This document shows, in pieces, positions 1-64,000 of a stretch of DNA of 64,000 nt; position 1 is the stretch's first letter; every line of letters starts with the position of its first letter. Source of the stretch: Sneathiella glossodoripedis JCM 23214 (GTDB taxonomy: Bacteria; Pseudomonadota; Alphaproteobacteria; Sneathiellales; Sneathiellaceae); NCBI RefSeq assembly GCF_000616095.1, contig NZ_BAMS01000002.1, positions 124,001 to 188,000 of the forward strand, in the 5' to 3' direction. The position numbers were made by a program, and so were the translations under genes. The notes beneath the pieces were generated by a model. The model was not told the DNA's origin, did no database searches, and worked only from the letters and a program-made list of their open reading frames with translations.

Positions 1-113
1 CAGGTTCGCTCAAAGTCACAGAGCAAGATTTAAAACGGAGAATGAGCCTCATCATTAGCATTATTGTTCGTGTTTCAGGCCCATCTCACTAAAGAACAAT
101 TGGATGCGCTAAC

Positions 114-641
114 ATGAAACAGTTTCTATTTGCTTTCGCGGTATTTCTACTAACAGCAGGCACCAGTAATGCCGCCATCAAGACCTATGATATTTCTTGG
201 ACCGGGACGAGCAACTATTCTTTGGTAGGTAATTTTTCATTTAATGCTGCCACCGCGGGTGAGCACGTAAATGAAAATGAACTTCTTTCATTCTTCATTG
301 AAGGGTTTCGCGGTACTACGTCAATCGGAACTTACAGTGGCCGGGTTTTAAACTTTAATTTTAACACCGCTACCGAAGAGTTTGTGATTGGTGGCTCTGT
401 CACTTCCGGCTCGGGCCAATTATGGAACCATGACAGACCAGGGATCGGGTTTACTTCCAGCGCTAGAACTCAGGCGTTGCTGCTCAATTACAGCCTCGTA
501 AATAGTATTCCTGTTGAAAATTCTACGCTGACAGCAACTCTCTCCAGCGTTCCTCTGCCTCCGGCGGCTCTTTTATTCAGCGCTGCATTGGGCGGGCTCG
601 GCTTCTTTACACGCCGTCGTCGCTTGAAAGCGGCTGCATGA
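114..641 (+). CDS. VPLPA-CTERM sorting domain protein
   Basis: A 175-residue exported protein. Residues 1-21 form a signal peptide ending near NAA. The C-terminus carries the tripartite sorting signal: a VPLPPAALL motif at about 147, a hydrophobic stretch ending in GGLGFF, and a basic RRRR cluster just before the end. That arrangement is known for VPLPA/PEP-CTERM proteins, which are anchored and processed at the cell surface by an exosortase. No exosortase gene lies in this window. The middle part, about 120 residues rich in Ser, Thr, Asn and Gly, fits a beta-rich surface domain but matches no family I recognise. A strong terminator follows directly, so the gene is probably a single transcription unit. 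Confidence 0.8.
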   Translation: MKQFLFAFAVFLLTAGTSNAAIKTYDISWTGTSNYSLVGNFSFNAATAGEHVNENELLSFFIEGFRGTTSIGTYSGRVLNFNFNTATEEFVIGGSVTSGSGQLWNHDRPGIGFTSSARTQALLLNYSLVNSIPVENSTLTATLSSVPLPPAALLFSAALGGLGFFTRRRRLKAAA

Positions 642-664
642 CATTTGCTTTGCTCAAGCGTCTG

Positions 665-689
665 AAAAAGGGCCGCAGGGCCCTTTTTT
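665..689 (+). terminator. Rho-independent terminator
   Basis: A perfect 10-bp stem (AAAAAGGGCC pairing with GGCCCTTTTT) with a four-base loop and a T run. It ends the VPLPA-CTERM gene. Confidence 0.85.
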
Positions 690-725
690 ATTGCCCGAAT
701 TAAGGGAGCTCAGTATCAAGGCATA

Positions 726-1244
726 ATGACAAACACCTTCACTATTCGCACCGCAACGCCGTCTGATTTTGCTATCCTTCCTGCTTTGGAGCTTAATGCC
801 GCAGCGGCTTTTGCCGCCCTTGATATGACGGATATCGCAAGCCTGCCTCCCATTGGGGAGCAGGATTATGTTACTCATCAAAACTCTCAGCACGTCCTGC
901 TTGCTGAGATGGACGAGCGGCGGGTCATTGGCTTTTGCATTTTGCGAGAAATGGATGGGCAAGGATATTTCCGGGAATTGGGGGTTGCGATTGACCATGC
1001 CGGACAGGGCGTTGGCCGGCGGCTTCTGGATGCGGCTGTTCAGTGGGCACGGGCATCTAGCTATGACTATCTTTTACTCACGACCTTTGAACATGTCCCT
1101 TTTAATGCCCCATTTTACGAGCGCTATGGTTTTGTGCGCCTGCAACCTGGTGACCCTTTTCCCGCACTGGCCCGGCAATTAAGATCGGAACGCGACGGAA
1201 TATTGGGCAATTACGCCCGCGTCGCCATGCGATACCATCTGTAG
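726..1244 (+). CDS. GNAT family N-acetyltransferase
   Basis: A 172-residue cytoplasmic acetyltransferase of the Gcn5 fold. Motif A, the acetyl-CoA pyrophosphate loop, is QGVGRR at residues 94-99 after the strand YFRELGVAID. Motif B is the FYERYGFVRL segment near 137-146. Length and motif spacing are normal for the family. The substrate cannot be read from the sequence. It stands alone between a terminator and the acyl-CoA dehydrogenase gene. Confidence 0.88.
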   Translation: MTNTFTIRTATPSDFAILPALELNAAAAFAALDMTDIASLPPIGEQDYVTHQNSQHVLLAEMDERRVIGFCILREMDGQGYFRELGVAIDHAGQGVGRRLLDAAVQWARASSYDYLLLTTFEHVPFNAPFYERYGFVRLQPGDPFPALARQLRSERDGILGNYARVAMRYHL

Positions 1245-1335
1245 CAGCCGAATTAGACCCTCCAGTGATTTACAGGCGCTCTGCAATTGGCTACCTTCTT
1301 TAAAATCAAAAAATAATAAAAATCAGGTGGGTCTT

Positions 1336-2446
1336 ATGTCATTTCAAACCAGCAATCTGGAAGCAATCAGTGATACGTTCTCTTCTTTCCTCAAAGCGCA
1401 TCGCCTTGAGTGGGAAAAGTCGCAAACGGCCCCTCGTAACCTTTTTGAAAAGGCGGCAGAATGCGGTCTGCTGGGCTTGGAAACACCTGTGCGCTTTGGC
1501 GGTTTGGGGGCCCCTTTCTCGGATAAGGTGGCGCTGGCGCGAAAACTTTCAGAGCACTCCATGGCGGCGGCTTTTGCTCTCATTAACAGTCAGAATGTAG
1601 CATCTCGCCTCCGCGGCAGTGATCACGCGAGACATCATGAAATGGCAGATGAAATTCTCAGCGCGACGCGAATTGGCTGCACGGCCCTCACTGAGCCACA
1701 AGCTGGCAGTGATTTCTCATCCATTACCACGACCGCAACGCAAACGGCGGATGGCTGGATCATAAATGGCAGTAAAGCTGGATTACCAACGCGGCCTATG
1801 CCGATACAATTATGCTATATGCCCAAACAGATGCCAGCAAGGGATGGCGGGGGATCGCCAGTTTCGTCATTGATGCGCGCAAGCCCGGTTTCACGCGCGG
1901 TGAAATCTATCGGCTCATTGGCGGTCATATCATCGGCGCAGGCGAATTTCACTTAAAGGATTACCATGTTGATGCCGCTGATATGCTCAGCCTCCGGAAG
2001 AAGCCTTTAAATATGCCATGTCCTCCATCAATGGCGCGCGCACCTATGTCGCTGCCATGTGTGCTGGGATGATGCAAAATGCCCTTGATCTGGCAGTTGA
2101 TTACGGGCGCGATCGCACCGCATTTGGACGTCCCCTTGTTGAGCATCAGGGGCTTAAATGGTCGTTAAGTGACGTCGCCACGCATATTGCTGCGCTCGAT
2201 GCGCTGGTTGGCAAGGCTGCACAGCTTATTGACGCGGGCGAGGATGCGGTCCTCGCCGCGGCCCATGCTAAAAAACTGGCGGGGGAGGTGACGATCCCCT
2301 CAATTACGGCCTGTATGCAGGCCATGGGGGCTAACGGATTGCGCGAAGAACATTTTCTGGGGCAGCATCTGGCTGCAGCCAAAATTGCGGCATTCACGGA
2401 TGGCTCCACCGAAATGATGAAAGAGCGGATCGCGGCACAATTTTAA
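1336..2446 (+). CDS. Acyl-CoA dehydrogenase (two frameshifts)
   Basis: FAD-dependent acyl-CoA dehydrogenase family, which oxidises the alpha-beta bond of an acyl-CoA and passes electrons to ETF. The middle domain shows the FAD-binding TEPQAGSDFSS stretch. The C-terminal helical domain has YGRDRTAFGRPLVEHQGLKW and ends with GSTEMMKERIA, where these enzymes bind FAD and carry catalytic residues. The reading frame breaks twice: near 1778 (GSKAG should continue WITNAAYADT, one base lost) and near 1993 (one C lost before PPEEAFKYAM). Restoring both gives 370 residues, normal for the family. ATG 1336 is chosen because AGGTGG lies just upstream; a GTG at 1327 overlaps that site. The substrate is unknown and no fatty-acid operon surrounds it. 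Confidence 0.82.
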
Positions 2447-2580
2447 CGGCAAGTTGAAAAAAGAGTGAGGATGCGGAAAACCGTGAACAATTTATGACAC
2501 CGGCCAAAAATTAATAAAATTTTAACCTTTTTACAAGCAACTGCTAATTTAGTGTTTTTGTAAATCGTTCACCGGTGCGC

Positions 2581-4956
2581 ATGCGTTTTTTGAAATTCCC
2601 CCATTTCCTGTCAGAGGCAGTTCTTGCCATAATTTTTGGTATGATGATCTGTCTTTCAGTGCAGGCCAATCCTGCTGCGCCTTTGGCAGAGAAAGGTGTC
2701 CTTGATCTTCGGAACTGGGATTTTGAAAAAGACGGAACTCTCGATCTTGCCGGGGAGTGGGAATTTTACTGGAAGACATTTCTGGACCCGCACGGCCCCC
2801 GCGAAGATCAGTCCCCAAGTCATTACATGCCAGTTCCCGGCGTCTGGCTGGATCACAAGGTCGAAGGTGAGCCACTGGATGTTTACGGGCATGCAACCTA
2901 TCGCTTGAAAATTTTGCTGCCCGAAGGGGAAAATGATCTCGCTTTTTACCTGAAGCGGGTGCAATCCTCCTACCAGATGTATGTGAACGGACGCCTCTGG
3001 ATGCAGGCCGGAAAGCCCGGTGAAACCGCAGCGCAGGAAGACACGTTCATAGCCCGCGAAGTCGGCTGGCTCAAAGCGGCGAGCGGCACGCTGGATATTG
3101 TAATCCATGTTTCCAACTTTGCCGGCTACACAGGCGGAGGATTTTTCAGCACCTTCAGCCTAGGGCCAGCTCTTGAGCAGCATCATTTGCACATGAAGGA
3201 AATTGCTCAGGATGTTTTTCTGGGCGGCGCTCTGTTGTGCCTTGGCCTGTTTCTCATGATCCTGCATTCTGGTCGAATTAGGGAACGGACCTATTTCATT
3301 CTCTATACCATGTCTTTTATGGCAGCAGTTTATATGGTAACCGTCACCTCTACCCTTGTCGAACTGATGCCATCCTTCCCCTGGATCGTATCCGAGCGGA
3401 TCTCCTATATGTGCGCGGCTTTCCTGGTGGCCTTAACCTATGAATTTCTCCATCAGGTAAACCCAAGGCCGTTTAACCACGTACTCTCCACTTTTTTCCT
3501 CTATCAGGCGGCGGCGTTTTCTGTCTTTGTTATTCTCTGGCCGGGCGGCCTGCCGAGGGAGATTTTCTACATACTCGGTTGGCAGCTCTTTGGCGTAATC
3601 ATTGGTAGTCTGCTTGAGCTGCGGTATATCGTTAAGAATAGAATTATGGGCGCTGGGCTGATATTGCTCGGCATTGCAACGCTCGTCATAGTGGGTGTGC
3701 ATGATCTATTGCATACGATTGGTTTGCTTGGCGTCATCTATATTGGGCCTTATGGTATTCTGGTGATGCTGCTCAGTTTCGCAGCTATCCTTGCCCTCAA
3801 GGTGAATGCCGGCATCACCCGCAATGAGCAAATGGCTGAAGCCATCAGTGCGCTGAAAGACTGCGTTGCCATTTTTGATCGCTCCGACCGAATAGTTGTC
3901 TGGAATTCTGCCTATAAATCTCATCTGTCAAATGATGCTCAGAAACTCCTGAAGCTGGATGTTAAATACATGGATCTGCTCCGGGCTGATGCTTTTTCCG
4001 GCGAAATTTTGGATGCTGCTGGCCGTGAAACGGAATATATGAAAGAACGGCTGAACCATCACAGAAACCCCGGCAGTGCATTTGAAGTGGAACGCAAAAG
4101 CGGCTGGTATCTCTATCGGGATGCACGCACGCCTGATGGTGGGCGTATTCTGCTTGCAGCTGATTTGTCCCAGCAAAAGGAAAAAGAAGCTGAGCTGCAG
4201 CGCGCATTGCAGGAGCTGATCACCGCAAACGAAGCCAAAGACAGTTTCCTCTCCAACATGAGCCACGAGCTTAGAACGCCTTTGAACGCCATCAATGGCT
4301 TTTCCGAGATAATGGAGCAGGAAGTCTTCGGGCCGCTTAATGATCAGTATCGCACCTATGCGGGACACATCAGTCAGTCAGGCAAGCATTTGCAGCGATT
4401 GGTCACCGATATGCTGGATATCGCCCGGATTGAAACTGGCAAGCTTGAAATTGTGCCTGAGCAGGTGGATATCGCCAAACTGATCGAAGAATGCTCCCGT
4501 ATGGAGCAGGACAAGCTGGAGGAGAAAAATCTCCGCTTTTCTCACCAAGTGCCGGATAACCTGCCACATCTTTTTGCTGATCCCATTCGAATTCGTCAGG
4601 TCCTTTTAAACCTGCTCGACAATGCCATTAAATTCACCGACGGCGGCGGTGAAATTGAAATTCGCGCAAGGCAAGGGGATGATGGGGCAATAACGCTTGC
4701 AGTCCGTGATAGCGGTATCGGTATGGCCCCCGAACATATTGGGCTCGCCCTGCAGAAATTTGGCCAAATCCGCACCAGTCATCTCAAGGCACATGATGGG
4801 TTAGGGCTTGGCTTGTCAATTGCGCGAATCTTTATGGAGCTGCATGGCGGTAATCTGGCCATCGACAGTACATACGGCACAGGTACGACCGTTACTCTGA
4901 CCTTCCCGCCACCAGAAAAATCAGTTCAGTTTTTCGAGCAGCAGGCGGCTGGATAA
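2581..4956 (+). CDS. 7TMR-DISM sensor histidine kinase
   Basis: A membrane sensor kinase of about 791 residues. The order is: signal segment (1-30), a periplasmic 7TMR-DISM extracellular (carbohydrate-binding-like beta) domain to about 200, seven hydrophobic helices (about 210-410), a degenerate PAS domain (about 425-530), a short coiled coil, HisKA with the phosphorylated His in SNMSHELRTPLN (about residue 562), and HATPase_c with the NLLDNAIKF N box, DSGIGM G1 box and GLGLGLSIAR G2 box. There is no receiver domain, so phosphotransfer must go to a response regulator elsewhere. The family is thought to sense ligands at the outer face of the membrane. A GTG six bases earlier is an alternative start; neither has a clear ribosome-binding site. 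Confidence 0.88.
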   Translation: MRFLKFPHFLSEAVLAIIFGMMICLSVQANPAAPLAEKGVLDLRNWDFEKDGTLDLAGEWEFYWKTFLDPHGPREDQSPSHYMPVPGVWLDHKVEGEPLDVYGHATYRLKILLPEGENDLAFYLKRVQSSYQMYVNGRLWMQAGKPGETAAQEDTFIAREVGWLKAASGTLDIVIHVSNFAGYTGGGFFSTFSLGPALEQHHLHMKEIAQDVFLGGALLCLGLFLMILHSGRIRERTYFILYTMSFMAAVYMVTVTSTLVELMPSFPWIVSERISYMCAAFLVALTYEFLHQVNPRPFNHVLSTFFLYQAAAFSVFVILWPGGLPREIFYILGWQLFGVIIGSLLELRYIVKNRIMGAGLILLGIATLVIVGVHDLLHTIGLLGVIYIGPYGILVMLLSFAAILALKVNAGITRNEQMAEAISALKDCVAIFDRSDRIVVWNSAYKSHLSNDAQKLLKLDVKYMDLLRADAFSGEILDAAGRETEYMKERLNHHRNPGSAFEVERKSGWYLYRDARTPDGGRILLAADLSQQKEKEAELQRALQELITANEAKDSFLSNMSHELRTPLNAINGFSEIMEQEVFGPLNDQYRTYAGHISQSGKHLQRLVTDMLDIARIETGKLEIVPEQVDIAKLIEECSRMEQDKLEEKNLRFSHQVPDNLPHLFADPIRIRQVLLNLLDNAIKFTDGGGEIEIRARQGDDGAITLAVRDSGIGMAPEHIGLALQKFGQIRTSHLKAHDGLGLGLSIARIFMELHGGNLAIDSTYGTGTTVTLTFPPPEKSVQFFEQQAAG

Positions 4957-5063
4957 CCTTTCCTTACCTTAAAATCAGCCATTTTTAGCTACCTCTATTT
5001 CGCGAGTCTGTTCTGCATGGCACTGTTAATATTCGTTTGTTCAGGCATTTCTCATAATCGTGA

Positions 5064-5093
5064 TTGACATACATACCAACTGTACGGTATGAG
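5064..5093 (+). promoter_or_regulatory. TetR promoter with internal operator
   Basis: A -35 TTGACA (5064-5069) and a weak -10 TATGAG (5088-5093) at 18-bp spacing flank an inverted repeat CATACC-8-GGTATG (5072-5091). A repressor there would sit between the two promoter boxes. Initiation would fall near 5100, the A of the ATG, suggesting a leaderless transcript. I infer autorepression by the adjacent TetR protein. Confidence 0.65.
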
Positions 5094-5099
5094 ATTTTC

Positions 5100-5731
5100 A
5101 TGCCAAGACAAACCTTGAAAAATCCTGAGCGCGGTGATGCGCGAACACGGCTTTTGGAAGCGGCCCGCGACGTCATTCGGCGAAAGGCTACGCCGCCACA
5201 ACCGTTGATGACATCTGCCGCGAAGCAGAAGTGACCAAAGGTGCCTATTTTCACCATTTCAAAAGTAAGGAAGCTTTGGGGGTTGCGGTTGCTCGCTATT
5301 GGGATGAAACCACCGGGGATATGTTTCAAAATGCGACCTACCACAAGTTAGAGGATCCGCTCGATCGTGTCCTTGGGTATCTGGATCTGCGCGAAGAATT
5401 GATCGATGGTGACCTTGCGGAATTTACCTGCCTTGTCGGCACCATGACGCAGGAAGCCTATCAATCCCACAAGCCTATTCTCGACGCCTGCGCGAGCTGT
5501 ATCTTTGATCACGCCCAAACGTTGGAAGAGGATATCCAAAAAGCAATTCAAATATATGGTGTTGACACAGATAGCTGGAACGCCCAAAGTTTGGCGCAAT
5601 ATACACAAGCGGCCCTGCAGGGGGGCTTTATTTTGGCAAAGGCCGCAGGAAATGCAGAGCCCGCACGCGAAAGCGTTCGTCATTTGCGGCGTTATATCGA
5701 ACTTTTATTCAACCGCCCTTCATCTAACTAG
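5100..5731 (+). CDS. TetR/AcrR family regulator (frameshift)
   Basis: A one-component repressor. The N-terminal helix-turn-helix reads ATTVDDICREAEVTKGAYFHHF, the typical TetR recognition region ending in the Y-HF motif. The C-terminal ligand-binding part contains the QAALQGGFILAKA stretch common in the TetR_C group. One G is missing near 5187: MPRQT...RDVIRRK should continue GYAATT. With it restored the protein is 210 residues. The gene is leaderless if the promoter at 5064 is right. It is followed after 12 bases by a DUF1428 gene and then an AHSA1 gene, all on the same strand, so the three are probably one autoregulated operon. Confidence 0.83.
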
Positions 5732-5743
5732 CAGGAGAGAGAA

Positions 5744-6097
5744 ATGTCTTATATCGATGGTTTCGTAGCAGCCGTACCCGCATCCCGTAAACAGGATTAC
5801 ATTGACCATGTGCACAGCATACAGTCTCTGTTCGGTGAAATCGGGGTTACACGCATGGTGGAATGCTGGGGCGATGATGTGCCCGAAGGGCAGGTGACGG
5901 ATTTTCGTAAAGCCGTGAAAGCTGAAGCCGATGAAGTTGTTGTCATGTCCTGGCTGGAATGGCCCAGCAAGGAAGTGCGCGATGCTGGAATGGAAAAAAT
6001 GCACACCGATCCAAAATTCGAAGAAGCCATGCAATCCATGCCCTTTGATGGAAAGCGCGTTATTTTTGGCGGCTTTGAAGTGGTGTTTGATAAATAA
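5744..6097 (+). CDS. DUF1428 family protein
   Basis: A 117-residue soluble protein that begins MSYIDGFVAAVP and contains CWGDDVPEGQVTDFRKAVKA, features of DUF1428 (YbaA-like, dimeric alpha/beta-barrel fold). The function of the family is unknown. A strong AGGAGAG site precedes the ATG. DUF1428 genes often lie beside AHSA1/SRPBCC genes, as here. Probably cytoplasmic and co-transcribed with the upstream TetR gene. Confidence 0.85.
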   Translation: MSYIDGFVAAVPASRKQDYIDHVHSIQSLFGEIGVTRMVECWGDDVPEGQVTDFRKAVKAEADEVVVMSWLEWPSKEVRDAGMEKMHTDPKFEEAMQSMPFDGKRVIFGGFEVVFDK

Positions 6098-6136
6098 TAT
6101 TTTTGGGGTCTTTAGGCCGCCATACTGGAATCCAAC

Positions 6137-6615
6137 ATGACAGAAAATACGAATAACCGGGACCTGACGCTGGAGCTGGTCCTGAACGCTCCGCGTGACC
6201 TTATCTGGCGCTGCTGGACAGAGGCGCCCTTGATCGAACAATGGTTTACGCCAAAACCCTACACGACTGAGGTTGAATTCCTCGATTTGCGTCCCGGCGG
6301 CTCAAGCGTCTTTATCATGCGCGGCCCGAACGGAGAGGAAATGCGCCAACCCGGCGTTTACCTGGAGGTAATCCCGACAGAGAAACTGGTCTTCACGGAT
6401 GCCTACACCAGTGCTTGGACACCTTCCGAAAAACCTTTTTTCACAGGTGAAATTCGCCTCTCCGATGCTGGAGGCGGCAAAACAAACTACACCGCAATTG
6501 CCCGTCACTGGAGCGAGGAAGACCGCCGCGCTCACGAGGAAATGGGTTTCCATCAAGCTGGAGGCAAGCCGCCCTGCAACTGGAAGAGCTCGCCAGCCGC
6601 CTTGTCACTGTGTGA
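6137..6615 (+). CDS. SRPBCC/AHSA1 domain protein (3' frameshift)
   Basis: An START-like, Bet v 1-fold protein of the AHSA1 group. The N-terminal LTLELVLNAPRDLIWRCWTE and the following LIEQWFTPKP are the family's hallmark first strand and helix, and the PGVYLEV and KPFFTGEI strands follow. The open frame runs on to 6670 with an atypical tail, but one G appears lost near 6558. With it restored the C-terminus becomes GWRQAALQLEELASRLVTV and stops at 6615, the usual amphipathic helix and a length of 159 residues. The ligand is unknown. It is the last gene of the TetR/DUF1428 operon and is followed by a hairpin. Confidence 0.8.
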
Positions 6616-6631
6616 GGTAACAAATAAACGC

Positions 6632-6658
6632 CCACGCAGCCATCATTTGGCTGCGTGG
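6632..6658 (+). terminator. Hairpin between convergent genes
   Basis: A perfect 10-bp stem (CCACGCAGCC pairing with GGCTGCGTGG) with a seven-base loop. There is only a weak T run (TGTTGT). It sits between the AHSA1 gene and the convergent phzF-like gene and could serve both. Confidence 0.55.
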
Positions 6659-6693
6659 TGTTGTATGTGAGGGGGGGGTGCTGCAGATTTTCT

Positions 6694-7617
6694 TTAAAAT
6701 TCCACTTCGATGGAATTCATGACTTTACCAAATCCACCAGCCATCAGGCCGGTTATGGCTCCGTTTTCAAGGGACAGGTTCACCGTGATTTTACTGGGGG
6801 ATGGCTCGCGCATGAAACGGCCTTGTTCAATCAGCAGGCTTTCCTTTTTGACATCCCGTTTGTCATAAAGATAACAGGCAAGGGGGCCGGCGGCCATTCC
6901 GGTCGCGGCTTCTTCTTCAATACCGTATCGCGGGGCAAACATGCGGGTTGTGGCATCAAAGTCTTCGCTCGTATCGGTGCTAAAGAGATAATACCCGATC
7001 AGGTCCAGTTTTTCGGAAATTTCATTAATTGCCGCCTGATCCGGGGAGACAGCTTTCAGAATATCGCTGTTTTTAACCGCAAGGATCAGAAAATTATTCC
7101 CTGTGTTCACAACGATCGGCGCTGTCTCCTCCTGCAATTGGTCAGCACTCAGGCCCACACTTGCCAGAACCGCAGCATTTGTAACCCCTTTGGATAGCCA
7201 ATCCGCTTCACTGCTGTATTTGGGGGCAAGCTGCTCCATATACGCAGCGCCGTCTTTGAGGAGAATTTTGCGCGGGCCCTCGATTGTCTCCTTTGAGGCT
7301 TCGCCCTCACCAACACGGCCAATGCTGGCAAGATAGGAAAAAGTCGCAACAGTTGCGTGACCGCAATGGGCGATTTGGCGATTGGGCGTGAAAAACTCCA
7401 GTCGAATGGTTTCGGTTGGGGATTTTGAAACAAAAGCCGTTTCTGAAAGGCCGACTTTGGCGGCAATTTTCAGGCGGTCCTCGGCGCTTAAATGATCTGC
7501 GTCCAGAACAACACCCGCCGGGTTGCCGCCGCTGCCATCCTTAACAAAGGCATTTACAATATGGGCTGTGACCCGCTCAGACTGGGGTGAAGTTTGGGTC
7601 AATTCTGCTGTACTCAT
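6694..7617 (-). CDS. PhzF family isomerase/epimerase
   Basis: A 307-residue protein of the PhzF/diaminopimelate epimerase-like fold. It shows the GNPAGVVL signature (31-38), the catalytic glutamate in VGLSETAF (Glu59), RQIAHCGHAT, and the later EEEAATGMAAGPLACYL anion-binding loop. PhzF itself isomerises trans-2,3-dihydro-3-hydroxyanthranilate in phenazine synthesis, but no other phenazine genes are here. A stand-alone enzyme of unknown substrate is more likely. Monocistronic, convergent with the AHSA1 gene. Confidence 0.88.
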   Translation of the reverse strand: MSTAELTQTSPQSERVTAHIVNAFVKDGSGGNPAGVVLDADHLSAEDRLKIAAKVGLSETAFVSKSPTETIRLEFFTPNRQIAHCGHATVATFSYLASIGRVGEGEASKETIEGPRKILLKDGAAYMEQLAPKYSSEADWLSKGVTNAAVLASVGLSADQLQEETAPIVVNTGNNFLILAVKNSDILKAVSPDQAAINEISEKLDLIGYYLFSTDTSEDFDATTRMFAPRYGIEEEAATGMAAGPLACYLYDKRDVKKESLLIEQGRFMREPSPSKITVNLSLENGAITGLMAGGFGKVMNSIEVEF

Positions 7618-7753
7618 CTTGGCTCTCTTTTCTAAAAAAGGATTGTCCGCCAGTGTAATAGCTATGATGCGTTTCTGATTGTGAAAGAGGCAAGTGAATT
7701 TTTCTTATTCTGTGTGTAATAAAAGTCACATGACGGGGCAGCGGCTCGCCGCT

Positions 7754-8044
7754 TCACTGGATAAAGGCAGGACAGAAAAAATCGGCAGTTTCAAGAATGA
7801 GCGCCAGAAGGCCAAGTGCCAAACCGCTCGCGGACAGAAGAAAAACCCGAAATGGCAGCAGGGTGCTGAGTTTGCGGTCTGTCATGGCACCGCGACGATG
7901 CACCATCGGATCGATACCTTGTGCCGCCCGGCGCAATCGATAATAGCTGCGCGCCAGAAAAAAGGCGGCATAGCTTGCTGATAAAAGAAGGGCGCCACCG
8001 CTGAGCAGTTTAATCAGCTCAACGGTGCTAGCCTCAATCATCAT
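7754..8044 (-). CDS. Small membrane protein
   Basis: A 96-residue protein starting MMIEAS. It has two hydrophobic segments, about residues 10-30 (LIKLLSGGALLLSASYAAFFLA) and 68-88 (LLSASGLALGLLALILE), separated by a basic loop with many Arg residues. Its start overlaps the stop of the upstream Xre gene by a few bases, so the two are translationally coupled. The longer open frame that begins at 8227 is only out-of-frame sequence of the Xre gene. I do not recognise the family. Confidence 0.6.
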   Translation of the reverse strand: MMIEASTVELIKLLSGGALLLSASYAAFFLARSYYRLRRAAQGIDPMVHRRGAMTDRKLSTLLPFRVFLLSASGLALGLLALILETADFFCPAFIQ

Positions 8045-8432
8045 CTGCGATCGGATCCTCAAATGTAATATGCATGTTTTTGCCAAGGGCCATGGCGATC
8101 CTGCACAATGTGGCAAGGTCGGGTCCGCGATCCAGTGACGCAGTGGTAATGCGTGAGATGACCGCAGGCTGCAATCCAAATTCGCGCTCAAGCTCCCGCA
8201 GGCTCTTGCCTGCTTTGGCAACCTCACTGTGAACCAGCATCGCGGCCATGTTGCGGGCGGAATGATTGGCAGCCTCTTTCATCAGTTTGGCTTTTTCCTC
8301 CACAGAAAAGCGGTTCCAGCGATCATCCATACTGGTTGCTTTCGCGTTGCTGGGCAAAGTGGGGGCGGTCAAATCTTCTGTGGCGGCCTGCATCTGCTGC
8401 ATAAAGCCTGAGGGTGTTACTGTATTACTCAT
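8034..8432 (-). CDS. Xre/HigA-like helix-turn-helix regulator
   Basis: A 132-residue DNA-binding protein. The C-terminal half has an Xre-type helix-turn-helix: KSLRELEREFGLQPAVISRI followed by DLATLCRIAMALG. This layout resembles HigA-type antitoxins and small phage-like regulators. ATG 8432 is used because the upstream extension of the frame lies inside the promoter. The promoter has an operator-like palindrome over its -35 box, suggesting autoregulation. The downstream gene codes for a small membrane protein, not a recognisable toxin. Confidence 0.72.
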   Translation of the reverse strand: MSNTVTPSGFMQQMQAATEDLTAPTLPSNAKATSMDDRWNRFSVEEKAKLMKEAANHSARNMAAMLVHSEVAKAGKSLRELEREFGLQPAVISRITTASLDRGPDLATLCRIAMALGKNMHITFEDPIADDD

Positions 8433-8463
8433 AATGTGAACCGTTGATCTGTACGACAACACT

Positions 8464-8493
8464 AATATAGGGGTTGTTGACCTCAAAGTCAAC
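8464..8493 (-). promoter_or_regulatory. Promoter with GTTGAC-6-GTCAAC operator
   Basis: Read on the minus strand: -35 TTGACT (8492-8487), 17-bp spacer, -10 TATATT (8469-8464). An inverted repeat, GTTGAC-6-GTCAAC (8476-8493), overlaps the -35 box. It lies just upstream of the Xre gene at 8432 and is a plausible autoregulatory operator. Confidence 0.7.
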
Positions 8494-8524
8494 ATTTTAG
8501 TCTTTTGTGATATTTTATGCCACT

Positions 8525-9139
8525 TTAATCACTGTTTCTGAAGCGCCACATCATATAAGACGTGCTGAATGGGTGCCAGTCAAACAGCGGTTCCTGCATC
8601 ATCCTGCGCAGTTGTGACGCCTGATCTCGCGTGCCAGCCCCGAAAAAGACAAGTCGGTGACAGTCTCTGGGGGTAAAATACAAGGCAAAACCATAAATCG
8701 GATCATTGCCATCCATCACCTTGCGCTGGATAAGGCGCTCTGGATCAATCAGTAGAAACCGGCTTTGATCTTCGGTTGGTGGTGGGGAGTTATCGCTGTG
8801 TAGAAAATGGCTGTAGGCTATGCATCTCGTAAAATGCTGCAGTTTGTCATCTTCCAGATCTATACGCTCCAAATATTGATCTTTATATTCGCCCTCGGTC
8901 AGGGCTTCTGTGCCGGGCGGAGAGATTTCCATCGGCGTCAGATACACTCGCGGTGCTCGGCGCAGGATGTAATCTGCGAGGTTCCTGAATTCCAGATAGA
9001 GCAGATACAGGCTGTTGGAAATTTCAAGATCCTCGCGAATATCGCTGTCACCATAGCGATCCATCGACGCCGAAAACAGCTGATCCTTGCAGCTGGCCAA
9101 TAATCTCGGTGGCAGAACCTTTACGGGATTTCTTGTCAT
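8525..9139 (-). CDS. Hypothetical protein
   Basis: A 204-residue soluble protein with no signal peptide or membrane segment. The C-terminal part (FLLIDPERLIQRKV, PIYGFALYFTPRDC, FDWHPF) has alternating strands and could be a divergent PAS-like sensor fold, but this is a guess from pattern only. The central region is strongly acidic. It starts 13 bases after the stop of the repressor-like gene at 9152 on the same strand, so the two may be co-transcribed. I do not recognise the family. Confidence 0.6.
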   Translation of the reverse strand: MTRNPVKVLPPRLLASCKDQLFSASMDRYGDSDIREDLEISNSLYLLYLEFRNLADYILRRAPRVYLTPMEISPPGTEALTEGEYKDQYLERIDLEDDKLQHFTRCIAYSHFLHSDNSPPPTEDQSRFLLIDPERLIQRKVMDGNDPIYGFALYFTPRDCHRLVFFGAGTRDQASQLRRMMQEPLFDWHPFSTSYMMWRFRNSD

Positions 9140-9151
9140 GTGATTACCCTA

Positions 9152-9799
9152 TCACAGTCCCGCAAAAGGAGAAAATATAAAACTATAGTTCTCTTGTAAA
9201 AGAGGGCAGGGCGTCATGGTGTAAATCAGTCCTGTACGGGGTTTTCGATGATTTCCACTTTGAATTTGAAGGTTGAATTGGAAAAAACCTCCCGTCGCGC
9301 CGCAGAGGGGGAGGCTTTGACTCTGCGCATAAACGAACAATGCGGTCAACTGACCGGATTGATCGGAACTCGCAATGCCCTGGCGGTGTTCAAGGGCCCA
9401 GTATATAAGCGTCTCCCCTATATGCTCGCCCGTTTCAAGGGGCAGATTTAAAGGGTATCGCGCTCGCTTCGCCCAGATGAGGACCGATGCGTCGCCAGCG
9501 TCTGGATTAGGGGGCTGCTGGCTTGGCCATATCTGTCCGATCACCCAAATTTCCTGGCACGGATTTGCGTGCAGGTCACCGTTTCGCAGTTTTACTTCGG
9601 ATGGGGTGAGCAGTGAAAGGAGTGTTGAGGGCGGGTATTTTAGAAACCGGGCAAGCGGGTAGAGTTCAGAAAGTTTAAGTTGGCGTTTGTTTTTGAGAAT
9701 TTCACTTACTCTGGAGGGCGGTAAACTCAAGGCCTGAGCCAGGTCTGTTTTGCTATATCCCAACTGATCAAGCCTCTGTTCAATCCAGTAGTGTTTCAT
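9152..9799 (-). CDS. Xre-type repressor flanking the phage cluster
   Basis: The N-terminus is an Xre helix-turn-helix: RLDQLGYSKTDLAQALSLPP followed by SRVSEILKNKRQLKLSELYPLARFL. The rest (70-180) is beta-rich, without the Ser/Lys pair of a LexA-type S24 peptidase that I can see. The gene faces away from the phage cluster and has a perfect palindrome in its upstream region, as expected of a lysogeny-type repressor. The last 40 residues look wrong: a different frame from about 9325 reads RVKASPSAARREVFSNSTFK then FKVEIIENPVQD and stops at 9226. The annotated C-terminus may therefore reflect another indel. Confidence 0.7.
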   Translation of the reverse strand: MKHYWIEQRLDQLGYSKTDLAQALSLPPSRVSEILKNKRQLKLSELYPLARFLKYPPSTLLSLLTPSEVKLRNGDLHANPCQEIWVIGQIWPSQQPPNPDAGDASVLIWAKRARYPLNLPLETGEHIGETLIYWALEHRQGIASSDQSGQLTALFVYAQSQSLPLCGATGGFFQFNLQIQSGNHRKPRTGLIYTMTPCPLLQENYSFIFSPFAGL

Positions 9800-9830
9800 A
9801 TTGTCATCTTGTCTCTAGTTTTCCTTTGCA

Positions 9831-9847
9831 TTTACGATTTTCGTAAA
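9831..9847. promoter_or_regulatory. Perfect palindromic operator
   Basis: TTTACGATTTTCGTAAA: a perfect 7-bp inverted repeat with a TTT centre. It lies between the repressor start (9799) and the divergent rightward promoter (9853). It is the best candidate binding site for the repressor. Confidence 0.7.
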
Positions 9848-9852
9848 AACCG

Positions 9853-9881
9853 TTGACTATTTCAATATTCTAATTTATCTT
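9853..9881 (+). promoter_or_regulatory. Candidate rightward promoter of the phage cluster
   Basis: TTGACT (9853-9858) and TATCTT (9876-9881) at 17-bp spacing, five bases from the palindromic operator. It would transcribe the gene at 10083. Confidence 0.5.
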
Positions 9882-9968
9882 ATAGGTTGTATTTGGATCA
9901 AAGTAATAACCTTAAAAAGCATATTAATTTGATTTTGACAAGGAAAACTGCGGCTTAAGCAGAAAGCG

Positions 9969-9994
9969 AATGCCACCGCTAAAGTGGCATTTTA
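9969..9994 (+). terminator. Hairpin with T run in the leader
   Basis: An 8-bp stem (AATGCCAC pairing with GTGGCATT), a seven-base loop and a TTTT run. It lies between the candidate rightward promoter and the first phage gene, so it could attenuate that transcript. Confidence 0.5.
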
Positions 9995-10082
9995 AAACAA
10001 AAAAACAGGGTAGTGTGTAGAGGCTAGAAAACAGATTTGATGGGAATGTATAATCAGAATTTTGGTTTAGAGGGGTGAATTT

Positions 10083-10634
10083 ATGTCATCAGAAACAAAA
10101 AACAAGGTCAACTTACCTATTGTGGGTGGGGCCAGATGCATTGGCCGTCAAAAATTTAATGTAAATCCGGCGGCGAATGAAAATATTCCGCAGCAGGAAA
10201 TACAGAAAGCATTACGGGAAAATGAGCGGCGTATTCAGGCGGGGGAGGCACCTGTGCGCAAGCAACTGGCGTTCTGGCGCAGTTTTTCTGACGCTCAAAT
10301 TCAACATGCCCAGCAAATCTATGTGGGCTTCTTACGGCTGTATGGGGGAGGGCTGCGCACGCAGGATTACTCGTTTATGCCACGGGCAACATCCTTTGGA
10401 GAGGGTAGACCAACAGCATCAGAAGAGCTGTTCTCTCTTTGGGCCCGCACTGGTGTGGTCGAAGATGTTCAGCTGACGCCGATTCTTGAGATTCTCATTT
10501 TTGGTCTAAGCTGCAGGCAGGTCGATAGGAAACAGGGGCGGCGTAAAGGGTACGCGCGCGAAAATTTGGTTCGGGGATTGGCGCTTTACGCTAGGTTACA
10601 GGAAAAATACACCAAATTAGAGAAAACTACTTGA
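10083..10634 (+). CDS. Hypothetical phage gene in Q-like position
   Basis: A 183-residue soluble basic protein with good ribosome-binding site AGAGGGG. It is mainly helical (QQEIQKALRENERRIQAGEA, DAQIQHAQQIYVGFLRLYGG) and ends in a charged helix ARLQEKYTKLEKTT. I do not recognise a family. Its position suggests a regulator: it is the first gene after the repressor operator, and it is followed at once by a near-consensus promoter and a strong terminator before the terminase genes. That is the arrangement of the lambda Q gene with pR' and tR'. An antiterminator role is therefore an inference from layout only. Confidence 0.6.
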   Translation: MSSETKNKVNLPIVGGARCIGRQKFNVNPAANENIPQQEIQKALRENERRIQAGEAPVRKQLAFWRSFSDAQIQHAQQIYVGFLRLYGGGLRTQDYSFMPRATSFGEGRPTASEELFSLWARTGVVEDVQLTPILEILIFGLSCRQVDRKQGRRKGYARENLVRGLALYARLQEKYTKLEKTT

Positions 10635-10659
10635 CATCTCGGGGTCGTTTGGGTACTAT
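10631..10659 (+). promoter_or_regulatory. Near-consensus sigma70 promoter
   Basis: TTGACA (10631-10636), 17-bp spacer, TACTAT (10654-10659). It overlaps the stop codon of the preceding gene. The predicted start near 10666 is only about ten bases before a terminator hairpin. Confidence 0.72.
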
Positions 10660-10674
10660 ATTTCTCACAGTTCG

Positions 10675-10717
10675 AAAAGGGTCCGAAAAACCAGCTATGT
10701 TTTTCGGGCCTTTTTCT
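10675..10717 (+). terminator. Terminator just after the promoter
   Basis: A long hairpin: AAAGGGTCCGAAAAA pairs with TTTTTCGGGCCTTT with one mismatch, followed by a T-rich tract. It would end transcripts from the promoter at 10631 after about 50 bases unless antitermination occurs. Confidence 0.75.
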
Positions 10718-10888
10718 TTGGTTGTTTAGGCATGAATACATTATTTAATGCCTTGAATTAAAAATATTATTTCTGTTTCTAGGGGGTGCTGTTTCATTTT
10801 TTGAGACGACTATCGGAGCAGAAATTTTCAAAGGCATATTTTATAGCCTTCGTTTTCATACTCATTCAAAAGTAGAAAAGGAATCCAT

Positions 10889-11413
10889 ATGGGGTTGCCA
10901 GGATTAACAGAGGGTTTAGCCCGTCTGAAAGCACTGTCGCTGCGAAAATTCCAGCAAATCAAGGATATGGGTGGAGTATTGGATTGGTTGCAACAACCAT
11001 CCAATCAGTTCTCCGCTGTTGCACTGCGGGAAGTCTTTTTTCCTGAAGCCGAGGCGCAGGCGGTCAGGCGCTTTTTGGCCGATATGTTCGCTGGTGAAAT
11101 CATACTTATCGCAGATCAGAAAGAACTTGGCGAAAATGAACGCTCTGACACTCAATCCTCTGGTAAAGCAACTTCTGCCGATAACTCGGAGACAGTCGCC
11201 CGCTCTAAATTGCGCATCGATATTCGCCGCTGGCTGATGGAGCAGTTTTCGCCCGCCATTTATGGCCCCAATAAAAACACTGGCAGCATGAAAGACAAAG
11301 GAAAAGAAATCCTCAATTCCATCCGGGCCAAGGTTTATCTGCCGGAAAATGGTCGTGATGCGAATGCGCCCACTGATTTGCACTCTGATCCCGTATCGAA
11401 ACGGAATTCCTGA
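10889..11413 (+). CDS. Phage terminase small subunit (probable)
   Basis: A 174-residue protein directly upstream of the large terminase gene. The segment KLRIDIRRWLMEQFSPAIYG (about 110-129) resembles the conserved (R)VDxRKWxxxKLxPxxYG motif of many small terminase subunits, which bind the packaging start site. The rest is helical with an acidic, Ser-rich middle. Ribosome-binding site AAAAGGAA precedes the ATG. Its stop is one base from the start of the large subunit, so translation is coupled. The call rests on position and one motif. Confidence 0.65.
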   Translation: MGLPGLTEGLARLKALSLRKFQQIKDMGGVLDWLQQPSNQFSAVALREVFFPEAEAQAVRRFLADMFAGEIILIADQKELGENERSDTQSSGKATSADNSETVARSKLRIDIRRWLMEQFSPAIYGPNKNTGSMKDKGKEILNSIRAKVYLPENGRDANAPTDLHSDPVSKRNS

Positions 11414-11414
11414 T

Positions 11415-12746
11415 ATGCCGGTCGCTGAGCTGAACTTCCGTCCTCAGGCAGGGCCGCAGGAGAATTTTTTGGCTAGCCCTGCGGATATTGCCATTTATGG
11501 CGGGGCAGCGGGTGGCGGTAAAAGTTTTGCATTATTGCTGGAGCCTCTTCGCCACATTCACGATCCGGGCTTTCGGGCTGTAATTTTCCGGCGGACCGCG
11601 AAACAGGTTCGCAATGAGGGCGGATTGTGGGATGCAGCGCGCCAGATTTATGGGCCCTTTGGTGTAACCGTGAAGGAAACTGATCTACTGATGCGCTTTC
11701 CCTCCGGTGCAACCATCAGCTTTGGTGCCATGGAACATGAAAAGAACCGCTATGATTGGCAAGGGACGGAAATCACCTATCTGGGATTTGATGAATTGAC
11801 CCATTTTACAGCTCGGCAGTTTTTTTATCTGCTTAGCCGTAATCGCAGCACTTGCGGGGTTGCGCCCTATGTGCGGGCAACCTGCAATCCGGATGCTGAT
11901 TGCTGGGTTGCCGATCTGATCCGCTGGTGGATTGATGAGAAAACTGGTTATCCCAAATCGGAGCGATCGGGCAAGTTGCAGCATTTCATGCGCGACGGGG
12001 ATCAGCTTGTCTTTCAGGACGATCCGGGCAAGTTGACGAAATCGCTCACCTTTATCGCCGCCAGTATAGACGACAATCAGATCCTGCTTGAAAAAGACCC
12101 TTCCTACAAAGCGACTTTGGGTGCTCTGGATGCGGTGGAGCGCGAGCGGCTCCTGCTCGGGAATTGGAAAATTCGCCCAGAAGGTGGGATGTATTTTCGC
12201 TATGAGTGGTTCCGGGTTGTGGAGCGCTCAGAGTTGCCGAAATTTTCTGTAAAAGTGCGGGCATGGGATCTTGCTGCCACAGCCGGCGGCGGGGACTATA
12301 CCGCCTGCATTCTGATGGGCCGTGATGATCGGGGGCGCTTTTACATTCTGGATATGGATCGTTTTCAGGGATCGCCCGCAGATGTTGAGCGTCGAATGCT
12401 TGATCATGCAAAGCGGGATGGCAAGGCGGTTCAGGTTTGTATTCCTCAGGATCCGGGGCAGGCCGGCCTGTCCCAGCGTCAGGCATTGGCGCGCTTGCTC
12501 GCAGGGTTTCTGGTCCGCGCAAGAATTCCAAGCGGGAATAAAATTCAGCGGTCAGCTCCTTTTTCCGCTCAGGTAGAATGCGGAAATGTCTATCTGTTAC
12601 GGGCGAGCTGGAATTCGGATTTTCTGATGGAACTTCAAAGTTTCCCCTCTGGAAAATATGACGATCAGGTGGATGCGGTCTCTGACGCCTTTGCCGCAAT
12701 TACCTCCGCTGGCCGCCGTGGGCAGCAGGAAATGTATGGAAGCTAA
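11415..12746 (+). CDS. Phage terminase large subunit
   Basis: The DNA-packaging motor ATPase/nuclease, 443 residues. Walker A is GGAAGGGKS (29-37), Walker B is YLGFDE (122-127), and the C-terminal RNase H-like nuclease shows Asp285 in RAWDLAATAGGGDYTA and the late acidic motif KYDDQVDAVSDAF near 420. The start is ATG 11415, immediately after the small subunit stop; the longer frame upstream is inside that gene. Both ATPase and nuclease centres look intact, so the protein should be active. Confidence 0.93.
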   Translation: MPVAELNFRPQAGPQENFLASPADIAIYGGAAGGGKSFALLLEPLRHIHDPGFRAVIFRRTAKQVRNEGGLWDAARQIYGPFGVTVKETDLLMRFPSGATISFGAMEHEKNRYDWQGTEITYLGFDELTHFTARQFFYLLSRNRSTCGVAPYVRATCNPDADCWVADLIRWWIDEKTGYPKSERSGKLQHFMRDGDQLVFQDDPGKLTKSLTFIAASIDDNQILLEKDPSYKATLGALDAVERERLLLGNWKIRPEGGMYFRYEWFRVVERSELPKFSVKVRAWDLAATAGGGDYTACILMGRDDRGRFYILDMDRFQGSPADVERRMLDHAKRDGKAVQVCIPQDPGQAGLSQRQALARLLAGFLVRARIPSGNKIQRSAPFSAQVECGNVYLLRASWNSDFLMELQSFPSGKYDDQVDAVSDAFAAITSAGRRGQQEMYGS

Positions 12747-12777
12747 CTGGCGACCTTTCAAAAATAAAGGAATGATG

Positions 12778-14010
12778 ATGTACGATCCTTCAAAAGAAAG
12801 CAGGGCTTATCTGGCCATGGCTGAAAAATGGGCCTTGCCGCGCTGCCTGATGGGCGGAACACCAGCGATGAAAGCCGCTGGTACCCGCTATCTGCCGCGT
12901 CATCCGGCCGAAAATTCTACCGTTTATACCGAGCGGGCGAAACGGGCTGTTCTTCGAAATTATTTTCGCCGGACCGTGCAAAAGATATCGGGGCGCCTTT
13001 TTGGGCATGCCATTACCGCAACACCCGATCTGAACCCCCGCCTGCAATCTTACTTACGCAACGTGGATCTTGCAGCCCAGGGGCTTAACAGCTTTGCCAA
13101 AAACTGGTTTGAAGATGCTTTGGTTTGCGGCATTTCCTATGCTCTGGTGGATTATCCAAAAGCAGCCGGTGGCTTTGATGAAATGAGGCCCTATGCTGTT
13201 CCCATTCGCGCAGAAAATCTGATTTTCGCAGCCGCCGATGAAAACAGTCTGTCGCCGCGCCTGTCGCAAATCCGCATTCGCGAACAGCACCCGGAAGTGA
13301 GCGGCTCCGATGAAAAACTGGTTGATCAGATCCGTGTTCTTACACCTGATGAATGGCAGCTTTACCGAAAATCTGACGGCAGAAACTGGTCAATGGTAGA
13401 TAGCGGCGAAAACTCTCTTGGGGAAGTGCCGCTCGTCGCCCTTTATACCAACCGCACAGGTTTTATGCAGGGAACTCCGCCGCTTGAGGATTTGGCCTAT
13501 CTGAACCTTGAGCATTATCAGATCCGTTCCGATCAGCGGAATGCCCTGAATGTGGCATCATTTCCCATTCTTGCCGCTTCCGGGTATGAAGCGGAAATTG
13601 ACGGCCCCATTGAAGTGGGCCCCAACAAGGTGCTGACCACCTCAGACACCAATGGCAAATATTATTATGTGGAAAGCAGCGGCGCGGCACTTGAAGCCGG
13701 AGCCCGCGAGCTTCACGAACTGGAAAAAGCAATTCAGCTTTTCGGCCTGCAGTTTGAAAGTGGCGCTGTGCCCGAAACTGCAACTGGTCGCCGGCTCGAT
13801 GCAGCTGATGCATTATCCCCGATTTATGGCATGGTGATGGAAATTGAGGACAGTCTCAATCAGATGATGCGTCTGTTTGCTAAATGGGACGGGATTGAAA
13901 ATACAGGATCGCTGTCCTTGACGCTAAGCCGCGAGGAAGTGCCGGGCAGGGAGGTAATAAAAGAAGAGCAGAAAGAGCGACAGCTTTTCAATGGCGCTGC
14001 CGATGGATAG
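12778..14010 (+). CDS. Phage portal protein, DUF4055 family
   Basis: A 410-residue protein in the portal position, with the DUF4055 pattern YLPRHPAENSTVYTERAKRA near the N-terminus, then a conserved helical core, YLNLEHYQIRSDQRNALNVA, and EAGARELHELEKAIQLFGLQ. Portals form the dodecameric ring at the head vertex through which DNA passes. ATG 12778, the third of three consecutive ATG codons, has an AAGGA site at the best distance. DUF4055 portals differ from the HK97-type portal of the Rhodobacter gene transfer agent. Confidence 0.85.
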   Translation: MYDPSKESRAYLAMAEKWALPRCLMGGTPAMKAAGTRYLPRHPAENSTVYTERAKRAVLRNYFRRTVQKISGRLFGHAITATPDLNPRLQSYLRNVDLAAQGLNSFAKNWFEDALVCGISYALVDYPKAAGGFDEMRPYAVPIRAENLIFAAADENSLSPRLSQIRIREQHPEVSGSDEKLVDQIRVLTPDEWQLYRKSDGRNWSMVDSGENSLGEVPLVALYTNRTGFMQGTPPLEDLAYLNLEHYQIRSDQRNALNVASFPILAASGYEAEIDGPIEVGPNKVLTTSDTNGKYYYVESSGAALEAGARELHELEKAIQLFGLQFESGAVPETATGRRLDAADALSPIYGMVMEIEDSLNQMMRLFAKWDGIENTGSLSLTLSREEVPGREVIKEEQKERQLFNGAADG

Positions 14011-14035
14011 CGCTTCCACTAGCCGTCAACCAATT

Positions 14036-14056
14036 GCCCCGCAAGGGGCTTTTTTT
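14036..14056 (+). terminator. Small hairpin with T run inside the cluster
   Basis: GCCCC-GCAA-GGGGC followed by seven T. It lies between the portal and scaffold genes, so it may attenuate or process the morphogenesis transcript rather than end it. Confidence 0.65.
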
Positions 14057-14081
14057 ATGTCCAAAATCAACGAGGATGATC

Positions 14082-14642
14082 ATGTTCGACTTTCCAGATA
14101 ACATTAATAATATCGATGAAGTTCCTGAAAAATATAGAAATTTATATACTGAAAATTCTGATGATCAGGGCGGTTTTCAACTTGATGAAAACCTGTCGCA
14201 AATGGCCAGTCGCGCTTCTGATCTGCAAGATCGGATCGATCAGTTAAACGCCCGTGAAAGTGAACTGGTTATCGAAAATACCGCCATTGCGGCGCTTGGC
14301 TCTGTGGGCGGAAATCCGGCGTTACTAATGCCATTTTTAAAAAACAGCCTGCAGGTCGCCACCGGTGATGACGGGCAGAAAACGGTTCACGTGCGCCCGG
14401 ATATGACAGGTGCCGCTGGTTTCAAGCCAGAGGATGGGCGCGACAGCGCCACCGATCTGGTCAGGTATCTGCGCACTCATCCTGATTTCAGTGCAGCTTT
14501 TACCGGCGGGCAGAAAAGCGGGGGCGGTATGAGCCCCGCCGCCGCCGGGGGTACGACCCTCACACTAAGATCAACTGAGCAATCAAGTATCAATGCGAAA
14601 CTTGAAGAGATCGCCGCAGGAAAAGTGACAGTTACGCCATAG
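14082..14642 (+). CDS. Candidate scaffolding protein
   Basis: A 186-residue acidic protein between portal and coat genes, where scaffolding proteins are usually coded. It has a coiled-coil-like helix (DENLSQMASRASDLQDRIDQLN), a middle domain (NPALLMPFLKNSLQVATGDD), and a Gly/Ala-rich tail SGGGMSPAAAGG. Scaffolds guide coat assembly and leave the finished head. ATG 14082 has GAGG six bases upstream. The identity is inferred from position and composition. No head protease gene is present, in line with P22-like assembly. Confidence 0.6.
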   Translation: MFDFPDNINNIDEVPEKYRNLYTENSDDQGGFQLDENLSQMASRASDLQDRIDQLNARESELVIENTAIAALGSVGGNPALLMPFLKNSLQVATGDDGQKTVHVRPDMTGAAGFKPEDGRDSATDLVRYLRTHPDFSAAFTGGQKSGGGMSPAAAGGTTLTLRSTEQSSINAKLEEIAAGKVTVTP

Positions 14643-14688
14643 GGACGGCGCGGCGAATTCCCTGATTTTAAACCAAAAGGAGAAATTT

Positions 14689-15818
14689 ATGACAAATGAT
14701 GTATCGGCTGTAATGCCGAAAATACTGGCGCGTGGTCTGCTGGGATTGCGTGAGCAGGCCATCATGCCGCGGCTGATCAATGGCAGTTTCAGCGCCGAAG
14801 CCGCAGAAAAAGGTGACACAATCGATGTTCCGATCCCCTTTGATCTGGAAGCGGAAAATGTAATACCCGGTGCGACACCTCCCACACCGGCTTCCAGTGA
14901 AATTCAAAAAGTACAGATCGAGTTGAATAACTGGAAAAAAGCGAGTTTTCATCTGACCGATAAGGAAATGATGGAAGTTGATGCCCATGAAAGCTTCATT
15001 CCCATGCAGGTTGGATCAGCCATTCGCGCCCTTGCCAATGCGGTAAACAAGTCCGTTCATGCGGAATATAAAGGCATTTACGGGCTTGTCGGAACGGCGG
15101 GGACAACGCCTTTTGCAAGCGGCACTTCTGATGCGACTGCTGCGCGAAAATTGCTGCTGAAACAGCGGGCACCAAAGGAAAATCGGTATGGGGTGCTGAA
15201 TTTTGATGCCGAAGCAAACGCCCTTGATCTGTCGGCTTTTGCAGATGCAGACAAGGCAGGTGGGAACAGCGTCAAAATCGAAGGGGAAATTGGCCGAAAG
15301 TTTGGAATTGACTGGTTTAGTGATGACCATGTGCTGCGCCATGAAACGGGCGCCGCAACGGGCGGGACGATTACAATTGACAGCGTCAGCGGAAATCAGG
15401 TGACGGCTTCGGGCTTTTCAGCCACTCCAGTGGTTGGTGATGTATTTTCCGCAACTGGGGGGGAGCAACACTATGCAGTCGTTGCTGTTACTGCCATCGA
15501 CTCAGATACTTTCAACATGCAGGTTTCCCCGGCGCCGGCCCGGAACTCATCGGCGGAACAGAGATTGAATTTGCCAGCAGTCACGAAGTCAATCTGGTGT
15601 TCAATCGTGATGCCTTTGCTTTTGCCAATCGCCCGCTTGCGCAAAGTGGTGCGGGCGCGGGACTTGGCAGTCAGATCATGTCCATGACTGATCCGCAAAC
15701 AGGTCTCTCCCTAAGGCTGGAAGTCAGCCGTCAGTATAAACAGGTGATCTGGGAGTTTGACATTCTATGGGGGGTTAAACTGGTGCGGCCTGAACTGGCT
15801 GTTCGCCTTGCCGGGTAA
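14689..15818 (+). CDS. Major capsid protein, P22 coat-like (frameshift)
   Basis: The head shell protein. The N-terminal MTNDVSAVMPKILARGLLGL and KGDTIDVPIPFDLEAENV, the middle FIPMQVGSAIRALANAVNKS, and the late LVFNRDAFAFANRPLA match the P22 gp5-like coat group. A small beta-rich insertion (about 225-275, GTITIDSVSGNQVTASGFSA) may correspond to the accessory domain of this fold. One base is missing near 15537: the frame reading GPELIGGTEIEFASSHEVNL continues to 15818. Restored length is 376 residues. It has an AAGGAG site and follows the scaffold candidate. Confidence 0.75.
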
Positions 15819-15886
15819 AGCGGCTTTTGTGGGGAAGGTTTTGGCCTTCCCCTTTTTGATGGATGCAAATGATACGGGGCGAAAGA

Positions 15887-16312
15887 ATGGGATTAATCGT
15901 TGAAACCGGAGAGGGCATTGAGGGTGCAAACAGTTATCTGTCGCTATCACAAGCGGATGCCCATTTTGCCGCACTGGGGAATGAAGAATGGGCAGCCGCA
16001 TCGGATGGCCTGCGGGAACAGGCATTGATACGCGCAAGCCAGCAGGCTGATTTTTATGACTATCCGGGCACTGTTTTGAAAATAGTGCAGGGTCTGAAAT
16101 GGCCGCGTAGCGGTGCAGTGGATGATGAGGGGCGTCAACTGCGCGGTCTGCCATTTGCACTTAAGGCTGCTGTTTTGGAACTGGCCCCCGGGTTTTTGCA
16201 AATCCCAGCGCCCACCACTGACGGTCCGCAGATTGTGCGTGAGAAGGTCGGGATGCTTGAACTTGTATATTCGGACAGGAAAGCCACTCCCGCTTTGCCA
16301 CACGATTACTGA
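15887..16312 (+). CDS. Head-tail adaptor, DnaT-like connector
   Basis: A 141-residue protein. The N-terminal GANSYLSLSQADAHFAALGN and ALIRASQQADF are typical of the small phage proteins labelled DnaT-like, which occupy the adaptor (gp6) position after the coat gene. Adaptors dock on the portal ring. ATG 15887 is chosen; in-frame ATGs at 15863 and 15869 are less well placed. It is a single short gene with no membrane segment. Confidence 0.7.
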   Translation: MGLIVETGEGIEGANSYLSLSQADAHFAALGNEEWAAASDGLREQALIRASQQADFYDYPGTVLKIVQGLKWPRSGAVDDEGRQLRGLPFALKAAVLELAPGFLQIPAPTTDGPQIVREKVGMLELVYSDRKATPALPHDY

Positions 16313-16361
16313 AACAGATTGGTGCCGCACGCAGCGCCTTGCAAGTGACAAGAGGGTAGCC

Positions 16362-16721
16362 ATGAACAAAAGCAGGATCAAACAGGTAATTGAGCGGGTA
16401 TTCAACCGCTCGGGCGAGTTCATCATTCCCGTGCAGGTCAAGCGTGTGCTGGAACAGAGCCATATTCCGGGCGGCGAGCCTGAAGTGAGTGAAATGACTT
16501 ATTCCGCCCGGCTGTTCCCTATGACGGCACGGCGCACGCGCAGCGCCATGGAAGAGGGGCCGGTGCTGGACAAAGCAGTGCAGCTCGCGCTGCTGCTGAT
16601 GGAAAATGAAATGCCGGCACCGGGCGATATTTTGCAGATTGGTGCAGATGAATTTGCAATCAATCAGGTGGCAAGCATGGATCACGGATCGGGGTTCCTG
16701 TTTGAGGTGTGGTATCAATGA
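16362..16721 (+). CDS. Head-tail stopper (probable)
   Basis: A 119-residue protein in the stopper (gp7) position. It is basic at the N-terminus (MNKSRIKQVIERVFNRSGEF) and then beta-rich (FIIPVQVKRVL, GDILQIGADEFAINQVASMD). The length and strand pattern fit minor head-tail joining proteins, but the match is by position rather than a signature motif. AGAGGG precedes the ATG. Its stop overlaps the next start as ATGA. Confidence 0.6.
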   Translation: MNKSRIKQVIERVFNRSGEFIIPVQVKRVLEQSHIPGGEPEVSEMTYSARLFPMTARRTRSAMEEGPVLDKAVQLALLLMENEMPAPGDILQIGADEFAINQVASMDHGSGFLFEVWYQ

Positions 16722-17107
16722 GTTACCGAAAAATTCAGGCAGCGCTGGAGGCGCATCTTGCCGGGCTCGGCGGGATCAGGGTGATTTTCCCGCAAAGCCG
16801 TCACAAGGCCCGCAAAGGTGAAGCATTTGTGGTCTGCAGTTTCTTGCCGGGAAAGACACGCCGGGTTCTTCTGGGGCCAGCTGAGCCACAGGAACGTCAG
16901 GGCAATTTTTTGCTGCATATTCATGAACGCAGTCACGCTGCGGCCATGTCCCTTCTCGATCGGTTAGCGGTGCATTTTACCAGTGGAACGGAACTCTCCT
17001 TTGAGGGGCAGTCCGTTTTTCTGAAAGGGCACGAAGCCGGAGCCGATCGCGGTGATCTAAACCATACAAACATACCGCTAAAGATTACCTGGCGGAGTTA
17101 TTTCTAG
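16718..17107 (+). CDS. Tail terminator/completion protein (probable)
   Basis: A 129-residue protein starting MSYRKIQAALEAHLAGLGGI. An N-terminal helix followed by beta strands is the usual fold of tail terminator proteins (DUF4128-like and gpU-like), and it sits in the gp8 position before the tail tube gene. Start ATG 16718 overlaps the previous stop by four bases. Tail terminators cap the tube end and join it to the head. Confidence 0.6.
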   Translation: MSYRKIQAALEAHLAGLGGIRVIFPQSRHKARKGEAFVVCSFLPGKTRRVLLGPAEPQERQGNFLLHIHERSHAAAMSLLDRLAVHFTSGTELSFEGQSVFLKGHEAGADRGDLNHTNIPLKITWRSYF

Positions 17108-17116
17108 GAGATATAG

Positions 17117-18022
17117 ATGACATTTTCCATGCAATCACATCATGAACTTCGGTTCATGGTGGAGGATACCTATGGTGAACTTCCAGCTGTTGCTGATTAT
17201 CAATTGCTTCGCCATACCGGATGTGATCTGGCACTGGCGCGCAGCTCCATCGAAAGTGATGAAATTCGAAGTGATCGATTAATCAGCCATTTCATCCATG
17301 GCACTGAAGATGTGGAAGGGGAGATCGAATTTGAACTGAGCTATGGCGCGCAGGATCAGTTACTGGCTGCAGTTTTGTTATCCGACTGGGTCGGGGATGA
17401 ACTTGTTAGCGGCTCAATGCCAAGAAGTTTCGTCATTGAACGCGGTTTTGCAGATGTGGGTGAGTATCAGCTATTCACCGGTTGTTCCATCGAAGCGATG
17501 GAGCTTTCCATTCAGCCTGAAAGTCTTGTCAGTGGCCGTTTTCACATTAGCGGGAAAACAGGCAGCTATGGATCAGGTTCAGTAGATTCAATGGCAACCT
17601 CACCCGTGCAATATGCCCCCATGGAAGCTTTCCTGGGCACCATTGAAGAGGGAGGCGCGCCCCTCGGCATTGTCACCGGGCTGGATTTGAAAATTGAAAA
17701 TGGCTTAAGCGGTATCAAGGCCCTTGGCAGCCGCAGCTCGGTTGCCGCCGGATATGGAAAATCCCGCATCAGCGGTGAATTGTCGATTTATTTTGAAAGT
17801 CAGTCGCTGCACCAAAAATTCTTCAGCCAAAGCCATAGCAGTCTGAAAGTCACACTCAGCGGTGACGGAGGCAGCTATGAAATAACGCTTCCACGTATTT
17901 TGTATATGAGTGCGGAAAACCCAGTACGGGCTGATCAGGCAGTGACCTGCACCTTCCGGTTTGTTGCCTTGGCAGATGCGGTAAGTGGCACAGACATTCG
18001 CCTGCGCCGTATCGCAGGGTAA
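17117..18022 (+). CDS. Phage tail tube protein
   Basis: A 301-residue protein, almost all beta, with repeats of the kind seen in two-domain tail tube proteins: DVEGEIEFELSYGAQDQLLA near 60 and ISGELSIYFESQSLHQKFF near 215. Two similar halves (about 1-150 and 155-301) are visible. It is the expected gp9 equivalent between terminator and chaperones. AGGAG precedes the ATG. It forms the hexameric rings of a non-contractile tail; no sheath gene is present. Confidence 0.75.
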   Translation: MTFSMQSHHELRFMVEDTYGELPAVADYQLLRHTGCDLALARSSIESDEIRSDRLISHFIHGTEDVEGEIEFELSYGAQDQLLAAVLLSDWVGDELVSGSMPRSFVIERGFADVGEYQLFTGCSIEAMELSIQPESLVSGRFHISGKTGSYGSGSVDSMATSPVQYAPMEAFLGTIEEGGAPLGIVTGLDLKIENGLSGIKALGSRSSVAAGYGKSRISGELSIYFESQSLHQKFFSQSHSSLKVTLSGDGGSYEITLPRILYMSAENPVRADQAVTCTFRFVALADAVSGTDIRLRRIAG

Positions 18023-18033
18023 GGGGGGATTTC

Positions 18034-18426
18034 ATGACCGATACACTGGATCTGTCCAATTTTGATTTTGCCCACCGCGCCGAGGCGGGGGCGGCACTGA
18101 CCTTGCTGCACCCGATCACTGGTGAGGTGCTTGACGTTGTTATCCGGTTGCGGGGGATGGATGCGCCGGCATGGCATGCAGTTATTCGGGAGCAGATCGA
18201 TACTCAAATAAATGCTGGCAAACGCTCACTGACGGCAGCGGAGTTGGAAGAGGCTCATATTGAACGGCTGGCGCGGGCGACGATTGAATGGCAGGGGGTT
18301 GTTTATCAGGGGCATTCGCTCGTCTGCACGCCAGCCAATGCCAGACGGCTTTATTCAGAACAACTCTGGATCAGGGAGCAGGTCGCGCGGTTTGTGGAGG
18401 ACCGCGAAAATTTTTTTGGCGAATGA
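18034..18426 (+). CDS. Tail assembly chaperone, gpG-like
   Basis: A 130-residue protein that binds and guides the tape measure during tail assembly. It begins MTDTLDLSNFDFAHRAEAGA, has the beta core LTLLHPITGEVLDVVIRL, and ends REQVARFVEDRENFFGE. Its last codons carry a slippery sequence (18408-18417) that can shift ribosomes by -1 into the following open frame, as in the lambda G/GT pair. The stop at 18424-18426 overlaps the ATG of the next gene. Confidence 0.75.
   Translation: MTDTLDLSNFDFAHRAEAGAALTLLHPITGEVLDVVIRLRGMDAPAWHAVIREQIDTQINAGKRSLTAAELEEAHIERLARATIEWQGVVYQGHSLVCTPANARRLYSEQLWIREQVARFVEDRENFFGE
18408..18417 (+). promoter_or_regulatory. Programmed -1 frameshift slippery site
   Basis: In frame the codons read GAA AAT TTT TTT GGC. 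This contains A-AAT-TTT (18408-18414), a canonical X-XXY-YYZ heptamer, and T-TTT-TTT (18411-18417). A -1 shift gives FFWRMTEQFLGA and enters the downstream frame, producing a fused gpGT-like protein. Confidence 0.75.
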
Positions 18427-18797
18427 CGGAGCAGTTTCTGGGGGCGTGCAGGCGCCGCTTGCTTGAACTTGTGCCCGTCAATTCCAAAGGCGTGAGCGCA
18501 GCCGCCATTGAGCGGCAGGCGCAAAAGCATTTAACCGTATCTGAAGGCGTACCACTGCCACCCGCGCAGGAAGGATTTCCTGACTGTTTAGCGCATGTGT
18601 GGGATTGGTTTGCAGAACTGCTGCCGGTAATGGCTGGTGACTGGCAGAGGGGACATGTCCCGATACTGGATTTGGCGGCGACTATTGAGCTGCTGTTTGG
18701 CATCAAGCCCCACGGCTGGGAGGTGCGACTGGTTCTGCAAATGATCGGGCAGTTTCGAAAAGTATGTGAGCCGTTGAATTTCAACAGGACTGAATGA
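18423..18797 (+). CDS. Tail assembly chaperone, gpT-like extension
   Basis: A 124-residue frame that is probably made mainly as the C-terminal part of a -1 frameshift product with the preceding gene, giving about 250 residues. Independent start at ATG 18423 is possible but the only ribosome-binding site is weak. The segment FPDCLAHVWDWFAELLPVMA and the helix GWEVRLVLQMIGQFRKVCEP fit the acidic/helical T extension that recruits tail tube protein. The coding frame is -1 relative to the G-like gene. Confidence 0.68.
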   Translation: MTEQFLGACRRRLLELVPVNSKGVSAAAIERQAQKHLTVSEGVPLPPAQEGFPDCLAHVWDWFAELLPVMAGDWQRGHVPILDLAATIELLFGIKPHGWEVRLVLQMIGQFRKVCEPLNFNRTE

Positions 18798-18816
18798 ACG
18801 GAGGAGGGAGAGAAGA

Positions 18817-19497
18817 ATGCCCGAGGATTTAGGCACCATTGGACTTGAAATTGAAACAAGGGGATATGAGCAGGTTATGGAGAATTTGGACCGATTGCTG
18901 GCAAAAACTGCGGATGTAACGCGCGCATATCGTGCACCGGTTACCCCAGCGTTGAAAGGACAAAGCTCAGCCCGGTCTGCTCAGGGTGAGCTCAATGAAA
19001 TTTCGCTTACCGCCAATCATGTTTCCAAAAGTCTGCGCAGCGTCTTGGGGCGCAGTTTCGATCAATTTTTAACGCGCGGGGCAGATGCAAAAAGCCTGCT
19101 GCGGGATCTGGAAAAAGAAGCCCTCGCGTTTGGATCATCCCTTTTTACAGGTAAACGGCAAACAACAGGGGGGGATCTGTTTTCCGGTTTGTTCAGTGGC
19201 GCAGGGGATCTGTTGAGCCGGGCCTTTGCCGGATTTGCAAGCGGTGGTGAGTTTCGTGTTGGCGGTGCCGCTGGCCGCGACAGAAATCTGGTGGGCCTGC
19301 GTTTGAGCCGTGGTGAGCAGGTGCGTATTCAAACACCGTCCCAGCAACGCCGTGAAAAAGAACCGGCAGCAGCGGGCAATTTCACTTTTAACTATCAAAT
19401 CAGCACACCGGATGTGGACGGGTTTCGTCGCAGTCAAGGCCAGTTGCAGGCAGAAGCGCTTAAATCCGCCCGCCGGGTGCTGGACAGAAACGGGTGA
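18817..19497 (+). CDS. Short tape measure protein, GTA gp11-like
   Basis: A 226-residue protein in the tape measure position. It starts DLGTIGLEIETRGYEQVMEN, has a helical middle (SKSLRSVLGRSFDQFLTRGA), a Gly-rich hydrophobic segment (GGDLFSGLFSGAGDLLSRAF), and the FASGGEFRVGGAAGRDRNLV loop common in alphaproteobacterial short tape measures such as the Rhodobacter GTA gp11 (about 220 residues). Tape measure length sets tail length, so this particle should have a short tail. GGAGGGAG precedes the ATG. Confidence 0.78.
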   Translation: MPEDLGTIGLEIETRGYEQVMENLDRLLAKTADVTRAYRAPVTPALKGQSSARSAQGELNEISLTANHVSKSLRSVLGRSFDQFLTRGADAKSLLRDLEKEALAFGSSLFTGKRQTTGGDLFSGLFSGAGDLLSRAFAGFASGGEFRVGGAAGRDRNLVGLRLSRGEQVRIQTPSQQRREKEPAAAGNFTFNYQISTPDVDGFRRSQGQLQAEALKSARRVLDRNG

Positions 19498-19502
19498 ACG
19501 GT

Positions 19503-20105
19503 ATGGGATTTCACGATATTCGATTTCCGCAACATATTTCCTATGGTGCGGTGGGCGGGCCGCGTTTTTCGACAACCATTCAGCAACTGAATTCCGGGCA
19601 TGAACGGCGCAATATAAACTGGTCCGCCGCACGGCGGGAATATCGGGTTGATGTCAGCCCAAGCCGCGGCGATGAATGGCGGGCTTTGCTGGACTTTTTT
19701 CACGCGCGTCTTGGCCGGGCTTATGGCTTTCGGTTAAAGGATTTCGCCGATTTTGAACTTATCGACGGAGTTATCGCCACAGGAGATGATACGCGTCAGA
19801 GTTTTCAGATTTGCAAAATTTATGAAGCGGCAGGCGACTGGCCCCATCGCCGTGATTTGAAAAAGATTGTACCGGGAAGCGTCTCCGTTCGTCTGGATGG
19901 GATTTTGCGCGAAACGGGCTGGTCGGTGGATACTGGAACGGGTGAGCTGAGCTTCGATACGCCACCAGATTCCGGAGCCGTCATATCAGTGAGCTGTGAA
20001 TTTGATGTGCCGGTCCGCTTTGACACTGACCTTATGGAAGCAGCCATCCCCGGGCCGGATGTTCATCACTGGCAAAGTGTTCAACTGGTGGAGCTGCGCG
20101 TATGA
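19503..20105 (+). CDS. GTA gp12-like distal tail protein (DUF2460)
   Basis: A 200-residue DUF2460/TIGR02217 family protein. It opens MGFHDIRFPQHISYGAVGGP and contains RREYRVDVSPSRGDEWRALL and FFHARLGRAYGFRLKDFADF, the family's strongest signatures. It forms the distal tail ring between tube and baseplate hub. ATG 19503 fits the family's MGFH opening; a GTG at 19494 overlaps the previous stop. Normal length. Confidence 0.9.
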   Translation: MGFHDIRFPQHISYGAVGGPRFSTTIQQLNSGHERRNINWSAARREYRVDVSPSRGDEWRALLDFFHARLGRAYGFRLKDFADFELIDGVIATGDDTRQSFQICKIYEAAGDWPHRRDLKKIVPGSVSVRLDGILRETGWSVDTGTGELSFDTPPDSGAVISVSCEFDVPVRFDTDLMEAAIPGPDVHHWQSVQLVELRV

Positions 20106-20947
20106 AACCAATTTCAGCGGAGATGGAAGCGCATCTGGCCGGGGACGTGTCGAGCCTTTGCAGTTGCTGGCGGATTGTCAGAGGCGATGGGGTGGAAATC
20201 TGTCTCACCGATCACGACCAAAATATTGAGTTTGAAGGGAAGAGCTATCTGTCCAGTGATGGGTATGACCGAAGCGCATTGAAAAACAGTGTTGGTCTGA
20301 CAACGGATGAAACAGAAATTGTGGGGCTGATCAGTTCAAACTGGCTGGCGGAGGCCGATTTGCAAAATGGAGCCTATGACAATGCCGAGATTTTCTATTT
20401 TCTGGTGAACTGGCAGGACCTTTCAATGGGCAGTATTGAGTTGCGGCGCGGGCGAATTGGCGAGGTGCGCTGGAGCCACGGACAGTTCAGTGCGGAGCTT
20501 CGGGGATTGGGTGATGCCTTTCGCCGCCAGATGGGCCATGTGATTACCCCCGGATGTCGCGCGGACCTGGGAGATGGTGCATGCACAGTGCCGCTGGAGG
20601 CGCTGGGGCAGGATGTCAGCATTAAAGAAGTGCTGAGCGATTATGAATTTGAGCTGGAAGGCTATCTGGCGAGCGGACATTCAATGGTGGGGGGATTGCT
20701 GCGTTTTGGCGATGGAGCAAATGCAGGCCGATCCTTTGAAATTATTGATTTTGACGGTGCATTGGCGCGGGCTCGTCTGTTTACAGCTCCGCCAGAGCTT
20801 GTGCAGATCAATGATGGCGCGCGTCTTTATCCCGGATGTGACAAGCGCTTTGCAACCTGCCGTGATGTTTTTGCCAACGTGGAGAATTTCAGGGGGTTTC
20901 CCCATGTGCCGGGATTGGATGCATTGCTGGAGCCCGCGGATGGATAA
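20102..20947 (+). CDS. GTA gp13-like baseplate hub (DUF2163)
   Basis: A 281-residue DUF2163 family protein: it starts ISAEMEAHLAGDVSSLCSCW, shows RRGRIGEVRWSHGQFSAELR and FRRQMGHVITPGCRADLGDG, and ends with a Cys-rich DKRFATCRDVFANVENFRGF. The Cys residues (CRADLGDGAC, CDKRFATC) may bind an iron-sulfur cluster, as reported for the gp13 of the Rhodobacter GTA. Its start overlaps the previous stop as ATGA, so the tail-tip genes are translationally coupled. Confidence 0.9.
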   Translation: MKPISAEMEAHLAGDVSSLCSCWRIVRGDGVEICLTDHDQNIEFEGKSYLSSDGYDRSALKNSVGLTTDETEIVGLISSNWLAEADLQNGAYDNAEIFYFLVNWQDLSMGSIELRRGRIGEVRWSHGQFSAELRGLGDAFRRQMGHVITPGCRADLGDGACTVPLEALGQDVSIKEVLSDYEFELEGYLASGHSMVGGLLRFGDGANAGRSFEIIDFDGALARARLFTAPPELVQINDGARLYPGCDKRFATCRDVFANVENFRGFPHVPGLDALLEPADG

Positions 20948-21356
20948 GGCACAGGGTATCGACTGGATCGCCCGCCAGTGGCTTGGTGTGCGCTGGCAAC
21001 ATCAGGGGCGGAGCCGCGAATTTGGGGTGGACTGTATCGGCTTGTGCCTGAAAGTGTTCGAAAGTGCAGGCTACGTATTTGAAGATGAAACCGATTACGC
21101 CCGCCGGAGCGATGGAAGTCGCCTGCATCGGGTTTTGTCGCAGAAGCTGGATCGGGTGCGTGCCGCGGACGCGCAGGCGGGTGATCTGGCACTGTTTAAC
21201 GAAGGGCGCGGCGCAGTGCATGTGGGGATCCTGTCGCGCGTGGGTGAGGAGTTATCTCTCATTCATGCCTATGCGGGGCGCAGAAAAGTTGTGGAGCAAC
21301 CTCTGTCAACTTTTGCCCGGCCTGCAGCAATTTTCAGATTAAAGGGGACAGACTAG
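20940..21356 (+). CDS. NlpC/P60 cell wall peptidase, GTA gp14-like
   Basis: A 138-residue NlpC/P60 peptidase of the tail tip. The catalytic Cys32 is in EFGVDCIGLC, His94 in GAVHVGILSR, and a second His109 in LSLIHAYAG, so the triad is complete. In the Rhodobacter GTA and related phages this enzyme cuts peptidoglycan during DNA entry. The start overlaps the hub gene by eight bases. Confidence 0.9.
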   Translation: MDKAQGIDWIARQWLGVRWQHQGRSREFGVDCIGLCLKVFESAGYVFEDETDYARRSDGSRLHRVLSQKLDRVRAADAQAGDLALFNEGRGAVHVGILSRVGEELSLIHAYAGRRKVVEQPLSTFARPAAIFRLKGTD

Positions 21357-24300
21357 TGGCAACATTGGCATTGAGCGTAGCCGGGGCGGGTCTTGGCCAG
21401 TTGGCGGGAGTTGGCGCAGGGACCGGCTGGATGCTGGGATCCACCCTTGGTCGGTTGCTGACCGCGGAAAAACAGAGTGGCGGTGGAAATCTGGCCCCTT
21501 TGAAAGTGACCGGCGCATCCTACGGAGCGTCAATCCCGATCATTTTTGGCACCATGCGCCTTAGCGGTCAGGTGATCTGGCTTGGAAAATCGCGAACGGT
21601 CAAGGGCGCGCGAGGCGGCGGCAAGGGCAGTGTTGGCGGCGGTCAGGCTGGCATGTCCCAGTCATACAGGGTTGCAAGCTTTGCGATATTGATCTGCGAG
21701 GGCGAGGTGGATTCCCTGCTTAAAATCTGGGCGAACGGAACGTCACTGTTTGATAGTGAGGGGTTGGATGCGCGGCAGGTTTCAGGCCTTTCCTTTCGCT
21801 TTTATAAGGGAGATGACACTCAGGAGTGTGATCCGCTGATTGTTGCGGAGCAGGACGGGGGGAGTGCACCTGCTTACCGGGGATGCAGTTATGTGGTGTT
21901 TGAAGATCTGAACCTGTCGTCTTTTGGCAATCGTATCCCCAATTTTGAATTTCTGGTAACCCGGCAGGCGACGGACAGCTATCCGTCCCGGGCGGGGCAA
22001 GCTGCAACCTATTATCCGCAGCAGATGGTACTGCACAGCCAGCGCGGTGATGTGGTGACTTGTGAAACAGGCGCAGTTGGCAAAGCCCGTCTGTTGGATT
22101 TGCAGACGGTTTCCATTCGAAGCGAAGCCGATGTGAATGTCACCTTTCCAGAATTGGACAATCCATTTCGGGGGCTTAGCCGGGATCGGGATGGGAATAT
22201 CTGGGTTGGCAGCAAGCGCGCCGGTGAAAATGCCAGAATTCACAAATTCAATTCCCTGATCATGGCTGAGGAGGCTGAAGCCTTGCTTCCTGATGGGGTG
22301 GGTAACATCAGATGGTCCGTTGATATACAGAACCCGCTGGGTGATACGGCGGTGCAGGTTGCAGGGAGTGACATGCAGGCACAGGTGCTGGTTTTCGGCC
22401 CCACGCTTGATGTGCTCAAGCTTGTTGATGTTGAGGCGCAATCCTGCGCTGGTGCGCTGCGCGACCGGCAGGAACAGGCGTGGGTTGCCATGTTCGGTTA
22501 CCTGCCCGCAAGTCCAACCCATGATTTGCAGATCGTGCGGGTGTCGATTACAGCGCAGTCAGATCCAACGGGAACATTGATTGTCCCTGAGCATGAAATT
22601 TTCAATGTAACGTCGAGCGATCTGGGTGCGGGGTACGCGCTTGATACCAATAAAGAATGCCGGATGCTGCGGTATATTGCCGGGCAGGAAGAGCTGGTAT
22701 TTCAGCATGAGGATTGCCTGTTCAAATGGTCAACCGTCAGTAAATCTGTGACGGAAATTCGCGGCGGGATTTCAAATTACAGCTTCATCGGGCATGCCTA
22801 TGAGGGAGATGAGCTGGTCTTTCTAACGCCTGATTTGTGGGTTGTGTATTTTCGCGATGCTGACCTTGAAGAGGTTGCCCGGGTTGATTTGCGCAACTTT
22901 GCGGATCTTGGCTCCCTGGCGGGCGTTGTTCATGATCCGCTTTCGGACAGTGTGCTGGTACTGCGCCGTGATTTGCCAGCATTGCGCTGTTTTCTGCGAC
23001 GTCAGACGGGTAGCGGCGCGGCATATGCGGCTATTCTGTCTGAGCTGTGCGAGCGGGCGGGGCTATCGCCGGAGCAGTATGATGTGAGCGGGGTAAGGGG
23101 TGCCTGCGACGGGTTTGCATCCGCCCGCCCGGCACGCATTCGTGAAGTTGCTGAACCGTTGATGCTGGCGGGCCAGTTGCAAATGCATGAGCGTCAGGGA
23201 CAGCTTGTCATCGCCAAAAAGAAAGCCGGCGAGCCGCTAGTAATTGAACAATCAAGTATGATGGCGCAGCCGCACTATCACCGTTTGCAGGAAAGTGATC
23301 TGCCTGTTGAGATACGACTTGGTTATCTGGCGAGTGATGCCGGTTTCCAGCAAGGTGCACAACACGCGCGGCGCGCCCATGCCCCTTATGGCACGCAAGC
23401 GGGGCAGGGCGTTGAAAAGCTGACACTTCCCATGGCGCTGGATGCCAGCACTGCGAAGGGAATTTGTCAGCAAAGCCTTTGGGATGGCTGGCAGGAAAGA
23501 CTGCTTGCGGATATGCAGTTATCGAGAGAGTTTCTGGCGCTGGACCCATCGGACAGGATCAAGATTGTCGATGAAGGGGGCAGCCCCCTTTACGAAGGAT
23601 GGATCAACGAAAGCCATTTGGGCGCTGCGCTGGATTTGGAAATCCAATTGACGGGGGCGGCAAATATTGGGGGGGATATGCCCATCGTTGCGGATGCGGG
23701 ATCGGGATATGTGGAGCTGCCCGTTCGCCGGCCGTCATCTGCAGAGCTGCATTTGCTCAACATTCCGCTGTTAAGAGACGAGGAAGCGACAGCGGGTGCC
23801 GGCAGCCGTTTGTATATGGCGGTTGGCGCGCAATCACCATCGCAATGGACAGGGGCGGAAGTTTATCGATCGGCGCTGGGGGACCGGTATGATCCTGTCA
23901 CGACGGTTGAGGAGGATGTGGCCTGGGGAGTGGCTGCAACAGCATTGGGCGCGCCGTTGGACGGCGTGTGGTGCACGGATCGCGCCAATAGTCTGGTCGT
24001 GCGGTTCGCCGATGAAAATGCGCCCCTTGAAAGTGTGAGCGAGCTTGAGATGCTGAACGGTGCCAATGCGGCGCTGGTTGGGGAGGAAATCATCCAGTTT
24101 GCCACCGCAAAGCGATTGCTTGATGGAAGTTATGAGCTTAGCACATTGCTGCGGGGCCGGCGCGGAACGGATTACGCGGTTGCAAAGCATCGAGTGGGGG
24201 AGAAGGTATTATTGCTGAGCCCGCAAACCATCAGTTCTGCATTGCTGCCACTTAATGCAATTGGGCAGGGATATTATTACCGTGCGGCCGGTATCGGTCA

Positions 24301-24679
24301 GTATGTGGAGGAGGCAACCACGCACCGATATGTCCATCAGGGCCGTGATTTGATGCCCTACAGCCCGGTGCATGTGACTGCCAGCAGATCACCCGGCGAA
24401 TTACAGCTTACTTGGGTTCGTCGCAGCCGTCTGGGCGCGGCTGGACTTGCGGATCCTTTGCCGCTGGCTGAGCAGTCAGAGCGCTATGAAATCGTGTTTG
24501 GCTATGAGGCAAAAGCCGTCTCGCATTTTGTGAGCGGGCAAAGCGCTTTTGCCTATGATCTGGCGCAATTTAACGCGGATTTTACCCTTTCGATGGGTGA
24601 ATTGCCGGAGCTTTCAATTGAAATCTATCAACATTCAGATGCTGTCGGGCGCGGGTTCGCAGCGAAGGAGGTCGTTTAA
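21356..24679 (+). CDS. GTA gp15-like tail-tip megatron
   Basis: An 1107-residue central tail-tip protein. The N-terminus has a Gly-rich hydrophobic stretch (LGQLAGVGAGTGWMLGSTLG), then GASYGASIPIIFGTMRLSGQ, characteristic of the GTA gp15 / phage tail_3 group. A WD/NHL-like beta domain appears inserted at about 215-510 (repeated short strands such as GNIWVGSKRAGENARIHKFN), and the C-terminal part has LRGRRGTDYAVAKHRVGEKV, shared with this family. It starts GTG at 21356, overlapping the peptidase stop. It is thought to carry receptor binding and the DNA exit channel. Confidence 0.88.
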   Translation: MATLALSVAGAGLGQLAGVGAGTGWMLGSTLGRLLTAEKQSGGGNLAPLKVTGASYGASIPIIFGTMRLSGQVIWLGKSRTVKGARGGGKGSVGGGQAGMSQSYRVASFAILICEGEVDSLLKIWANGTSLFDSEGLDARQVSGLSFRFYKGDDTQECDPLIVAEQDGGSAPAYRGCSYVVFEDLNLSSFGNRIPNFEFLVTRQATDSYPSRAGQAATYYPQQMVLHSQRGDVVTCETGAVGKARLLDLQTVSIRSEADVNVTFPELDNPFRGLSRDRDGNIWVGSKRAGENARIHKFNSLIMAEEAEALLPDGVGNIRWSVDIQNPLGDTAVQVAGSDMQAQVLVFGPTLDVLKLVDVEAQSCAGALRDRQEQAWVAMFGYLPASPTHDLQIVRVSITAQSDPTGTLIVPEHEIFNVTSSDLGAGYALDTNKECRMLRYIAGQEELVFQHEDCLFKWSTVSKSVTEIRGGISNYSFIGHAYEGDELVFLTPDLWVVYFRDADLEEVARVDLRNFADLGSLAGVVHDPLSDSVLVLRRDLPALRCFLRRQTGSGAAYAAILSELCERAGLSPEQYDVSGVRGACDGFASARPARIREVAEPLMLAGQLQMHERQGQLVIAKKKAGEPLVIEQSSMMAQPHYHRLQESDLPVEIRLGYLASDAGFQQGAQHARRAHAPYGTQAGQGVEKLTLPMALDASTAKGICQQSLWDGWQERLLADMQLSREFLALDPSDRIKIVDEGGSPLYEGWINESHLGAALDLEIQLTGAANIGGDMPIVADAGSGYVELPVRRPSSAELHLLNIPLLRDEEATAGAGSRLYMAVGAQSPSQWTGAEVYRSALGDRYDPVTTVEEDVAWGVAATALGAPLDGVWCTDRANSLVVRFADENAPLESVSELEMLNGANAALVGEEIIQFATAKRLLDGSYELSTLLRGRRGTDYAVAKHRVGEKVLLLSPQTISSALLPLNAIGQGYYYRAAGIGQYVEEATTHRYVHQGRDLMPYSPVHVTASRSPGELQLTWVRRSRLGAAGLADPLPLAEQSERYEIVFGYEAKAVSHFVSGQSAFAYDLAQFNADFTLSMGELPELSIEIYQHSDAVGRGFAAKEVV

Positions 24680-25488
24680 TGTCATTACTTGATTTACCTC
24701 AAATCGCCGAGGCGCAGGCTGCGGCCTATGTCACGTCCAATGATGCGGATGCACTGCTGGAGAAGGCGTTGTGTCGGGGAAAAGTCGATCACGATGCCAG
24801 TGGTGGGAGCTTTTCGATGGATGTTACTGATTTCAAAGAAAATTTTTACCATCGCATTAGCGGTACAGCCAGGGCAGCGTTTACTGTTACGGTTCCAGCC
24901 TCCCAGCGGCCATTTATGGTGGAAAATGGAACCCGCGCCGAGGCAACCATCGGGACCGGAAGCGGTGCGATGGTTGCGATCAAGAGCGGTGAATGCCAGC
25001 TCTGTTACGGAGATGGGAGCGGTGTGCGCGGTCTTGTAATAACCGCAACCGCGCCTGCTGTGAGCCTTTTTTCAGGTGCGCTTGTAACGCTGAGTAGCGA
25101 TTTTTCCGTTTCAAGCACCAGTCTGACACCCGTGAATTGGGCTTCCGCCGAATATGACCAAGGGGGGTATTTTGCAGGCTCAGGAAATAGTGAGCTGGTG
25201 GTGCCTGCTGGCGTTAGCAAGGTTGTGCTTCGGGCGCAGGTCAGATGGAACGAAAATTCCAGCAATACGCGCGAGTTGCTTTTTTATAAAAACGGTAGCG
25301 CCAGTTATAGCGGCCGAGCTTATGTGAGCGAGGATGCGCAGGATAACCTGATCCAGAATATTACATCACCCGCATTGGCAGTTACCACCGGAGACAGCTT
25401 TCAGTGTGTGGTCTGGCAGAATAGCAAAAACGATCAAAAGGTGCTCAGTGGTCCGAGCAGCTGGTTTTCAATCGAGGCCGTTGGTTAA
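24679..25488 (+). CDS. Tail fibre-like adhesion protein
   Basis: A 269-residue protein starting one base into the megatron stop. The first half (1-120) has FYHRISGTARAAFTVTVPAS and VMVAIKSGECQLCYG-like strands; the C-terminal half (130-269) has the YDQGGYFAGSGNSELVVPAG and ARAQVRWNENSS-type pattern of C1q/TNF-like jelly-roll fibre heads. It most likely makes host surface contact. Such genes vary quickly in phages, so the identity of the receptor cannot be inferred. Confidence 0.6.
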   Translation: MSLLDLPQIAEAQAAAYVTSNDADALLEKALCRGKVDHDASGGSFSMDVTDFKENFYHRISGTARAAFTVTVPASQRPFMVENGTRAEATIGTGSGAMVAIKSGECQLCYGDGSGVRGLVITATAPAVSLFSGALVTLSSDFSVSSTSLTPVNWASAEYDQGGYFAGSGNSELVVPAGVSKVVLRAQVRWNENSSNTRELLFYKNGSASYSGRAYVSEDAQDNLIQNITSPALAVTTGDSFQCVVWQNSKNDQKVLSGPSSWFSIEAVG

Positions 25489-25500
25489 TCAGGAGGGAAA

Positions 25501-25704
25501 ATGGAACGACTGGAACAGGAACTGGGCGCGCTTCGCACCCGAATTGAAACAATGCATCTGGATATGGTGGAGGTTCGCGAGGATTTGAAAGGGTTGATGC
25601 GCGAGGTCAGCATGGGACGCGGTGCGGTCAAGGTGCTGGGGGTTGTTGGAACGTTGATCGTAGCCGTCAGCAGTTTCGGGGCCTGGTTGGCGCAGATTTT
25701 ATAG
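25501..25704 (+). CDS. Small coiled-coil membrane protein, holin candidate
   Basis: A 67-residue protein. Residues 1-38 form a charged coiled coil (MERLEQELGALRTRIETMHL), followed by one membrane segment (VLGVVGTLIVAVSSFGAWLA). Ribosome-binding site AGGAGGG. This size and layout resemble small hemolysin XhlA-like or holin-associated proteins coded at the end of phage tail modules. Lysis function is an inference from position. Confidence 0.6.
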   Translation: MERLEQELGALRTRIETMHLDMVEVREDLKGLMREVSMGRGAVKVLGVVGTLIVAVSSFGAWLAQIL

Positions 25705-25731
25705 GATTATCATCAAAGGAGGAAAACAGGA

Positions 25732-25938
25732 ATGCATGGAATTATGGAAAATCTGGGTGATGCAACATTATTTGCCGGGCAGATGCTGGCTTTGCTTGTC
25801 ACGGCAGCCACAATAATTACGGCGCTTACGCCCAGCAAGTCTGACAATGAATTGCTGGATCGGGTTTTGGGGTACCTGAATTTGATCGCCGGAAATGTGG
25901 GACACAATCGTAATGCAGACGACCGGGAAATTTACTAG
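25732..25938 (+). CDS. Small membrane protein of the phage cluster
   Basis: A 68-residue protein with one hydrophobic helix (residues about 12-32, [20 protein letters not shown]) and a polar C-terminus. AAAGGAGG precedes the ATG. It follows the coiled-coil membrane protein by 27 bases. Together they could be a holin pair, but no homology is obvious. Confidence 0.5.
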
Positions 25939-25948
25939 GGGGGGTAAA

Positions 25949-26257
25949 ATGGTAATGATTATCAAGAAAAAGGACAGCATCGAACTGCAGGCATTTAATG
26001 GAGCGGCTTTTGGGCTGCAAAGGGCGGCGAACGACAATCAGCCACTTGATGCCGAGCGGCTGCTTGAAGAGATCGAGGGGGCGGCCAACGACAACTATGA
26101 AGAGGAAGAACTGTCAGGCCTTGGCCTGACGGGACTTACATGCGCAGAGCCGCAGGATGAAGAGGGGGGGATCATGGCGCGCGCCGAAGTCGATACCCCC
26201 GCCGAGCTTGATTTCACGCATTCCGTATCGCGCCGGCGAGGATTTTTAAGTGAATGA
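25949..26257 (+). CDS. Hypothetical protein at the end of the phage cluster
   Basis: A 102-residue acidic protein, with two similar AANDN motifs (AANDNQPLDAERLLEEIEGA then AANDNYEEEEL). The AANDN(Q/Y) string is seen in many small alphaproteobacterial proteins. There is a strong GGGGGGG site before ATG 25949. No membrane segment. Last gene on this strand before the convergent GrlR-like gene. Function unknown. Confidence 0.55.
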   Translation: MVMIIKKKDSIELQAFNGAAFGLQRAANDNQPLDAERLLEEIEGAANDNYEEEELSGLGLTGLTCAEPQDEEGGIMARAEVDTPAELDFTHSVSRRRGFLSE

Positions 26258-26265
26258 CAGGTGCT

Positions 26266-26610
26266 TCAGTCTTCTTCCTTGGGTTTAAGGAGCCTTAAAT
26301 AACCCTGCATCTGCATATCGGGAACTTCTTCGGCGACACCATCAATTTTGATGTTTTCGCCGTCGATGATCCCTTCGATAAAAATTGTCAGATCATCAAG
26401 ACCAAATACAGATGCGATCGGGACATTGGGGGCATAGCGCCGGGCATGTATCCGGATTTTAATTCCCGGTCCGCTTTCATCGAGTTTATATTCGCCGATA
26501 TAGCACAGAGCTGAATTCCCGCCATTAGCCAGCCCATTGGCCAGATAAAGAACGCCGGTTCCAACACCAAAGGGCGTTTCAAATTCCCCTGAATATAAAC
26601 CTTCAATCAT
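26266..26610 (-). CDS. GrlR-like regulatory protein
   Basis: A 114-residue beta-barrel protein beginning MIEGLYSGEFETPFGVGTGV, with GNSALCYIGEYKLDESGPGI and DDLTIFIEGIIDGENIKIDG. This matches the GrlR group, named for a negative regulator of the LEE type III secretion genes in pathogenic E. coli. Distant homologues are scattered in proteobacteria and their role is unclear. The longer frame adds 11 residues upstream without a better start. It is convergent with the last phage gene, nine bases apart. Confidence 0.7.
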   Translation of the reverse strand: MIEGLYSGEFETPFGVGTGVLYLANGLANGGNSALCYIGEYKLDESGPGIKIRIHARRYAPNVPIASVFGLDDLTIFIEGIIDGENIKIDGVAEEVPDMQMQGYLRLLKPKEED

Positions 26611-26760
26611 TCGGTTGCCTCCTTCAGCACCACAAACTTCCATAAACTTAAGAGAAATATTAAAGTAAAGAAAATGAATATAAGGTTAGCGAGTTGCTAA
26701 TGTTTGTCTGAAACGAAGGTTTTTTCCAAATTTGTGCCGATTTTGACCAAAATGTGGGTG

Positions 26761-26870
26761 AAAAATACCTGATATTGGGGATTTGCACCTTTAAGTTAGT
26801 AAAATAAAATATTATACACCCCACAAACGGGGGATGCGAGGGGTTACCCGCTTCGTTAAAAAAGTGTAAA
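26761..26870 (+). promoter_or_regulatory. Control region and leader of RTX gene 1
   Basis: Copy 1 of an element repeated upstream of both RTX genes. It contains a half-conserved palindrome CCTGATATTGGG (26768-26779), TGCAC and TTTAAGTTAGTAAAA, then hairpin A (CCCC-ACAAAC-GGGG, 26819-26832), hairpin B with core GGG-TTA-CCC (26841-26848), and the box CGTTAAAAAAGTGTAAA. The rest of the 321-base gap from 26611 holds no gene that I can see. Confidence 0.65.
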
Positions 26871-26931
26871 GTTTTAGATAAATTTGTTTGCTTTGTAAGA
26901 TTAAAGCAAAATTTTGTTGGGGAAAATGACC

Positions 26932-29829
26932 ATGGCTATCTTTGATGCGCTGAAAACGTCCAGAATTGAGTTGAATGTACCCTCACTTGAAAATGCGACA
27001 TATGCGATTGAGGGCTCTGATCTCATCATTACAGTGCCGGGCGAAGCTGAAGCGATTGTCATCAATAATTTTGCTGTAGCTGTTGAAAGCGGCGCACCGC
27101 TTGAGCTAGTGACAACTGATGGTGTTGTGAGTGAGCTGGAAGAATTGCAGGCGGCGATTGATGCATCAAGCATCGGTGAAGTTGCCCCGGCAGCAGGTCC
27201 ACAAGGTGGTACAGGCGGCACTGGCGGCGGCGCAGGTTTTGCCCCCAATCAAAATGAAGGCATCGGCGAAGGGCTGGGCATTGATGGTCTGCTCGCCGGA
27301 ACAGCGCTTGAATTTGGCGGTGAAGGAGAGGAAGAAGTTATTCAACCACTTCTGGCGGAAGCGACACCGGTTGAAACTGACCCCTGTAACGCCTTGTTTG
27401 AAGAGAAGGTCGCAGCGTTTCGGAGTTCATTCCGCGGTGATCCGGAATTTGATGATCCCAACGGCTTTAAATACTATTATGATAATGTCGTGGTGTCGGG
27501 CGATGGCAATGATCCCAATCATGTGTCCAACCAGCCATCAGCTAGCTATGAGCATGGCATTGATATCAATGCGACTGGATCGCTATCACAAGCCAATGAT
27601 TTGATGAATTCAACCAATGTCAATGAAGAAACCCGCGTAATCGTTGGTGATGAATTTGTTGATGAGGATTCAGACGACTATAACGGCAACCTAGAACTGT
27701 CAGCAGAATTTATTGGCAACAATCAGGTGGTAAGCGTTTACAACGATAAAATTCAGGGTACTGCCAATACAACTGCTATTTTCGGCGATGCACTTATTGA
27801 TTCTGATCCATATGATCAGGATAGGTTCGATGTTGAAAGCAAGTTCGATATCTCTGGCACAGGTGAAAGCACAAGCAATAATAATACGGTAACTTCAAAT
27901 AGCGACGAGATTATTGCAGGTGTTCAAACACGGGTTATTTCCGGTGATATTGGTCGTGTTACTGATGATCGTGAATTTTTGAACGATCGTAATAACGATG
28001 CAACTATCGGGATCAGTGTTACGCACAGCTTTTCCGATGACGATGGATCAACGGAAGCGCGCAATAATGTCTTCAGCGCTAACGAAGACTTGATTGATGC
28101 AAGCGCAGTGGAGCCTGGCTATATATACCGCGGTTTGGGAAATGTGATTTCGGGTGATGCGCTGAGCGGCGGTACGCACCTTGTTGAAGATGATATGTAT
28201 GGCCGTCAGATAATTGGCGGATCAACGGGTCCGCTGAATATTACTTTGTCAAGTGAGTTTACGGTCAGCTTTACAGGCGAAGCAGTTTATTCAGACAATG
28301 AAATGCGGTCTATGAATGATCTGATTATCGGTAGCGATGGCATGGATGTTATTGCCGGTGATGCGCTGCTGGATGCAGACTACATGTATGGCGGTCAGTC
28401 GAATGACATGTCCGATACCCGGGTCAATATGGACTTTTATGTTGATTTGGCCGCGACGGGCACAATTACATTTGAATATCTGGATGAAGATGAAGTTGTC
28501 ATTCCAATTAATGGCGGCACGATCGAGAATAACCAGTTCATTTCCAACAATGATGTTATCGATGGTGGGGCAGGCACCGATTTCATTGCCGGTGATGTCC
28601 TTTTGACGGCGAATGACTCCTATTACTATTTTGGTGGAACGGGTGAGCCATCAATCGTCGATATGTATTTTAATGTGTCCTTGGATGCAGCAGGGCAAGA
28701 CAGCCTTGAAGGCGGTGAGGGTAATGATACGCTCTATTCCGCAGATGGCGGGACTATCAGCGGGAACCTGTTCAGCGCCTATAATGACATTATTCGCGGC
28801 GATGACGGAACCGTTCAGGACGGTATGTATGGGGATTTCATGTATGGATCTTCCGACTTCCTGGTTGGTGATGTGATGGTAGCGGATCCTAATGGATCGC
28901 TTGTACAATTCGAAGCAGATTATTCAATTTCCAGTTCTAGTGATGATGATGAAACACCGGGAGTTGTTGAAAATAATACGGTGGAAGCCTGGAACGATAC
29001 GCTGATCGGCGGTGCTGGTAATGACATTATGGTCGGTGATGTCTTCTTCATGAGTGGCCATGAAGAATATACTTACAATTATCTCGATCTGCAGGTATTC
29101 GGCAGTGTTGATGATGATGTTACGGAAACTGAGAAGGAAATGTCCCTCTTTAACGATTTGCTGTGCGGCGGAGATGGTAACGATGTGCTGATCGGTGATT
29201 TCTTTGGCTATTACCAATATGGCAATGGTGAAAGAGGCAACTTTGATTTGATTTATTACACCGATGAATATGAAGGTACCCAAGAATATTTCGGTGAATC
29301 AGGTTTCGTGGATGCCGATGGCCTGCTGCGTGCGGATATGTTCAATGACACGCTGCGCGGTGATGCCGGTGATGACATGCTGTATGGTCAGCTCGGTGAT
29401 GACCTGCTGGTCGGCGGTGAAGGTGCGGATACCTTTGTTTATGAAGGAAATGACGGCTGGGAATACACCGTTGAATATACCGGTGACGCCGATGATACAG
29501 ATGGCGTGCTCATCGAGGTTTTCAATGACAATGAAGCCCGCACTGATGGACATGATACCATTCAGGATTTCAACCACATTCTGGAGGGTGATTTCATCAA
29601 TCTGGATGAGCTGTTTGATAATCTTGGGATACTGGCGAGTGTTGATCGTGCGGCCCAGGTTAATATTACAGATAATGTTGTAACCGTTGAAGGCATCGAT
29701 AACTTCTCCATCACTGTTCAGGGCGATGATCTTGATGAGGTGAGTGCAGCGGATAACTACAGTTATCAGGAGCTGTTTGACATCGGTATCGATGTTGGCG
29801 GACTGGAATTCCCTTCCGACGTTAGTTGA
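26932..29829 (+). CDS. RTX secreted protein 1
   Basis: A 965-residue acidic protein, probably exported by a type I system. Residues 1-85 (MAIFDALKTSRIELNVPSLE...) precede a Gly-rich linker GPQGGTGGTGGGAGF, a layout reminiscent of the N-terminal retention region of large LapA-like RTX adhesins. The body consists of about ten units in which a short ND-x-I-x-G ... IxGD calcium-binding turn is followed by 40-70 residues of beta-rich insertion. Classical tandem nonapeptides occur only near the end (LRGDAGDDMLYGQLGDDLLV). The C-terminus (HDTIQDFNHILEGDFINLDE) is a typical type I secretion region. ATG 26932 matches the start of the paralogue and has GGGGA ten bases upstream. Confidence 0.82.
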   Translation: MAIFDALKTSRIELNVPSLENATYAIEGSDLIITVPGEAEAIVINNFAVAVESGAPLELVTTDGVVSELEELQAAIDASSIGEVAPAAGPQGGTGGTGGGAGFAPNQNEGIGEGLGIDGLLAGTALEFGGEGEEEVIQPLLAEATPVETDPCNALFEEKVAAFRSSFRGDPEFDDPNGFKYYYDNVVVSGDGNDPNHVSNQPSASYEHGIDINATGSLSQANDLMNSTNVNEETRVIVGDEFVDEDSDDYNGNLELSAEFIGNNQVVSVYNDKIQGTANTTAIFGDALIDSDPYDQDRFDVESKFDISGTGESTSNNNTVTSNSDEIIAGVQTRVISGDIGRVTDDREFLNDRNNDATIGISVTHSFSDDDGSTEARNNVFSANEDLIDASAVEPGYIYRGLGNVISGDALSGGTHLVEDDMYGRQIIGGSTGPLNITLSSEFTVSFTGEAVYSDNEMRSMNDLIIGSDGMDVIAGDALLDADYMYGGQSNDMSDTRVNMDFYVDLAATGTITFEYLDEDEVVIPINGGTIENNQFISNNDVIDGGAGTDFIAGDVLLTANDSYYYFGGTGEPSIVDMYFNVSLDAAGQDSLEGGEGNDTLYSADGGTISGNLFSAYNDIIRGDDGTVQDGMYGDFMYGSSDFLVGDVMVADPNGSLVQFEADYSISSSSDDDETPGVVENNTVEAWNDTLIGGAGNDIMVGDVFFMSGHEEYTYNYLDLQVFGSVDDDVTETEKEMSLFNDLLCGGDGNDVLIGDFFGYYQYGNGERGNFDLIYYTDEYEGTQEYFGESGFVDADGLLRADMFNDTLRGDAGDDMLYGQLGDDLLVGGEGADTFVYEGNDGWEYTVEYTGDADDTDGVLIEVFNDNEARTDGHDTIQDFNHILEGDFINLDELFDNLGILASVDRAAQVNITDNVVTVEGIDNFSITVQGDDLDEVSAADNYSYQELFDIGIDVGGLEFPSDVS

Positions 29830-29845
29830 TAGACAGTCTATAAAT

Positions 29846-29890
29846 TAAAAAAACCCGCTGCGTGATCAGGTCATGCAGCGGGTTTTTTTT
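29846..29890 (+). terminator. Terminator of RTX gene 1
   Basis: A 14-bp stem (AAAAAACCCGCTGC pairing with GCAGCGGGTTTTTT), a 13-base loop and a T run. A near-identical stem ends RTX gene 2. Confidence 0.9.
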
Positions 29891-29930
29891 ATGTTCAAAT
29901 GGCACAGGATCTGGGGAAAAAAGCGCAGAA

Positions 29931-30037
29931 AATACCCAATATTGGGGAAATGCACTTTTAAGTTGGTAAAAAAAAATGTCATTCACCCCACAAACGGGGG
30001 ATGCCGGAGATTATCCGGATCGTTAAAAAAGTGTAAA
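29931..30037 (+). promoter_or_regulatory. Control region and leader of RTX gene 2
   Basis: Copy 2 of the repeated element. It has a perfect 12-bp palindrome CCCAATATTGGG (29935-29946), TGCAC, TTTTAAGTTGGTAAA, hairpin A (CCCC-ACAAAC-GGGG), hairpin B (CCGGA-GATTA-TCCGG, 30004-30018) and the same CGTTAAAAAAGTGTAAA box. Hairpin B differs in sequence from copy 1 but keeps base pairing. Confidence 0.7.
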
Positions 30038-30101
30038 TTTTTAGACAAATGTGATTACTTTCGTTTTTGTAGAGTAACAGTTAGTTGGGGATTAGTAGAT
30101 T

Positions 30102-32973
30102 ATGGCTATTTTTGATGCGCTTAAGACTTCCAGAATTGAGCTGAATGTTCAGTCACTTGAAAATGCGACATATGCGATTGAAGGGACTGACCTAATCATT
30201 ACAGTACCGGGTGAACAGGAAGCAATTGTCATCAATAATTTTGCTGTTGCAGTTGAAAGTGGCGCACCGCTGGAATTGGTGACAAATGACGGTGTTGTTG
30301 CTGAACTGGAAGAGTTGCAGGCAGCCATTGATGCATCAAGCATCGGTGAAGTCGCCCCGGCAGCCGGACCACAAGGTGGTACAGGCGGTACTGGCGGCGG
30401 CGCAGGATTTGCCCCCAATCAGAATGAAGGCATTGGCGAAGGTCTTGGTGTAGACGGCCTGCTGAGCGGCACATCCCTTGATCTTGGCGGTGAAACCGAA
30501 GGAGAGGCACTTCAGCCACTTATAATCGAATCTGCTGCATCGGTTGAAACTGACCCATGTAACGCCATGTTTGAAGATAAAGTTGCGGCGTTCCGCGATT
30601 CATTCCGCAGCGAGCCGGAATTTGATAACCCCAACGGGTTTAAATACTATCAAAAGGATTATATCGTTTCCGGCGATGGAAATGATCCGGAACATAATTC
30701 ATTTGATCCATCCAACTCCTTCGATCACGGTATTGATCTGACCATTGAAGGATCGCTGTCCCAGTCAAATGACGTGATGAATGCCTCAAATATCGAAGAG
30801 GAAACCCACGTAATTGTCGGTGATGAATTCATCGATGAAAACACCTATCATTACAATGGTGATGTTGATGCGTCAGCCGAATTTATCGGTAACAATCAGA
30901 CAGTTAGCGTCTTTAATGACAATATTACAGGGACGGAAGAAACGATCGCTATTTTTGGTGACACACTAATAGAATCCCAACCCTATTATCAGGGTAACTT
31001 TGATCTCAATAGCCAGTTTGATTTCTCCGCCAATGATGATGAAACCGGGTCAACCAACAATAATACGATGACGGTTTATGGCGATGAAATTGTGGCCGGT
31101 GCGAACACCCAAACAATCGCCGGCGATATTGGCCGCGCAACTGCCGATTGGGATTTCGATAATTACTATCCTACACAGATCGGCATCAGTGTTACCCACA
31201 GTTTTTCTGATGATGATGGATCAACAGAAGCCCGTAACAATGTTTATGTTGCCAATGAAGATTTGATCGATGCCAGTGGTGTGACACCCAGCATGTCATA
31301 TTTTGGTGTTGGAACCGTTATTTCCGGTGATGCACTGAGTGGTGGCACAGATCTAATCGATGATAACATTTATGGCGGCGTGCAGCGCATTGGTGAGACA
31401 ACAGGTCCTCTGTATATTTCCCTGACAACTGAATATACGGTTAGCCTGACAGGCGACTCTGTTTATTCAGACAATGAAATGCGCTCGATGAATGACCTGA
31501 TTATCGGGAGCGATGGTCTGGATTTAATCGCTGGTGATGCGCTTATCATGAGCGACGACATGTATGGCGGGTTTGGAAATGACTCCTCAGTCAGCGGTGT
31601 TGAGATTGATTTTGAAGTGGATCTTCAGGCAACTGGATCAGTCGATTATTCATATGATTCAGATGAAAATTTAACTCTGGATATCAAAGATGGTTCCACA
31701 ATCGAAAATAATAAATTCTCAGGTCACAATGATGTAATTGATGGCGGCGCTGGTGCAGACTTCATTGCCGGTGACGTTGCCCTGATGACGCAGAATTATT
31801 TACAGTTCGAAGGTGGTGAGCCTTCTGTGGTCACATTGGATGTGGATGTATCTTTCGATGCTGTTGGCTCCACCCGGTACTTCGGTAGTGAAGAAGAGCA
31901 GGAAGGCCCTTTCACAGCCGAAGGCGGCATTATTCGCAACAACGAAATCAATGTCTTTAACGACATTATTCGGGGTGACGACGGAACCGTTCAGGATGGC
32001 ACATTTGGCGATGGTATGTACGGATCTACCGATTTTCTGGTTGGTGATGTACTGGCCCTTGATACAAACGGGACAATCATCGAATTCGAAGCGAGTTTCT
32101 CCGTCTCGGAAGCTTACAACGATGACCCGCAGAACGATCGAAAATAACACGGTAAATGCCTGGAACGATACGTTGATCGGTGGTGCTGGTAACGACATTA
32201 TGGTCGGTGACGCCATGTTCTTCATCGGTGCAGAAGATAATTATATCGACATTCAGTTGAACCAGAATCTGGAAGATACAGACGCAGAAAAGCAGACAGA
32301 AATGTCTTTGTTTAACGATCTGCTCTGTGGTGGTGATGGCAATGATATGATGTTCGGCGATTTCTCTGGTACTTACCAGTTTGGAAATGTCGACGATTAT
32401 GACTATAACTACGCCTCTAACACCGAGCCATATGAATATGAGCTCACCTTTATCGATGATAATGGTCAGTTGATCGCAAATATGTTCAACGACACACTGC
32501 GCGGTGATGCCGGTGATGACATGCTTTATGGTCAACTTGGTGATGATGTGCTGGTTGGCGGTGAAGGCGCGGATACCTTTGTTTATGAAGGTAGCGATAA
32601 CTGGGAATACTCCGTTGAATACACTGAAGAGTTTGGTGATAGCGACGGTGTGGTCATTGAGGTTTTCAACGACAATGAAGCCCACACAGATGGACATGAT
32701 ACCATTCAGGATTTCAATCATATTCTGGAAGGTGATTTCATCAATCTGGATGAGCTGTTTGATAATCTTGGTATCTGGCAGAAGAACGATCGCGCTGAGC
32801 AGGTCAATATTGAAGACAATGTGATCACGGTTGAAGGGATCGAGAATTTCTCCATAACGGTACAGGGCGATACTCTTGATAATGTAAGTGCCGGCGACAA
32901 TTACAATTACGATCAACTGTTTGATATGGGGATCGATGTTGGCGGTATTGTATTACCGGTTGACGTTAGCTAA
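30102..32973 (+). CDS. RTX secreted protein 2 (frameshift)
   Basis: A paralogue of RTX protein 1, about 956 residues, nearly identical over the first 115 residues and alignable throughout. The frame breaks near 32125-32134: one base too many (an extra A in CAGAACG) moves DDPQ out of TIENNTVNAWND. Removing it gives 957 codons, close to the 966 of paralogue 1. Dispersed IxGD turns, the C-terminal tandem repeats (LRGDAGDDMLYGQLGDDVLV) and the secretion tail (HDTIQDFNHILEGDFINLDE) are all kept. The two proteins differ most in the insertions between calcium turns. Probably secreted through TolC or an equivalent. Confidence 0.8.
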
Positions 32974-32992
32974 TCTGCGTTAAATCCATTTT

Positions 32993-33034
32993 AAAAACCC
33001 GCTGCGATTGACAAAGTCACGCAGCGGGTTTTTT
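32993..33034 (+). terminator. Terminator of RTX gene 2
   Basis: A 14-bp stem (AAAAACCCGCTGCG pairing with CGCAGCGGGTTTTT) with a 13-base loop and a T run. Stem as for RTX gene 1, loop different. Confidence 0.9.
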
Positions 33035-33060
33035 ATTGTGCAAAAGAAATTGGGGGATTG

Positions 33061-34979
33061 ATGGCAAGTCAAAATCTGGCAGCGATGCTGCAACAGGGAA
33101 AAGCTGCGGAAGTTGAGCGGATCTGTTTGCAGGAGTTCAAAAAAAGAGGCGGCATTGAGTTTCAGATGCTGTCCTATTATGTGCAGGCAACCGTGTCGCT
33201 TGGTAAAATTGACCAGACAATTGAACTACTCAAAAATATGTCGGCAAAAATGCCCGATCACGGAGGATTGCAGGACCAGCTCGCGCGGCTCTATTCCATG
33301 AAAGGGGATATGGATCTGGCGCTTGAGCATTCGGATATGGCGATCGCAAAGGCCCCGGATGTGCCCGATTTTTACAACGGGCGCGGCAATCTGTTTAAAT
33401 ATATGAACCGGTTTGAAGAGGCGCGGGAAGCCTATCAGAAAACGGTCGAGCTGGGCCCGCAATTGCCGATGGCGCATTTAAATCTGGGGCGGGTTTTACT
33501 GAAGCTGGAGCGGTTTGAAGAGGCGGAGAAATGTTTTGCCAGAGCGCTCGAGCTTAGCGGAGATGAATTGGCTCTTTACTCAGGGTATGTGGGTTCGGAA
33601 TTTGCTGCAATTGAACAGTATGACAAGGCCCGCCAGATGTACGCAAAGGGCTTGGAGCAATACCCTGAAGACGGGTTTTTGCATGAATATATGGGAATGG
33701 CCCTGCGCCGTCTGAGCCGGTTTGAGGAGGCCGATGCGGCATTTCGGACAGCGGCGCGAATTCATCCGGAAAAATCGAGCGTCTATAATCACTGGGCTCT
33801 GTTGAAACGTGATAATGGTGATTTTGATGGTGCGGAAGATCTGTTTCAAAAAGCGATCAAGCTGGATGAGAAAAATGCGCAGGCCTATTCCAACTACGCC
33901 GCGTTAATGCGCCGCAAAGGCGATCTTACTCGCGCCAATGAGCTTTATGAAGTATCACTGGAAATCGCCCCCGATGCCATTAACACCCACTGCGCGCGCG
34001 CAAAAATTCACAAATTTGAGAAGGGGGATGCAGCCTTTCGTGATCTGGCCAGATTGCTCGGCAATGAATGGCTGTCTGATTTCGATCGGGCCAAGCTGCA
34101 ACTGGCGCTAGCAAAAGCGATGGAGGATGTGGGGAATTATCCCGCTGCTTTTGACCTTGCCAGTAAGGCCAATGTTCAATTTAAAAAGCTGCGCCCCTTT
34201 GATATTGATAAACACAAAAATTATCTGGTTCGGGTGGCAGAAAAATTCCCAAAAGCCAGCGCCCTTCCGCCTGCAAAGCCGGAATTGCCGCGCCTGATTC
34301 AGATTGTCGGCATGTCCCGATCAGGCAAAAGTCTGGTGGAAGAGGTTCTGTGTCATTCACCCGAGGTTTTCGGATTGGATGAAGACAAGGGCTTCATTAC
34401 GGAGATGAACGCTTTTTTGGGAGCTGAGGCATTCAAAAGCCATTCCCCGATTGCATAGACGATCTGACTGATGAGATGTGTGCTAGGCTTGGGGAAATCT
34501 ATTTGCAAAAGCTGCAACAGCGGGCCCCAAAAGCGAAATATTTCATCAATACCATTCCGGCAAGCTTTCCGTTTTTAGGGCTTTTGTATCGGTGTATTCC
34601 ATCCCTTGTGGTCATTAACTGTCAGCGTGATCCGCTGGATCAGGCCATTGAAAGCTATTTCAAGCATTATCAGGAAGGGAATGCCTATTCCTATGATCTG
34701 GCAACCACCGGGGAGTTCTGGCTGCATTATCGCAGTTTGATGCGACACTGGCAGAACCTCTATGGGGATAAAATCCTGACTGTGAATTATGAAGAGCTGG
34801 TAGAGCAAACCGAAAAAACCATCGCGCGTATCTTTGCCCATTGCGAGATAACGCCGCCCAAGTCCGTGAAGGATATTTCCTATCATGGGGACAATGTTGG
34901 ACGTTGGCGTCACTTTGAAGCAGAGTTAAAGCCGCTTATTCGCGCGTTTCAGAACACACAGGCGGTCGGGCAGAGCTGA
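33061..34979 (+). CDS. TPR-repeat sulfotransferase (frameshift)
   Basis: A two-part cytoplasmic protein of about 639 residues. Residues 1-400 are about ten TPR helical repeats (e.g. NRFEEAREAYQKTVELGPQL). The rest is a sulfotransferase: the PAPS 5'-phosphosulfate loop is IVGMSRSGKSLVEEVL near 411, and the 3'-phosphate motif is INCQRDPLDQAIESYFKHYQ. The frame breaks near 34444, where one T is lost before FPDCIDDLTDEM; the restored length is normal for the family. Such TPR-sulfotransferases may sulfate proteins or glycans. It begins 27 bases after the RTX terminator, with GGGGGA before the ATG. Whether it modifies the RTX proteins is unknown. Confidence 0.82.
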
Positions 34980-34998
34980 TCGGTATGATGTCAGGAGG

Positions 34999-35466
34999 TC
35001 AGGCTCTGGGGCCTGGGCTGTTGGCAAGGAGCCAGTCGAGGGCTTCGTCATAATCGGCAAAAATGCGAGTGGTTTCGCTATTTTCATCGGCGATGGCCTG
35101 ATACATGCGGGCAAGACCATGGGGCAGTGGATGCGGGGCATAGATCGCCGAGTGGTAATCATCGATTTGATGCTTGGTGAGAATTTCCATCGCAAAGCTG
35201 GCAACCTCATATAGGCCTTTTTCACCAAGTTTGAGCACGGAGGGGACACTGGCGTCGACAAATTCGTTCATGCCCGGCTTCCATAGATCAGATTCAAAAA
35301 AAGCACGGTAATCCGGGACAATATTTTCATCGGTGATCAGGCGCAGATAACGAGATGTGAAATAACGCTGCGACGGATCAACGATGAAATCAATGCCGTC
35401 TGTCGTCAGTAAATTGTCATTTGCGAGCATTTTGCCTTCGCAATCGCCAGTTTCGTTTAACATCAC
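34999..35466 (-). CDS. STAS-like small protein, copy A
   Basis: A 155-residue soluble protein: strand IDFIVDPSQRYFTSRYLRLI, then EFVDASVPSVLKLGEKGLYE, and HSAIYAPHPLPHGLARMYQA before RIFADYDEALDWLLANS. The alternating strands and helices and the GLARMYQA/FADYDEALDWL ending resemble SpoIIAA-like (STAS fold) proteins common in alphaproteobacteria. Function unknown. It pairs with a clear paralogue at 35664. The stop is 17 bases from the sulfotransferase stop, convergent. Confidence 0.6.
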   Translation of the reverse strand: MMLNETGDCEGKMLANDNLLTTDGIDFIVDPSQRYFTSRYLRLITDENIVPDYRAFFESDLWKPGMNEFVDASVPSVLKLGEKGLYEVASFAMEILTKHQIDDYHSAIYAPHPLPHGLARMYQAIADENSETTRIFADYDEALDWLLANSPGPRA

Positions 35467-35663
35467 TCAATCACTTAAAGTATCAGAAATTTGTAATTAA
35501 CAAACTAAAATTAACCATGTCCTAACATCAGGCAGGTCTCAATTCAATGATAAATATTATTATTATTCTAATGTTGTTAAGAAATGAATTTGCGGCGAGG
35601 GTGAGTAAAAAGAATGGCGTAAAAGCCATGCAAGAAGCTTGGTTGAAGCTGTTGGACCAGATA

Positions 35664-36131
35664 TCAGGTTCTGGGGCCGGAACTATTGGTTAGGAGCCAG
35701 TCAATTGCTTCGTTAAAATCGGCAAAAATGCGAGTTCTATGACTGCTTTTTTCGCTGACGGCCTGATACATGCGGGCGAGGCCATGAGGCAGCGGATGCG
35801 GCGCATAGATCGCTGACAAAGAATCCGTAACCTGATGGCTGGCGAGGAATTCTGCGGCATAGTTGGCGAGAGCTGAAAGACCTTTTGCACCAAATTTCAA
35901 TACAGATGGATCTCTGGCATCCACAAGTTCATTAATTCCCGGTTTCCAAAGGCCTGATTCAAAGAAAAGCTGATAGTCAGCAACAATGGTTTCATCTGTA
36001 ATAAGGCGCGCATAGCGGGACGTGACAAACCGCTCTGATGGGTCAAGGATGAAATCAATACCCTCTGTGGTCAATATGCTGTCATTCGCGAGCCACTTGC
36101 TGGCACAATTTTTCGTCTTTTTTAACATCAC
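35664..36131 (-). CDS. STAS-like small protein, copy B
   Basis: A 155-residue paralogue of the protein at 34999, same length and same order of motifs (GIDFILDPSERFVTSRYARL, LVDARDPSVLKFGAKGLSAL, HPLPHGLARMYQAVSEKSSH, FADFNEAIDWLLTNS). The two share the APHPLPHGLARMYQA stretch exactly. This is a recent tandem duplication. Both start with MML followed by a short cysteine-containing, Lys-rich leader. Function unknown. Confidence 0.6.
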   Translation of the reverse strand: MMLKKTKNCASKWLANDSILTTEGIDFILDPSERFVTSRYARLITDETIVADYQLFFESGLWKPGINELVDARDPSVLKFGAKGLSALANYAAEFLASHQVTDSLSAIYAPHPLPHGLARMYQAVSEKSSHRTRIFADFNEAIDWLLTNSSGPRT

Positions 36132-36356
36132 ACATTCACTTGAAAATGCCAGAAATTTTTGCTTAGCAAAATTGTATTAATGGAATTCTAATACTAGAAA
36201 GGAAATGCACCGCCATAATTGTAATATTTCTAATATAAAAAATAAACCGTTCTTTTGCGTTGCAGTTCAAAAAAACTCTCGTGAAGTCCTTGCAGGGCGG
36301 ATGGGATTTGTGCAGGCTGGGGCCCATAAAAAACGACATCCGAGGGAGGGGATGAA

Positions 36357-37448
36357 TTGAAAGCAGCCATTTGCCGGGAATTTGCCAAACCACTGAGCGT
36401 TGAAGATGTGGAGCTGGGCCCACCGCTTGAGAATGAAGTGCGCGTGAGGCTGGCGGCCTGCGCCATCTGTCATTCTGATATCACCTATATGGATGGGGGC
36501 TGGGGTGGTCAGCTTCCGCTGGTTCTGGGCCATGAGGCGGCTGGAGTGGTGGAAGAGACGGGCGCTGCTGTGCAAAGTGTTAGCGTTGGGGATCGGGTCT
36601 TGGTGACATTGATCCGATCCTGCGGGCATTGCGCATCCTGCGAGAGTGCGGAGCCGTTTCTATGCGCCGAAGACTTTGCGAGCGATCAGCGCGTGCGCTT
36701 AAGCGACGCGCAAGGGCAAGTCCTGGGGCAGGGGCTTAAATGCGGCGCTTTTGCCGAAGAGGTGGTGGTGGACCAGTCACAGGTGGTTGCCATTCCAGAC
36801 ACAATCCCGCTGGATGCTGCCTCATTGCTTTCCTGCGGAGTGATTACAGGATTTGGGGCGGTTGCCAATACGGCCAAGCTCAGTTTTGGATCCTCCGCGG
36901 TGGTGATCGGATGCGGCGGTGTGGGGCTGAATGCAGTGCAGGGTGCAGCGCTTTTGGGAGCGCAGCCGGTTATCGCCGTTGATCTGGTGGCGGATAAACT
37001 GTCAGCGGCGGCACAGTTCGGAGCGGATATTCAAATCAACGCAAAAGAAGACAACGCTGCGCAGAAGGTGCGCGAGGCAACCGGCGGCGGTGCGGATTAC
37101 GTTTTTGTTGCGGCGGGAAGTTCGCATGCGGTTGCATCTGCCCTTGAAATGCTGGGCCCGTCAGGCACGCTGGTGTTGGTGGGGATGCCACCCACGGGTG
37201 ATAAGGTTGCTGTTGAAGCAGGTGATGTGGCAGGCGCCGGGCAGAAAATACTGGGCAGCAAAATGGGGTCAACCCGCCTGCGCGTGGATATTCCCAAACT
37301 GGTCATGCTCTATGAACAGGGGCGATTGAAACTGGATGAGCTGATTTCCGGCAGATACCCGCTTGAAGATATTAATACTGCGATTGATGAAGTGCGCGCG
37401 GATAAAGCGCTGCGCAATGTGATCATTCTGGATGAAACACTGATTTAA
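36357..37448 (+). CDS. Zinc-type alcohol dehydrogenase (MDR family)
   Basis: A 363-residue NAD(P)-dependent medium-chain dehydrogenase. The catalytic zinc site is in AICHSD (Cys and Ser/Asp) with GHEAAG, and the structural zinc cysteines are in CGHCASCESAEPFLC. The Rossmann motif GCGGVGLNAVQGA is near 180. It starts at TTG 36357, five bases after GAGGGAGGGG; the only nearby ATG (36352) is out of frame and meets a stop two codons later. The enolase-superfamily gene follows 15 bases downstream, so the pair may act on a sugar or sugar acid. Confidence 0.88.
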   Translation: MKAAICREFAKPLSVEDVELGPPLENEVRVRLAACAICHSDITYMDGGWGGQLPLVLGHEAAGVVEETGAAVQSVSVGDRVLVTLIRSCGHCASCESAEPFLCAEDFASDQRVRLSDAQGQVLGQGLKCGAFAEEVVVDQSQVVAIPDTIPLDAASLLSCGVITGFGAVANTAKLSFGSSAVVIGCGGVGLNAVQGAALLGAQPVIAVDLVADKLSAAAQFGADIQINAKEDNAAQKVREATGGGADYVFVAAGSSHAVASALEMLGPSGTLVLVGMPPTGDKVAVEAGDVAGAGQKILGSKMGSTRLRVDIPKLVMLYEQGRLKLDELISGRYPLEDINTAIDEVRADKALRNVIILDETLI

Positions 37449-37463
37449 AGGGCGGGAAGACTT

Positions 37464-38657
37464 ATGAAACTGACCAATTTGGAGACATTTGTTGTGGGGA
37501 CACCGCCCCCGCATTGGGGTGGGCAATTCTGGGTATTTTGTAAGCTGACCACCGATAGCGGTGTAGTTGGCTATGGGGAGGCCTATGCGGTGCCGTTCGA
37601 TCCCGCCATTACCGAGCAGATGATCCGTGATGTGTTCGAGCGGTTTTTTGAAGGGCAAAGCCCGTTTCACATCGAAAAACTGTGGCGACGGGTTTATTCA
37701 GCCGGTTATACGCAGCGTCCGGATGTGAGCATGATGAGTGTGTTAAGCGCGCTTGAGATGGCCTGCTGGGACATTGTGGGCAAAGAGACAAACCAGCCGG
37801 TTTATAATCTGCTGGGCGGGCAGGTTCACGAACGCCTTCGGGCTTACACCTATCTGTATCCGGAAGAGGGGGACCGGGCGGATGTCTATGTGGATGCGGA
37901 TATGGCGGCCGAGCGCGCAACCGAGGTTATGGAGCAGGGCTTTACAGCCGTAAAATTTGATCCAGCTGGCCCTTATTCATCCTTTGATCCGCGCCAGCCT
38001 TCCTTGGAGCGATTGGAAATTTGCGAGACTATGGTTCGGCGTGTGCGTGAAGCTGTCGGCACTCGATGTGATATTCTTTTTGGCACCCATGGGCAGTTTA
38101 CCACGTCGGGAGCGGTGCGGATGGCACGCCGGCTTGAGAAATATGATCCCCTATGGTTTGAAGAGCCAACTCCACCAGATAGTGAGCATGAGCTTGCCAA
38201 GCTTGCCGCGAAAACCAGTATTCCCATAGCGACGGGCGAGCGATTGACCACCAAATATGAATTTGCGCGGGTGCTCCGCGGCGGAGCGGCGTCGATAATT
38301 CAAATGGCGCTTGGCCGAGTTGGTGGATTGCTGGAAGGTAAAAAGATTGCGGGGATGTGCGAAGTTTACTATGCGCAAATTGCACCGCACATGTATTGCG
38401 GCCCTATTTCAGCGATGGCGGATATTCAGCTCAGCACCTGCACACCCAATTTCCTTATTCAGGAAAGCATTAAAACCATGGGTGATTTTCATGCAGAAAT
38501 TGTCAAAACGCCCATCCGAGTGGAAGAGGGATATATCATCCCGCCAGCGGAGCCCGGACTTGGGATCGAGCTGGATGAAGAGGTGGCGAGAGCCAATCCC
38601 TATAGAGGGGATCGGCTGCATCTGGAAATGTCACAAGAGCCGGAGCCGTTTGGCTAA
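37464..38657 (+). CDS. Enolase-superfamily (mandelate racemase-like) protein
   Basis: A 397-residue protein of the mandelate racemase/muconate lactonizing group. The N-terminal capping domain opens MKLTNLETFVVGTPPPHWGG. The barrel has KFDPAG at the first catalytic Lys position, FGTHGQF, WFEEPTPPD and ATGERLTTKYE, then APHMYCGPIS with a catalytic His. Two metal-ligand glutamates (EEP, GER) are present, but the usual first Asp ligand is not obvious: the strand reads LFGTHGQ where relatives have LDFHGR-like sequence. It is closest in pattern to galactonate/sugar-acid dehydratases. Substrate unknown. Overlaps the convergent kinase stop by four bases. Confidence 0.8.
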   Translation: MKLTNLETFVVGTPPPHWGGQFWVFCKLTTDSGVVGYGEAYAVPFDPAITEQMIRDVFERFFEGQSPFHIEKLWRRVYSAGYTQRPDVSMMSVLSALEMACWDIVGKETNQPVYNLLGGQVHERLRAYTYLYPEEGDRADVYVDADMAAERATEVMEQGFTAVKFDPAGPYSSFDPRQPSLERLEICETMVRRVREAVGTRCDILFGTHGQFTTSGAVRMARRLEKYDPLWFEEPTPPDSEHELAKLAAKTSIPIATGERLTTKYEFARVLRGGAASIIQMALGRVGGLLEGKKIAGMCEVYYAQIAPHMYCGPISAMADIQLSTCTPNFLIQESIKTMGDFHAEIVKTPIRVEEGYIIPPAEPGLGIELDEEVARANPYRGDRLHLEMSQEPEPFG

Positions 38658-40624
38658 AGCATTTGCTGCGCCGCATGCGGCTGTTGTGCCATATAGTAGT
38701 GGATAATTTCATGGAGCTGTTCTGACTTATAAGGTTTGGTCAGAACGGTATCCATGCCAGCTTGGGTAAAATGATCGAGCCGATCGGTAAAAGCATCGGC
38801 AGTCACACCGATGATGGGGACAGTAATTCCCATATCGCGAATGGCCGAGGTTGCTTCCATACCGTTCATTTCCGGCATGTGAACATCCATTAGATACAAA
38901 TCTGCCCACTGGTCATTGGCGGCCTCCACCGCGCGCAAACCATTTTCAAGGACGCGAACCTGATGGCCTTCCGCTTCGAGGAATGCTGTTACGATATAGG
39001 CGTTGACAGGGTTATCCTCAACCACAGTAATTTGATAGCTGGTGTCTGAGGTGTCATCTACATCTGGAGCCGGTTTCGTATCTGAAGGCTGGATTTGCTG
39101 GATGTCTTCATCGGCCGCATCAAAGGGCAAATAAACAGCGAAGAGGGAGCCTGAACCTTCCTGACTTTGAACGGTGATTGCCCCGCCCATCAATTCCACC
39201 AGTTTTTTAACAATGGACAGGCCAAGTCCGGTCCCGCCATGCTTGCGGGTAATGGTGGTGTCGGCCTGAATAAAGGGGTCAAAAATATTGGCAAGCCTGC
39301 CGCGCGCAATACCAATGCCGGTGTCTTTCACCTCGAAGCGAACACAAACATCTTTTTGCGCCACTGTGACATGCGGGGGAACAAGCTCTGGTGTCAGTTT
39401 CTCCACGGTGAGGGAGACAAGTCCATGTTCGGTAAATTTGACTGCGTTGCTGAGCAGGTTCCAGATGATTTGCCGAATGCGGGTTGCATCGCCCCTGACC
39501 GGAAGTTTCTCATCCAGTCGGATATTACTGTTGTAGATCAGGCTCTTCTGTTCAGCGAGCGCGTTTGTTGTGGGTATGAAGGATTTAATCAGATCCTCTA
39601 GATCAATGGCTGTGTCTTCAAGCTCCAGATTGCCGGATTCAATTTTGCTGATGTCCAGAATGTCATTAATGACACCGAGCAGGGATTGACCGGTTTCCAA
39701 AATGGAGCTGAGCCGTTCCTGTTGCAATTCATCAAGGTTGGAGGATTGCAGCAGTTCGGCAAGCCCCAGAACCCCGTTAAGCGGGGTGCGAATTTCATGG
39801 CTCATGGAGGCAAGGAATGCGGATTTGGCCTGCGTTGCCTGCATCGCCTCTTCGCGGGCGAAGGTGAGTTCGACCTCGGTCTCTTTCTGTTGGGTGAGAT
39901 CATAGGCCCAGAACAGATGGCAGGCATCGCCGTGATAGGTGAATTTCATCCAGCTGATGGAAAGCCACAGGATAGAGCCATCCTTGTGACGGCCACGAAT
40001 AAGTTCGCGCGAGACATAACCCTGTTTTTCGTATAGCTCCGCGATATATTCGCGCTCTTCGGGGAATGCCCAGGTTTCACGAACCGGCTTGCGGCGCATT
40101 TCTTCAAGGTCATAGCCCAGCAAATCGGCATAAGAGCGGTTCGCCATGAGGATTTTGGAATCTCTCTCGCGCGCGATGCCAGTGGCGATGGGGCTGGATT
40201 CAAAAATGATCCGGAAATTTTCCTCATTCTCTGCAGCGGATTTTTCCGCTTCCTTCTGATCCGTCACATCAAATTGCCAGATGATATAAACTGGCTTTTT
40301 ATACAAAATAACAGATTGGGAATTAATCAGGATTTTGCGCATCTCTCCGTCACTACGTCGTCGCCGCGTTTCGAAATTAACCAGTTCGCGTTGTTCCATG
40401 ATGCAATTCATTGCAAAATTATACTCGTCGAGGTCCCCCCAGGTGCGGCTGCGGTCCATTTTGAGGAAAAGCTCCTCGCTTTCGATACCGATGATGTTCA
40501 GAAAAGCGTTATTTGCCATGATCAGGCGGCCTGTTTCACAGTCGATTACTGTGGCGCCGATTGGGCTGTTTCGGACCATATCCTCAACCTCGGATCTGGC
40601 CATGCTGAATAATCTCTTAATCAT
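38654..40624 (-). CDS. Hybrid sensor histidine kinase with two PAS domains
   Basis: A 656-residue cytoplasmic protein with no membrane segment. Order: PAS (about 15-125), PAS (about 135-255), HisKA with His276 in SMSHEIRTPLN, HATPase_c with NLLSNAVKF (about 389-397), DTGIGI and GGTGLGLSIV, then a receiver domain with acidic VVEDN (534-538), phosphoacceptor Asp580 in YLMDVHMPEMNG and the conserved Lys in LTKPYKS. Both PAS domains end in the DVTDQK/DLTQQK motif. It needs an external His-phosphotransfer or response regulator partner, which is not nearby. Confidence 0.92.
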   Translation of the reverse strand: MIKRLFSMARSEVEDMVRNSPIGATVIDCETGRLIMANNAFLNIIGIESEELFLKMDRSRTWGDLDEYNFAMNCIMEQRELVNFETRRRRSDGEMRKILINSQSVILYKKPVYIIWQFDVTDQKEAEKSAAENEENFRIIFESSPIATGIARERDSKILMANRSYADLLGYDLEEMRRKPVRETWAFPEEREYIAELYEKQGYVSRELIRGRHKDGSILWLSISWMKFTYHGDACHLFWAYDLTQQKETEVELTFAREEAMQATQAKSAFLASMSHEIRTPLNGVLGLAELLQSSNLDELQQERLSSILETGQSLLGVINDILDISKIESGNLELEDTAIDLEDLIKSFIPTTNALAEQKSLIYNSNIRLDEKLPVRGDATRIRQIIWNLLSNAVKFTEHGLVSLTVEKLTPELVPPHVTVAQKDVCVRFEVKDTGIGIARGRLANIFDPFIQADTTITRKHGGTGLGLSIVKKLVELMGGAITVQSQEGSGSLFAVYLPFDAADEDIQQIQPSDTKPAPDVDDTSDTSYQITVVEDNPVNAYIVTAFLEAEGHQVRVLENGLRAVEAANDQWADLYLMDVHMPEMNGMEATSAIRDMGITVPIIGVTADAFTDRLDHFTQAGMDTVLTKPYKSEQLHEIIHYYMAQQPHAAQQML

Positions 40625-40847
40625 ATACTTCTGTTACTCTGCACATATTCATATCTGCAGGGAAATCCCCCCATGGTCAAACCGCAAATATGAACTTCGT
40701 GCATCCCCATAGTGTTTTCCCAGTGGGTGACTTTAGGTGAAGGGCCTTAAAAAAAGGTAAAATCAGGATTGGATCGGGACAAAACAGCCCCTGTGGGAAT
40801 TGGCCCAATTCTCATCAAAGCAATGCGGGTAAGGTGCCCGAAAATAC

Positions 40848-40888
40848 AAAAAAACCCTCGGGAGCGAAGCTCAACCGAGGGTTTTTGT
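40848..40888 (-). terminator. Terminator of tRNA-Asn
   Basis: AAAAACCCTCGG and CCGAGGGTTTTT form a 12-bp stem around a 13-base loop. Read on the minus strand it follows the tRNA-Asn gene and ends in T residues. Confidence 0.85.
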
Positions 40889-40891
40889 ATC

Positions 40892-40967
40892 TGGCTCCCC
40901 GAGCAGGACTCGAACCTGCGACAAATTGATTAACAGTCAACTGCTCTACCAACTGAGCTATCGGGGA
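40892..40967 (-). tRNA. tRNA-Asn (GTT), CCA encoded
   Basis: A 76-base tRNA on the minus strand. The acceptor stem TCCCCGA pairs with TCGGGGA, the anticodon loop CTGTTAA carries GTT, the T arm reads CAGGTTCGAGTCCTG, and CCA is encoded. A terminator follows at 40848. Confidence 0.95.
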
Positions 40968-41138
40968 TCAGTGGACCCGTTTTGATCGGGTTCGCGGCTT
41001 ATAGCAAGGGAATGATTTCCTGCCAAGCCTGATTTTCATTTTTTTTAAAAAAATTCACTGGTCAGAAACGAAGTGATTGTTTTTCAAAGGGTTAGGGCAG
41101 GGAAGGCCCTGCCAGAACCGGACCCGGGCTTACGGGTC

Positions 41139-41321
41139 TCAGCGCAAATTTTCCAGCTTTCTATCTGTATTATACTGGCTAAGGGCATAGACGGCCCAGA
41201 TTGCTGCTGGAATCCATCCGATCAGAGTGATCTGCAGGATCAGGCATAAAATCCCCTGAAAGGGTTTGCCAATGGTAAAAAACAGCAGGAATGGCAGCAA
41301 AATAGCAATAATCAGACGCAT
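41139..41321 (-). CDS. YqaE/Pmp3 family membrane protein
   Basis: A 60-residue protein with two membrane segments (LIIAILLPFLLFFTIGKPFQ and LCLILQITLIGWIPAAIWAV) and a short basic end. This is the Pmp3 (UPF0057) family, linked to membrane potential and salt or stress responses. The GWIPAAIWAVYAL motif is typical. It lies between the two tRNA genes, on the same strand. Probably monocistronic. Confidence 0.9.
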   Translation of the reverse strand: MRLIIAILLPFLLFFTIGKPFQGILCLILQITLIGWIPAAIWAVYALSQYNTDRKLENLR

Positions 41322-41433
41322 ATGTAGTCTCCAAGGTTTTTATTTGCCACCCATGTTAGCCAACGGCTCAACCAGCGGCAACAAAATAGACTACTTGAGA
41401 TATATTTGGAGAATTTCAAGGGGAGAGATGTGG

Positions 41434-41507
41434 TGGAGGCCTGGACCGGAATCGAACCGGTGTACACGGATTTGCAATCCGCTGCGTCACCACTCCGCCA
41501 CCAGGCC
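41434..41507 (-). tRNA. tRNA-Cys (GCA), CCA encoded
   Basis: A 74-base tRNA on the minus strand. The acceptor stem GGCCTGG pairs with CCAGGCC, the anticodon loop TTGCAAA carries GCA, the T arm reads CCGGTTCGATTCCGG, and CCA is encoded. Confidence 0.95.
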
Positions 41508-41789
41508 TCAACATATGTGGTGTTTGCTTGAAAAGCTCATGGGTTTTAGGAGTTTCCGCTTTTTGTGTCAACAGAAGAGTTGCAGGCACTTGCGATAAAT
41601 ATCGGGTGCTTTGGGTGTTCTGGTGCGGCGCAGCTAAAATGCCACTGAAATTGCGGCTGATGGAGAAAAGCCGGTCTGCTTTGCGCTTCTTTCTTGCGTT
41701 TTGGGAAGGTCATTCAGTATAAACGCTCAAAACCGTTTGCGATTGACGGTTCTTACTGAGTTAGAAGGCAGGAAAACAGGAACTTCATA

Positions 41790-42443
41790 ATGACTGAAAA
41801 TTTTGCGCAAGCCCGCGAGTCCATGGTCCTCAGTCAACTTCGTCCGAACCGGGTCACCAGTGACCGGGTCGCGGATGCCATGGGGGAAATTCCGCGTGAG
41901 CAGTTCGTGCCAAAGGCGCTGCGGGGCGTTGCCTATCTGGATGAGGATCTTGAAATCGCCAAAAACAGGTATCTGATTGAACCGCGGGTTTTTGGTCTGA
42001 TGATGCAGTCTGCTGATGTCAAATCAACTGATGTGGTTTTGGATATTGCCTGCGGGAGTGGCTACACATCTGCGGTTCTGGGTAAGCTGGCGCAGGCTGT
42101 GGTTGCGATCGATGATCAGGAAGACCTTGTTGAAAGCGCGAGTCAGACGCTGGCCGGACTTGAAGCGGATAATGTGGCTGTGATCAGCGGTGATCTGGAA
42201 GCGGGTAATGCCAAGCAGGGGCCGTATAATGTCATTCATATCAATGGTGCCATTGATCGGGTGCCACAGGTATTATTTGACCAGTTGGCAGAGGGCGGAC
42301 GCCTTGTTTGTGTTATCGGGGTCAATCCCGGCGTGGCAAAGCTTTATGTCAAGAGTGACGGGGACATTATTGCGCGTAACCTGTTTGATGCGGAGGTTCC
42401 GCGTTTGGGCGCGATGCGTGAAGAGGTGAAATTCAGCCTGTAA
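41790..42443 (+). CDS. pcm: Protein-L-isoaspartate O-methyltransferase-like
   Basis: A 217-residue SAM-dependent methyltransferase of the PCMT family, which marks isoaspartyl residues for repair. The N-terminal MVLSQLRPNRVTSDRVADAM and IPREQFVPKAL are the family's opening motif. The SAM-binding strand is VLDIACGSGYTSAVLG. In this alphaproteobacterial branch the gene regularly sits upstream of tolC and some members may have lost repair activity, so the exact reaction is not certain. It is followed by tolC after about 190 bases. Confidence 0.85.
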   Translation: MTENFAQARESMVLSQLRPNRVTSDRVADAMGEIPREQFVPKALRGVAYLDEDLEIAKNRYLIEPRVFGLMMQSADVKSTDVVLDIACGSGYTSAVLGKLAQAVVAIDDQEDLVESASQTLAGLEADNVAVISGDLEAGNAKQGPYNVIHINGAIDRVPQVLFDQLAEGGRLVCVIGVNPGVAKLYVKSDGDIIARNLFDAEVPRLGAMREEVKFSL

Positions 42444-42636
42444 AGTCTGCTAGACTATGATGTGGGTCACATTATGGTTACTATTGGACTGAAACGGGTT
42501 TTCACTGCTTCGAAGTGATGTCGCGTTTGTGGTACGAGTTTGTACAGTATCAACCATTGGATTTTATTCGGGCCGCGCTGCAGCTTGCGGACCTGAGTCG
42601 CCGGAAGGTGACGGTAATACGTAGAGGGCGTGCATT

Positions 42637-44001
42637 ATGAAGAAAATCATTGTTTCCGTAGCATCGGTTCTGGCGATGGCTGTTCCGGGCCTGACGGCAC
42701 AGGCAGAAACGCTTCAAGAAGCGCTGATCATGACCTATACGACAAACCCCACCATTCAGGCCCAGCGGGCGAGTGTTCGCGGTGTGGATGAAGGGGTCTC
42801 ACAAGCACTTTCCGGTTGGCGTCCGACCGTGACGCTGGTCGGTGAAGCGGGCAGCGAATATAACAAAAGCTCAACCACGACGGCACCGGGTGGGGATCGG
42901 ACCTATAACCCGTCATCCCTTGCGCTGTCTGTCTCTCAACCCCTGTACAAAGGCGGGCAAACCACGGCCAATACGCTGGCAGCGGAAGCCGATGTCAAGG
43001 CCGCGCGCGCAGGTCTCGTGTCCGTTGAGCAGAATATTTTCAAAGCCGCTGTTGCTGCATATATGAATGTGGTGCGCGATAAAGCGGTTGTGGAATTGAA
43101 TGAAAATAACATTGGCGTTCTGGCGCGTCAGCTTGAGGCGGCACAGGACCGATTTGATGTGGGCGAAATTACCCGAACCGATGTGGCGCAGGCAGAAGCG
43201 CGCCTTGCCGGTGCACGCTCCGGACTGGTGCGGGCAATCGGAAATCTGAAGGTGAGTGAAGCCACCTATGAGAAAATTGTCGGGCAGAAACCGGGTGATG
43301 TGGAATATCCATCCTTTCCGACAGATTTCCCCGAAAGCATTGAAGCGGCGATCGAGCTTGGAATGAATAACAACCCTGATATTCGCGCCGCGAAATTCCA
43401 GGAAGAAAGCTCCAAACATACAATCCGCGCAACCTCAGGGCGTTTGCTGCCCTCCCTGTCTTTGGACGGATCGCTGAGCCACACAAATGATGTGTCTTCC
43501 GCGACCCAGTGGGGGGAGAAAGCCTCCATTTCAGCGACCCTGACGGTCCCGTTGTACCAGTCTGGCGCTGTATACAGCAGTGTTCGGCAGGCCCGCCAGT
43601 TGAACAACCAGCGGAAAATCGAAATTGAAAGTGCCGTTCGCGATGTGCGCGAAGCGGTAACGCAGGCTTGGGAACAGTTGGAGGCGGCCCGCGCTGATAT
43701 TCAATCCACGGAAGAGCAGGTGCGTGCCAATACCATCGCCCTTGAAGGGGTGCAGCAGGAAGCGCAAGTGGGGTCGCGGACCACACTTGATGTTCTGGAT
43801 GCGGAGCAGGAGTTGCTGAACAGTCAGGTGGATCTGGTATCCGCACGGCGAAATGTTTTTGTCGCCATGTATGACGTGCTGGCAGCGGTTGGTAATCTGA
43901 ACGCTCAGGAAATGGGGCTGGATGTTGACTATTATGATCCACAAGTGAATTACAAACGGGTTCGCAACAAGTGGATTGGCACCGATGGTGGCCTGGAATA
44001 G
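42637..44001 (+). CDS. tolC: TolC family outer membrane protein
   Basis: A 454-residue outer membrane exit duct for type I secretion and drug efflux. A signal peptide of about 23 residues (MKKIIVSVASVLAMAVPGLT...) is followed by two similar halves, each with long coiled-coil helices: residues near QAQRASVRGVDEGVSQALSG and later AAKFQEESSKHTIRATSGRL. The DRFDVGEITRTDVAQAEARL and EAQVGSRTTLDVLDAEQELL motifs are typical. Length is normal. In this window it is the natural partner for export of the RTX proteins, though no ABC/HlyD genes are near. Confidence 0.93.
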   Translation: MKKIIVSVASVLAMAVPGLTAQAETLQEALIMTYTTNPTIQAQRASVRGVDEGVSQALSGWRPTVTLVGEAGSEYNKSSTTTAPGGDRTYNPSSLALSVSQPLYKGGQTTANTLAAEADVKAARAGLVSVEQNIFKAAVAAYMNVVRDKAVVELNENNIGVLARQLEAAQDRFDVGEITRTDVAQAEARLAGARSGLVRAIGNLKVSEATYEKIVGQKPGDVEYPSFPTDFPESIEAAIELGMNNNPDIRAAKFQEESSKHTIRATSGRLLPSLSLDGSLSHTNDVSSATQWGEKASISATLTVPLYQSGAVYSSVRQARQLNNQRKIEIESAVRDVREAVTQAWEQLEAARADIQSTEEQVRANTIALEGVQQEAQVGSRTTLDVLDAEQELLNSQVDLVSARRNVFVAMYDVLAAVGNLNAQEMGLDVDYYDPQVNYKRVRNKWIGTDGGLE

Positions 44002-44109
44002 ACAGTTCACTGATTTTACACTCTAAAATTATGTACTTGACTGGTTTTTTCTGTCATTCTTCGCTAAGTTCAGAAGATTGTACGTCTATTTCCGGTGGTG
44101 ATTTAAACG

Positions 44110-44823
44110 ATGAGTGACGCAAAAAGCGAACAAGAACCGACTATGGAGGAGATTCTGGCCTCCATCCGTCGGATCATTTCAGAGGATGACGAGGGCGAAG
44201 AAAAAGCGGAGGAAGCCGATGAGGCTGCCGAAGAAGCTGCGCCTGAAGCTGAAGTAGCCGCCGAACCGGAGCCAGAAGCAGAGCCGGAACCAGAACCCGA
44301 ACCGGAGCCTGAACCAGAACCCGAAGAAGAAGTTCTGGAACTGACCGAAGAAATTCCGGAAGAAGAAGACGCCATGGTTCTTGATGAAGCCATGGAAGTC
44401 GAGCCGGAACCAGAGCCTGAACCGGAGCCGGAGCCCGAACCCGAACCAGAGCCGGAACCAGAGCCCGAGCCGGAGCCGGAGCCGGAGCCGGAACCAGAGC
44501 CGGAAGAAATGGATTTTGAGCCGGTCCCCATGCCGGAGCCAGAGCCGGAGCCACGTGCTGCGGATCAGAAGCATCTGGATAGTTTGCTCGAAGAACCTGT
44601 TGTGCAGGCCGCCACCAGCTCTTTTGCCAGCTTGGCAGGAGCGGTTTCAGCGTCCAGAGGAATGCCGATGGGGAATTCTGCAGCGACCCTTGAAGAGTTG
44701 GTCAGGGATTTGCTGCGACCCATGTTGAAAGAATGGCTGGATGAGCATTTGGCCAGTATTGTCCAACGTATCGTGGAGCGCGAGGTGAGCAAGCTCGCAG
44801 ATCGGGCTGACGACGACGATTGA
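44110..44823 (+). CDS. popZ: PopZ family polar organising protein (DUF2497)
   Basis: A 237-residue protein. The N-terminal [20 protein letters not shown] helix is the conserved client-binding motif of PopZ. Residues about 28-155 form a long Pro/Glu-rich linker, mostly EPEP repeats. The C-terminal [20 protein letters not shown] and [16 protein letters not shown] are the oligomerisation helices. PopZ forms a condensate at the cell pole and anchors the chromosome origin. The linker here is long and highly repetitive. Location between tolC and valS is the usual alphaproteobacterial order. Confidence 0.9.
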
Positions 44824-44915
44824 TCAGCGGATTTGTGAGCCGATTACACTTCCCGGGGCGCTTTGCGCCCCTCTTCACATTAAATTTAGTAACTTTATAA
44901 AAGAGGGATTCAGCA

Positions 44916-47575
44916 ATGCTGGATAAATCTTATCGACCGCAGGAGGTCGAAGGAAAACTCTATTCCAAATGGATGGAGAGCGGGGCATTTGCCTGTGGGC
45001 GCAATGACAGCGAGGATGCGTTTACCATCGTCATTCCGCCGCCAAATGTAACCGGTAGCCTGCATATGGGCCATGCGCTCAATAATACATTGCAGGATAT
45101 TCTGGTGCGATTTGAACGCATGCGCGGCAAGGATGTTCTGTGGCAGCCGGGCACCGATCATGCGGGGATTGCCACGCAGATGGTTGTGGAGCGACAGCTT
45201 GCCGAGCAGGGGATCACCCGGCACGATTTGGGACGCGACAAGTTCATTGAAAAAATCTGGGAGTGGAAGGAGAAATCCGGCGGCTCCATCGTCGGGCAGT
45301 TGCATCGTTTGGGCGCCTCCTGTGATTGGGAGCGCGAACGCTTTACCATGGATGAGGGGCTGTCAAAGGCTGTGCGCAAGGTTTTTGTGCAGCTTTATAA
45401 AGAGGGTCTGATCTATCGTGACAAACGGTTAGTGAACTGGGATCCGAAGTTCCACACCGCCATTTCCGATCTGGAAGTCGAACAGAAAGAAGTGAACAGC
45501 CATATGTGGCATTTCCGCTATCCCATCGAAGGGGAAGAGGGGAAATATATCGTGGTTGCCACAACCCGGCCAGAAACCATGCTTGGCGATACGGGTGTGG
45601 CGGTCCATCCCGAGGATGAGCGCTATCGCGATCTGATCGGCAAGAATGTCATCCTGCCGATTGTCGGGCGGAAAATTCCGATCGTTGCGGATGAATATGC
45701 GGACCCAGAGCAGGGATCAGGTGCCGTTAAAATCACACCAGCCCATGATTTCAATGACTTTGAGGTTGGCAAGCGTGCTGGCTTGATGTGATCAATATCA
45801 TGGATATCAACGCGTGTCTGAATGATGAAGTGCCAGAGGACTATCGCGGTATGGACCGTTTTGAAGCGCGCAAGAAAATCGTCGACCATATTGAAAGCCT
45901 CGGCCTTCTGGAGAAAATCGAGGACCATACGCATATGGTGCCCTATGGGGATCGATCCGGTGTGGTGATCGAGCCATTTCTGACGGATCAGTGGTTTGCG
46001 GATGCAGCCACTCTGGCTCAGCCAGCCATTCGCGCCGTTGAAAGCGGGCGAACCAAGTTCGTACCGTCAAAATGGACCAATACCTATTATGACTGGATGC
46101 GCAATATCCAGCCCTGGTGTATTTCACGCCAGCTTTGGTGGGGGCATCGCATACCCGCGTGGTTTGGCCCCGATGGGATGATCTTCGTTGAAGAGAGCGA
46201 AGAGGAGGCATTGGCTGCGGCCAATGCCCATTACGGTGAAGAGGTTTCACTGACCCAGGATGAAGACGTTCTGGATACCTGGTTTTCATCCGCGCTTTGG
46301 CCGTTTTCCACATTGGGCTGGCCTGATAAAACACCGGAGCTTGAAAAACATTATCAGACAGATGTGTTGATCACTGCGTTTGATATCATTTTCTTCTGGG
46401 TCGCCCGGATGATGATGATGGGGCTGCATTTCATGGATGACGAGCCACCGTTCCATACCGTGTATATTCATGCGCTTGTGCGGGATGAGCATGGGGCGAA
46501 AATGTCCAAGTCCAAGGGGAATGTGGTTGATCCGCTTGATCTTGTCGACAAATACGGGGCCGACGCGCTTCGGTTTTTCCTCTCTGCCAGTGCGGCGCAG
46601 GGGCGGGATGTCCGCCTGTCGGAGCAACGCGTTGAGGGCTATCGCAATTTTACAACCAAGCTTTGGAATGCGGCGCGGTTCTGTGAAATGAATGAATGCC
46701 GTGTGCCTGACGGCTTTGACGCCTTTTCTGTAAAAGATCCGACGAACCGCTGGATCGTGGGTGAAGTTGCCAAATGCGAGGCGGCCGTGCGCGAAGCACT
46801 TGAAGGCAAGCGCGACGGGTATCGGTTTAACGATGCGTCAAACGCGATTTATTCTTTCACCTGGAACGTGTTCTGCGACTGGTATCTTGAGCTTGCGAAA
46901 ATTCCGTTTCAGGGCGAAGATGAAAGCGCCAAAGCAGAGACTCGCGCGACAGCCGCATGGTTCTTGATCAGATTTTGAAAATCCTGCATCCGTTTATGCC
47001 ATTTGTCACCGAAGAGTTGTGGCAATCTGTAGCAGCGACGCGAAGTAGCGATCTGATTGTTGCCAACTGGCCCGTTTATCCAGAAGAGGCGGTTGATGCA
47101 GACGCGGATGCTGAACTGGAATGGGTGCAAGCTGGTGACAGGAATTCGGGCCGTCAGGTCGGAAATGAATGTTCCGGCCGGCGCGAAAATCCCGCTGATC
47201 TTTAATGAGGCAAGCGATCTGCATAAAGGCCGGTTGGAGAGACATTGGGAAGTGATTTCCCGTCTTGCCCGGCTGGAGAGCAGGTCGGTTGATGCGGAGC
47301 TTCCCAAAGGCGCGTTGCAGTTTGTGCATGATGGTGCAACTGTCGCTCTTGCACTTGCCGGTGCCATGGATCTGGATGCTGAAAAAGCGCGTCTGGCCAA
47401 GGAAATTGGCAAGTTGGAAGGTTATATGACGGGCCTGAACAAAAAGCTGTCCAATGAAAAATTTGTCTCAAGCGCGCCTGAAGCCGTGGTGCAGGGCGAG
47501 CGCGACAAACTCAGCGAAGCCGAAATCAAACTTGCGAAATTGAAAGAAGCCGCAGCGCGACTGGCAGAGCTTTAA
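44916..47575 (+). CDS. valS: Valyl-tRNA synthetase (three frameshifts)
   Basis: Valine-tRNA ligase, an essential cytoplasmic class I synthetase. HIGH motif is HMGHALNN near residue 47, the editing domain spans roughly 180-340, KMSKS is [13 protein letters not shown] near 530, and a C-terminal coiled coil ([20 protein letters not shown]) ends the protein. The sequence breaks in three places: one G lost near 45786 ([10 protein letters not shown]), one G lost near 46966 (AAWVLDQILK), and two A lost near 47131 (WVQKLVTGIR). Restoring four bases gives exactly 888 codons, a normal length. An essential gene cannot tolerate these breaks, so they are most likely sequence errors. Confidence 0.93.
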
Positions 47576-47652
47576 GGCCTGCAGTTTTTAGATGAAAAGG
47601 CCGGAGGCTCACTGAGAATAGAGTAAAATCCATGTAAGCCTACTACTGACTG

Positions 47653-47694
47653 AACACCCCTTGAACGCCAAGTTCTTGGGGTGTTTTCGTTTTT
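47653..47694 (+). terminator. Terminator after valS
   Basis: AACACCCC and GGGGTGTT pair, with a further GAAC/GTTC pair inside and an internal mismatch, followed by a T-rich tail. The remaining gap to 47863 shows no other feature. Confidence 0.75.
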
Positions 47695-47863
47695 ACAGGC
47701 TTTGTGGTCTTAGTGTAAAAACAAAACCGGTAAATCGGTGCGCGGGGCGGGAAGCGGACTTTCTATGCACAAGCAACACCAGCCTCGGCGAACCGCAAAG
47801 CAGACCTTAGCTACTGGTACTTGTTCATACTTCGGCAATAAAGATTGAGGATACTTAACCTCT

Positions 47864-48121
47864 CTATTTTTTGCGATTAGGGCGTTGCGTCAGCGCGGAT
47901 CCAGCCGCCGATTTAGCAGCTTTTGATGCATTCGGATTACGTAGTGTTTTCGCTGCGGCGCTAGCGGCCTTCTTACTTGTGATTTCTTTGCTCCGTACTT
48001 GCGTCAGTGCCGATCCTGCGGCTGATTTTGCTGCTTTGCTAGCTTTAGGGTTCCGGAGGGTTTTGGCTGCAGACGACGCGGCCCGCTTTCCGGTGGTTTC
48101 TGATTTTGGTTTCTTAGCCAT
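47864..48121 (-). CDS. Lys/Ala-rich protein with internal duplication
   Basis: An 85-residue very basic protein starting MAKKPKSETTGKRAASSAAK. It is an internal duplication: a block of about 28 residues, AAKTLRNPKASKAAKSAAGS then ALTQ, is repeated almost exactly after a short linker. The composition suggests a nucleic-acid-binding or ribosome-associated protein, but I do not know the family's function. An upstream frame extension to 48232 is not used because the MAKK start is the natural one. Confidence 0.65.
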   Translation of the reverse strand: MAKKPKSETTGKRAASSAAKTLRNPKASKAAKSAAGSALTQVRSKEITSKKAASAAAKTLRNPNASKAAKSAAGSALTQRPNRKK

Positions 48122-48183
48122 TGAAGTATTTCCTTCTGTTGGAGAGAGGAGGATAGCCCGGCAGACATGCCGGGCTGAAAGGA

Positions 48184-49122
48184 TTAAGCGGTTTTCCGGT
48201 CGTCCAACAATTGCGCAATTTTTGTCTTCCAACCTTTCGTATGGACCAATCTGGCCAGATGAAGATTGGCATTGATGATTTCAGATTTCGTCAGCTTCGA
48301 AAATCGATCCCAATCGAGGCCAAAGACATAAATTGCGTTACCCTTGCGGATACTCTCAAGCACAACCAGTCCCCTATCTTTGAAGACGTAAGAGATGTAG
48401 TCCGAAAAGCCGCCTTTGCCAACGAATTGTTCGTCCGGATTGAAGGACAAAATAGTTTCTTGCCGATCAAAGATTACACTTTGTGTATTTTCAGACATAC
48501 GTTTAAGCACTTCATCGAGATGCCCTTTGAGGCGCACCCAAGGGTACTTCCCAGGGGGAAGTAGTTGCCAATTCAAACGCTTCACTTTGATGTTCGAGAA
48601 GGAGCCAAGGTCAGCTTTGACCAGTTCGCATACTCCGAACAGTTCCAAAAGCAAATTGACCGAGTGTAACACATCGGGGTGCTGTTTATCGAGATTGCGA
48701 AGGGCCGGTGCCACAATAAGGATTTTATCGTCTTTTTCAATGTAAGTCAGTTCGACGCCGGGAACTGGTATGAGTGACCGTGGATAACACCTGCGGTAAA
48801 TGTCGCGAAAATCCTCATGCTCTTCATACTGCCCACGCCCCGCCCATTGTTTCCAAGTCCACCGAACTGTACGAATGTAGCGCTTTTCCTTTGGCTGGTC
48901 GCGATGTATCTGCCATTTGCCATCAGTGTTGAAGCGGCTGATCGGCCCAACGACATTGGGAAGAATCGTATCCCCTGACGCGGGTTCGGTTGAGAACCCG
49001 ATGCGGGGCAGCTTCTTCAGGCTTGCTTCGTCCAATTCGACGACCGGGTGGAATTCCGCACCGATCGGAATATTGCTGATATAGGCTGACAGGCTGCGGA
49101 TGCGTTTTTTGCGAATAAACAT
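48184..49122 (-). CDS. Hypothetical protein of a small island
   Basis: A 312-residue soluble protein. It starts MFIRKKRIRSLSAYISNIPI and has no signal or membrane segment. The N-terminal half is rich in Arg, Trp and Tyr (WTWKQWAGRGQYEEHEDFRD, RRCYPRSLIPVPGVELTYIE); the C-terminal half is alpha/beta (FGLDWDRFSKLTKSEIINAN). I do not recognise a family. It lies between the Lys/Ala-rich gene and the Xre/ImmA pair, with which it may be divergently transcribed. Unknown function; defence or stress role possible but not shown. Confidence 0.55.
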   Translation of the reverse strand: MFIRKKRIRSLSAYISNIPIGAEFHPVVELDEASLKKLPRIGFSTEPASGDTILPNVVGPISRFNTDGKWQIHRDQPKEKRYIRTVRWTWKQWAGRGQYEEHEDFRDIYRRCYPRSLIPVPGVELTYIEKDDKILIVAPALRNLDKQHPDVLHSVNLLLELFGVCELVKADLGSFSNIKVKRLNWQLLPPGKYPWVRLKGHLDEVLKRMSENTQSVIFDRQETILSFNPDEQFVGKGGFSDYISYVFKDRGLVVLESIRKGNAIYVFGLDWDRFSKLTKSEIINANLHLARLVHTKGWKTKIAQLLDDRKTA

Positions 49123-49302
49123 GTTTTTTCCTTGTGCTTAGACGATTCTGGCTAATCCGCATGATCCACTTTTCTCTTGACCGGATGCGCTGAACGTCAT
49201 ATTAATATTGACGAAACCGTAGGATGCTTCGCCAAAGAAAAAGGCCCGAAGACCGCTTAAAAATTCCTACTATATCGTAGTAATAACACAAACGGAAACG
49301 TC

Positions 49303-49646
49303 ATGTCAAATCTGTCTGAAGGCGAGGATGTATTCGGTGCACGGCTTAAAGCTGCGCGTGAGAAGCGCGACCTAAACCAAACTGAATTAGCCAAGGTGTC
49401 AGGGCTCCAACCCGCTGCCATTGGTCACTTTGAAGCTGGCCGGAGGAAACCATCATTCGCAAACATCCGCGCTTGGCAAAAGCCCTTGAGGTATCGTCGG
49501 ACTACCTTCTCGGGCGCGCCAATAGCATGCAAGGTGCTACAACCGCTTTTCGGAACGAGGAAAACTTAAGTGCTTCTGATCGAGATGCTATACAAGCCAT
49601 GATTGATACGCTAGCCAAACGTCGAAGGGATGAGCCGGGTGACTAA
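49303..49646 (+). CDS. Xre regulator paired with ImmA peptidase (frameshift)
   Basis: A 114-residue helix-turn-helix protein. The HTH is LKAAREKRDLNQTELAKVSG followed by LQPAAIGHFEAGRRKPSFAN. One base is lost near 49473: in the restored frame ANIR continues RLAKALEVSSDYLLGRANSM and stops at 49646. It overlaps the start of the ImmA-type gene, the usual arrangement. The pair resembles the ImmR/ImmA regulators of integrative elements. A gene starting this way typically represses a nearby promoter until the peptidase cleaves it. Confidence 0.8.
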
Positions 49647-50522
49647 GTTTCGGCTAAAGATGGCACGTCAACGTGGTGAGCAGATCGCCAAAGAGTTTGG
49701 GTTTAGCAAGTTCCCTATCGACCCCTCGCTATCGCTAAACGCGAAGATATTGTCATCGAGGCCAAAGACCCGGAGATGGATGGTGTGAGCGGTTGCATCG
49801 TCATCCGTGGAAATGAAGTCGGGATCATCTATTCGACCAGAGTCCGAAGTAAAGGCTTCCAACGGTTCACAGTCGCGCATGAACTTGGGCATTATTTCTT
49901 AGACGGTCATCCTGAGGAGATTCAAAATTCTGACGGATTTCATGCGTCTCGCGCTGGTTTCACGCAAGGCAACTCGTCGATCGAACTGGAAGCCGATCAC
50001 TTTGCGTCAGGTCTTCTGATGCCCACCCATTTGGCTAGAGACGTGCTGTTAGGTGAGAACGTAGGAATGTCGGGTATTACCGTCCTGTCACTTCATGCCG
50101 AAACTTCGCTAACGTCTGCGGCTATTCGAGCGACAGAATGTGATCCTTACCCGATGGCCGTGATTGTCAGTCAGGGTGCAAACGTTTGTTACGGATTTTT
50201 GTCTGAGAGTTTCAAAGCTCTTGGGGTGCGTAAATTCCTACGTAAAGGAGATCTGCTGCCTCTATCAGCGACTCGGGAGTTCAATGCTGACGATACAAAC
50301 GTTCGAGCCGGAAAATCTGCTTGTGCAGAGACTGACTTGTCGTACTGGTTTCAGGGGCCATCAAGCGTTTCTCTTGATGAAGAAGTTGTAGGGCTCGGCA
50401 GCTATGGACTGACTCTGACGGTACTTTCAAGCGAGGAGTTGCCGGACGACCCATACGAAGAAGATGACGAGGACGAGAATCTGCGCGAGCGGTGGACACC
50501 AAAATTCGCGCACGGGAGATAG
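49630..50522 (+). CDS. ImmA/IrrE family metallopeptidase (frameshift)
   Basis: A 297-residue protein (COG2856). The zinc site is the HELGH in FTVAHELGHYFLDGHPEE, with the downstream EADHFASGLLMP motif. The N-terminal helix reads MSRVTKFRLKMARQRGEQIA. One C is lost near 49724, where DPLAIAKREDIVIEAK should read on. ATG 49630 overlaps the Xre gene end. The C-terminal tail is unusually acidic (DDPYEEDDEDENL). These peptidases cleave the partner Xre protein and thereby induce mobile-element or stress genes. Confidence 0.82.
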
Positions 50523-50990
50523 ATAGTTGGTGAGCTTCCGCATTGGAGAGCTACACTGCAGTGGTCATTTTCTAAGAAAATGACTGTTCCGGGCCGCACC
50601 ATCATAATGGTGCGTGCTTAAGGTTTGTCCCACAAAGGGATTGCAAACATCAACACGCGATTAGCGTGAAGGAAGTTCTCTAGTTGGCCTGCGAATGCAA
50701 AACGTGCTTTTTCGCCAAGCAGAAAGTTGTTTCTCAAGCGATTGATAACTAGCAACAATCCCAATAAAATGTCTTGTCTTTGCACGTTTACTCCAAGAAG
50801 TGCATGCTGATCGCTATTTGTTGGTGAATGGCAGCAAATGGTCGTTCTAAGTGAAATTTATTTTGGTGCCTAACGTTTGCTTTGTGCAATTAGCAGTCAT
50901 TAGTTGAATTTGAAGAGAAGGATAATCCCGAACCTTCTTTGACAAGCCTTGATATTATTGCGAGAGTCAGCTTTTGTAACTATAGGACAA
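50523..50990. other. Intergenic region with two hairpins
   Basis: No gene is visible in this 468-base gap. It starts with two hairpins: GTCATTTTC-TAA-GAAAATGAC (50564-50584) and CGCACCAT-CATA-ATGGTGCG (50595-50614). Both have perfect stems, with no long T run. The rest is unremarkable. Confidence 0.6.
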
Positions 50991-51371
50991 ATGCCGATGC
51001 AAAGGAGTTTCACAAATATTCTGTGTGATAGCCCACACGTAACCGCCTCTTTTTATGAACAACTACTCGGAATGAAACGGCATGCAGATTTCGGATGGTT
51101 CATTATCCTTACACACGAGGACATCCCATCTTTAGAGTTCGGATTTCTGGATCGCTTTCATGAGACAGTACCTAACGAAGTCTCGGCCAAACCCACAGGT
51201 GTGATTGTTACGTTTGTCGTGGAGGACGTCGTTAAATGTTACGAGACAGCGCAAGAAATGCAGGCCGATATTATTCAACCGCCTACAGACATGTTTTATG
51301 GCCAGCGCAGGATGTTAATTCGCGACCCTGAAGGCACGGTAATCGACGTGAGTTCTTTGACACCTGAATAG
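50991..51371 (+). CDS. VOC/glyoxalase superfamily protein
   Basis: A 126-residue protein of the vicinal oxygen chelate fold: SFTNILCDSPHVTASFYEQL, GMKRHADFGWFIILTHEDIP, and late ADIIQPPTDMFYGQRRMLIR with DPEGTVIDV. These are strands of two beta-alpha-beta-beta-beta units. The family includes glyoxalases and bleomycin-type resistance proteins. Substrate unknown. The start is uncertain (ATG 50991 or 50997); AGGA lies at better distance from 50997. Confidence 0.78.
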   Translation: MPMQRSFTNILCDSPHVTASFYEQLLGMKRHADFGWFIILTHEDIPSLEFGFLDRFHETVPNEVSAKPTGVIVTFVVEDVVKCYETAQEMQADIIQPPTDMFYGQRRMLIRDPEGTVIDVSSLTPE

Positions 51372-51521
51372 GTAAGCAGAACGCTTTTCGCAAGTTATAA
51401 CCTTCAGAGAAGGCAGTTAATGCTTTGGGACGGGAAATAGAGATTAGATTTTTCTGTGCTTGATCAGTATAACGCAATTTGCTAAAAAGAACAAAATAAG
51501 AACACTTAAGGCGGGGGTCAC

Positions 51522-52367
51522 ATGGAAATGCAGCCAGTTAAGAGCAAGAAATTTCGCGCCCTGCATGAGCGGGATGGGGTTTTCATTCTGCATAACCCGT
51601 GGGATGTGGGTTCTGCCAAGATGCTGACGGCGTTGGGGGCGGAGGCTTTGGCGACCACCAGTGCTGGTTATGCGTTCGCGAAGGGATTGACCAGTGCGGT
51701 TGGGTTAATTCCGCGAGAGGCGGCGATTGCCCATGCGCGGGAGATGGTCGAAGCAACGCATTTGCCGGTGAGCGCGGATCTGGAAAATGGCTATGGGCAT
51801 CGCCCCGAAGATGTGGCCGAGACCATAGAGCTTGCAATTGAGGCAGGGCTTGCCGGTTGCACCATTGAAGATACAACCGGTGATCCCGATAATCCGATTT
51901 ATGACCGGTCGCTGGCGATTGAGCGGATTGCCGCCGGAGTGGAGGCTGCAAAAAAGCTGGATGAGAATTTCATGCTGTGTGCACGCGCCGAGAATTATCT
52001 GTTTAACAGGCCCGATTTTGACGATACGCTCAAACGTCTTCTGGGGTATCAGGCGGTCGGGGCGGACGTGCTATATGCGCCGGGATTGCCTGACCTTGCT
52101 GCGATTTCAAAATTATGCGCGTCGGTTGAGGCCCCAGTGAATGTGGTGCGCGGGATCGGGCTTTCGGGTGTGAGCGCAAAAGAGCTTGCCATGGCAGGAG
52201 TGAAACGGATCAGCGCCGGATCCGCACTGGCGCGGGTTGCCTATGGTGCCATGCTGACGGCAGTGCGGCAGAGTTTCGAAGAGGGAGAGTTTGCGGCATT
52301 TGATGAAGCCGCCTCCTTTTCAGAGCTGGATCGCTTGATATCGGAGGGGGACCGTCTGAAGACATAG
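51522..52367 (+). CDS. Isocitrate lyase/PEP mutase family enzyme
   Basis: A 281-residue TIM-barrel enzyme: HNPWDVGSAKMLTALGAEAL, VSADLENGYGH (a metal-binding Asp/Glu pair), GCTIEDTTGD and LCARAENYLF. The family covers carboxyphosphonate-type mutases and small oxaloacetate or methylisocitrate lyases. The length is short compared with true isocitrate lyase. Specific reaction unknown. Transcribed alone, convergent with the TRAP genes. Confidence 0.86.
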   Translation: MEMQPVKSKKFRALHERDGVFILHNPWDVGSAKMLTALGAEALATTSAGYAFAKGLTSAVGLIPREAAIAHAREMVEATHLPVSADLENGYGHRPEDVAETIELAIEAGLAGCTIEDTTGDPDNPIYDRSLAIERIAAGVEAAKKLDENFMLCARAENYLFNRPDFDDTLKRLLGYQAVGADVLYAPGLPDLAAISKLCASVEAPVNVVRGIGLSGVSAKELAMAGVKRISAGSALARVAYGAMLTAVRQSFEEGEFAAFDEAASFSELDRLISEGDRLKT

Positions 52368-52437
52368 AAGCTGCCCGTATGGGGGCGCACCCTCCAACAG
52401 TTGAGTAGTGTTAGAGGGTGCGTTTTGAAAGGCCTGC

Positions 52438-54433
52438 TCAGGCGATAATCTGCCGCCGGCCCAGCAGGTTCAGGCACAGGCCGGTGCCCGTTGTGATCAG
52501 GCAATGATCGCGAGCTGCCAGTGTGTGAAGGGCAGGATACCACCGCCGGGCAGGGCCAGCAGCAGGCCGCCGATCAGCAATAATGCCCGAGAGGGCAGGC
52601 TGAACAGATGACCCGTTAGGGAGCCGACCCAGACCAGATAGCCCTGCAACGCTGCGGAGATGAGGAAGATCCCGATAACCGCGGTGGCGCAGACGACAAT
52701 CACTTCAATGGCGCTGCCATTGCCCAGAAATGCCGGGTTAAAGACAAAGAAGAAGGGAATGAAGTAAATGATCGAGCCGATGCGCATGGCTTCAACACCG
52801 GTTTCCATCGGCTTGCAATTGGAAACCGAGGCCGCAGCAAAGGCCGCGAGAGCCACAGGCGGTGTGATAAAGCTGAGCATACCCCAATAGAGCAGGAACA
52901 TATGCACTGACATGGGATCAAGGCCACTGGCAATCAGCGCCGGAGCGAGAATGATTGCAAGGAAAATATAGGCGGCCGTAACCGTCATGCCAATTCCCAG
53001 AACAAAACTGGTGGCCGCCCCCATGATCAGCAGGGCAAACTGGTTTTCACCTGCCAGATAGACAAGGTCATTGGTGAGCGTGCCGGTCATGCCCGTGACC
53101 TGCAGTGCGCCGACAATCAGGCCGACAGCAGCCAGCAGACCGGCCAGTTCCGCCAGCAGACCACCCGCAGCAAAGAGCAGTTCCTTGAAACGCTGCAGGC
53201 TAAGACGGTGCTTGGCGTTAAACTGATTGATCACCAAAAGCAGTATGGTCGCGTAATAAGGCGCATGGGACTCGCGTTTGAGGAAAATCAGCATCCAAAC
53301 CAGAAAGACGAACACGGCAATGTAATACCAGCCTTCCTTGAACACCTGACGCAGGGTGATGAGCTGTTCTTTGGGCAGGCCGGAGAGTTTATTTTCCGCC
53401 GCATAGGCATCGATCTGAATGAACAGGCCCAGATAATAGAGCAGGGAGGGGATAGCCGCAGCCAGCGCCACGTCAATATACCGTACACCCAGAAAATCGG
53501 CCATGATGAAGGCGGTGGCCCCCATGATGGGCGGCATCATCACCCCGCCTGTTGAGGCGCAAGCCTCAATCGCGGCGGCGGTTTTGGGGCGAACGCCAAT
53601 GCTTTTCATCGCCGGGATTGTAAGGGCGCCAGTGGTCAGCACATTTGTGACCGGGCCGCCGCTCATGGAGCCGAAAAGGCCGCTTGAGAATATGGCAACC
53701 TTGGCCGGACCGCCGCGAACATGCCCCATCAGGGCGAAGGCGAGATTGATGAAAAACTGTCCCGCGCCCGTATAGATCAGGCAACGCCGAAGAGCAGAAA
53801 GCCAAACACAAGCGAGGAGAAGGCTTTCATGGGAATCCCCAGCAGACTTTCTTCGGAGAACATGTGAAAGGCCCCGGTGAGCAGGAACGGCCTGCTGACG
53901 CCGGAAATGACATCAGGCATCATGCCCGCATAAACGGGATAGAGTGAGAGAACCCCGACAATGATAAAGACCGCAATTCCGCCCGCGCGCCGTCCGGCTT
54001 CAAGCACAATGGCCCACAGGAAGAGAGAGACATAGAGCCCGTGTTCGGGCGGATTGAACTCCCACGCTTCATCCAGAATATCCTCGGCGAAATAGACAAA
54101 ATAGGCCGTCAGCACGAGGGTCAGGACAAAAAGCAGGGCATCATACCAGGGCACGCGGGTTTTGGGCGCGGATTTAACCGCAGGCATGATCAGGAACAGC
54201 ATGGCGATCATGACACCCGCCAGCAGGTACATATAGCGGTTGGTCACCAGTACCATGCCGAAGGTCATTTTAAAGAAGCCTAGATTGAAAACCTGATTGA
54301 CAGCCAGCAGGATTGTAAGGGTCGTCAGCGCGAGGCAGATTGCCATCCAGCGTGCTGGCAGGCGCCGATAGCGCAGGGTTTCAAGGTCTTCGATATCGTC
54401 AGTTTGGGTTTGCAGTGTATCTGTTTGGGACAT
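52438..54433 (-). CDS. TRAP transporter fused permease (two frameshifts)
   Basis: The membrane subunit of a tripartite ATP-independent transporter of the TAXI type, in which the small and large permeases are fused. The N-terminal four-helix region (RWMAICLALTTLTILLAVNQ...) is followed by a large 12-14 helix part (FSSGLFGSMSGGPVTNVLTT, VMMPPIMGATAFIMADFLGV). The frame breaks at two identical contexts, GCC(C)TGATC near 53775 and near 52500, each missing a C. With both restored the gene is 1998 bases and 665 residues, typical of the family. The receptor gene lies upstream on the same strand. Confidence 0.88.
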
Positions 54434-54556
54434 GACAAGGGTCTCTCAAGCGGGATCTCAGAGGATGGGCCGGGCCCGCACAGCTATTTCAGAATGCAAG
54501 AGCGGCCAGAATGCGAGAGGGGCGGGGGATGAAGCTCATCCCCCGCCGGGCAGGAT

Positions 54557-55719
54557 TTACCAGTTCTGGAAAACCGCAATCATGCCGGCTGCTTCCAGTG
54601 CGGATGCCCGCGCTTTGGCCCAGCCGTTTTTAAAGTCCTCATCATCTGAGGGAGCATCAGCGGTAAACTCTTTCCAGGCTTTTTGCAGAATTTCCTGACG
54701 TTTCAGGTTTTTCTGCTGATTGGCCTCGGCCGCATCGCTCCATTTTCCGGCTTCTTTGTAGTAGCGGACGGACCCTTCATGAAATGGCATAAAGGAAGAT
54801 TCCAGTTTTTGCCGCTCCCACGCCCAGCCATTGGCGCCCGGTGCACTGTCTTTATAGTCATCAAAATGCACATACATGGCTTTAGTCATGTTGTAGGCGA
54901 CGTCTTCGGACACGTCGGTGTTGCTGACAAGGATTGGATAGCCTGTACCAACGCCTTCATATCCGCCTTCGGGAACACCCGGACCCTGCAGGCATTTATG
55001 ACGATAATACCAAGGCACAATGCTGTTCAGCCGATCCCAGGCTGCATCATCCGCATGGGGTGCCGGTGGGTGGTAAAGACCGCGCGGAGATGCGTCGATT
55101 TTCAGCATCGTGCTGGAGAAAGTTGCCCCGATCAAGGCATCCACATCCCCATTGATCAGCGCATCGATGGAGCGCCATAGCCACCAATTTCCACTTTTTC
55201 CACATCATCCCATGTCATGTCAGCATAGGACAGATAGGCCAGCATGGCCTGATTAAGTGAAGCGGTGCCACGGATCCAGGCCACTTTGCGACCTTTCAGA
55301 TCAGCAACGGTCTTGATATTCGCATCCTTGGCTGTCACCAGTGAGGCTGCGCAGCCATCTGCCAGATTGTGCAGCAGAAGGCGAATGGGCTGTGGACCCC
55401 ATTTATCGGTTCCAAAGACATAAACGCCTTCCTGCGCGTAAATGCTGTCAGAGCCGGTTGCAGAGAATTGTGCGACACCCGTTTTAAGAGGTGACAGACG
55501 TGAGACGTCATTCTTGCCTGGAATTACGCGCAGATTGACGCCATATTTGTTTTTCAGAACACTGCCAACACCGACCATCTGGTTATAGCCGCTGGTCCCG
55601 GTGTTATAAGCGGTCGAGACAAGCGTGCCGGGCAGATTGATATCGGCCGCGGATGCAACAGATGTCAGCCCTGCGATGGCGATGGATACAATGGTGGCGT
55701 GAAATAGACTGGTTTTCAT
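54557..55719 (-). CDS. TAXI family TRAP solute-binding receptor (frameshift)
   Basis: A periplasmic binding protein of about 387 residues. The signal peptide is MKTSLFHATIVSIAIAGLTS followed by VASA. The domain begins INLPGTLVSTAYNTGTSGYN and includes ADLKGRKVAWIRGTASLNQA, family signatures. One G is lost near 55158 (GGYGRSIDALINGDVDALIG in the restored frame). The start ATG 55719 has GGGAGGAA upstream. It captures a small organic solute, probably a dicarboxylate or amino acid, for the permease coded downstream. Restored length is normal. Confidence 0.9.
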
Positions 55720-56082
55720 TTTTGTTATTTCCTCCCATATGGGTTCGGCAATATTTTTGTTTATGGGCCGACCCGCGAGTTGAGGATCACATATTCTACT
55801 CTCCGGATCAATCCTGTAAATTGTATTATATTTCACGTTTCGGTCATCGAGGATCGATTGTAGCGCCGCTTGAAGCAAGCCGTGATCCGAATGCAGAGGA
55901 TATTCGGGTCATAATTTACGTATTTTTGAGCCGAATAAGAAGTGTGCTGAGCTAAGCCGAGCAAGCTTCTCTGTAAAAACGGGACTGGTGTGACAAATCT
56001 CGCATGACGGGCGGGGGGTGATGGGGTAGAGTATTCTTTCAAGGAAAAACAAAGAAAACAAAACCGGAAAGGGGAGGCTGCG
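55720..56082. other. Divergent intergenic region
   Basis: A 363-base gap between the TAXI receptor and the DUF2855 gene, which diverge. A TATAAT box on the minus strand (55825-55830) could be the -10 of the TAXI promoter, but I see no matching -35. No gene or repeat seen. Confidence 0.45.
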
Positions 56083-57189
56083 ATGAAGGGTCGCTGGAGC
56101 TATGCCATTGACAAAGATAATATTAAATCGGGACTTGTGCTGGAGGGATTGAGCGAGGCCAAGCTGCAGGCGGGGGAGATTGAAGTTGCCATCAAACGCT
56201 TTGCGCTGACCGCCAATAATGTGACTTATGCAACCCTTGGAAAGTCGTTCGGGAGCTGGACCGATATGCCCGGATACTGGGCGTTTTTTCCGCATGAGGA
56301 CAGCGCGGTGGGGCAACTGCCCATCTGGGGTTTTGCAGAAGTTGTTCGCTCCGCCCATGACGAGGTTGCCGTGGGTGAAGAGTTGTACGGCTTTTTTCCG
56401 ATGGCCAGCCATCTGGTGATGAAGCCGAGCAGAATAAGCGCGGCATCCTTGCATGATGAAATGCCACATCGCTTGAAACTGGCGCCGGTATATAACCAGT
56501 ATAATCGGGTGCGCTCCGAGGAAGATGTGAAAGCGTCCGAGAAAGATTTGTGGCCGGTTTTTCGCCCGTTGCTTGTAACCGGTTATATGATTTGCGATCA
56601 GTTCGATGAAGCCGGATTTTACGGTGCCGAACAGATTTTGATCTGCAGTGCATCAAGCAAGACGGCGATGATGACCGCCCGCTGTTTTGATCAGTTCGAA
56701 AATGTGCCGCGGCTCATCGGTGTGACGTCGCGCGGGAATTTGGATTATGTGAAAGAGACCGGATTATATGCGGATGTGATCGCCTATGAGGAAGTTACTG
56801 GTCTTGCCAAAGATAGCGCAACTGCGTTGATTGACATGGCCGGGAACGGAGATGTGATTAACGCCATTCATCGGCATTTTGAGGATAATCTGAAATTCAG
56901 TTGTCTTGTGGGAATTTCCCATTGGGACAAGAGCCGTCCGGCAAGAGATTTGCCCGGCGCCCCCATTGCACCTTTTTTTGCGCCCGGGCGGATCAAGCAG
57001 AGAAGTGAAGAATGGGGTGGTGGCGTTTTGCAGGCACGCCTTGGCGCCGCATGGGACAGTTTTATCGAGATGGCACCGTCGCTCACACAGATCAGGGTTA
57101 TTGAAGGCGCAGCCGCAGCCGCGAAAGCCTATGAAGAGCTGGTCGCGGGGCAGGTAAATCCGGCAGAGTCGCTTATAATTCGGTTGTGA
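56083..57189 (+). CDS. DUF2855 family protein
   Basis: A 368-residue soluble protein. It contains KRFALTANNVTYATLGKSFG and MPGYWAFFPHEDSAVGQLPI, then an alpha/beta C-terminal domain (SASSKTAMMTARCFDQFENV, FAPGRIKQRSEEWG). These features mark DUF2855, a family of unknown function related to quinone-reductase-like medium-chain proteins but without the zinc site. A GGGGAGG site precedes the ATG. Monocistronic. Confidence 0.88.
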   Translation: MKGRWSYAIDKDNIKSGLVLEGLSEAKLQAGEIEVAIKRFALTANNVTYATLGKSFGSWTDMPGYWAFFPHEDSAVGQLPIWGFAEVVRSAHDEVAVGEELYGFFPMASHLVMKPSRISAASLHDEMPHRLKLAPVYNQYNRVRSEEDVKASEKDLWPVFRPLLVTGYMICDQFDEAGFYGAEQILICSASSKTAMMTARCFDQFENVPRLIGVTSRGNLDYVKETGLYADVIAYEEVTGLAKDSATALIDMAGNGDVINAIHRHFEDNLKFSCLVGISHWDKSRPARDLPGAPIAPFFAPGRIKQRSEEWGGGVLQARLGAAWDSFIEMAPSLTQIRVIEGAAAAAKAYEELVAGQVNPAESLIIRL

Positions 57190-57203
57190 TGACTTGATTT
57201 TAG

Positions 57204-57265
57204 GGTCATGATTATTTATGTAGTAATTATTGATATAAAATATTTCTGTAGAAATAATCATGACC
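57204..57265 (+). promoter_or_regulatory. Res-Xre operator: 14-bp inverted repeat
   Basis: GGTCATGATTATTT (57204-57217) and AAATAATCATGACC (57252-57265) are perfect inverted arms, 34 bases apart. The second arm contains the ATG of the antitoxin gene. A TATAAA-like -10 (about 57234) lies between the arms. This is a likely autoregulatory operator. Confidence 0.75.
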
Positions 57266-57643
57266 TATAAACCGAGTGCAAATGAGAGGGCAGCCGATAA
57301 GGCGGCCGTTGTGACCAAGGCGGTATTGAGATCGGCCGATCGCCTTGGACTGACGGCAAAGACCCTCAGTCAGGTGCTGGGAGTGTCAGAGCCGACAATT
57401 TCCCGCATGAAAAAAGGTGCATTTATGGTGCAGGAAAGCAGCAAGGAGTTTGAACTTGCTGTGCTGCTGATCCGGGTTTTTCGCTCCCTTGATGCCATAG
57501 TTGGCGGCGATGGACGGGCCGCTAAAGACTGGATGAACAGTGAAAATACAGTGCTCGGGGACCAGCCTAAAAACCGCATTACCAGCATTTCAGGATTGAT
57601 GGATGTCATTGCCTATCTGGACAGCAGACGCGCTGTCCTCTGA
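57260..57643 (+). CDS. Xre/MbcA/ParS-type antitoxin
   Basis: A 127-residue antitoxin: an N-terminal HTH (LTAKTLSQVLGVSEPTISRM) and a C-terminal DUF2384-type region (IRVFRSLDAIVGGDGRAAKD then WMNSENTVLG). It neutralises the adjacent RES toxin and represses their operon. The start codon lies in one arm of the operator. The next gene overlaps it by 41 bases. Confidence 0.85.
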   Translation: MTYKPSANERAADKAAVVTKAVLRSADRLGLTAKTLSQVLGVSEPTISRMKKGAFMVQESSKEFELAVLLIRVFRSLDAIVGGDGRAAKDWMNSENTVLGDQPKNRITSISGLMDVIAYLDSRRAVL

Positions 57644-58355
57644 ATATCGGCGGTATGAGGGGCGGCTTTGGCGACTGGTTGAAGCGCAACATCGAGTATC
57701 GACCTTAAAGCTGGTGGATGACCTGCAGGAGCAAGCGCTGCTGGAAGATATTATCGAACGGAGCAAGCCGATCCTGCCGCCTGATTGCCGGCATCTGGAT
57801 TACCTGTTGGCGACGCCCTTTCGATATGGCTCCGTCTATCCCAAAGGATCGCGTTTTCGTCGGGCCGGGCGGACCGCTGGTGTGTTTTACGCGGCAGAGC
57901 AGGTTGAAACTGCCCTTTGTGAGCTGGTTTTCTACCGGTTTCTGTTTTACGCGGAGAGCCCAGAGGTTACACCACCTGAAAATGCGGCCGATTACACGGC
58001 TTTTTCTGTATCTGTGAAAAGCGAGAGACTTGTTGATTTGAGCCAGCCGCCACTGAGCCGGGATCAGGAGTTCTGGTGTGATCCGGTGCAGTATGAAGCC
58101 TGTCAGCAATTGGCTGAGGTGGCCCGCAGTGCGGATGCAGATGCCATTCGCTATCGGTCCGTTCGCGCCCGTGCCGGTGTTAATGTGGCGGTACTTAAAG
58201 GGGCAACTTTCGCACATCCAGCGCCGCTGGAGCGGCAAAGCTGGCAGGTGCGCATTGGCCCGCACAAAGCGCAGGCTGTATGTGATTTCCCGCCTGCCGC
58301 GCGTGAATTCACCCGATCCGACTTTCAGGACCCGAGGCTGGATGTATTGGCCTAA
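57603..58355 (+). CDS. RES domain NAD-degrading toxin
   Basis: A 250-residue RES toxin; proteins of this family deplete NAD. The core motif with Arg, Glu and Ser includes RRYEGRLWRLVEAQHRVSTL, TPFRYGSVYPKGSRFRRAGR and AGVFYAAEQVETALCELVFY. It overlaps the antitoxin and is longer than the smallest RES toxins. The stop overlaps the convergent lipoprotein gene by four bases. Type II toxin-antitoxin operon, Res-Xre. Confidence 0.88.
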   Translation: MSLPIWTADALSSEYRRYEGRLWRLVEAQHRVSTLKLVDDLQEQALLEDIIERSKPILPPDCRHLDYLLATPFRYGSVYPKGSRFRRAGRTAGVFYAAEQVETALCELVFYRFLFYAESPEVTPPENAADYTAFSVSVKSERLVDLSQPPLSRDQEFWCDPVQYEACQQLAEVARSADADAIRYRSVRARAGVNVAVLKGATFAHPAPLERQSWQVRIGPHKAQAVCDFPPAAREFTRSDFQDPRLDVLA

Positions 58356-60010
58356 ATAGTGTTGAGTTTCTTTTTAAGGATGTGAAATTCGGCGAGGCGG
58401 AGCAGGGCATTGATGCGGGGCATGGTATGTGTCATGTCCATAATGATCTGGTTGGCTTTTTGCTGCTCCCCCAGATAGGCCAGATGGGGCAGGATCCGCC
58501 CATAAAGGTTTTCGCGATTGAACCGGTTTTCAATGCGATCAACGAGTTTCAGGTAGCGGTTAATTCCTGCCAGATCAGCGTGATTGACCAGCATCAGTTT
58601 GGTCGTGTTTTTCAGGATCTGGTTATATTCGTCAGGTTTGGACGCATTCAGATTCTGCTCTGCAAAATCGAGAAGGGTTTTGTAGTCTTTGGGGGTATCT
58701 GGCGATTTGAAGAGGGATTTGAATATCAATTCGCGTGAGATTTTTCGGTAAATCGGTTTTTTATACAGGTGAAGTGTTTTTACTGATTCCTCAAAAAAAC
58801 CAGCCTGCGCCATGTTTCCTGCCAGCGATATGGTGCCGCGCATCAGGTCGCTGTCCTGTCTGTCCTGTAGTTCTTTTGCCAGCAGAAGGGATTGTTGAAA
58901 ATAACTGCTGTCCCCTGTGTATTTCCCCATTTCTGAGAGGGCGTAAATTGTTTCTACGTCATTGGGAATATCCTGCAGGAAGTCTTCCGCCTGCGGTAGG
59001 TGGCCATTGGATGCCAGTTTTGCAACAATTCCCGCATATTTGAGTTTGTTTCGCGATGCTGCTGGCATATGGCGCAGAACCAGTTGAATCTGGTCAAGCT
59101 CGCCTTTGCGGGCAAACAGGTTGAGAATATTGGAATAGGCAATTTCGCGCATCATCGGGTTATACAGGCCCTGTATCATTTTAAGAGCAGCATCCAGTGA
59201 GTCCAGCTTTACAAGAGCTATAGAGATGCCAGCGCGAATGGCATCCTTATCGGATAAAAAGACCGTATTTTCAGCCGCATCGAGCGCCCGCTCTTTATCG
59301 CCGGAAAGATACATGGACTGATAGATAAAGATATAGAGCCTTTGCCGGGAAGGCTTGGTTGCTGAGGTCATACGCCCTTCAATTTGTCTTGCATAGTGAA
59401 GCGCACTGTCGAAATTCTTTTTCTCGAGCGAGCGCAAGGCCAGAAGATAATTCACCCGGTTTCTATTATCAGGCTTTTTCAGAGTTTTGGCGAGGCGAGC
59501 GGAACCTTCCATATCCCCACCCAGAGCCAGAAAGAAGGCATAAAGGGTATCATAGTCTTCGTTACGGCCGAGAAGACTCGCGGGCAGGGGTAGATCAACA
59601 TTTTCCCATCGCTGGGTGTCGACAAGGAATTTGACAATCCGGTCCTTATCGATTGCGCCAAAGTTGCTGTAGAAAATATTGCGCACGGATTCATTGTCGA
59701 TGCTGTCAACGAGGGAAATGGCCGCGTCATCTTCGCCCATCAACACATGTGTGGTGGCAAAGCCCGTTTTGGCGATCATTTTTTCAAATTTGTTCGTTTG
59801 CAGATTTTGCGTTTTCGCCAGTGAGAGCAGGCATTGTGAGCTATTGCAATCGGCCAGATCTTCAGCTTTTAAAGCAGGAGAGACAGAAGGGGGATAAACT
59901 GTCTGCTTGACGGGAGAATAGGCGGCCCGTCCAAAAAAGGTTTGTGGGGTGACACAGCCTGAGAGCAGCGTGACCATAATGCCAAGAATGATAAAGCGGT
60001 AAACTGCCAT
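58352..60010 (-). CDS. Lipoprotein with alpha-solenoid repeats
   Basis: A 552-residue exported lipoprotein. The N-terminus MAVYRFIILGIMVTLLSGCV contains the lipobox LSGC, so Cys19 would be acylated. The remainder is nearly all helix pairs of TPR-like or SEL1-like type (e.g. ARKGELDQIQLVLRHMPAAS, NRYLKLVDRIENRFNRENLY), suggesting a protein-interaction scaffold on the periplasmic side. I do not recognise a family. ATG 60010 is chosen; a start 18 bases earlier adds residues that fit no signal. Confidence 0.75.
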   Translation of the reverse strand: MAVYRFIILGIMVTLLSGCVTPQTFFGRAAYSPVKQTVYPPSVSPALKAEDLADCNSSQCLLSLAKTQNLQTNKFEKMIAKTGFATTHVLMGEDDAAISLVDSIDNESVRNIFYSNFGAIDKDRIVKFLVDTQRWENVDLPLPASLLGRNEDYDTLYAFFLALGGDMEGSARLAKTLKKPDNRNRVNYLLALRSLEKKNFDSALHYARQIEGRMTSATKPSRQRLYIFIYQSMYLSGDKERALDAAENTVFLSDKDAIRAGISIALVKLDSLDAALKMIQGLYNPMMREIAYSNILNLFARKGELDQIQLVLRHMPAASRNKLKYAGIVAKLASNGHLPQAEDFLQDIPNDVETIYALSEMGKYTGDSSYFQQSLLLAKELQDRQDSDLMRGTISLAGNMAQAGFFEESVKTLHLYKKPIYRKISRELIFKSLFKSPDTPKDYKTLLDFAEQNLNASKPDEYNQILKNTTKLMLVNHADLAGINRYLKLVDRIENRFNRENLYGRILPHLAYLGEQQKANQIIMDMTHTMPRINALLRLAEFHILKKKLNTI

Positions 60011-60121
60011 GGCCCCGTTTGATCCCATTTGTTTAACTCGGTTGTTTTTGACAGGGTAGGGAATTCAGCGCGTGGTTGTCCAGTTCAATTTTTTGAGCGG
60101 GCAGGCGTGCCCGCCCCAAAA

Positions 60122-60688
60122 TCAGACAGAAGCGTTTGCTGCCATGAGTTGCGCCGCCGCGACTTTCGCATCTGCAGCCGGAGCTTCAGTATGGGCAAGA
60201 TGCGCGGTTACAATCGCCCCTTCTTTGAGCAGGAGGAGTTGGCGCGCCACAAGGGCCGGATTTGCAAGCTGGGCATCGGTTGCGAGCCGGGTGATATGCG
60301 TTTCCAGAATTCGTTTATGTTCAGCGGACTGCTTGTGTATTGGATGGTCCCTGTCCTGAAATTCAGAAGACGCTTTGATGAACATGCAGCCCTTATAGCC
60401 ATCTTCGGAAAACCATTCGCCAAGCGCATCAAACATGGCCAGAAGTTGTCCCGCTGGCGTATCGGCGAGTTCCTCCATCCGGCGGAAAAGCCAGTTTCTG
60501 AACTGTTCATCCCGAAGGCGCAGCACAGCCAGGATCAAATCTTCCTTGGTGCGAAAATGCTTGTACATGGAGGTTTTGGAGATGCCGGTTTCTTTGACAA
60601 GCATGTCCATTCCCGTTGCTGTAAAGCCGTTCTGGTAAAAAGCTTTCAGAGCTTTTTGGACCAGTTCGTCGCGTTTAGTCGGTCTCAT
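60122..60688 (-). CDS. TetR/AcrR family regulator
   Basis: A 188-residue repressor. The HTH is GFTATGMDMLVKETGISKTS followed by MYKHFRTKEDLI. The C-terminal domain (AGQLLAMFDALGEWFSEDGY, GCMFIKASSEF) matches the NemR/AcrR-like group with a conserved Cys. Three copies of a TACCGATC/GATCGGTA motif lie between its start and the divergent gene at 60917, so it probably represses both. Confidence 0.88.
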   Translation of the reverse strand: MRPTKRDELVQKALKAFYQNGFTATGMDMLVKETGISKTSMYKHFRTKEDLILAVLRLRDEQFRNWLFRRMEELADTPAGQLLAMFDALGEWFSEDGYKGCMFIKASSEFQDRDHPIHKQSAEHKRILETHITRLATDAQLANPALVARQLLLLKEGAIVTAHLAHTEAPAADAKVAAAQLMAANASV

Positions 60689-60704
60689 CTCGATTCTCTT
60701 TGAT

Positions 60705-60718
60705 AACTGATCGGTAAA
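60705..60718. promoter_or_regulatory. TetR operator copy next to the regulator gene
   Basis: AACTGATCGGTAAA, the reverse-complement form of the TACCGATCAGTA motif found twice at 60831-60872. It lies 16 bases upstream of the TetR start and could mediate autorepression. Confidence 0.55.
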
Positions 60719-60821
60719 CTTAATATGTGATTTTTCAGAGTGAAGGTCAAGTTGATTGCGAGAAATTACTCAAGCAATTTCATCAAGATAGCGCGTATTT
60801 GAAATTTTTTTGATAAAAGCA

Positions 60822-60872
60822 TTGACATGGTGTACCGATCTGTACATATATTGAAGTGTACCGATCAGTAAA
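60822..60872 (+). promoter_or_regulatory. Promoter with two TetR operators
   Basis: A -35 TTGACA (60822-60827) precedes TGTACCGATCTGTACA (60831-60846, a perfect TGTAC-6-GTACA palindrome) and TGTACCGATCAGTAAA (60857-60872). The -10 is weak (CATATA or TATATT near 60845-60852). A repressor at both sites would block the promoter of the gene at 60917. Confidence 0.7.
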
Positions 60873-60916
60873 GTTTTGTTCCGGCGCATGTGGCGCCTAA
60901 TGCTTGGAGAAGAGCT

Positions 60917-61108
60917 ATGAAAAAGCTGATGAAATTTACCCTGTCAAAACAGCTATGGGCGCGATTGTATTCGCATGCGGGAACGACAGCGCTTGTTCTG
61001 ATCGTGCTGGCAAGCGGTGTGCGAGTTGATGCAAGTGAATTTTCAGATACCGGTTATGTATCACTTCATCCCACCGCACTTTATGAGTGGACTTCTGTCA
61101 GTCGTTGA
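60917..61108 (+). CDS. Small exported peptide under TetR control
   Basis: A 63-residue protein with a long signal-like N-terminus (MKKLMKFTLSKQLWARLYSH then TTALVLIVLASGVRVDA). The mature part would be about 20 residues. GGAGAAGAG precedes the ATG. It is the first gene after the TetR-controlled promoter. It might be a leader peptide or a truncated gene; no homology is recognised. Confidence 0.45.
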   Translation: MKKLMKFTLSKQLWARLYSHAGTTALVLIVLASGVRVDASEFSDTGYVSLHPTALYEWTSVSR

Positions 61109-61191
61109 GTTGCGTATTTGTATTTTAGGTGGTGCGCCCCCATCACCTAATTCAGGTGCCGCGCTTTTGTATTCCCGGATTGCGGCACTAT

Positions 61192-61225
61192 GCCGGTCAT
61201 CTGGCTCCCCTAGCAGATGGCCGGC
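61192..61225 (+). terminator. Terminator or attenuator hairpin
   Basis: GCCGGTCATCTG pairs with CAGATGGCCGGC with one mismatch; loop of ten bases; a CTTTTTG run is a few bases downstream. It separates the small peptide gene from the DUF1348 gene. Confidence 0.65.
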
Positions 61226-61325
61226 GCCTCCCTTTTTGTTTCATCTTTTATTTCAGGATACCCCCAATCATGAAATTCAGTATTTTCCAGTTTTGTGACC
61301 TGTTCCTTTTGCAAGGAGGGCAGTT

Positions 61326-61790
61326 ATGAGCCGTCCACCCCTTCCACCATTTGATCGCGACAGTGCATTAGAGAAAGTTCGGGCCGCAGAAGATGGCTGG
61401 AACAGTCGCAACCCCGCCAAAGTAGCGCAGGCCTATACGCCAGATAGTCTGTGGCGCAACCGGTCGCAGTTTTTAACGGGGCGCGCACAGATAGAAGCGT
61501 TTCTGACCAGTAAGTGGCAGTGCGAGCAAAATTATCGATTGATCAAGGAGCTTTGGGCGTTTGAGGGAAACCGGATCGCGGTTCGCTTTGCTTATGAATG
61601 GCATGCGGAAAATGGACAATGGTTCCGATCCTACGGCAATGAAAACTGGGAATTTGCAGCAAACGGATTAATGCAGCGACGCATTGCCAGTATTAATGAT
61701 CTTGCCATTGATGAGACCGAGCGAAAATTCTTCTGGCCTCAAGGACGACGGCCGGATACGCATCCTGAGCTGTCAGAGTTAGGGCTGTAG
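61326..61790 (+). CDS. DUF1348 (SnoaL/NTF2-like) protein
   Basis: A 154-residue cytoplasmic protein: it starts [20 protein letters not shown] and has [40 protein letters not shown] and [20 protein letters not shown], typical of DUF1348, a nuclear transport factor 2-like fold. Function is unknown; close family members are often controlled by TetR regulators. GGAGGG precedes the ATG. It probably belongs to the TetR-regulated unit despite the hairpin upstream. Confidence 0.9.
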
Positions 61791-61934
61791 CCGTTTGCCG
61801 TGAAAACAGGACGGGTTTATCTGAGTAAATGTTGAGCAGGCTCACACTTTTGTATGAAAATGGGGAGGATTGATTGATTTCAATCAATTTCCGAAGTAGG
61901 TTTCATTTGTAACAGTCCCCATTTGGTTATTTTC

Positions 61935-63161
61935 ATGCAAGAAACTCGACAATCGGCGATGCCGCGAATGATGATTTTCGCGCTGATCCTGATCAGTATG
62001 TGTGGTCCGACAGGAATGAATATTATCCTGCCGTCCATCTCATCCTATCAGGTTGCCTTTGAAACAGATTATGCTACCGCGCAGCTTACGCTGACCTTTT
62101 ATCTGGCCGCGGTGGCGATCGCACAGCTGATTTATGGCCCGTTGTCGGACCGGTTTGGTCGTTTGCCCATTATCTATTTTGGATTGAGCGGATTTGTCGT
62201 GGGCAGTGTTTTATGTCTGTTGGCGCAATCCGTTGAGATGTTACTGGTTGGACGTATCGTGCAAGCCTTTGGTGGCTGCGCAGGAATGGTTATGGGACGG
62301 GCCATGGTGCGCGATAAATACAGCGCTGAACAGGCGACTTCGGTTATCGCTTATATGACCATGGCGATTGTTCTGGCGCCGACACTGGGCCCGGCATTGG
62401 GCGGTGTGCTGGAAGATTTCTACGGTTGGCGCAGCAGTTATGTTTTTGTTGTGGTCATGGGCACGCTGGTGCTGCTGGTGGTCAGCCGATCCTTGCAGGA
62501 AACCCTGCCGGTAAACCGGCGTCAGACGACACATTTCAAAGGGATGATCAAATCATTCGGATATCTTTTAGGAAACGCAAAATTTAACGCCTATGCCTTT
62601 ATGGTTGCGTTCAGTACGTCTGCGTATTTTGCTTTTCTGGGTGGGTCATCTTATGTGCTGATCGATCTGATGGGGGCGACGGCGAGTGAGCTTGGTCTCT
62701 ATTTCGTGGAAGTATCAGCCTTTTATATTTTAGGAAATTATTTGACAGCCCGCCTCAGCACCCGATTTGGGGTAAACCGGTTAATTGCGCTTGGAACGGT
62801 GCTGTGCCTTTCAGGTGCGAGCATGATGGTTTTCTATGGCTATACAGCGGAACACACTCATTTCACATTTATTGCCATGATGTCGGTGATTGCTTTTGGC
62901 AACGGATTTTGCGTCTCTTCAGGGATGGCGTCAGCCATTGGAGCGGATCCTGCACGTGTTGGGGCAGCGTCCGGGCTTGCCGGATTTATGCAAATCGGCT
63001 TTGGCTCGCTTGCAACTTTGATCGTGGGCAGTCTGTTTACAGTCTTTCCTGATACATCCATGCCGCTTTTGCTAACTGTGTTTGGGTGTTGTGCAATTTC
63101 GCTATTTTCATTTGCGTTTGGACAGTGGTGGGCCCACCGCGGAGACCGCGTTCTCGCCTGA
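61935..63161 (+). CDS. Bcr/CflA-type multidrug MFS transporter
   Basis: A 408-residue inner membrane drug/proton antiporter with 12 predicted helices. The loop 2-3 motif A is YGPLSDRFGRLP, and the DHA1 motif C region LAPTLGPALGG follows helix 5. N-terminal MPRMMIFALILISMCGPTGM and PSISSYQVAFETDYATAQLT are typical of Bcr/CflA. The ATG at 61935 is used; an in-frame TTG lies 12 bases earlier. No ribosome-binding site is clear. It precedes the acyl-CoA synthetase gene by 75 bases. Confidence 0.9.
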   Translation: MQETRQSAMPRMMIFALILISMCGPTGMNIILPSISSYQVAFETDYATAQLTLTFYLAAVAIAQLIYGPLSDRFGRLPIIYFGLSGFVVGSVLCLLAQSVEMLLVGRIVQAFGGCAGMVMGRAMVRDKYSAEQATSVIAYMTMAIVLAPTLGPALGGVLEDFYGWRSSYVFVVVMGTLVLLVVSRSLQETLPVNRRQTTHFKGMIKSFGYLLGNAKFNAYAFMVAFSTSAYFAFLGGSSYVLIDLMGATASELGLYFVEVSAFYILGNYLTARLSTRFGVNRLIALGTVLCLSGASMMVFYGYTAEHTHFTFIAMMSVIAFGNGFCVSSGMASAIGADPARVGAASGLAGFMQIGFGSLATLIVGSLFTVFPDTSMPLLLTVFGCCAISLFSFAFGQWWAHRGDRVLA

Positions 63162-63236
63162 TCGGTATCTTTGTGCTTTACCTATATTCGATTTTTCGGA
63201 TACTGGAGAAAAGACAAATGACAGGGGGAGATGTTC

Positions 63237-64000
63237 ATGCGAATTTCACAGCTACTGGAGCGGGCAGCACAAACAAAAGCGGATGCCATTGCGACCATAT
63301 TTGGCGATCGTACCAGGACCTATTCCGAGTTTCGCCATCGCGTCCAGAAATTTGCCGGTGCACTGAGAGAGCTTGGGGTCACAGATGGCGAGAGAGTCGC
63401 CATTTTGGCGCAAAACTCGGATCGGTATCTTGAGTTTTATTACGCGACCCCTTGGGCGGGCGGTGTGTTTGTACCGGTAAATACGCGACTTGCTGTCCCT
63501 GAATTTGCCTATTGGCTTAACGATAGTGGTTCAGAAATTCTGCTGGTGGATGATGCGTTTGCACCTGCGGTTGCTGAGCTTCGTAATCTGGTCAAAGGCC
63601 TGAGGACAGTGATATATATTGGGGATAAGGAGACCCCAGAGGGGCTTTTGAATTATGAAGACCTCATAGCAGAGGCTGCGGCGGTAGAGGATGCCGGGCG
63701 GCACGGGGATGATCTGGCCGGGCTTTTTTACACGGGCGGGACCACGGGGGTTTCCAAAGGGGTGATGCTCAGTCATAACAATCTTGTCGTTAATACGCTG
63801 AATTCCATGCCAGCCTATGGGTTCACCGAAGAAAGCGTTTGGCTGCATGCGGCGCCCATGTTTCATATCGCTGACGGGGCCGCTGTTTTTGCCGCCGTGA
63901 TGGGGATGAGCCGTCATGTGTTCATCCCCGGCTTCACACCAGAGCTGACATTGCAGGCCATTGAAAATCACGGGATCACTGAAACGCTTCTGGTACCAAC
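63237..64000 (+). CDS. AMP-binding acyl-CoA synthetase (3' cut by window)
   Basis: The first about 254 residues of an ANL-superfamily enzyme that activates a carboxylic acid to an acyl-adenylate and then CoA thioester. The P-loop-like motif YTGGTTGVSKGVMLSHNN is present, as are TYSEFRHRVQKFAGALRELG near the N-terminus and WLHAAPMFHIADGA. GGGGGAG precedes ATG 63237; ATG 63231 in the same frame is also possible. The gene runs off the window end, so the C-terminal domain and substrate type cannot be seen. Confidence 0.88.
   Translation, partial: MRISQLLERAAQTKADAIATIFGDRTRTYSEFRHRVQKFAGALRELGVTDGERVAILAQNSDRYLEFYYATPWAGGVFVPVNTRLAVPEFAYWLNDSGSEILLVDDAFAPAVAELRNLVKGLRTVIYIGDKETPEGLLNYEDLIAEAAAVEDAGRHGDDLAGLFYTGGTTGVSKGVMLSHNNLVVNTLNSMPAYGFTEESVWLHAAPMFHIADGAAVFAAVMGMSRHVFIPGFTPELTLQAIENHGITETLLVP

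Follow-up and report, generated by a model that had tools for sequence, protein, structure and literature searches.

The locus described here raises the question whether a bacterial host keeps a complete set of phage-type particle genes as a gene transfer agent (GTA), or whether such genes are what is left of a prophage. It lies in a stretch of 64,000 nucleotides from Sneathiella glossodoripedis JCM 23214 (the window), a member of a marine genus, and both possibilities had been put forward in a preliminary description. I consider it probable, at roughly 0.7, that the cluster is an independently domesticated GTA with a P22-type head, known here from its genes alone. The patterns presented below fit a vertically inherited and selected gene set for a DNA-packaging particle, which would be neither mobile nor simply a decaying prophage.

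Gene content and extent of the cluster

The span from the small terminase to the fibre measures 14.6 kb (about 10.9-25.5 kb of the window) and is complete with respect to head, packaging and tail genes; every part that the preliminary description had named, in the order it gave, was recovered by domain and phrog profile searches, by position or by conservation. On the forward strand, the packaging and head genes start with a small terminase of the Sf6 type, terS (10889..11413; PF20901, E 4e-8; phrog_1482), and a large terminase, terL (11349..12746, conserved part from near 11415; PF03237, PF17289), followed by a DUF4055 portal (12658..14010, conserved part from near 12772; PF13264, E 2e-31; phrog_145), a head scaffolding protein (14034..14642; phrog_206, E 3e-16) and a P22-type major coat protein, which in this assembly is cut short by a break in the reading frame (14689..15687; PF11651, phrog_283). 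The connection to the tail consists of the head-tail adaptor Ad1 (15863..16312; phrog_477, E 1e-27), a probable stopper or head closure protein (16113..16721, the last 119 aa being conserved), assigned mainly by position, together with its conservation in the genus and a weak match to the head closure family phrog_161, and the tail terminator (16709..17107; PF13554, phrog_179).

The tail genes continue on the same strand with a tube of the Phage_tube_2 family (17117..18022; PF18906, E 3e-39), a tail assembly chaperone (18034..18426; phrog_313), a probable second chaperone recognised by position and conservation (18288..18797, conserved part from near 18423), and a short tape measure of 226 aa that aligns with the C-terminus of the long tape measures of phages (18817..19497). 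They are followed by a distal tail protein of the gp12 type (DUF2460, 19494..20105; PF09343, E 2e-60), a baseplate hub of the gp13 type (phiJL001-Gp84, 20102..20947; PF09931, E 1e-53), an NlpC/P60 peptidase of the gp14 type (20643..21356, conserved part from near 20940; PF00877), a large tail-tip protein of the gp15 type (Rcc01698-type, 21356..24679; PF23666, PF13550) and a conserved fibre with a match to the tail protein family phrog_11660 (24679..25488). Profile scans of 20 open reading frames recognised no head protease, and no integrase or replication genes were recognised within the cluster. The portal and coat matches bear out the earlier view that HK97-type proteins are replaced here.

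Comparison across the genus gives a conserved unit that is larger than the span from small terminase to fibre, from about 10083 to 25938, as it also takes in a gene of 183 aa ahead of the small terminase (10083..10634, forward strand) and two small open reading frames behind the fibre. The first of these, on the forward strand (25501..25704), encodes a protein of 67 aa, 52-60% conserved in the genus, with matches to phrog_37133 (unknown function) and weakly to phrog_1193; by eye it has a coiled coil and a membrane segment, which makes it a holin-like candidate. The second (25732..25938, forward strand) encodes 68 aa, 47-72% conserved, with a membrane segment by eye and a match to phrog_9685 (unknown function), and may have a role in release. 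A further small frame at the 3' end of the cluster (25895..26257, forward strand) is a doubtful, weakly conserved member, having a single counterpart (38%) in G020.

Upstream, a regulator of the XRE/Cro-CI type, possibly a repressor, is divergent from the cluster on the reverse strand (9152..9799; HTH_3, E 9e-9) and has counterparts in part of the genus only (G018, G010, G011, G014, G023, G004, G005 and G006). The 183-aa gene was detected before the small terminase in 20 genomes and was undetected in G006. It is probably a phage-type late-gene regulator, judging from its place and from a homolog that adjoins the packaging genes of an integrase-bearing prophage in the same genome. A weak profile match to DUF6456 (E 3e-4, probability 38%), which exceeds 300 permutations and scores 30.0 versus 25.3 for an unrelated family, is at most suggestive of a GafA/GafYZ-type activator; an HMM search of G000 with DUF6456 gave no match to this regulator, and a fold search gave weak sigma-region-4 matches, none with E <0.001. 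One query against a phage collection gave no match, and around the best relative outside the genus (in G182) visual inspection showed no phage-like genes.

The ATPase and nuclease motifs of the large terminase are kept across 21 aligned rows. In the small terminase the Pfam match covers the C-terminal part, and the predicted structure (pLDDT 66, pTM 0.43) is nearest, weakly (E 0.14), to full-length Sf6 terminase over its whole length; for the RcGTA counterpart, a passage in PMC6854486 proposes the loss of the N-terminal DNA-binding domain.

Kinship to RcGTA and to phages

RcGTA and the RcGTA-like clusters (Rhodogtaviriformidae) resemble the Sneathiella cluster in late-gene order, in their homologs of gp12-15, in a short tape measure, in a size of about 14-15 kb, in vertical inheritance and in an elevated GC content at the first two codon positions, which in Sneathiella is observed in 10/10 genomes (at the third position in 8/10). 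The proteins gp12, gp13 and gp15 match RcGTA structures (6tba; E 7e-38, 5e-45 and 2e-47, respectively). In contrast, RcGTA has an HK97-type coat and a protease, whereas the Sneathiella cluster has a P22-type coat, a scaffold and a DUF4055 portal; the tube also differs, matching another solved tail protein (PDB 8xan_B, E 8e-47) and not the RcGTA tube at the cut-off used. The carbon-saving signature of RcGTA is absent, with carbon content below that of viral homologs in only 32 of 86 comparisons (mean +0.04, host GC uncontrolled).

An RcGTA-family element whose head genes were swapped for P22-type genes is an unlikely explanation, even though it would account for the homology of gp12-15 and for a weak similarity of the tape measure, which has no convincing PDB match, to an HK97-type record. 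In the gp13 tree, RcGTA falls in an 18-row clade (support 99) that excludes Sneathiella, and the Sneathiella sequences adjoin prophages whose tape measures have 814 and 829 aa; a larger group of Sneathiella with the RcGTA clade, that is, a sister relation, is not rejected in this tree (p 0.178). Of the preliminary description, which saw an almost one-to-one correspondence with the Rhodobacter GTA and a GTA tail on a P22 head, the gene order and the P22-type head stand, with clear homology at gp12-15 and weak similarity at the tape measure; the tube and the position of gp13 do not agree with it. The image of a GTA tail on a P22 head is only partly right also because a phage joining a P22-type coat with GTA-like gp12-15 is already known.

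This phage, Dinoroseobacter phage vB_DshS-R5C (Nanhaivirus), shares the P22-type coat, the Ad1 adaptor, GTA-like gp12-15 and a partly similar tube, but it is described as a lytic phage of 77.9 kb, it has replication genes and a tape measure of 1018 aa, and its gp13 groups with RcGTA and not with Sneathiella. YuA/M6-like Pseudomonas phages have a DUF4055-type portal as in Sneathiella (YuA group, 37%), and roseophage RDJL-Phi-1 has GTA-like gp12-15 according to a passage in PMC3070671; unlike the cluster these are complete phages of 57-63 kb, with a tape measure of 1029 aa in RDJL-Phi-1. The nearest gp13 relatives, prophages in G120, G109 and G065, have a similar tape-measure end, gp12-15 and fibre, but do not match the Sneathiella head genes, and the 814-aa and 829-aa tape measures belong to those in G120 and G109. 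Outside the genus, portal relatives at E 1e-30 occur in four among 385 genomes searched, which share the portal; most of them also share coat, scaffold, adaptor or tube, but none of the four matched gp12, gp13 or gp15.

The tape measure is 209-248 aa long in 13/13 complete copies, whereas phages and prophages related to it have 814-1204 aa. On balance I lean towards a separate origin of the Sneathiella GTA on a P22-type scaffolded head, in which a tape measure of about 230 aa and raised GC would be convergent with those of RcGTA. BaGTA and BhGTA, phage particles that were domesticated on their own and are counted as distinct origins in PMC9662315, would resemble the Sneathiella cluster in this respect.

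Locus, inheritance and selection

The portal gene was found in 19 of the 23 other Sneathiella genomes, and gp15 in 20 of 24, once each; named isolates with the cluster are S. chinensis, S. litorea and S. sedimenti. In all 18 genomes with a sequenced left flank, the cluster or a remnant of it occupies the same chromosomal place, which is the conserved synteny that the preliminary description proposed to look for. The cluster tree has 6 of 8 splits in common with that of rpoB (Mantel r 0.91) and 7 of 8 with that of the flank genes (Mantel r 0.97), the branches of the window genome (0.597) and of G014 (0.639) being long. No tyrosine integrase was found nearby in the nine genomes searched, in line with the preliminary description, which had noticed none; the nearest integrase on the same contig is at least 175 kb away, with one contig ending about 20-26 kb from the cluster. 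The cluster is inherited vertically, at one locus, and shows neither the scattered sites nor the host-unlike tree of a temperate prophage.

Over 20 genes and four close genome pairs, dN/dS ranges from 0.027 to 0.318, with the coat lowest (0.027-0.052), large terminase and portal at 0.056-0.114 and gp15 at 0.121-0.140. The purifying selection on large terminase and tail genes that had been suggested as a check is therefore observed, and the constraint on head and packaging genes is at least equal to that on the tail.

That the cluster is the remains of an old integration, persisting without function, seems improbable, although some losses point in this direction: G001 has an internal deletion, G005, a near relative of the window genome, lost all structural genes, the window genome has a broken coat frame, and integrase and replication genes are not recognised. 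However, in 13 genomes all late genes are open with unchanged spacing (14.25-14.78 kb in 10/10 genomes measured), and dN/dS is low, with 60% protein divergence reached without decay. The coat frame, which gives 332 aa here while relatives have 374-378 aa once the start codon is chosen, is open to its end in 15/15 relatives, and the frameshift is probably an assembly error, because rpoB is also found in two frames and 5/20 neighbouring conserved genes are split in this genome. Seen over the entire genus, the earlier alternative of a decayed prophage with other parts elsewhere does not fit.

Still less probable is a prophage or satellite that spreads between cells with the help of genes elsewhere in the genome; the phage-type regulator is kept, a homolog of it belongs to a different prophage in the same genome and the XRE gene occurs in part of the genus, but a host-like tree, a single locus and the lack of a tyrosine integrase nearby in nine genomes argue against it. 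A tailocin, a tail-based killing particle, or another of the known non-DNA uses of phage tails is very improbable, as it would fit the conserved tail, peptidase and fibre but not head and packaging genes that are present and, as the coat shows against gp15, at least as constrained.

A possible mode of action and its meaning

The proposed GTA would go back to a siphovirus, its head of the P22/DUF4055 type and its tail tip GTA-like, that settled at one chromosomal place in the Sneathiella ancestor. It would since have been left without integrase and replication genes, with a tape measure about one quarter the length of that of its relatives, and by now be inherited like genes of the host, maintained by selection. 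The phage-type regulator may turn the operon on, upon which the terminase would fill a scaffolded P22-type capsid with DNA, presumably of the host, in headful fashion through the portal. Delivery of this DNA into a related cell could be the task of a short tail, expected to be near the 49 nm of RcGTA (PMC7296036), that has a hub, a peptidase and a tip of the GTA type, and the small membrane proteins may aid release. For Sneathiella, I infer each of these steps, particle production, packaging of host DNA, transfer, regulation and release, from the genes. As a P22-type head is perhaps roomy enough for the whole cluster, size does not exclude self-transfer.

Independent origins of GTAs are recognised in small number, three in the formal classification (PMC9662315), and a table of the 2019 survey (PMC6821227) lists no RcGTA-like cluster for the order of the host. 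No description of the Sneathiella cluster was found in listings and passages of the literature on GTAs, P22-like coats or Sneathiella prophages. Elements of this kind may escape screens that start from RcGTA, and viral catalogues may list them as viruses.

If the proposed reading is true, this would be a further GTA origin in the Alphaproteobacteria, so that the capture of phages for gene transfer recurs, with tape-measure shortening, raised GC and a fixed locus as measurable convergence. With a head of P22 size, it would move DNA far longer than RcGTA, which is limited to 4.5 kb, and its load might even include the entire cluster. Because its head type differs from that of RcGTA, the Sneathiella cluster would be a natural experiment on the traits that define a GTA.

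Gene content and position of the cluster

The preliminary description claimed a complete particle cluster, lacking mobility genes, at 9152-26257 of the window, and all the genes it named are present. The conserved unit starts with a 183-aa gene at 10083, which is followed by terS, terL, a DUF4055 portal, scaffold, P22-type coat, adaptor and stopper, and then by the terminator, tube, chaperones, a 226-aa tape measure, gp12-15 (tail-tip proteins like genes 12-15 of RcGTA, the Rhodobacter gene transfer agent, GTA) and a fibre ending at 25488. Two small conserved open reading frames 3' of the fibre close the unit at 25938. The stopper and the second chaperone are identified chiefly from position and conservation.

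The portal occurs in 19 of the 23 other Sneathiella genomes (53-72% identity), S. chinensis (G010) among them, and was not found in G024, the sole genome examined of another genus of the family, which has the same flank without the cluster. Its absence in four genomes takes different forms: in G001 an internal deletion leads from the start of the portal directly to the fibre, G005 lost the structural genes and retains an XRE gene and the 183-aa gene, a probable regulator, in G006 (66% complete) the contig ends within terL, and in G009 (65% complete) portal, gp13 and gp15 were not found. Single copies of gp15 and gp13 are present in 20 and 16 of the 24 genomes, respectively. The left flank comprises an amino-acid ABC transporter operon, an alanyl-tRNA-editing type gene, a rhodanese and a PALP enzyme. 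The proposed search for the same cluster at the same place in related genomes was positive within Sneathiella, as the cluster or a remnant adjoins the PALP gene in 18 of 18 genomes having that gene (window genome counted; the flank of the other six was not available or not found). The distance from PALP to terS is 1.2-3.3 kb in 16 genomes and 13.3 kb in the window genome, whose extra DNA is partly common to G005, where only regulators stand beside the PALP gene. This insert between left flank and cluster (window ~1-9139) carries, among others, a histidine kinase and a PhzC/PhzF-type gene.

On its right side the cluster is followed, at variable distance, by a region bearing tRNA. Window 26914-34458, 3' of the cluster, encodes a large TPR protein and two proteins whose repeats are of the RTX calcium-binding type; among the regions compared, only G018 and G007 have counterparts. 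In several relatives the small reading frames are followed by a gene for a 220-aa protein, called lipase-like by eye, for example at 25831-26493 of the G003 region (L030), with an equivalent at 14376-15041 in G001; no counterpart was seen at the corresponding place in the window.

The coat reading frame of the window genome has 332 aa; it runs uninterrupted to its end in 15 of 15 relatives, at 374-378 aa after start choice. The break is likely an assembly error, although a true coat loss in this strain is possible. Neighbouring conserved genes of the window genome are split in 5 of 20 and 4 of 18 cases (the coat among the four), compared with 0/23, 0/14 and 0/14 where G005 or G011 was the target, and 1/25, 2/23, 1/24 and 1/18 in other genome pairs. 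As so many conserved genes are split, including rpoB, which is spread over two frames (contig C4:3748-7799), lone frameshifts in this assembly should not be read as decay.

Inheritance, selection and composition

I compared a tree of ten cluster proteins from 11 genomes with trees of rpoB, unlinked to the cluster, and of five flank genes, linked to it. Of 8 splits in the cluster tree, 6 recur in the rpoB tree and 7 in that of the flank genes, and these two agree in 5 of 8, with weak support at some splits and the window-genome coat row retaining its out-of-frame end. Distances correlate with those of the cluster at 0.91 for rpoB (p 0.0002) and 0.97 for the flank genes (p 0.0001).

Over 20 cluster genes, dN/dS from four close pairs among G003, G021 (S. 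sedimenti), G017 (S. litorea) and G019 ranges from 0.027 to 0.318; the pairs G018/G007, G020/G022 and G011/G004 were excluded because they were mostly saturated or gave higher values, up to 0.54. The coat is lowest in every pair (0.027-0.052) and the second chaperone highest, and five flank genes gave 0.008-0.163. The suggested check for purifying selection on terL and the tail genes was borne out by low values, 0.056-0.114 for terL, a range that also covers the portal, and 0.121-0.140 for gp15. Since head genes are constrained at least as much as tail genes, DNA packaging is favoured.

The cluster spans 14.25-14.78 kb in 10 genomes. In all 10 it is richer in GC than the fetched surroundings, with GC1 and GC2 higher in all 10 as well and GC3 in 8; elevation via codon positions 1 and 2 is described for RcGTA-like clusters in PMC7360931. 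Reduced carbon content was not found (lower in 32 of 86 comparisons). Tyrosine integrases are present in all nine genomes searched, none within 175 kb on the cluster's contig (that of G018 ends ~26 kb away), so that for the tyrosine type the reported lack of an integrase holds.

Phage relatives and probable regulator

The highest identities to phage proteins are 37% (portal, YuA/M6-like), 42% (coat) and 53% (terL). Like the cluster, Dinoroseobacter phage vB_DshS-R5C combines a P22-type coat and Ad1 adaptor with GTA-like gp12-15. Phage RDJL-Phi-1 also has gp12-15, which PMC3070671 presents as a module common to phages and RcGTA.

A gp13 tree of 43 rows, whose bootstrap had not settled, unites Sneathiella in a single clade (99/95) and places it beside prophages of genomes G120, G109 and G065 (95/92). 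Seventeen other rows, which comprise roseophages, loci with short tape-measure reading frames and an HK97-type record, form a separate clade (100/99) that leaves Sneathiella out. When RcGTA was added, in a quick tree without bootstrap, it grouped with the 17 (99) and Sneathiella still fell outside (97). The tape measures of the neighbouring G120 and G109 prophages are 814 and 829 aa long, with ends matching the short Sneathiella protein, and those of R5C, RDJL-Phi-1 and Mwe-JY26 measure 1018, 1029 and 1204 aa, against ~230 aa in Sneathiella. From these lengths and the placement of gp13, the one gene tested in such a tree, the shortening to ~230 aa therefore probably occurred independently of RcGTA. 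Alternatively, the cluster could still be of RcGTA-related origin, as this is a single-gene tree and one larger group of Sneathiella and the RcGTA clade is not rejected (p 0.178).

Among database records, a sewage "bacteriophage" (MW091529.1, L199) encodes an HK97 protease and coat together with gp12-15 and a tape measure of 181 aa, and appears to be a chromosomal cluster of the RcGTA-like kind. Eight IMG/VR "viral" contigs (L071-L076, L078, L079), with portals 60-72% identical to that of Sneathiella, may be pieces of the Sneathiella chromosomal cluster.

The 183-aa gene occurs in 20 genomes (two copies truncated by contig ends) and was not found in G006; the contigs of G007 and G008 do not extend to its place. 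A profile of its product aligns over 99 columns (E 3.4e-4, probability 38%) with DUF6456, described in PMC9638019 as a domain of GafA homologs. None of 300 column permutations exceeded 20.0, compared with the observed score of 30.0, yet one unrelated cluster family scored 25.3. The window genome also encodes a 261-aa homolog next to a terminase gene, in a second prophage-like region that has an integrase (contig C11, ~669800-694300; L220, L221). The 183-aa gene is probably a phage late-gene regulator retained with the cluster, and would activate the cluster operon.

Nature of the cluster

The cluster bears those marks of a GTA that sequence can test. It does not belong to the RcGTA family by the defining marks, as coat type and gp13 clade differ. 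Nor does it carry those of a temperate prophage, with no tyrosine integrase at the element and no scattered history, and it does not match the marks of a tailocin. For this candidate GTA, packaging of host DNA would be the decisive point.
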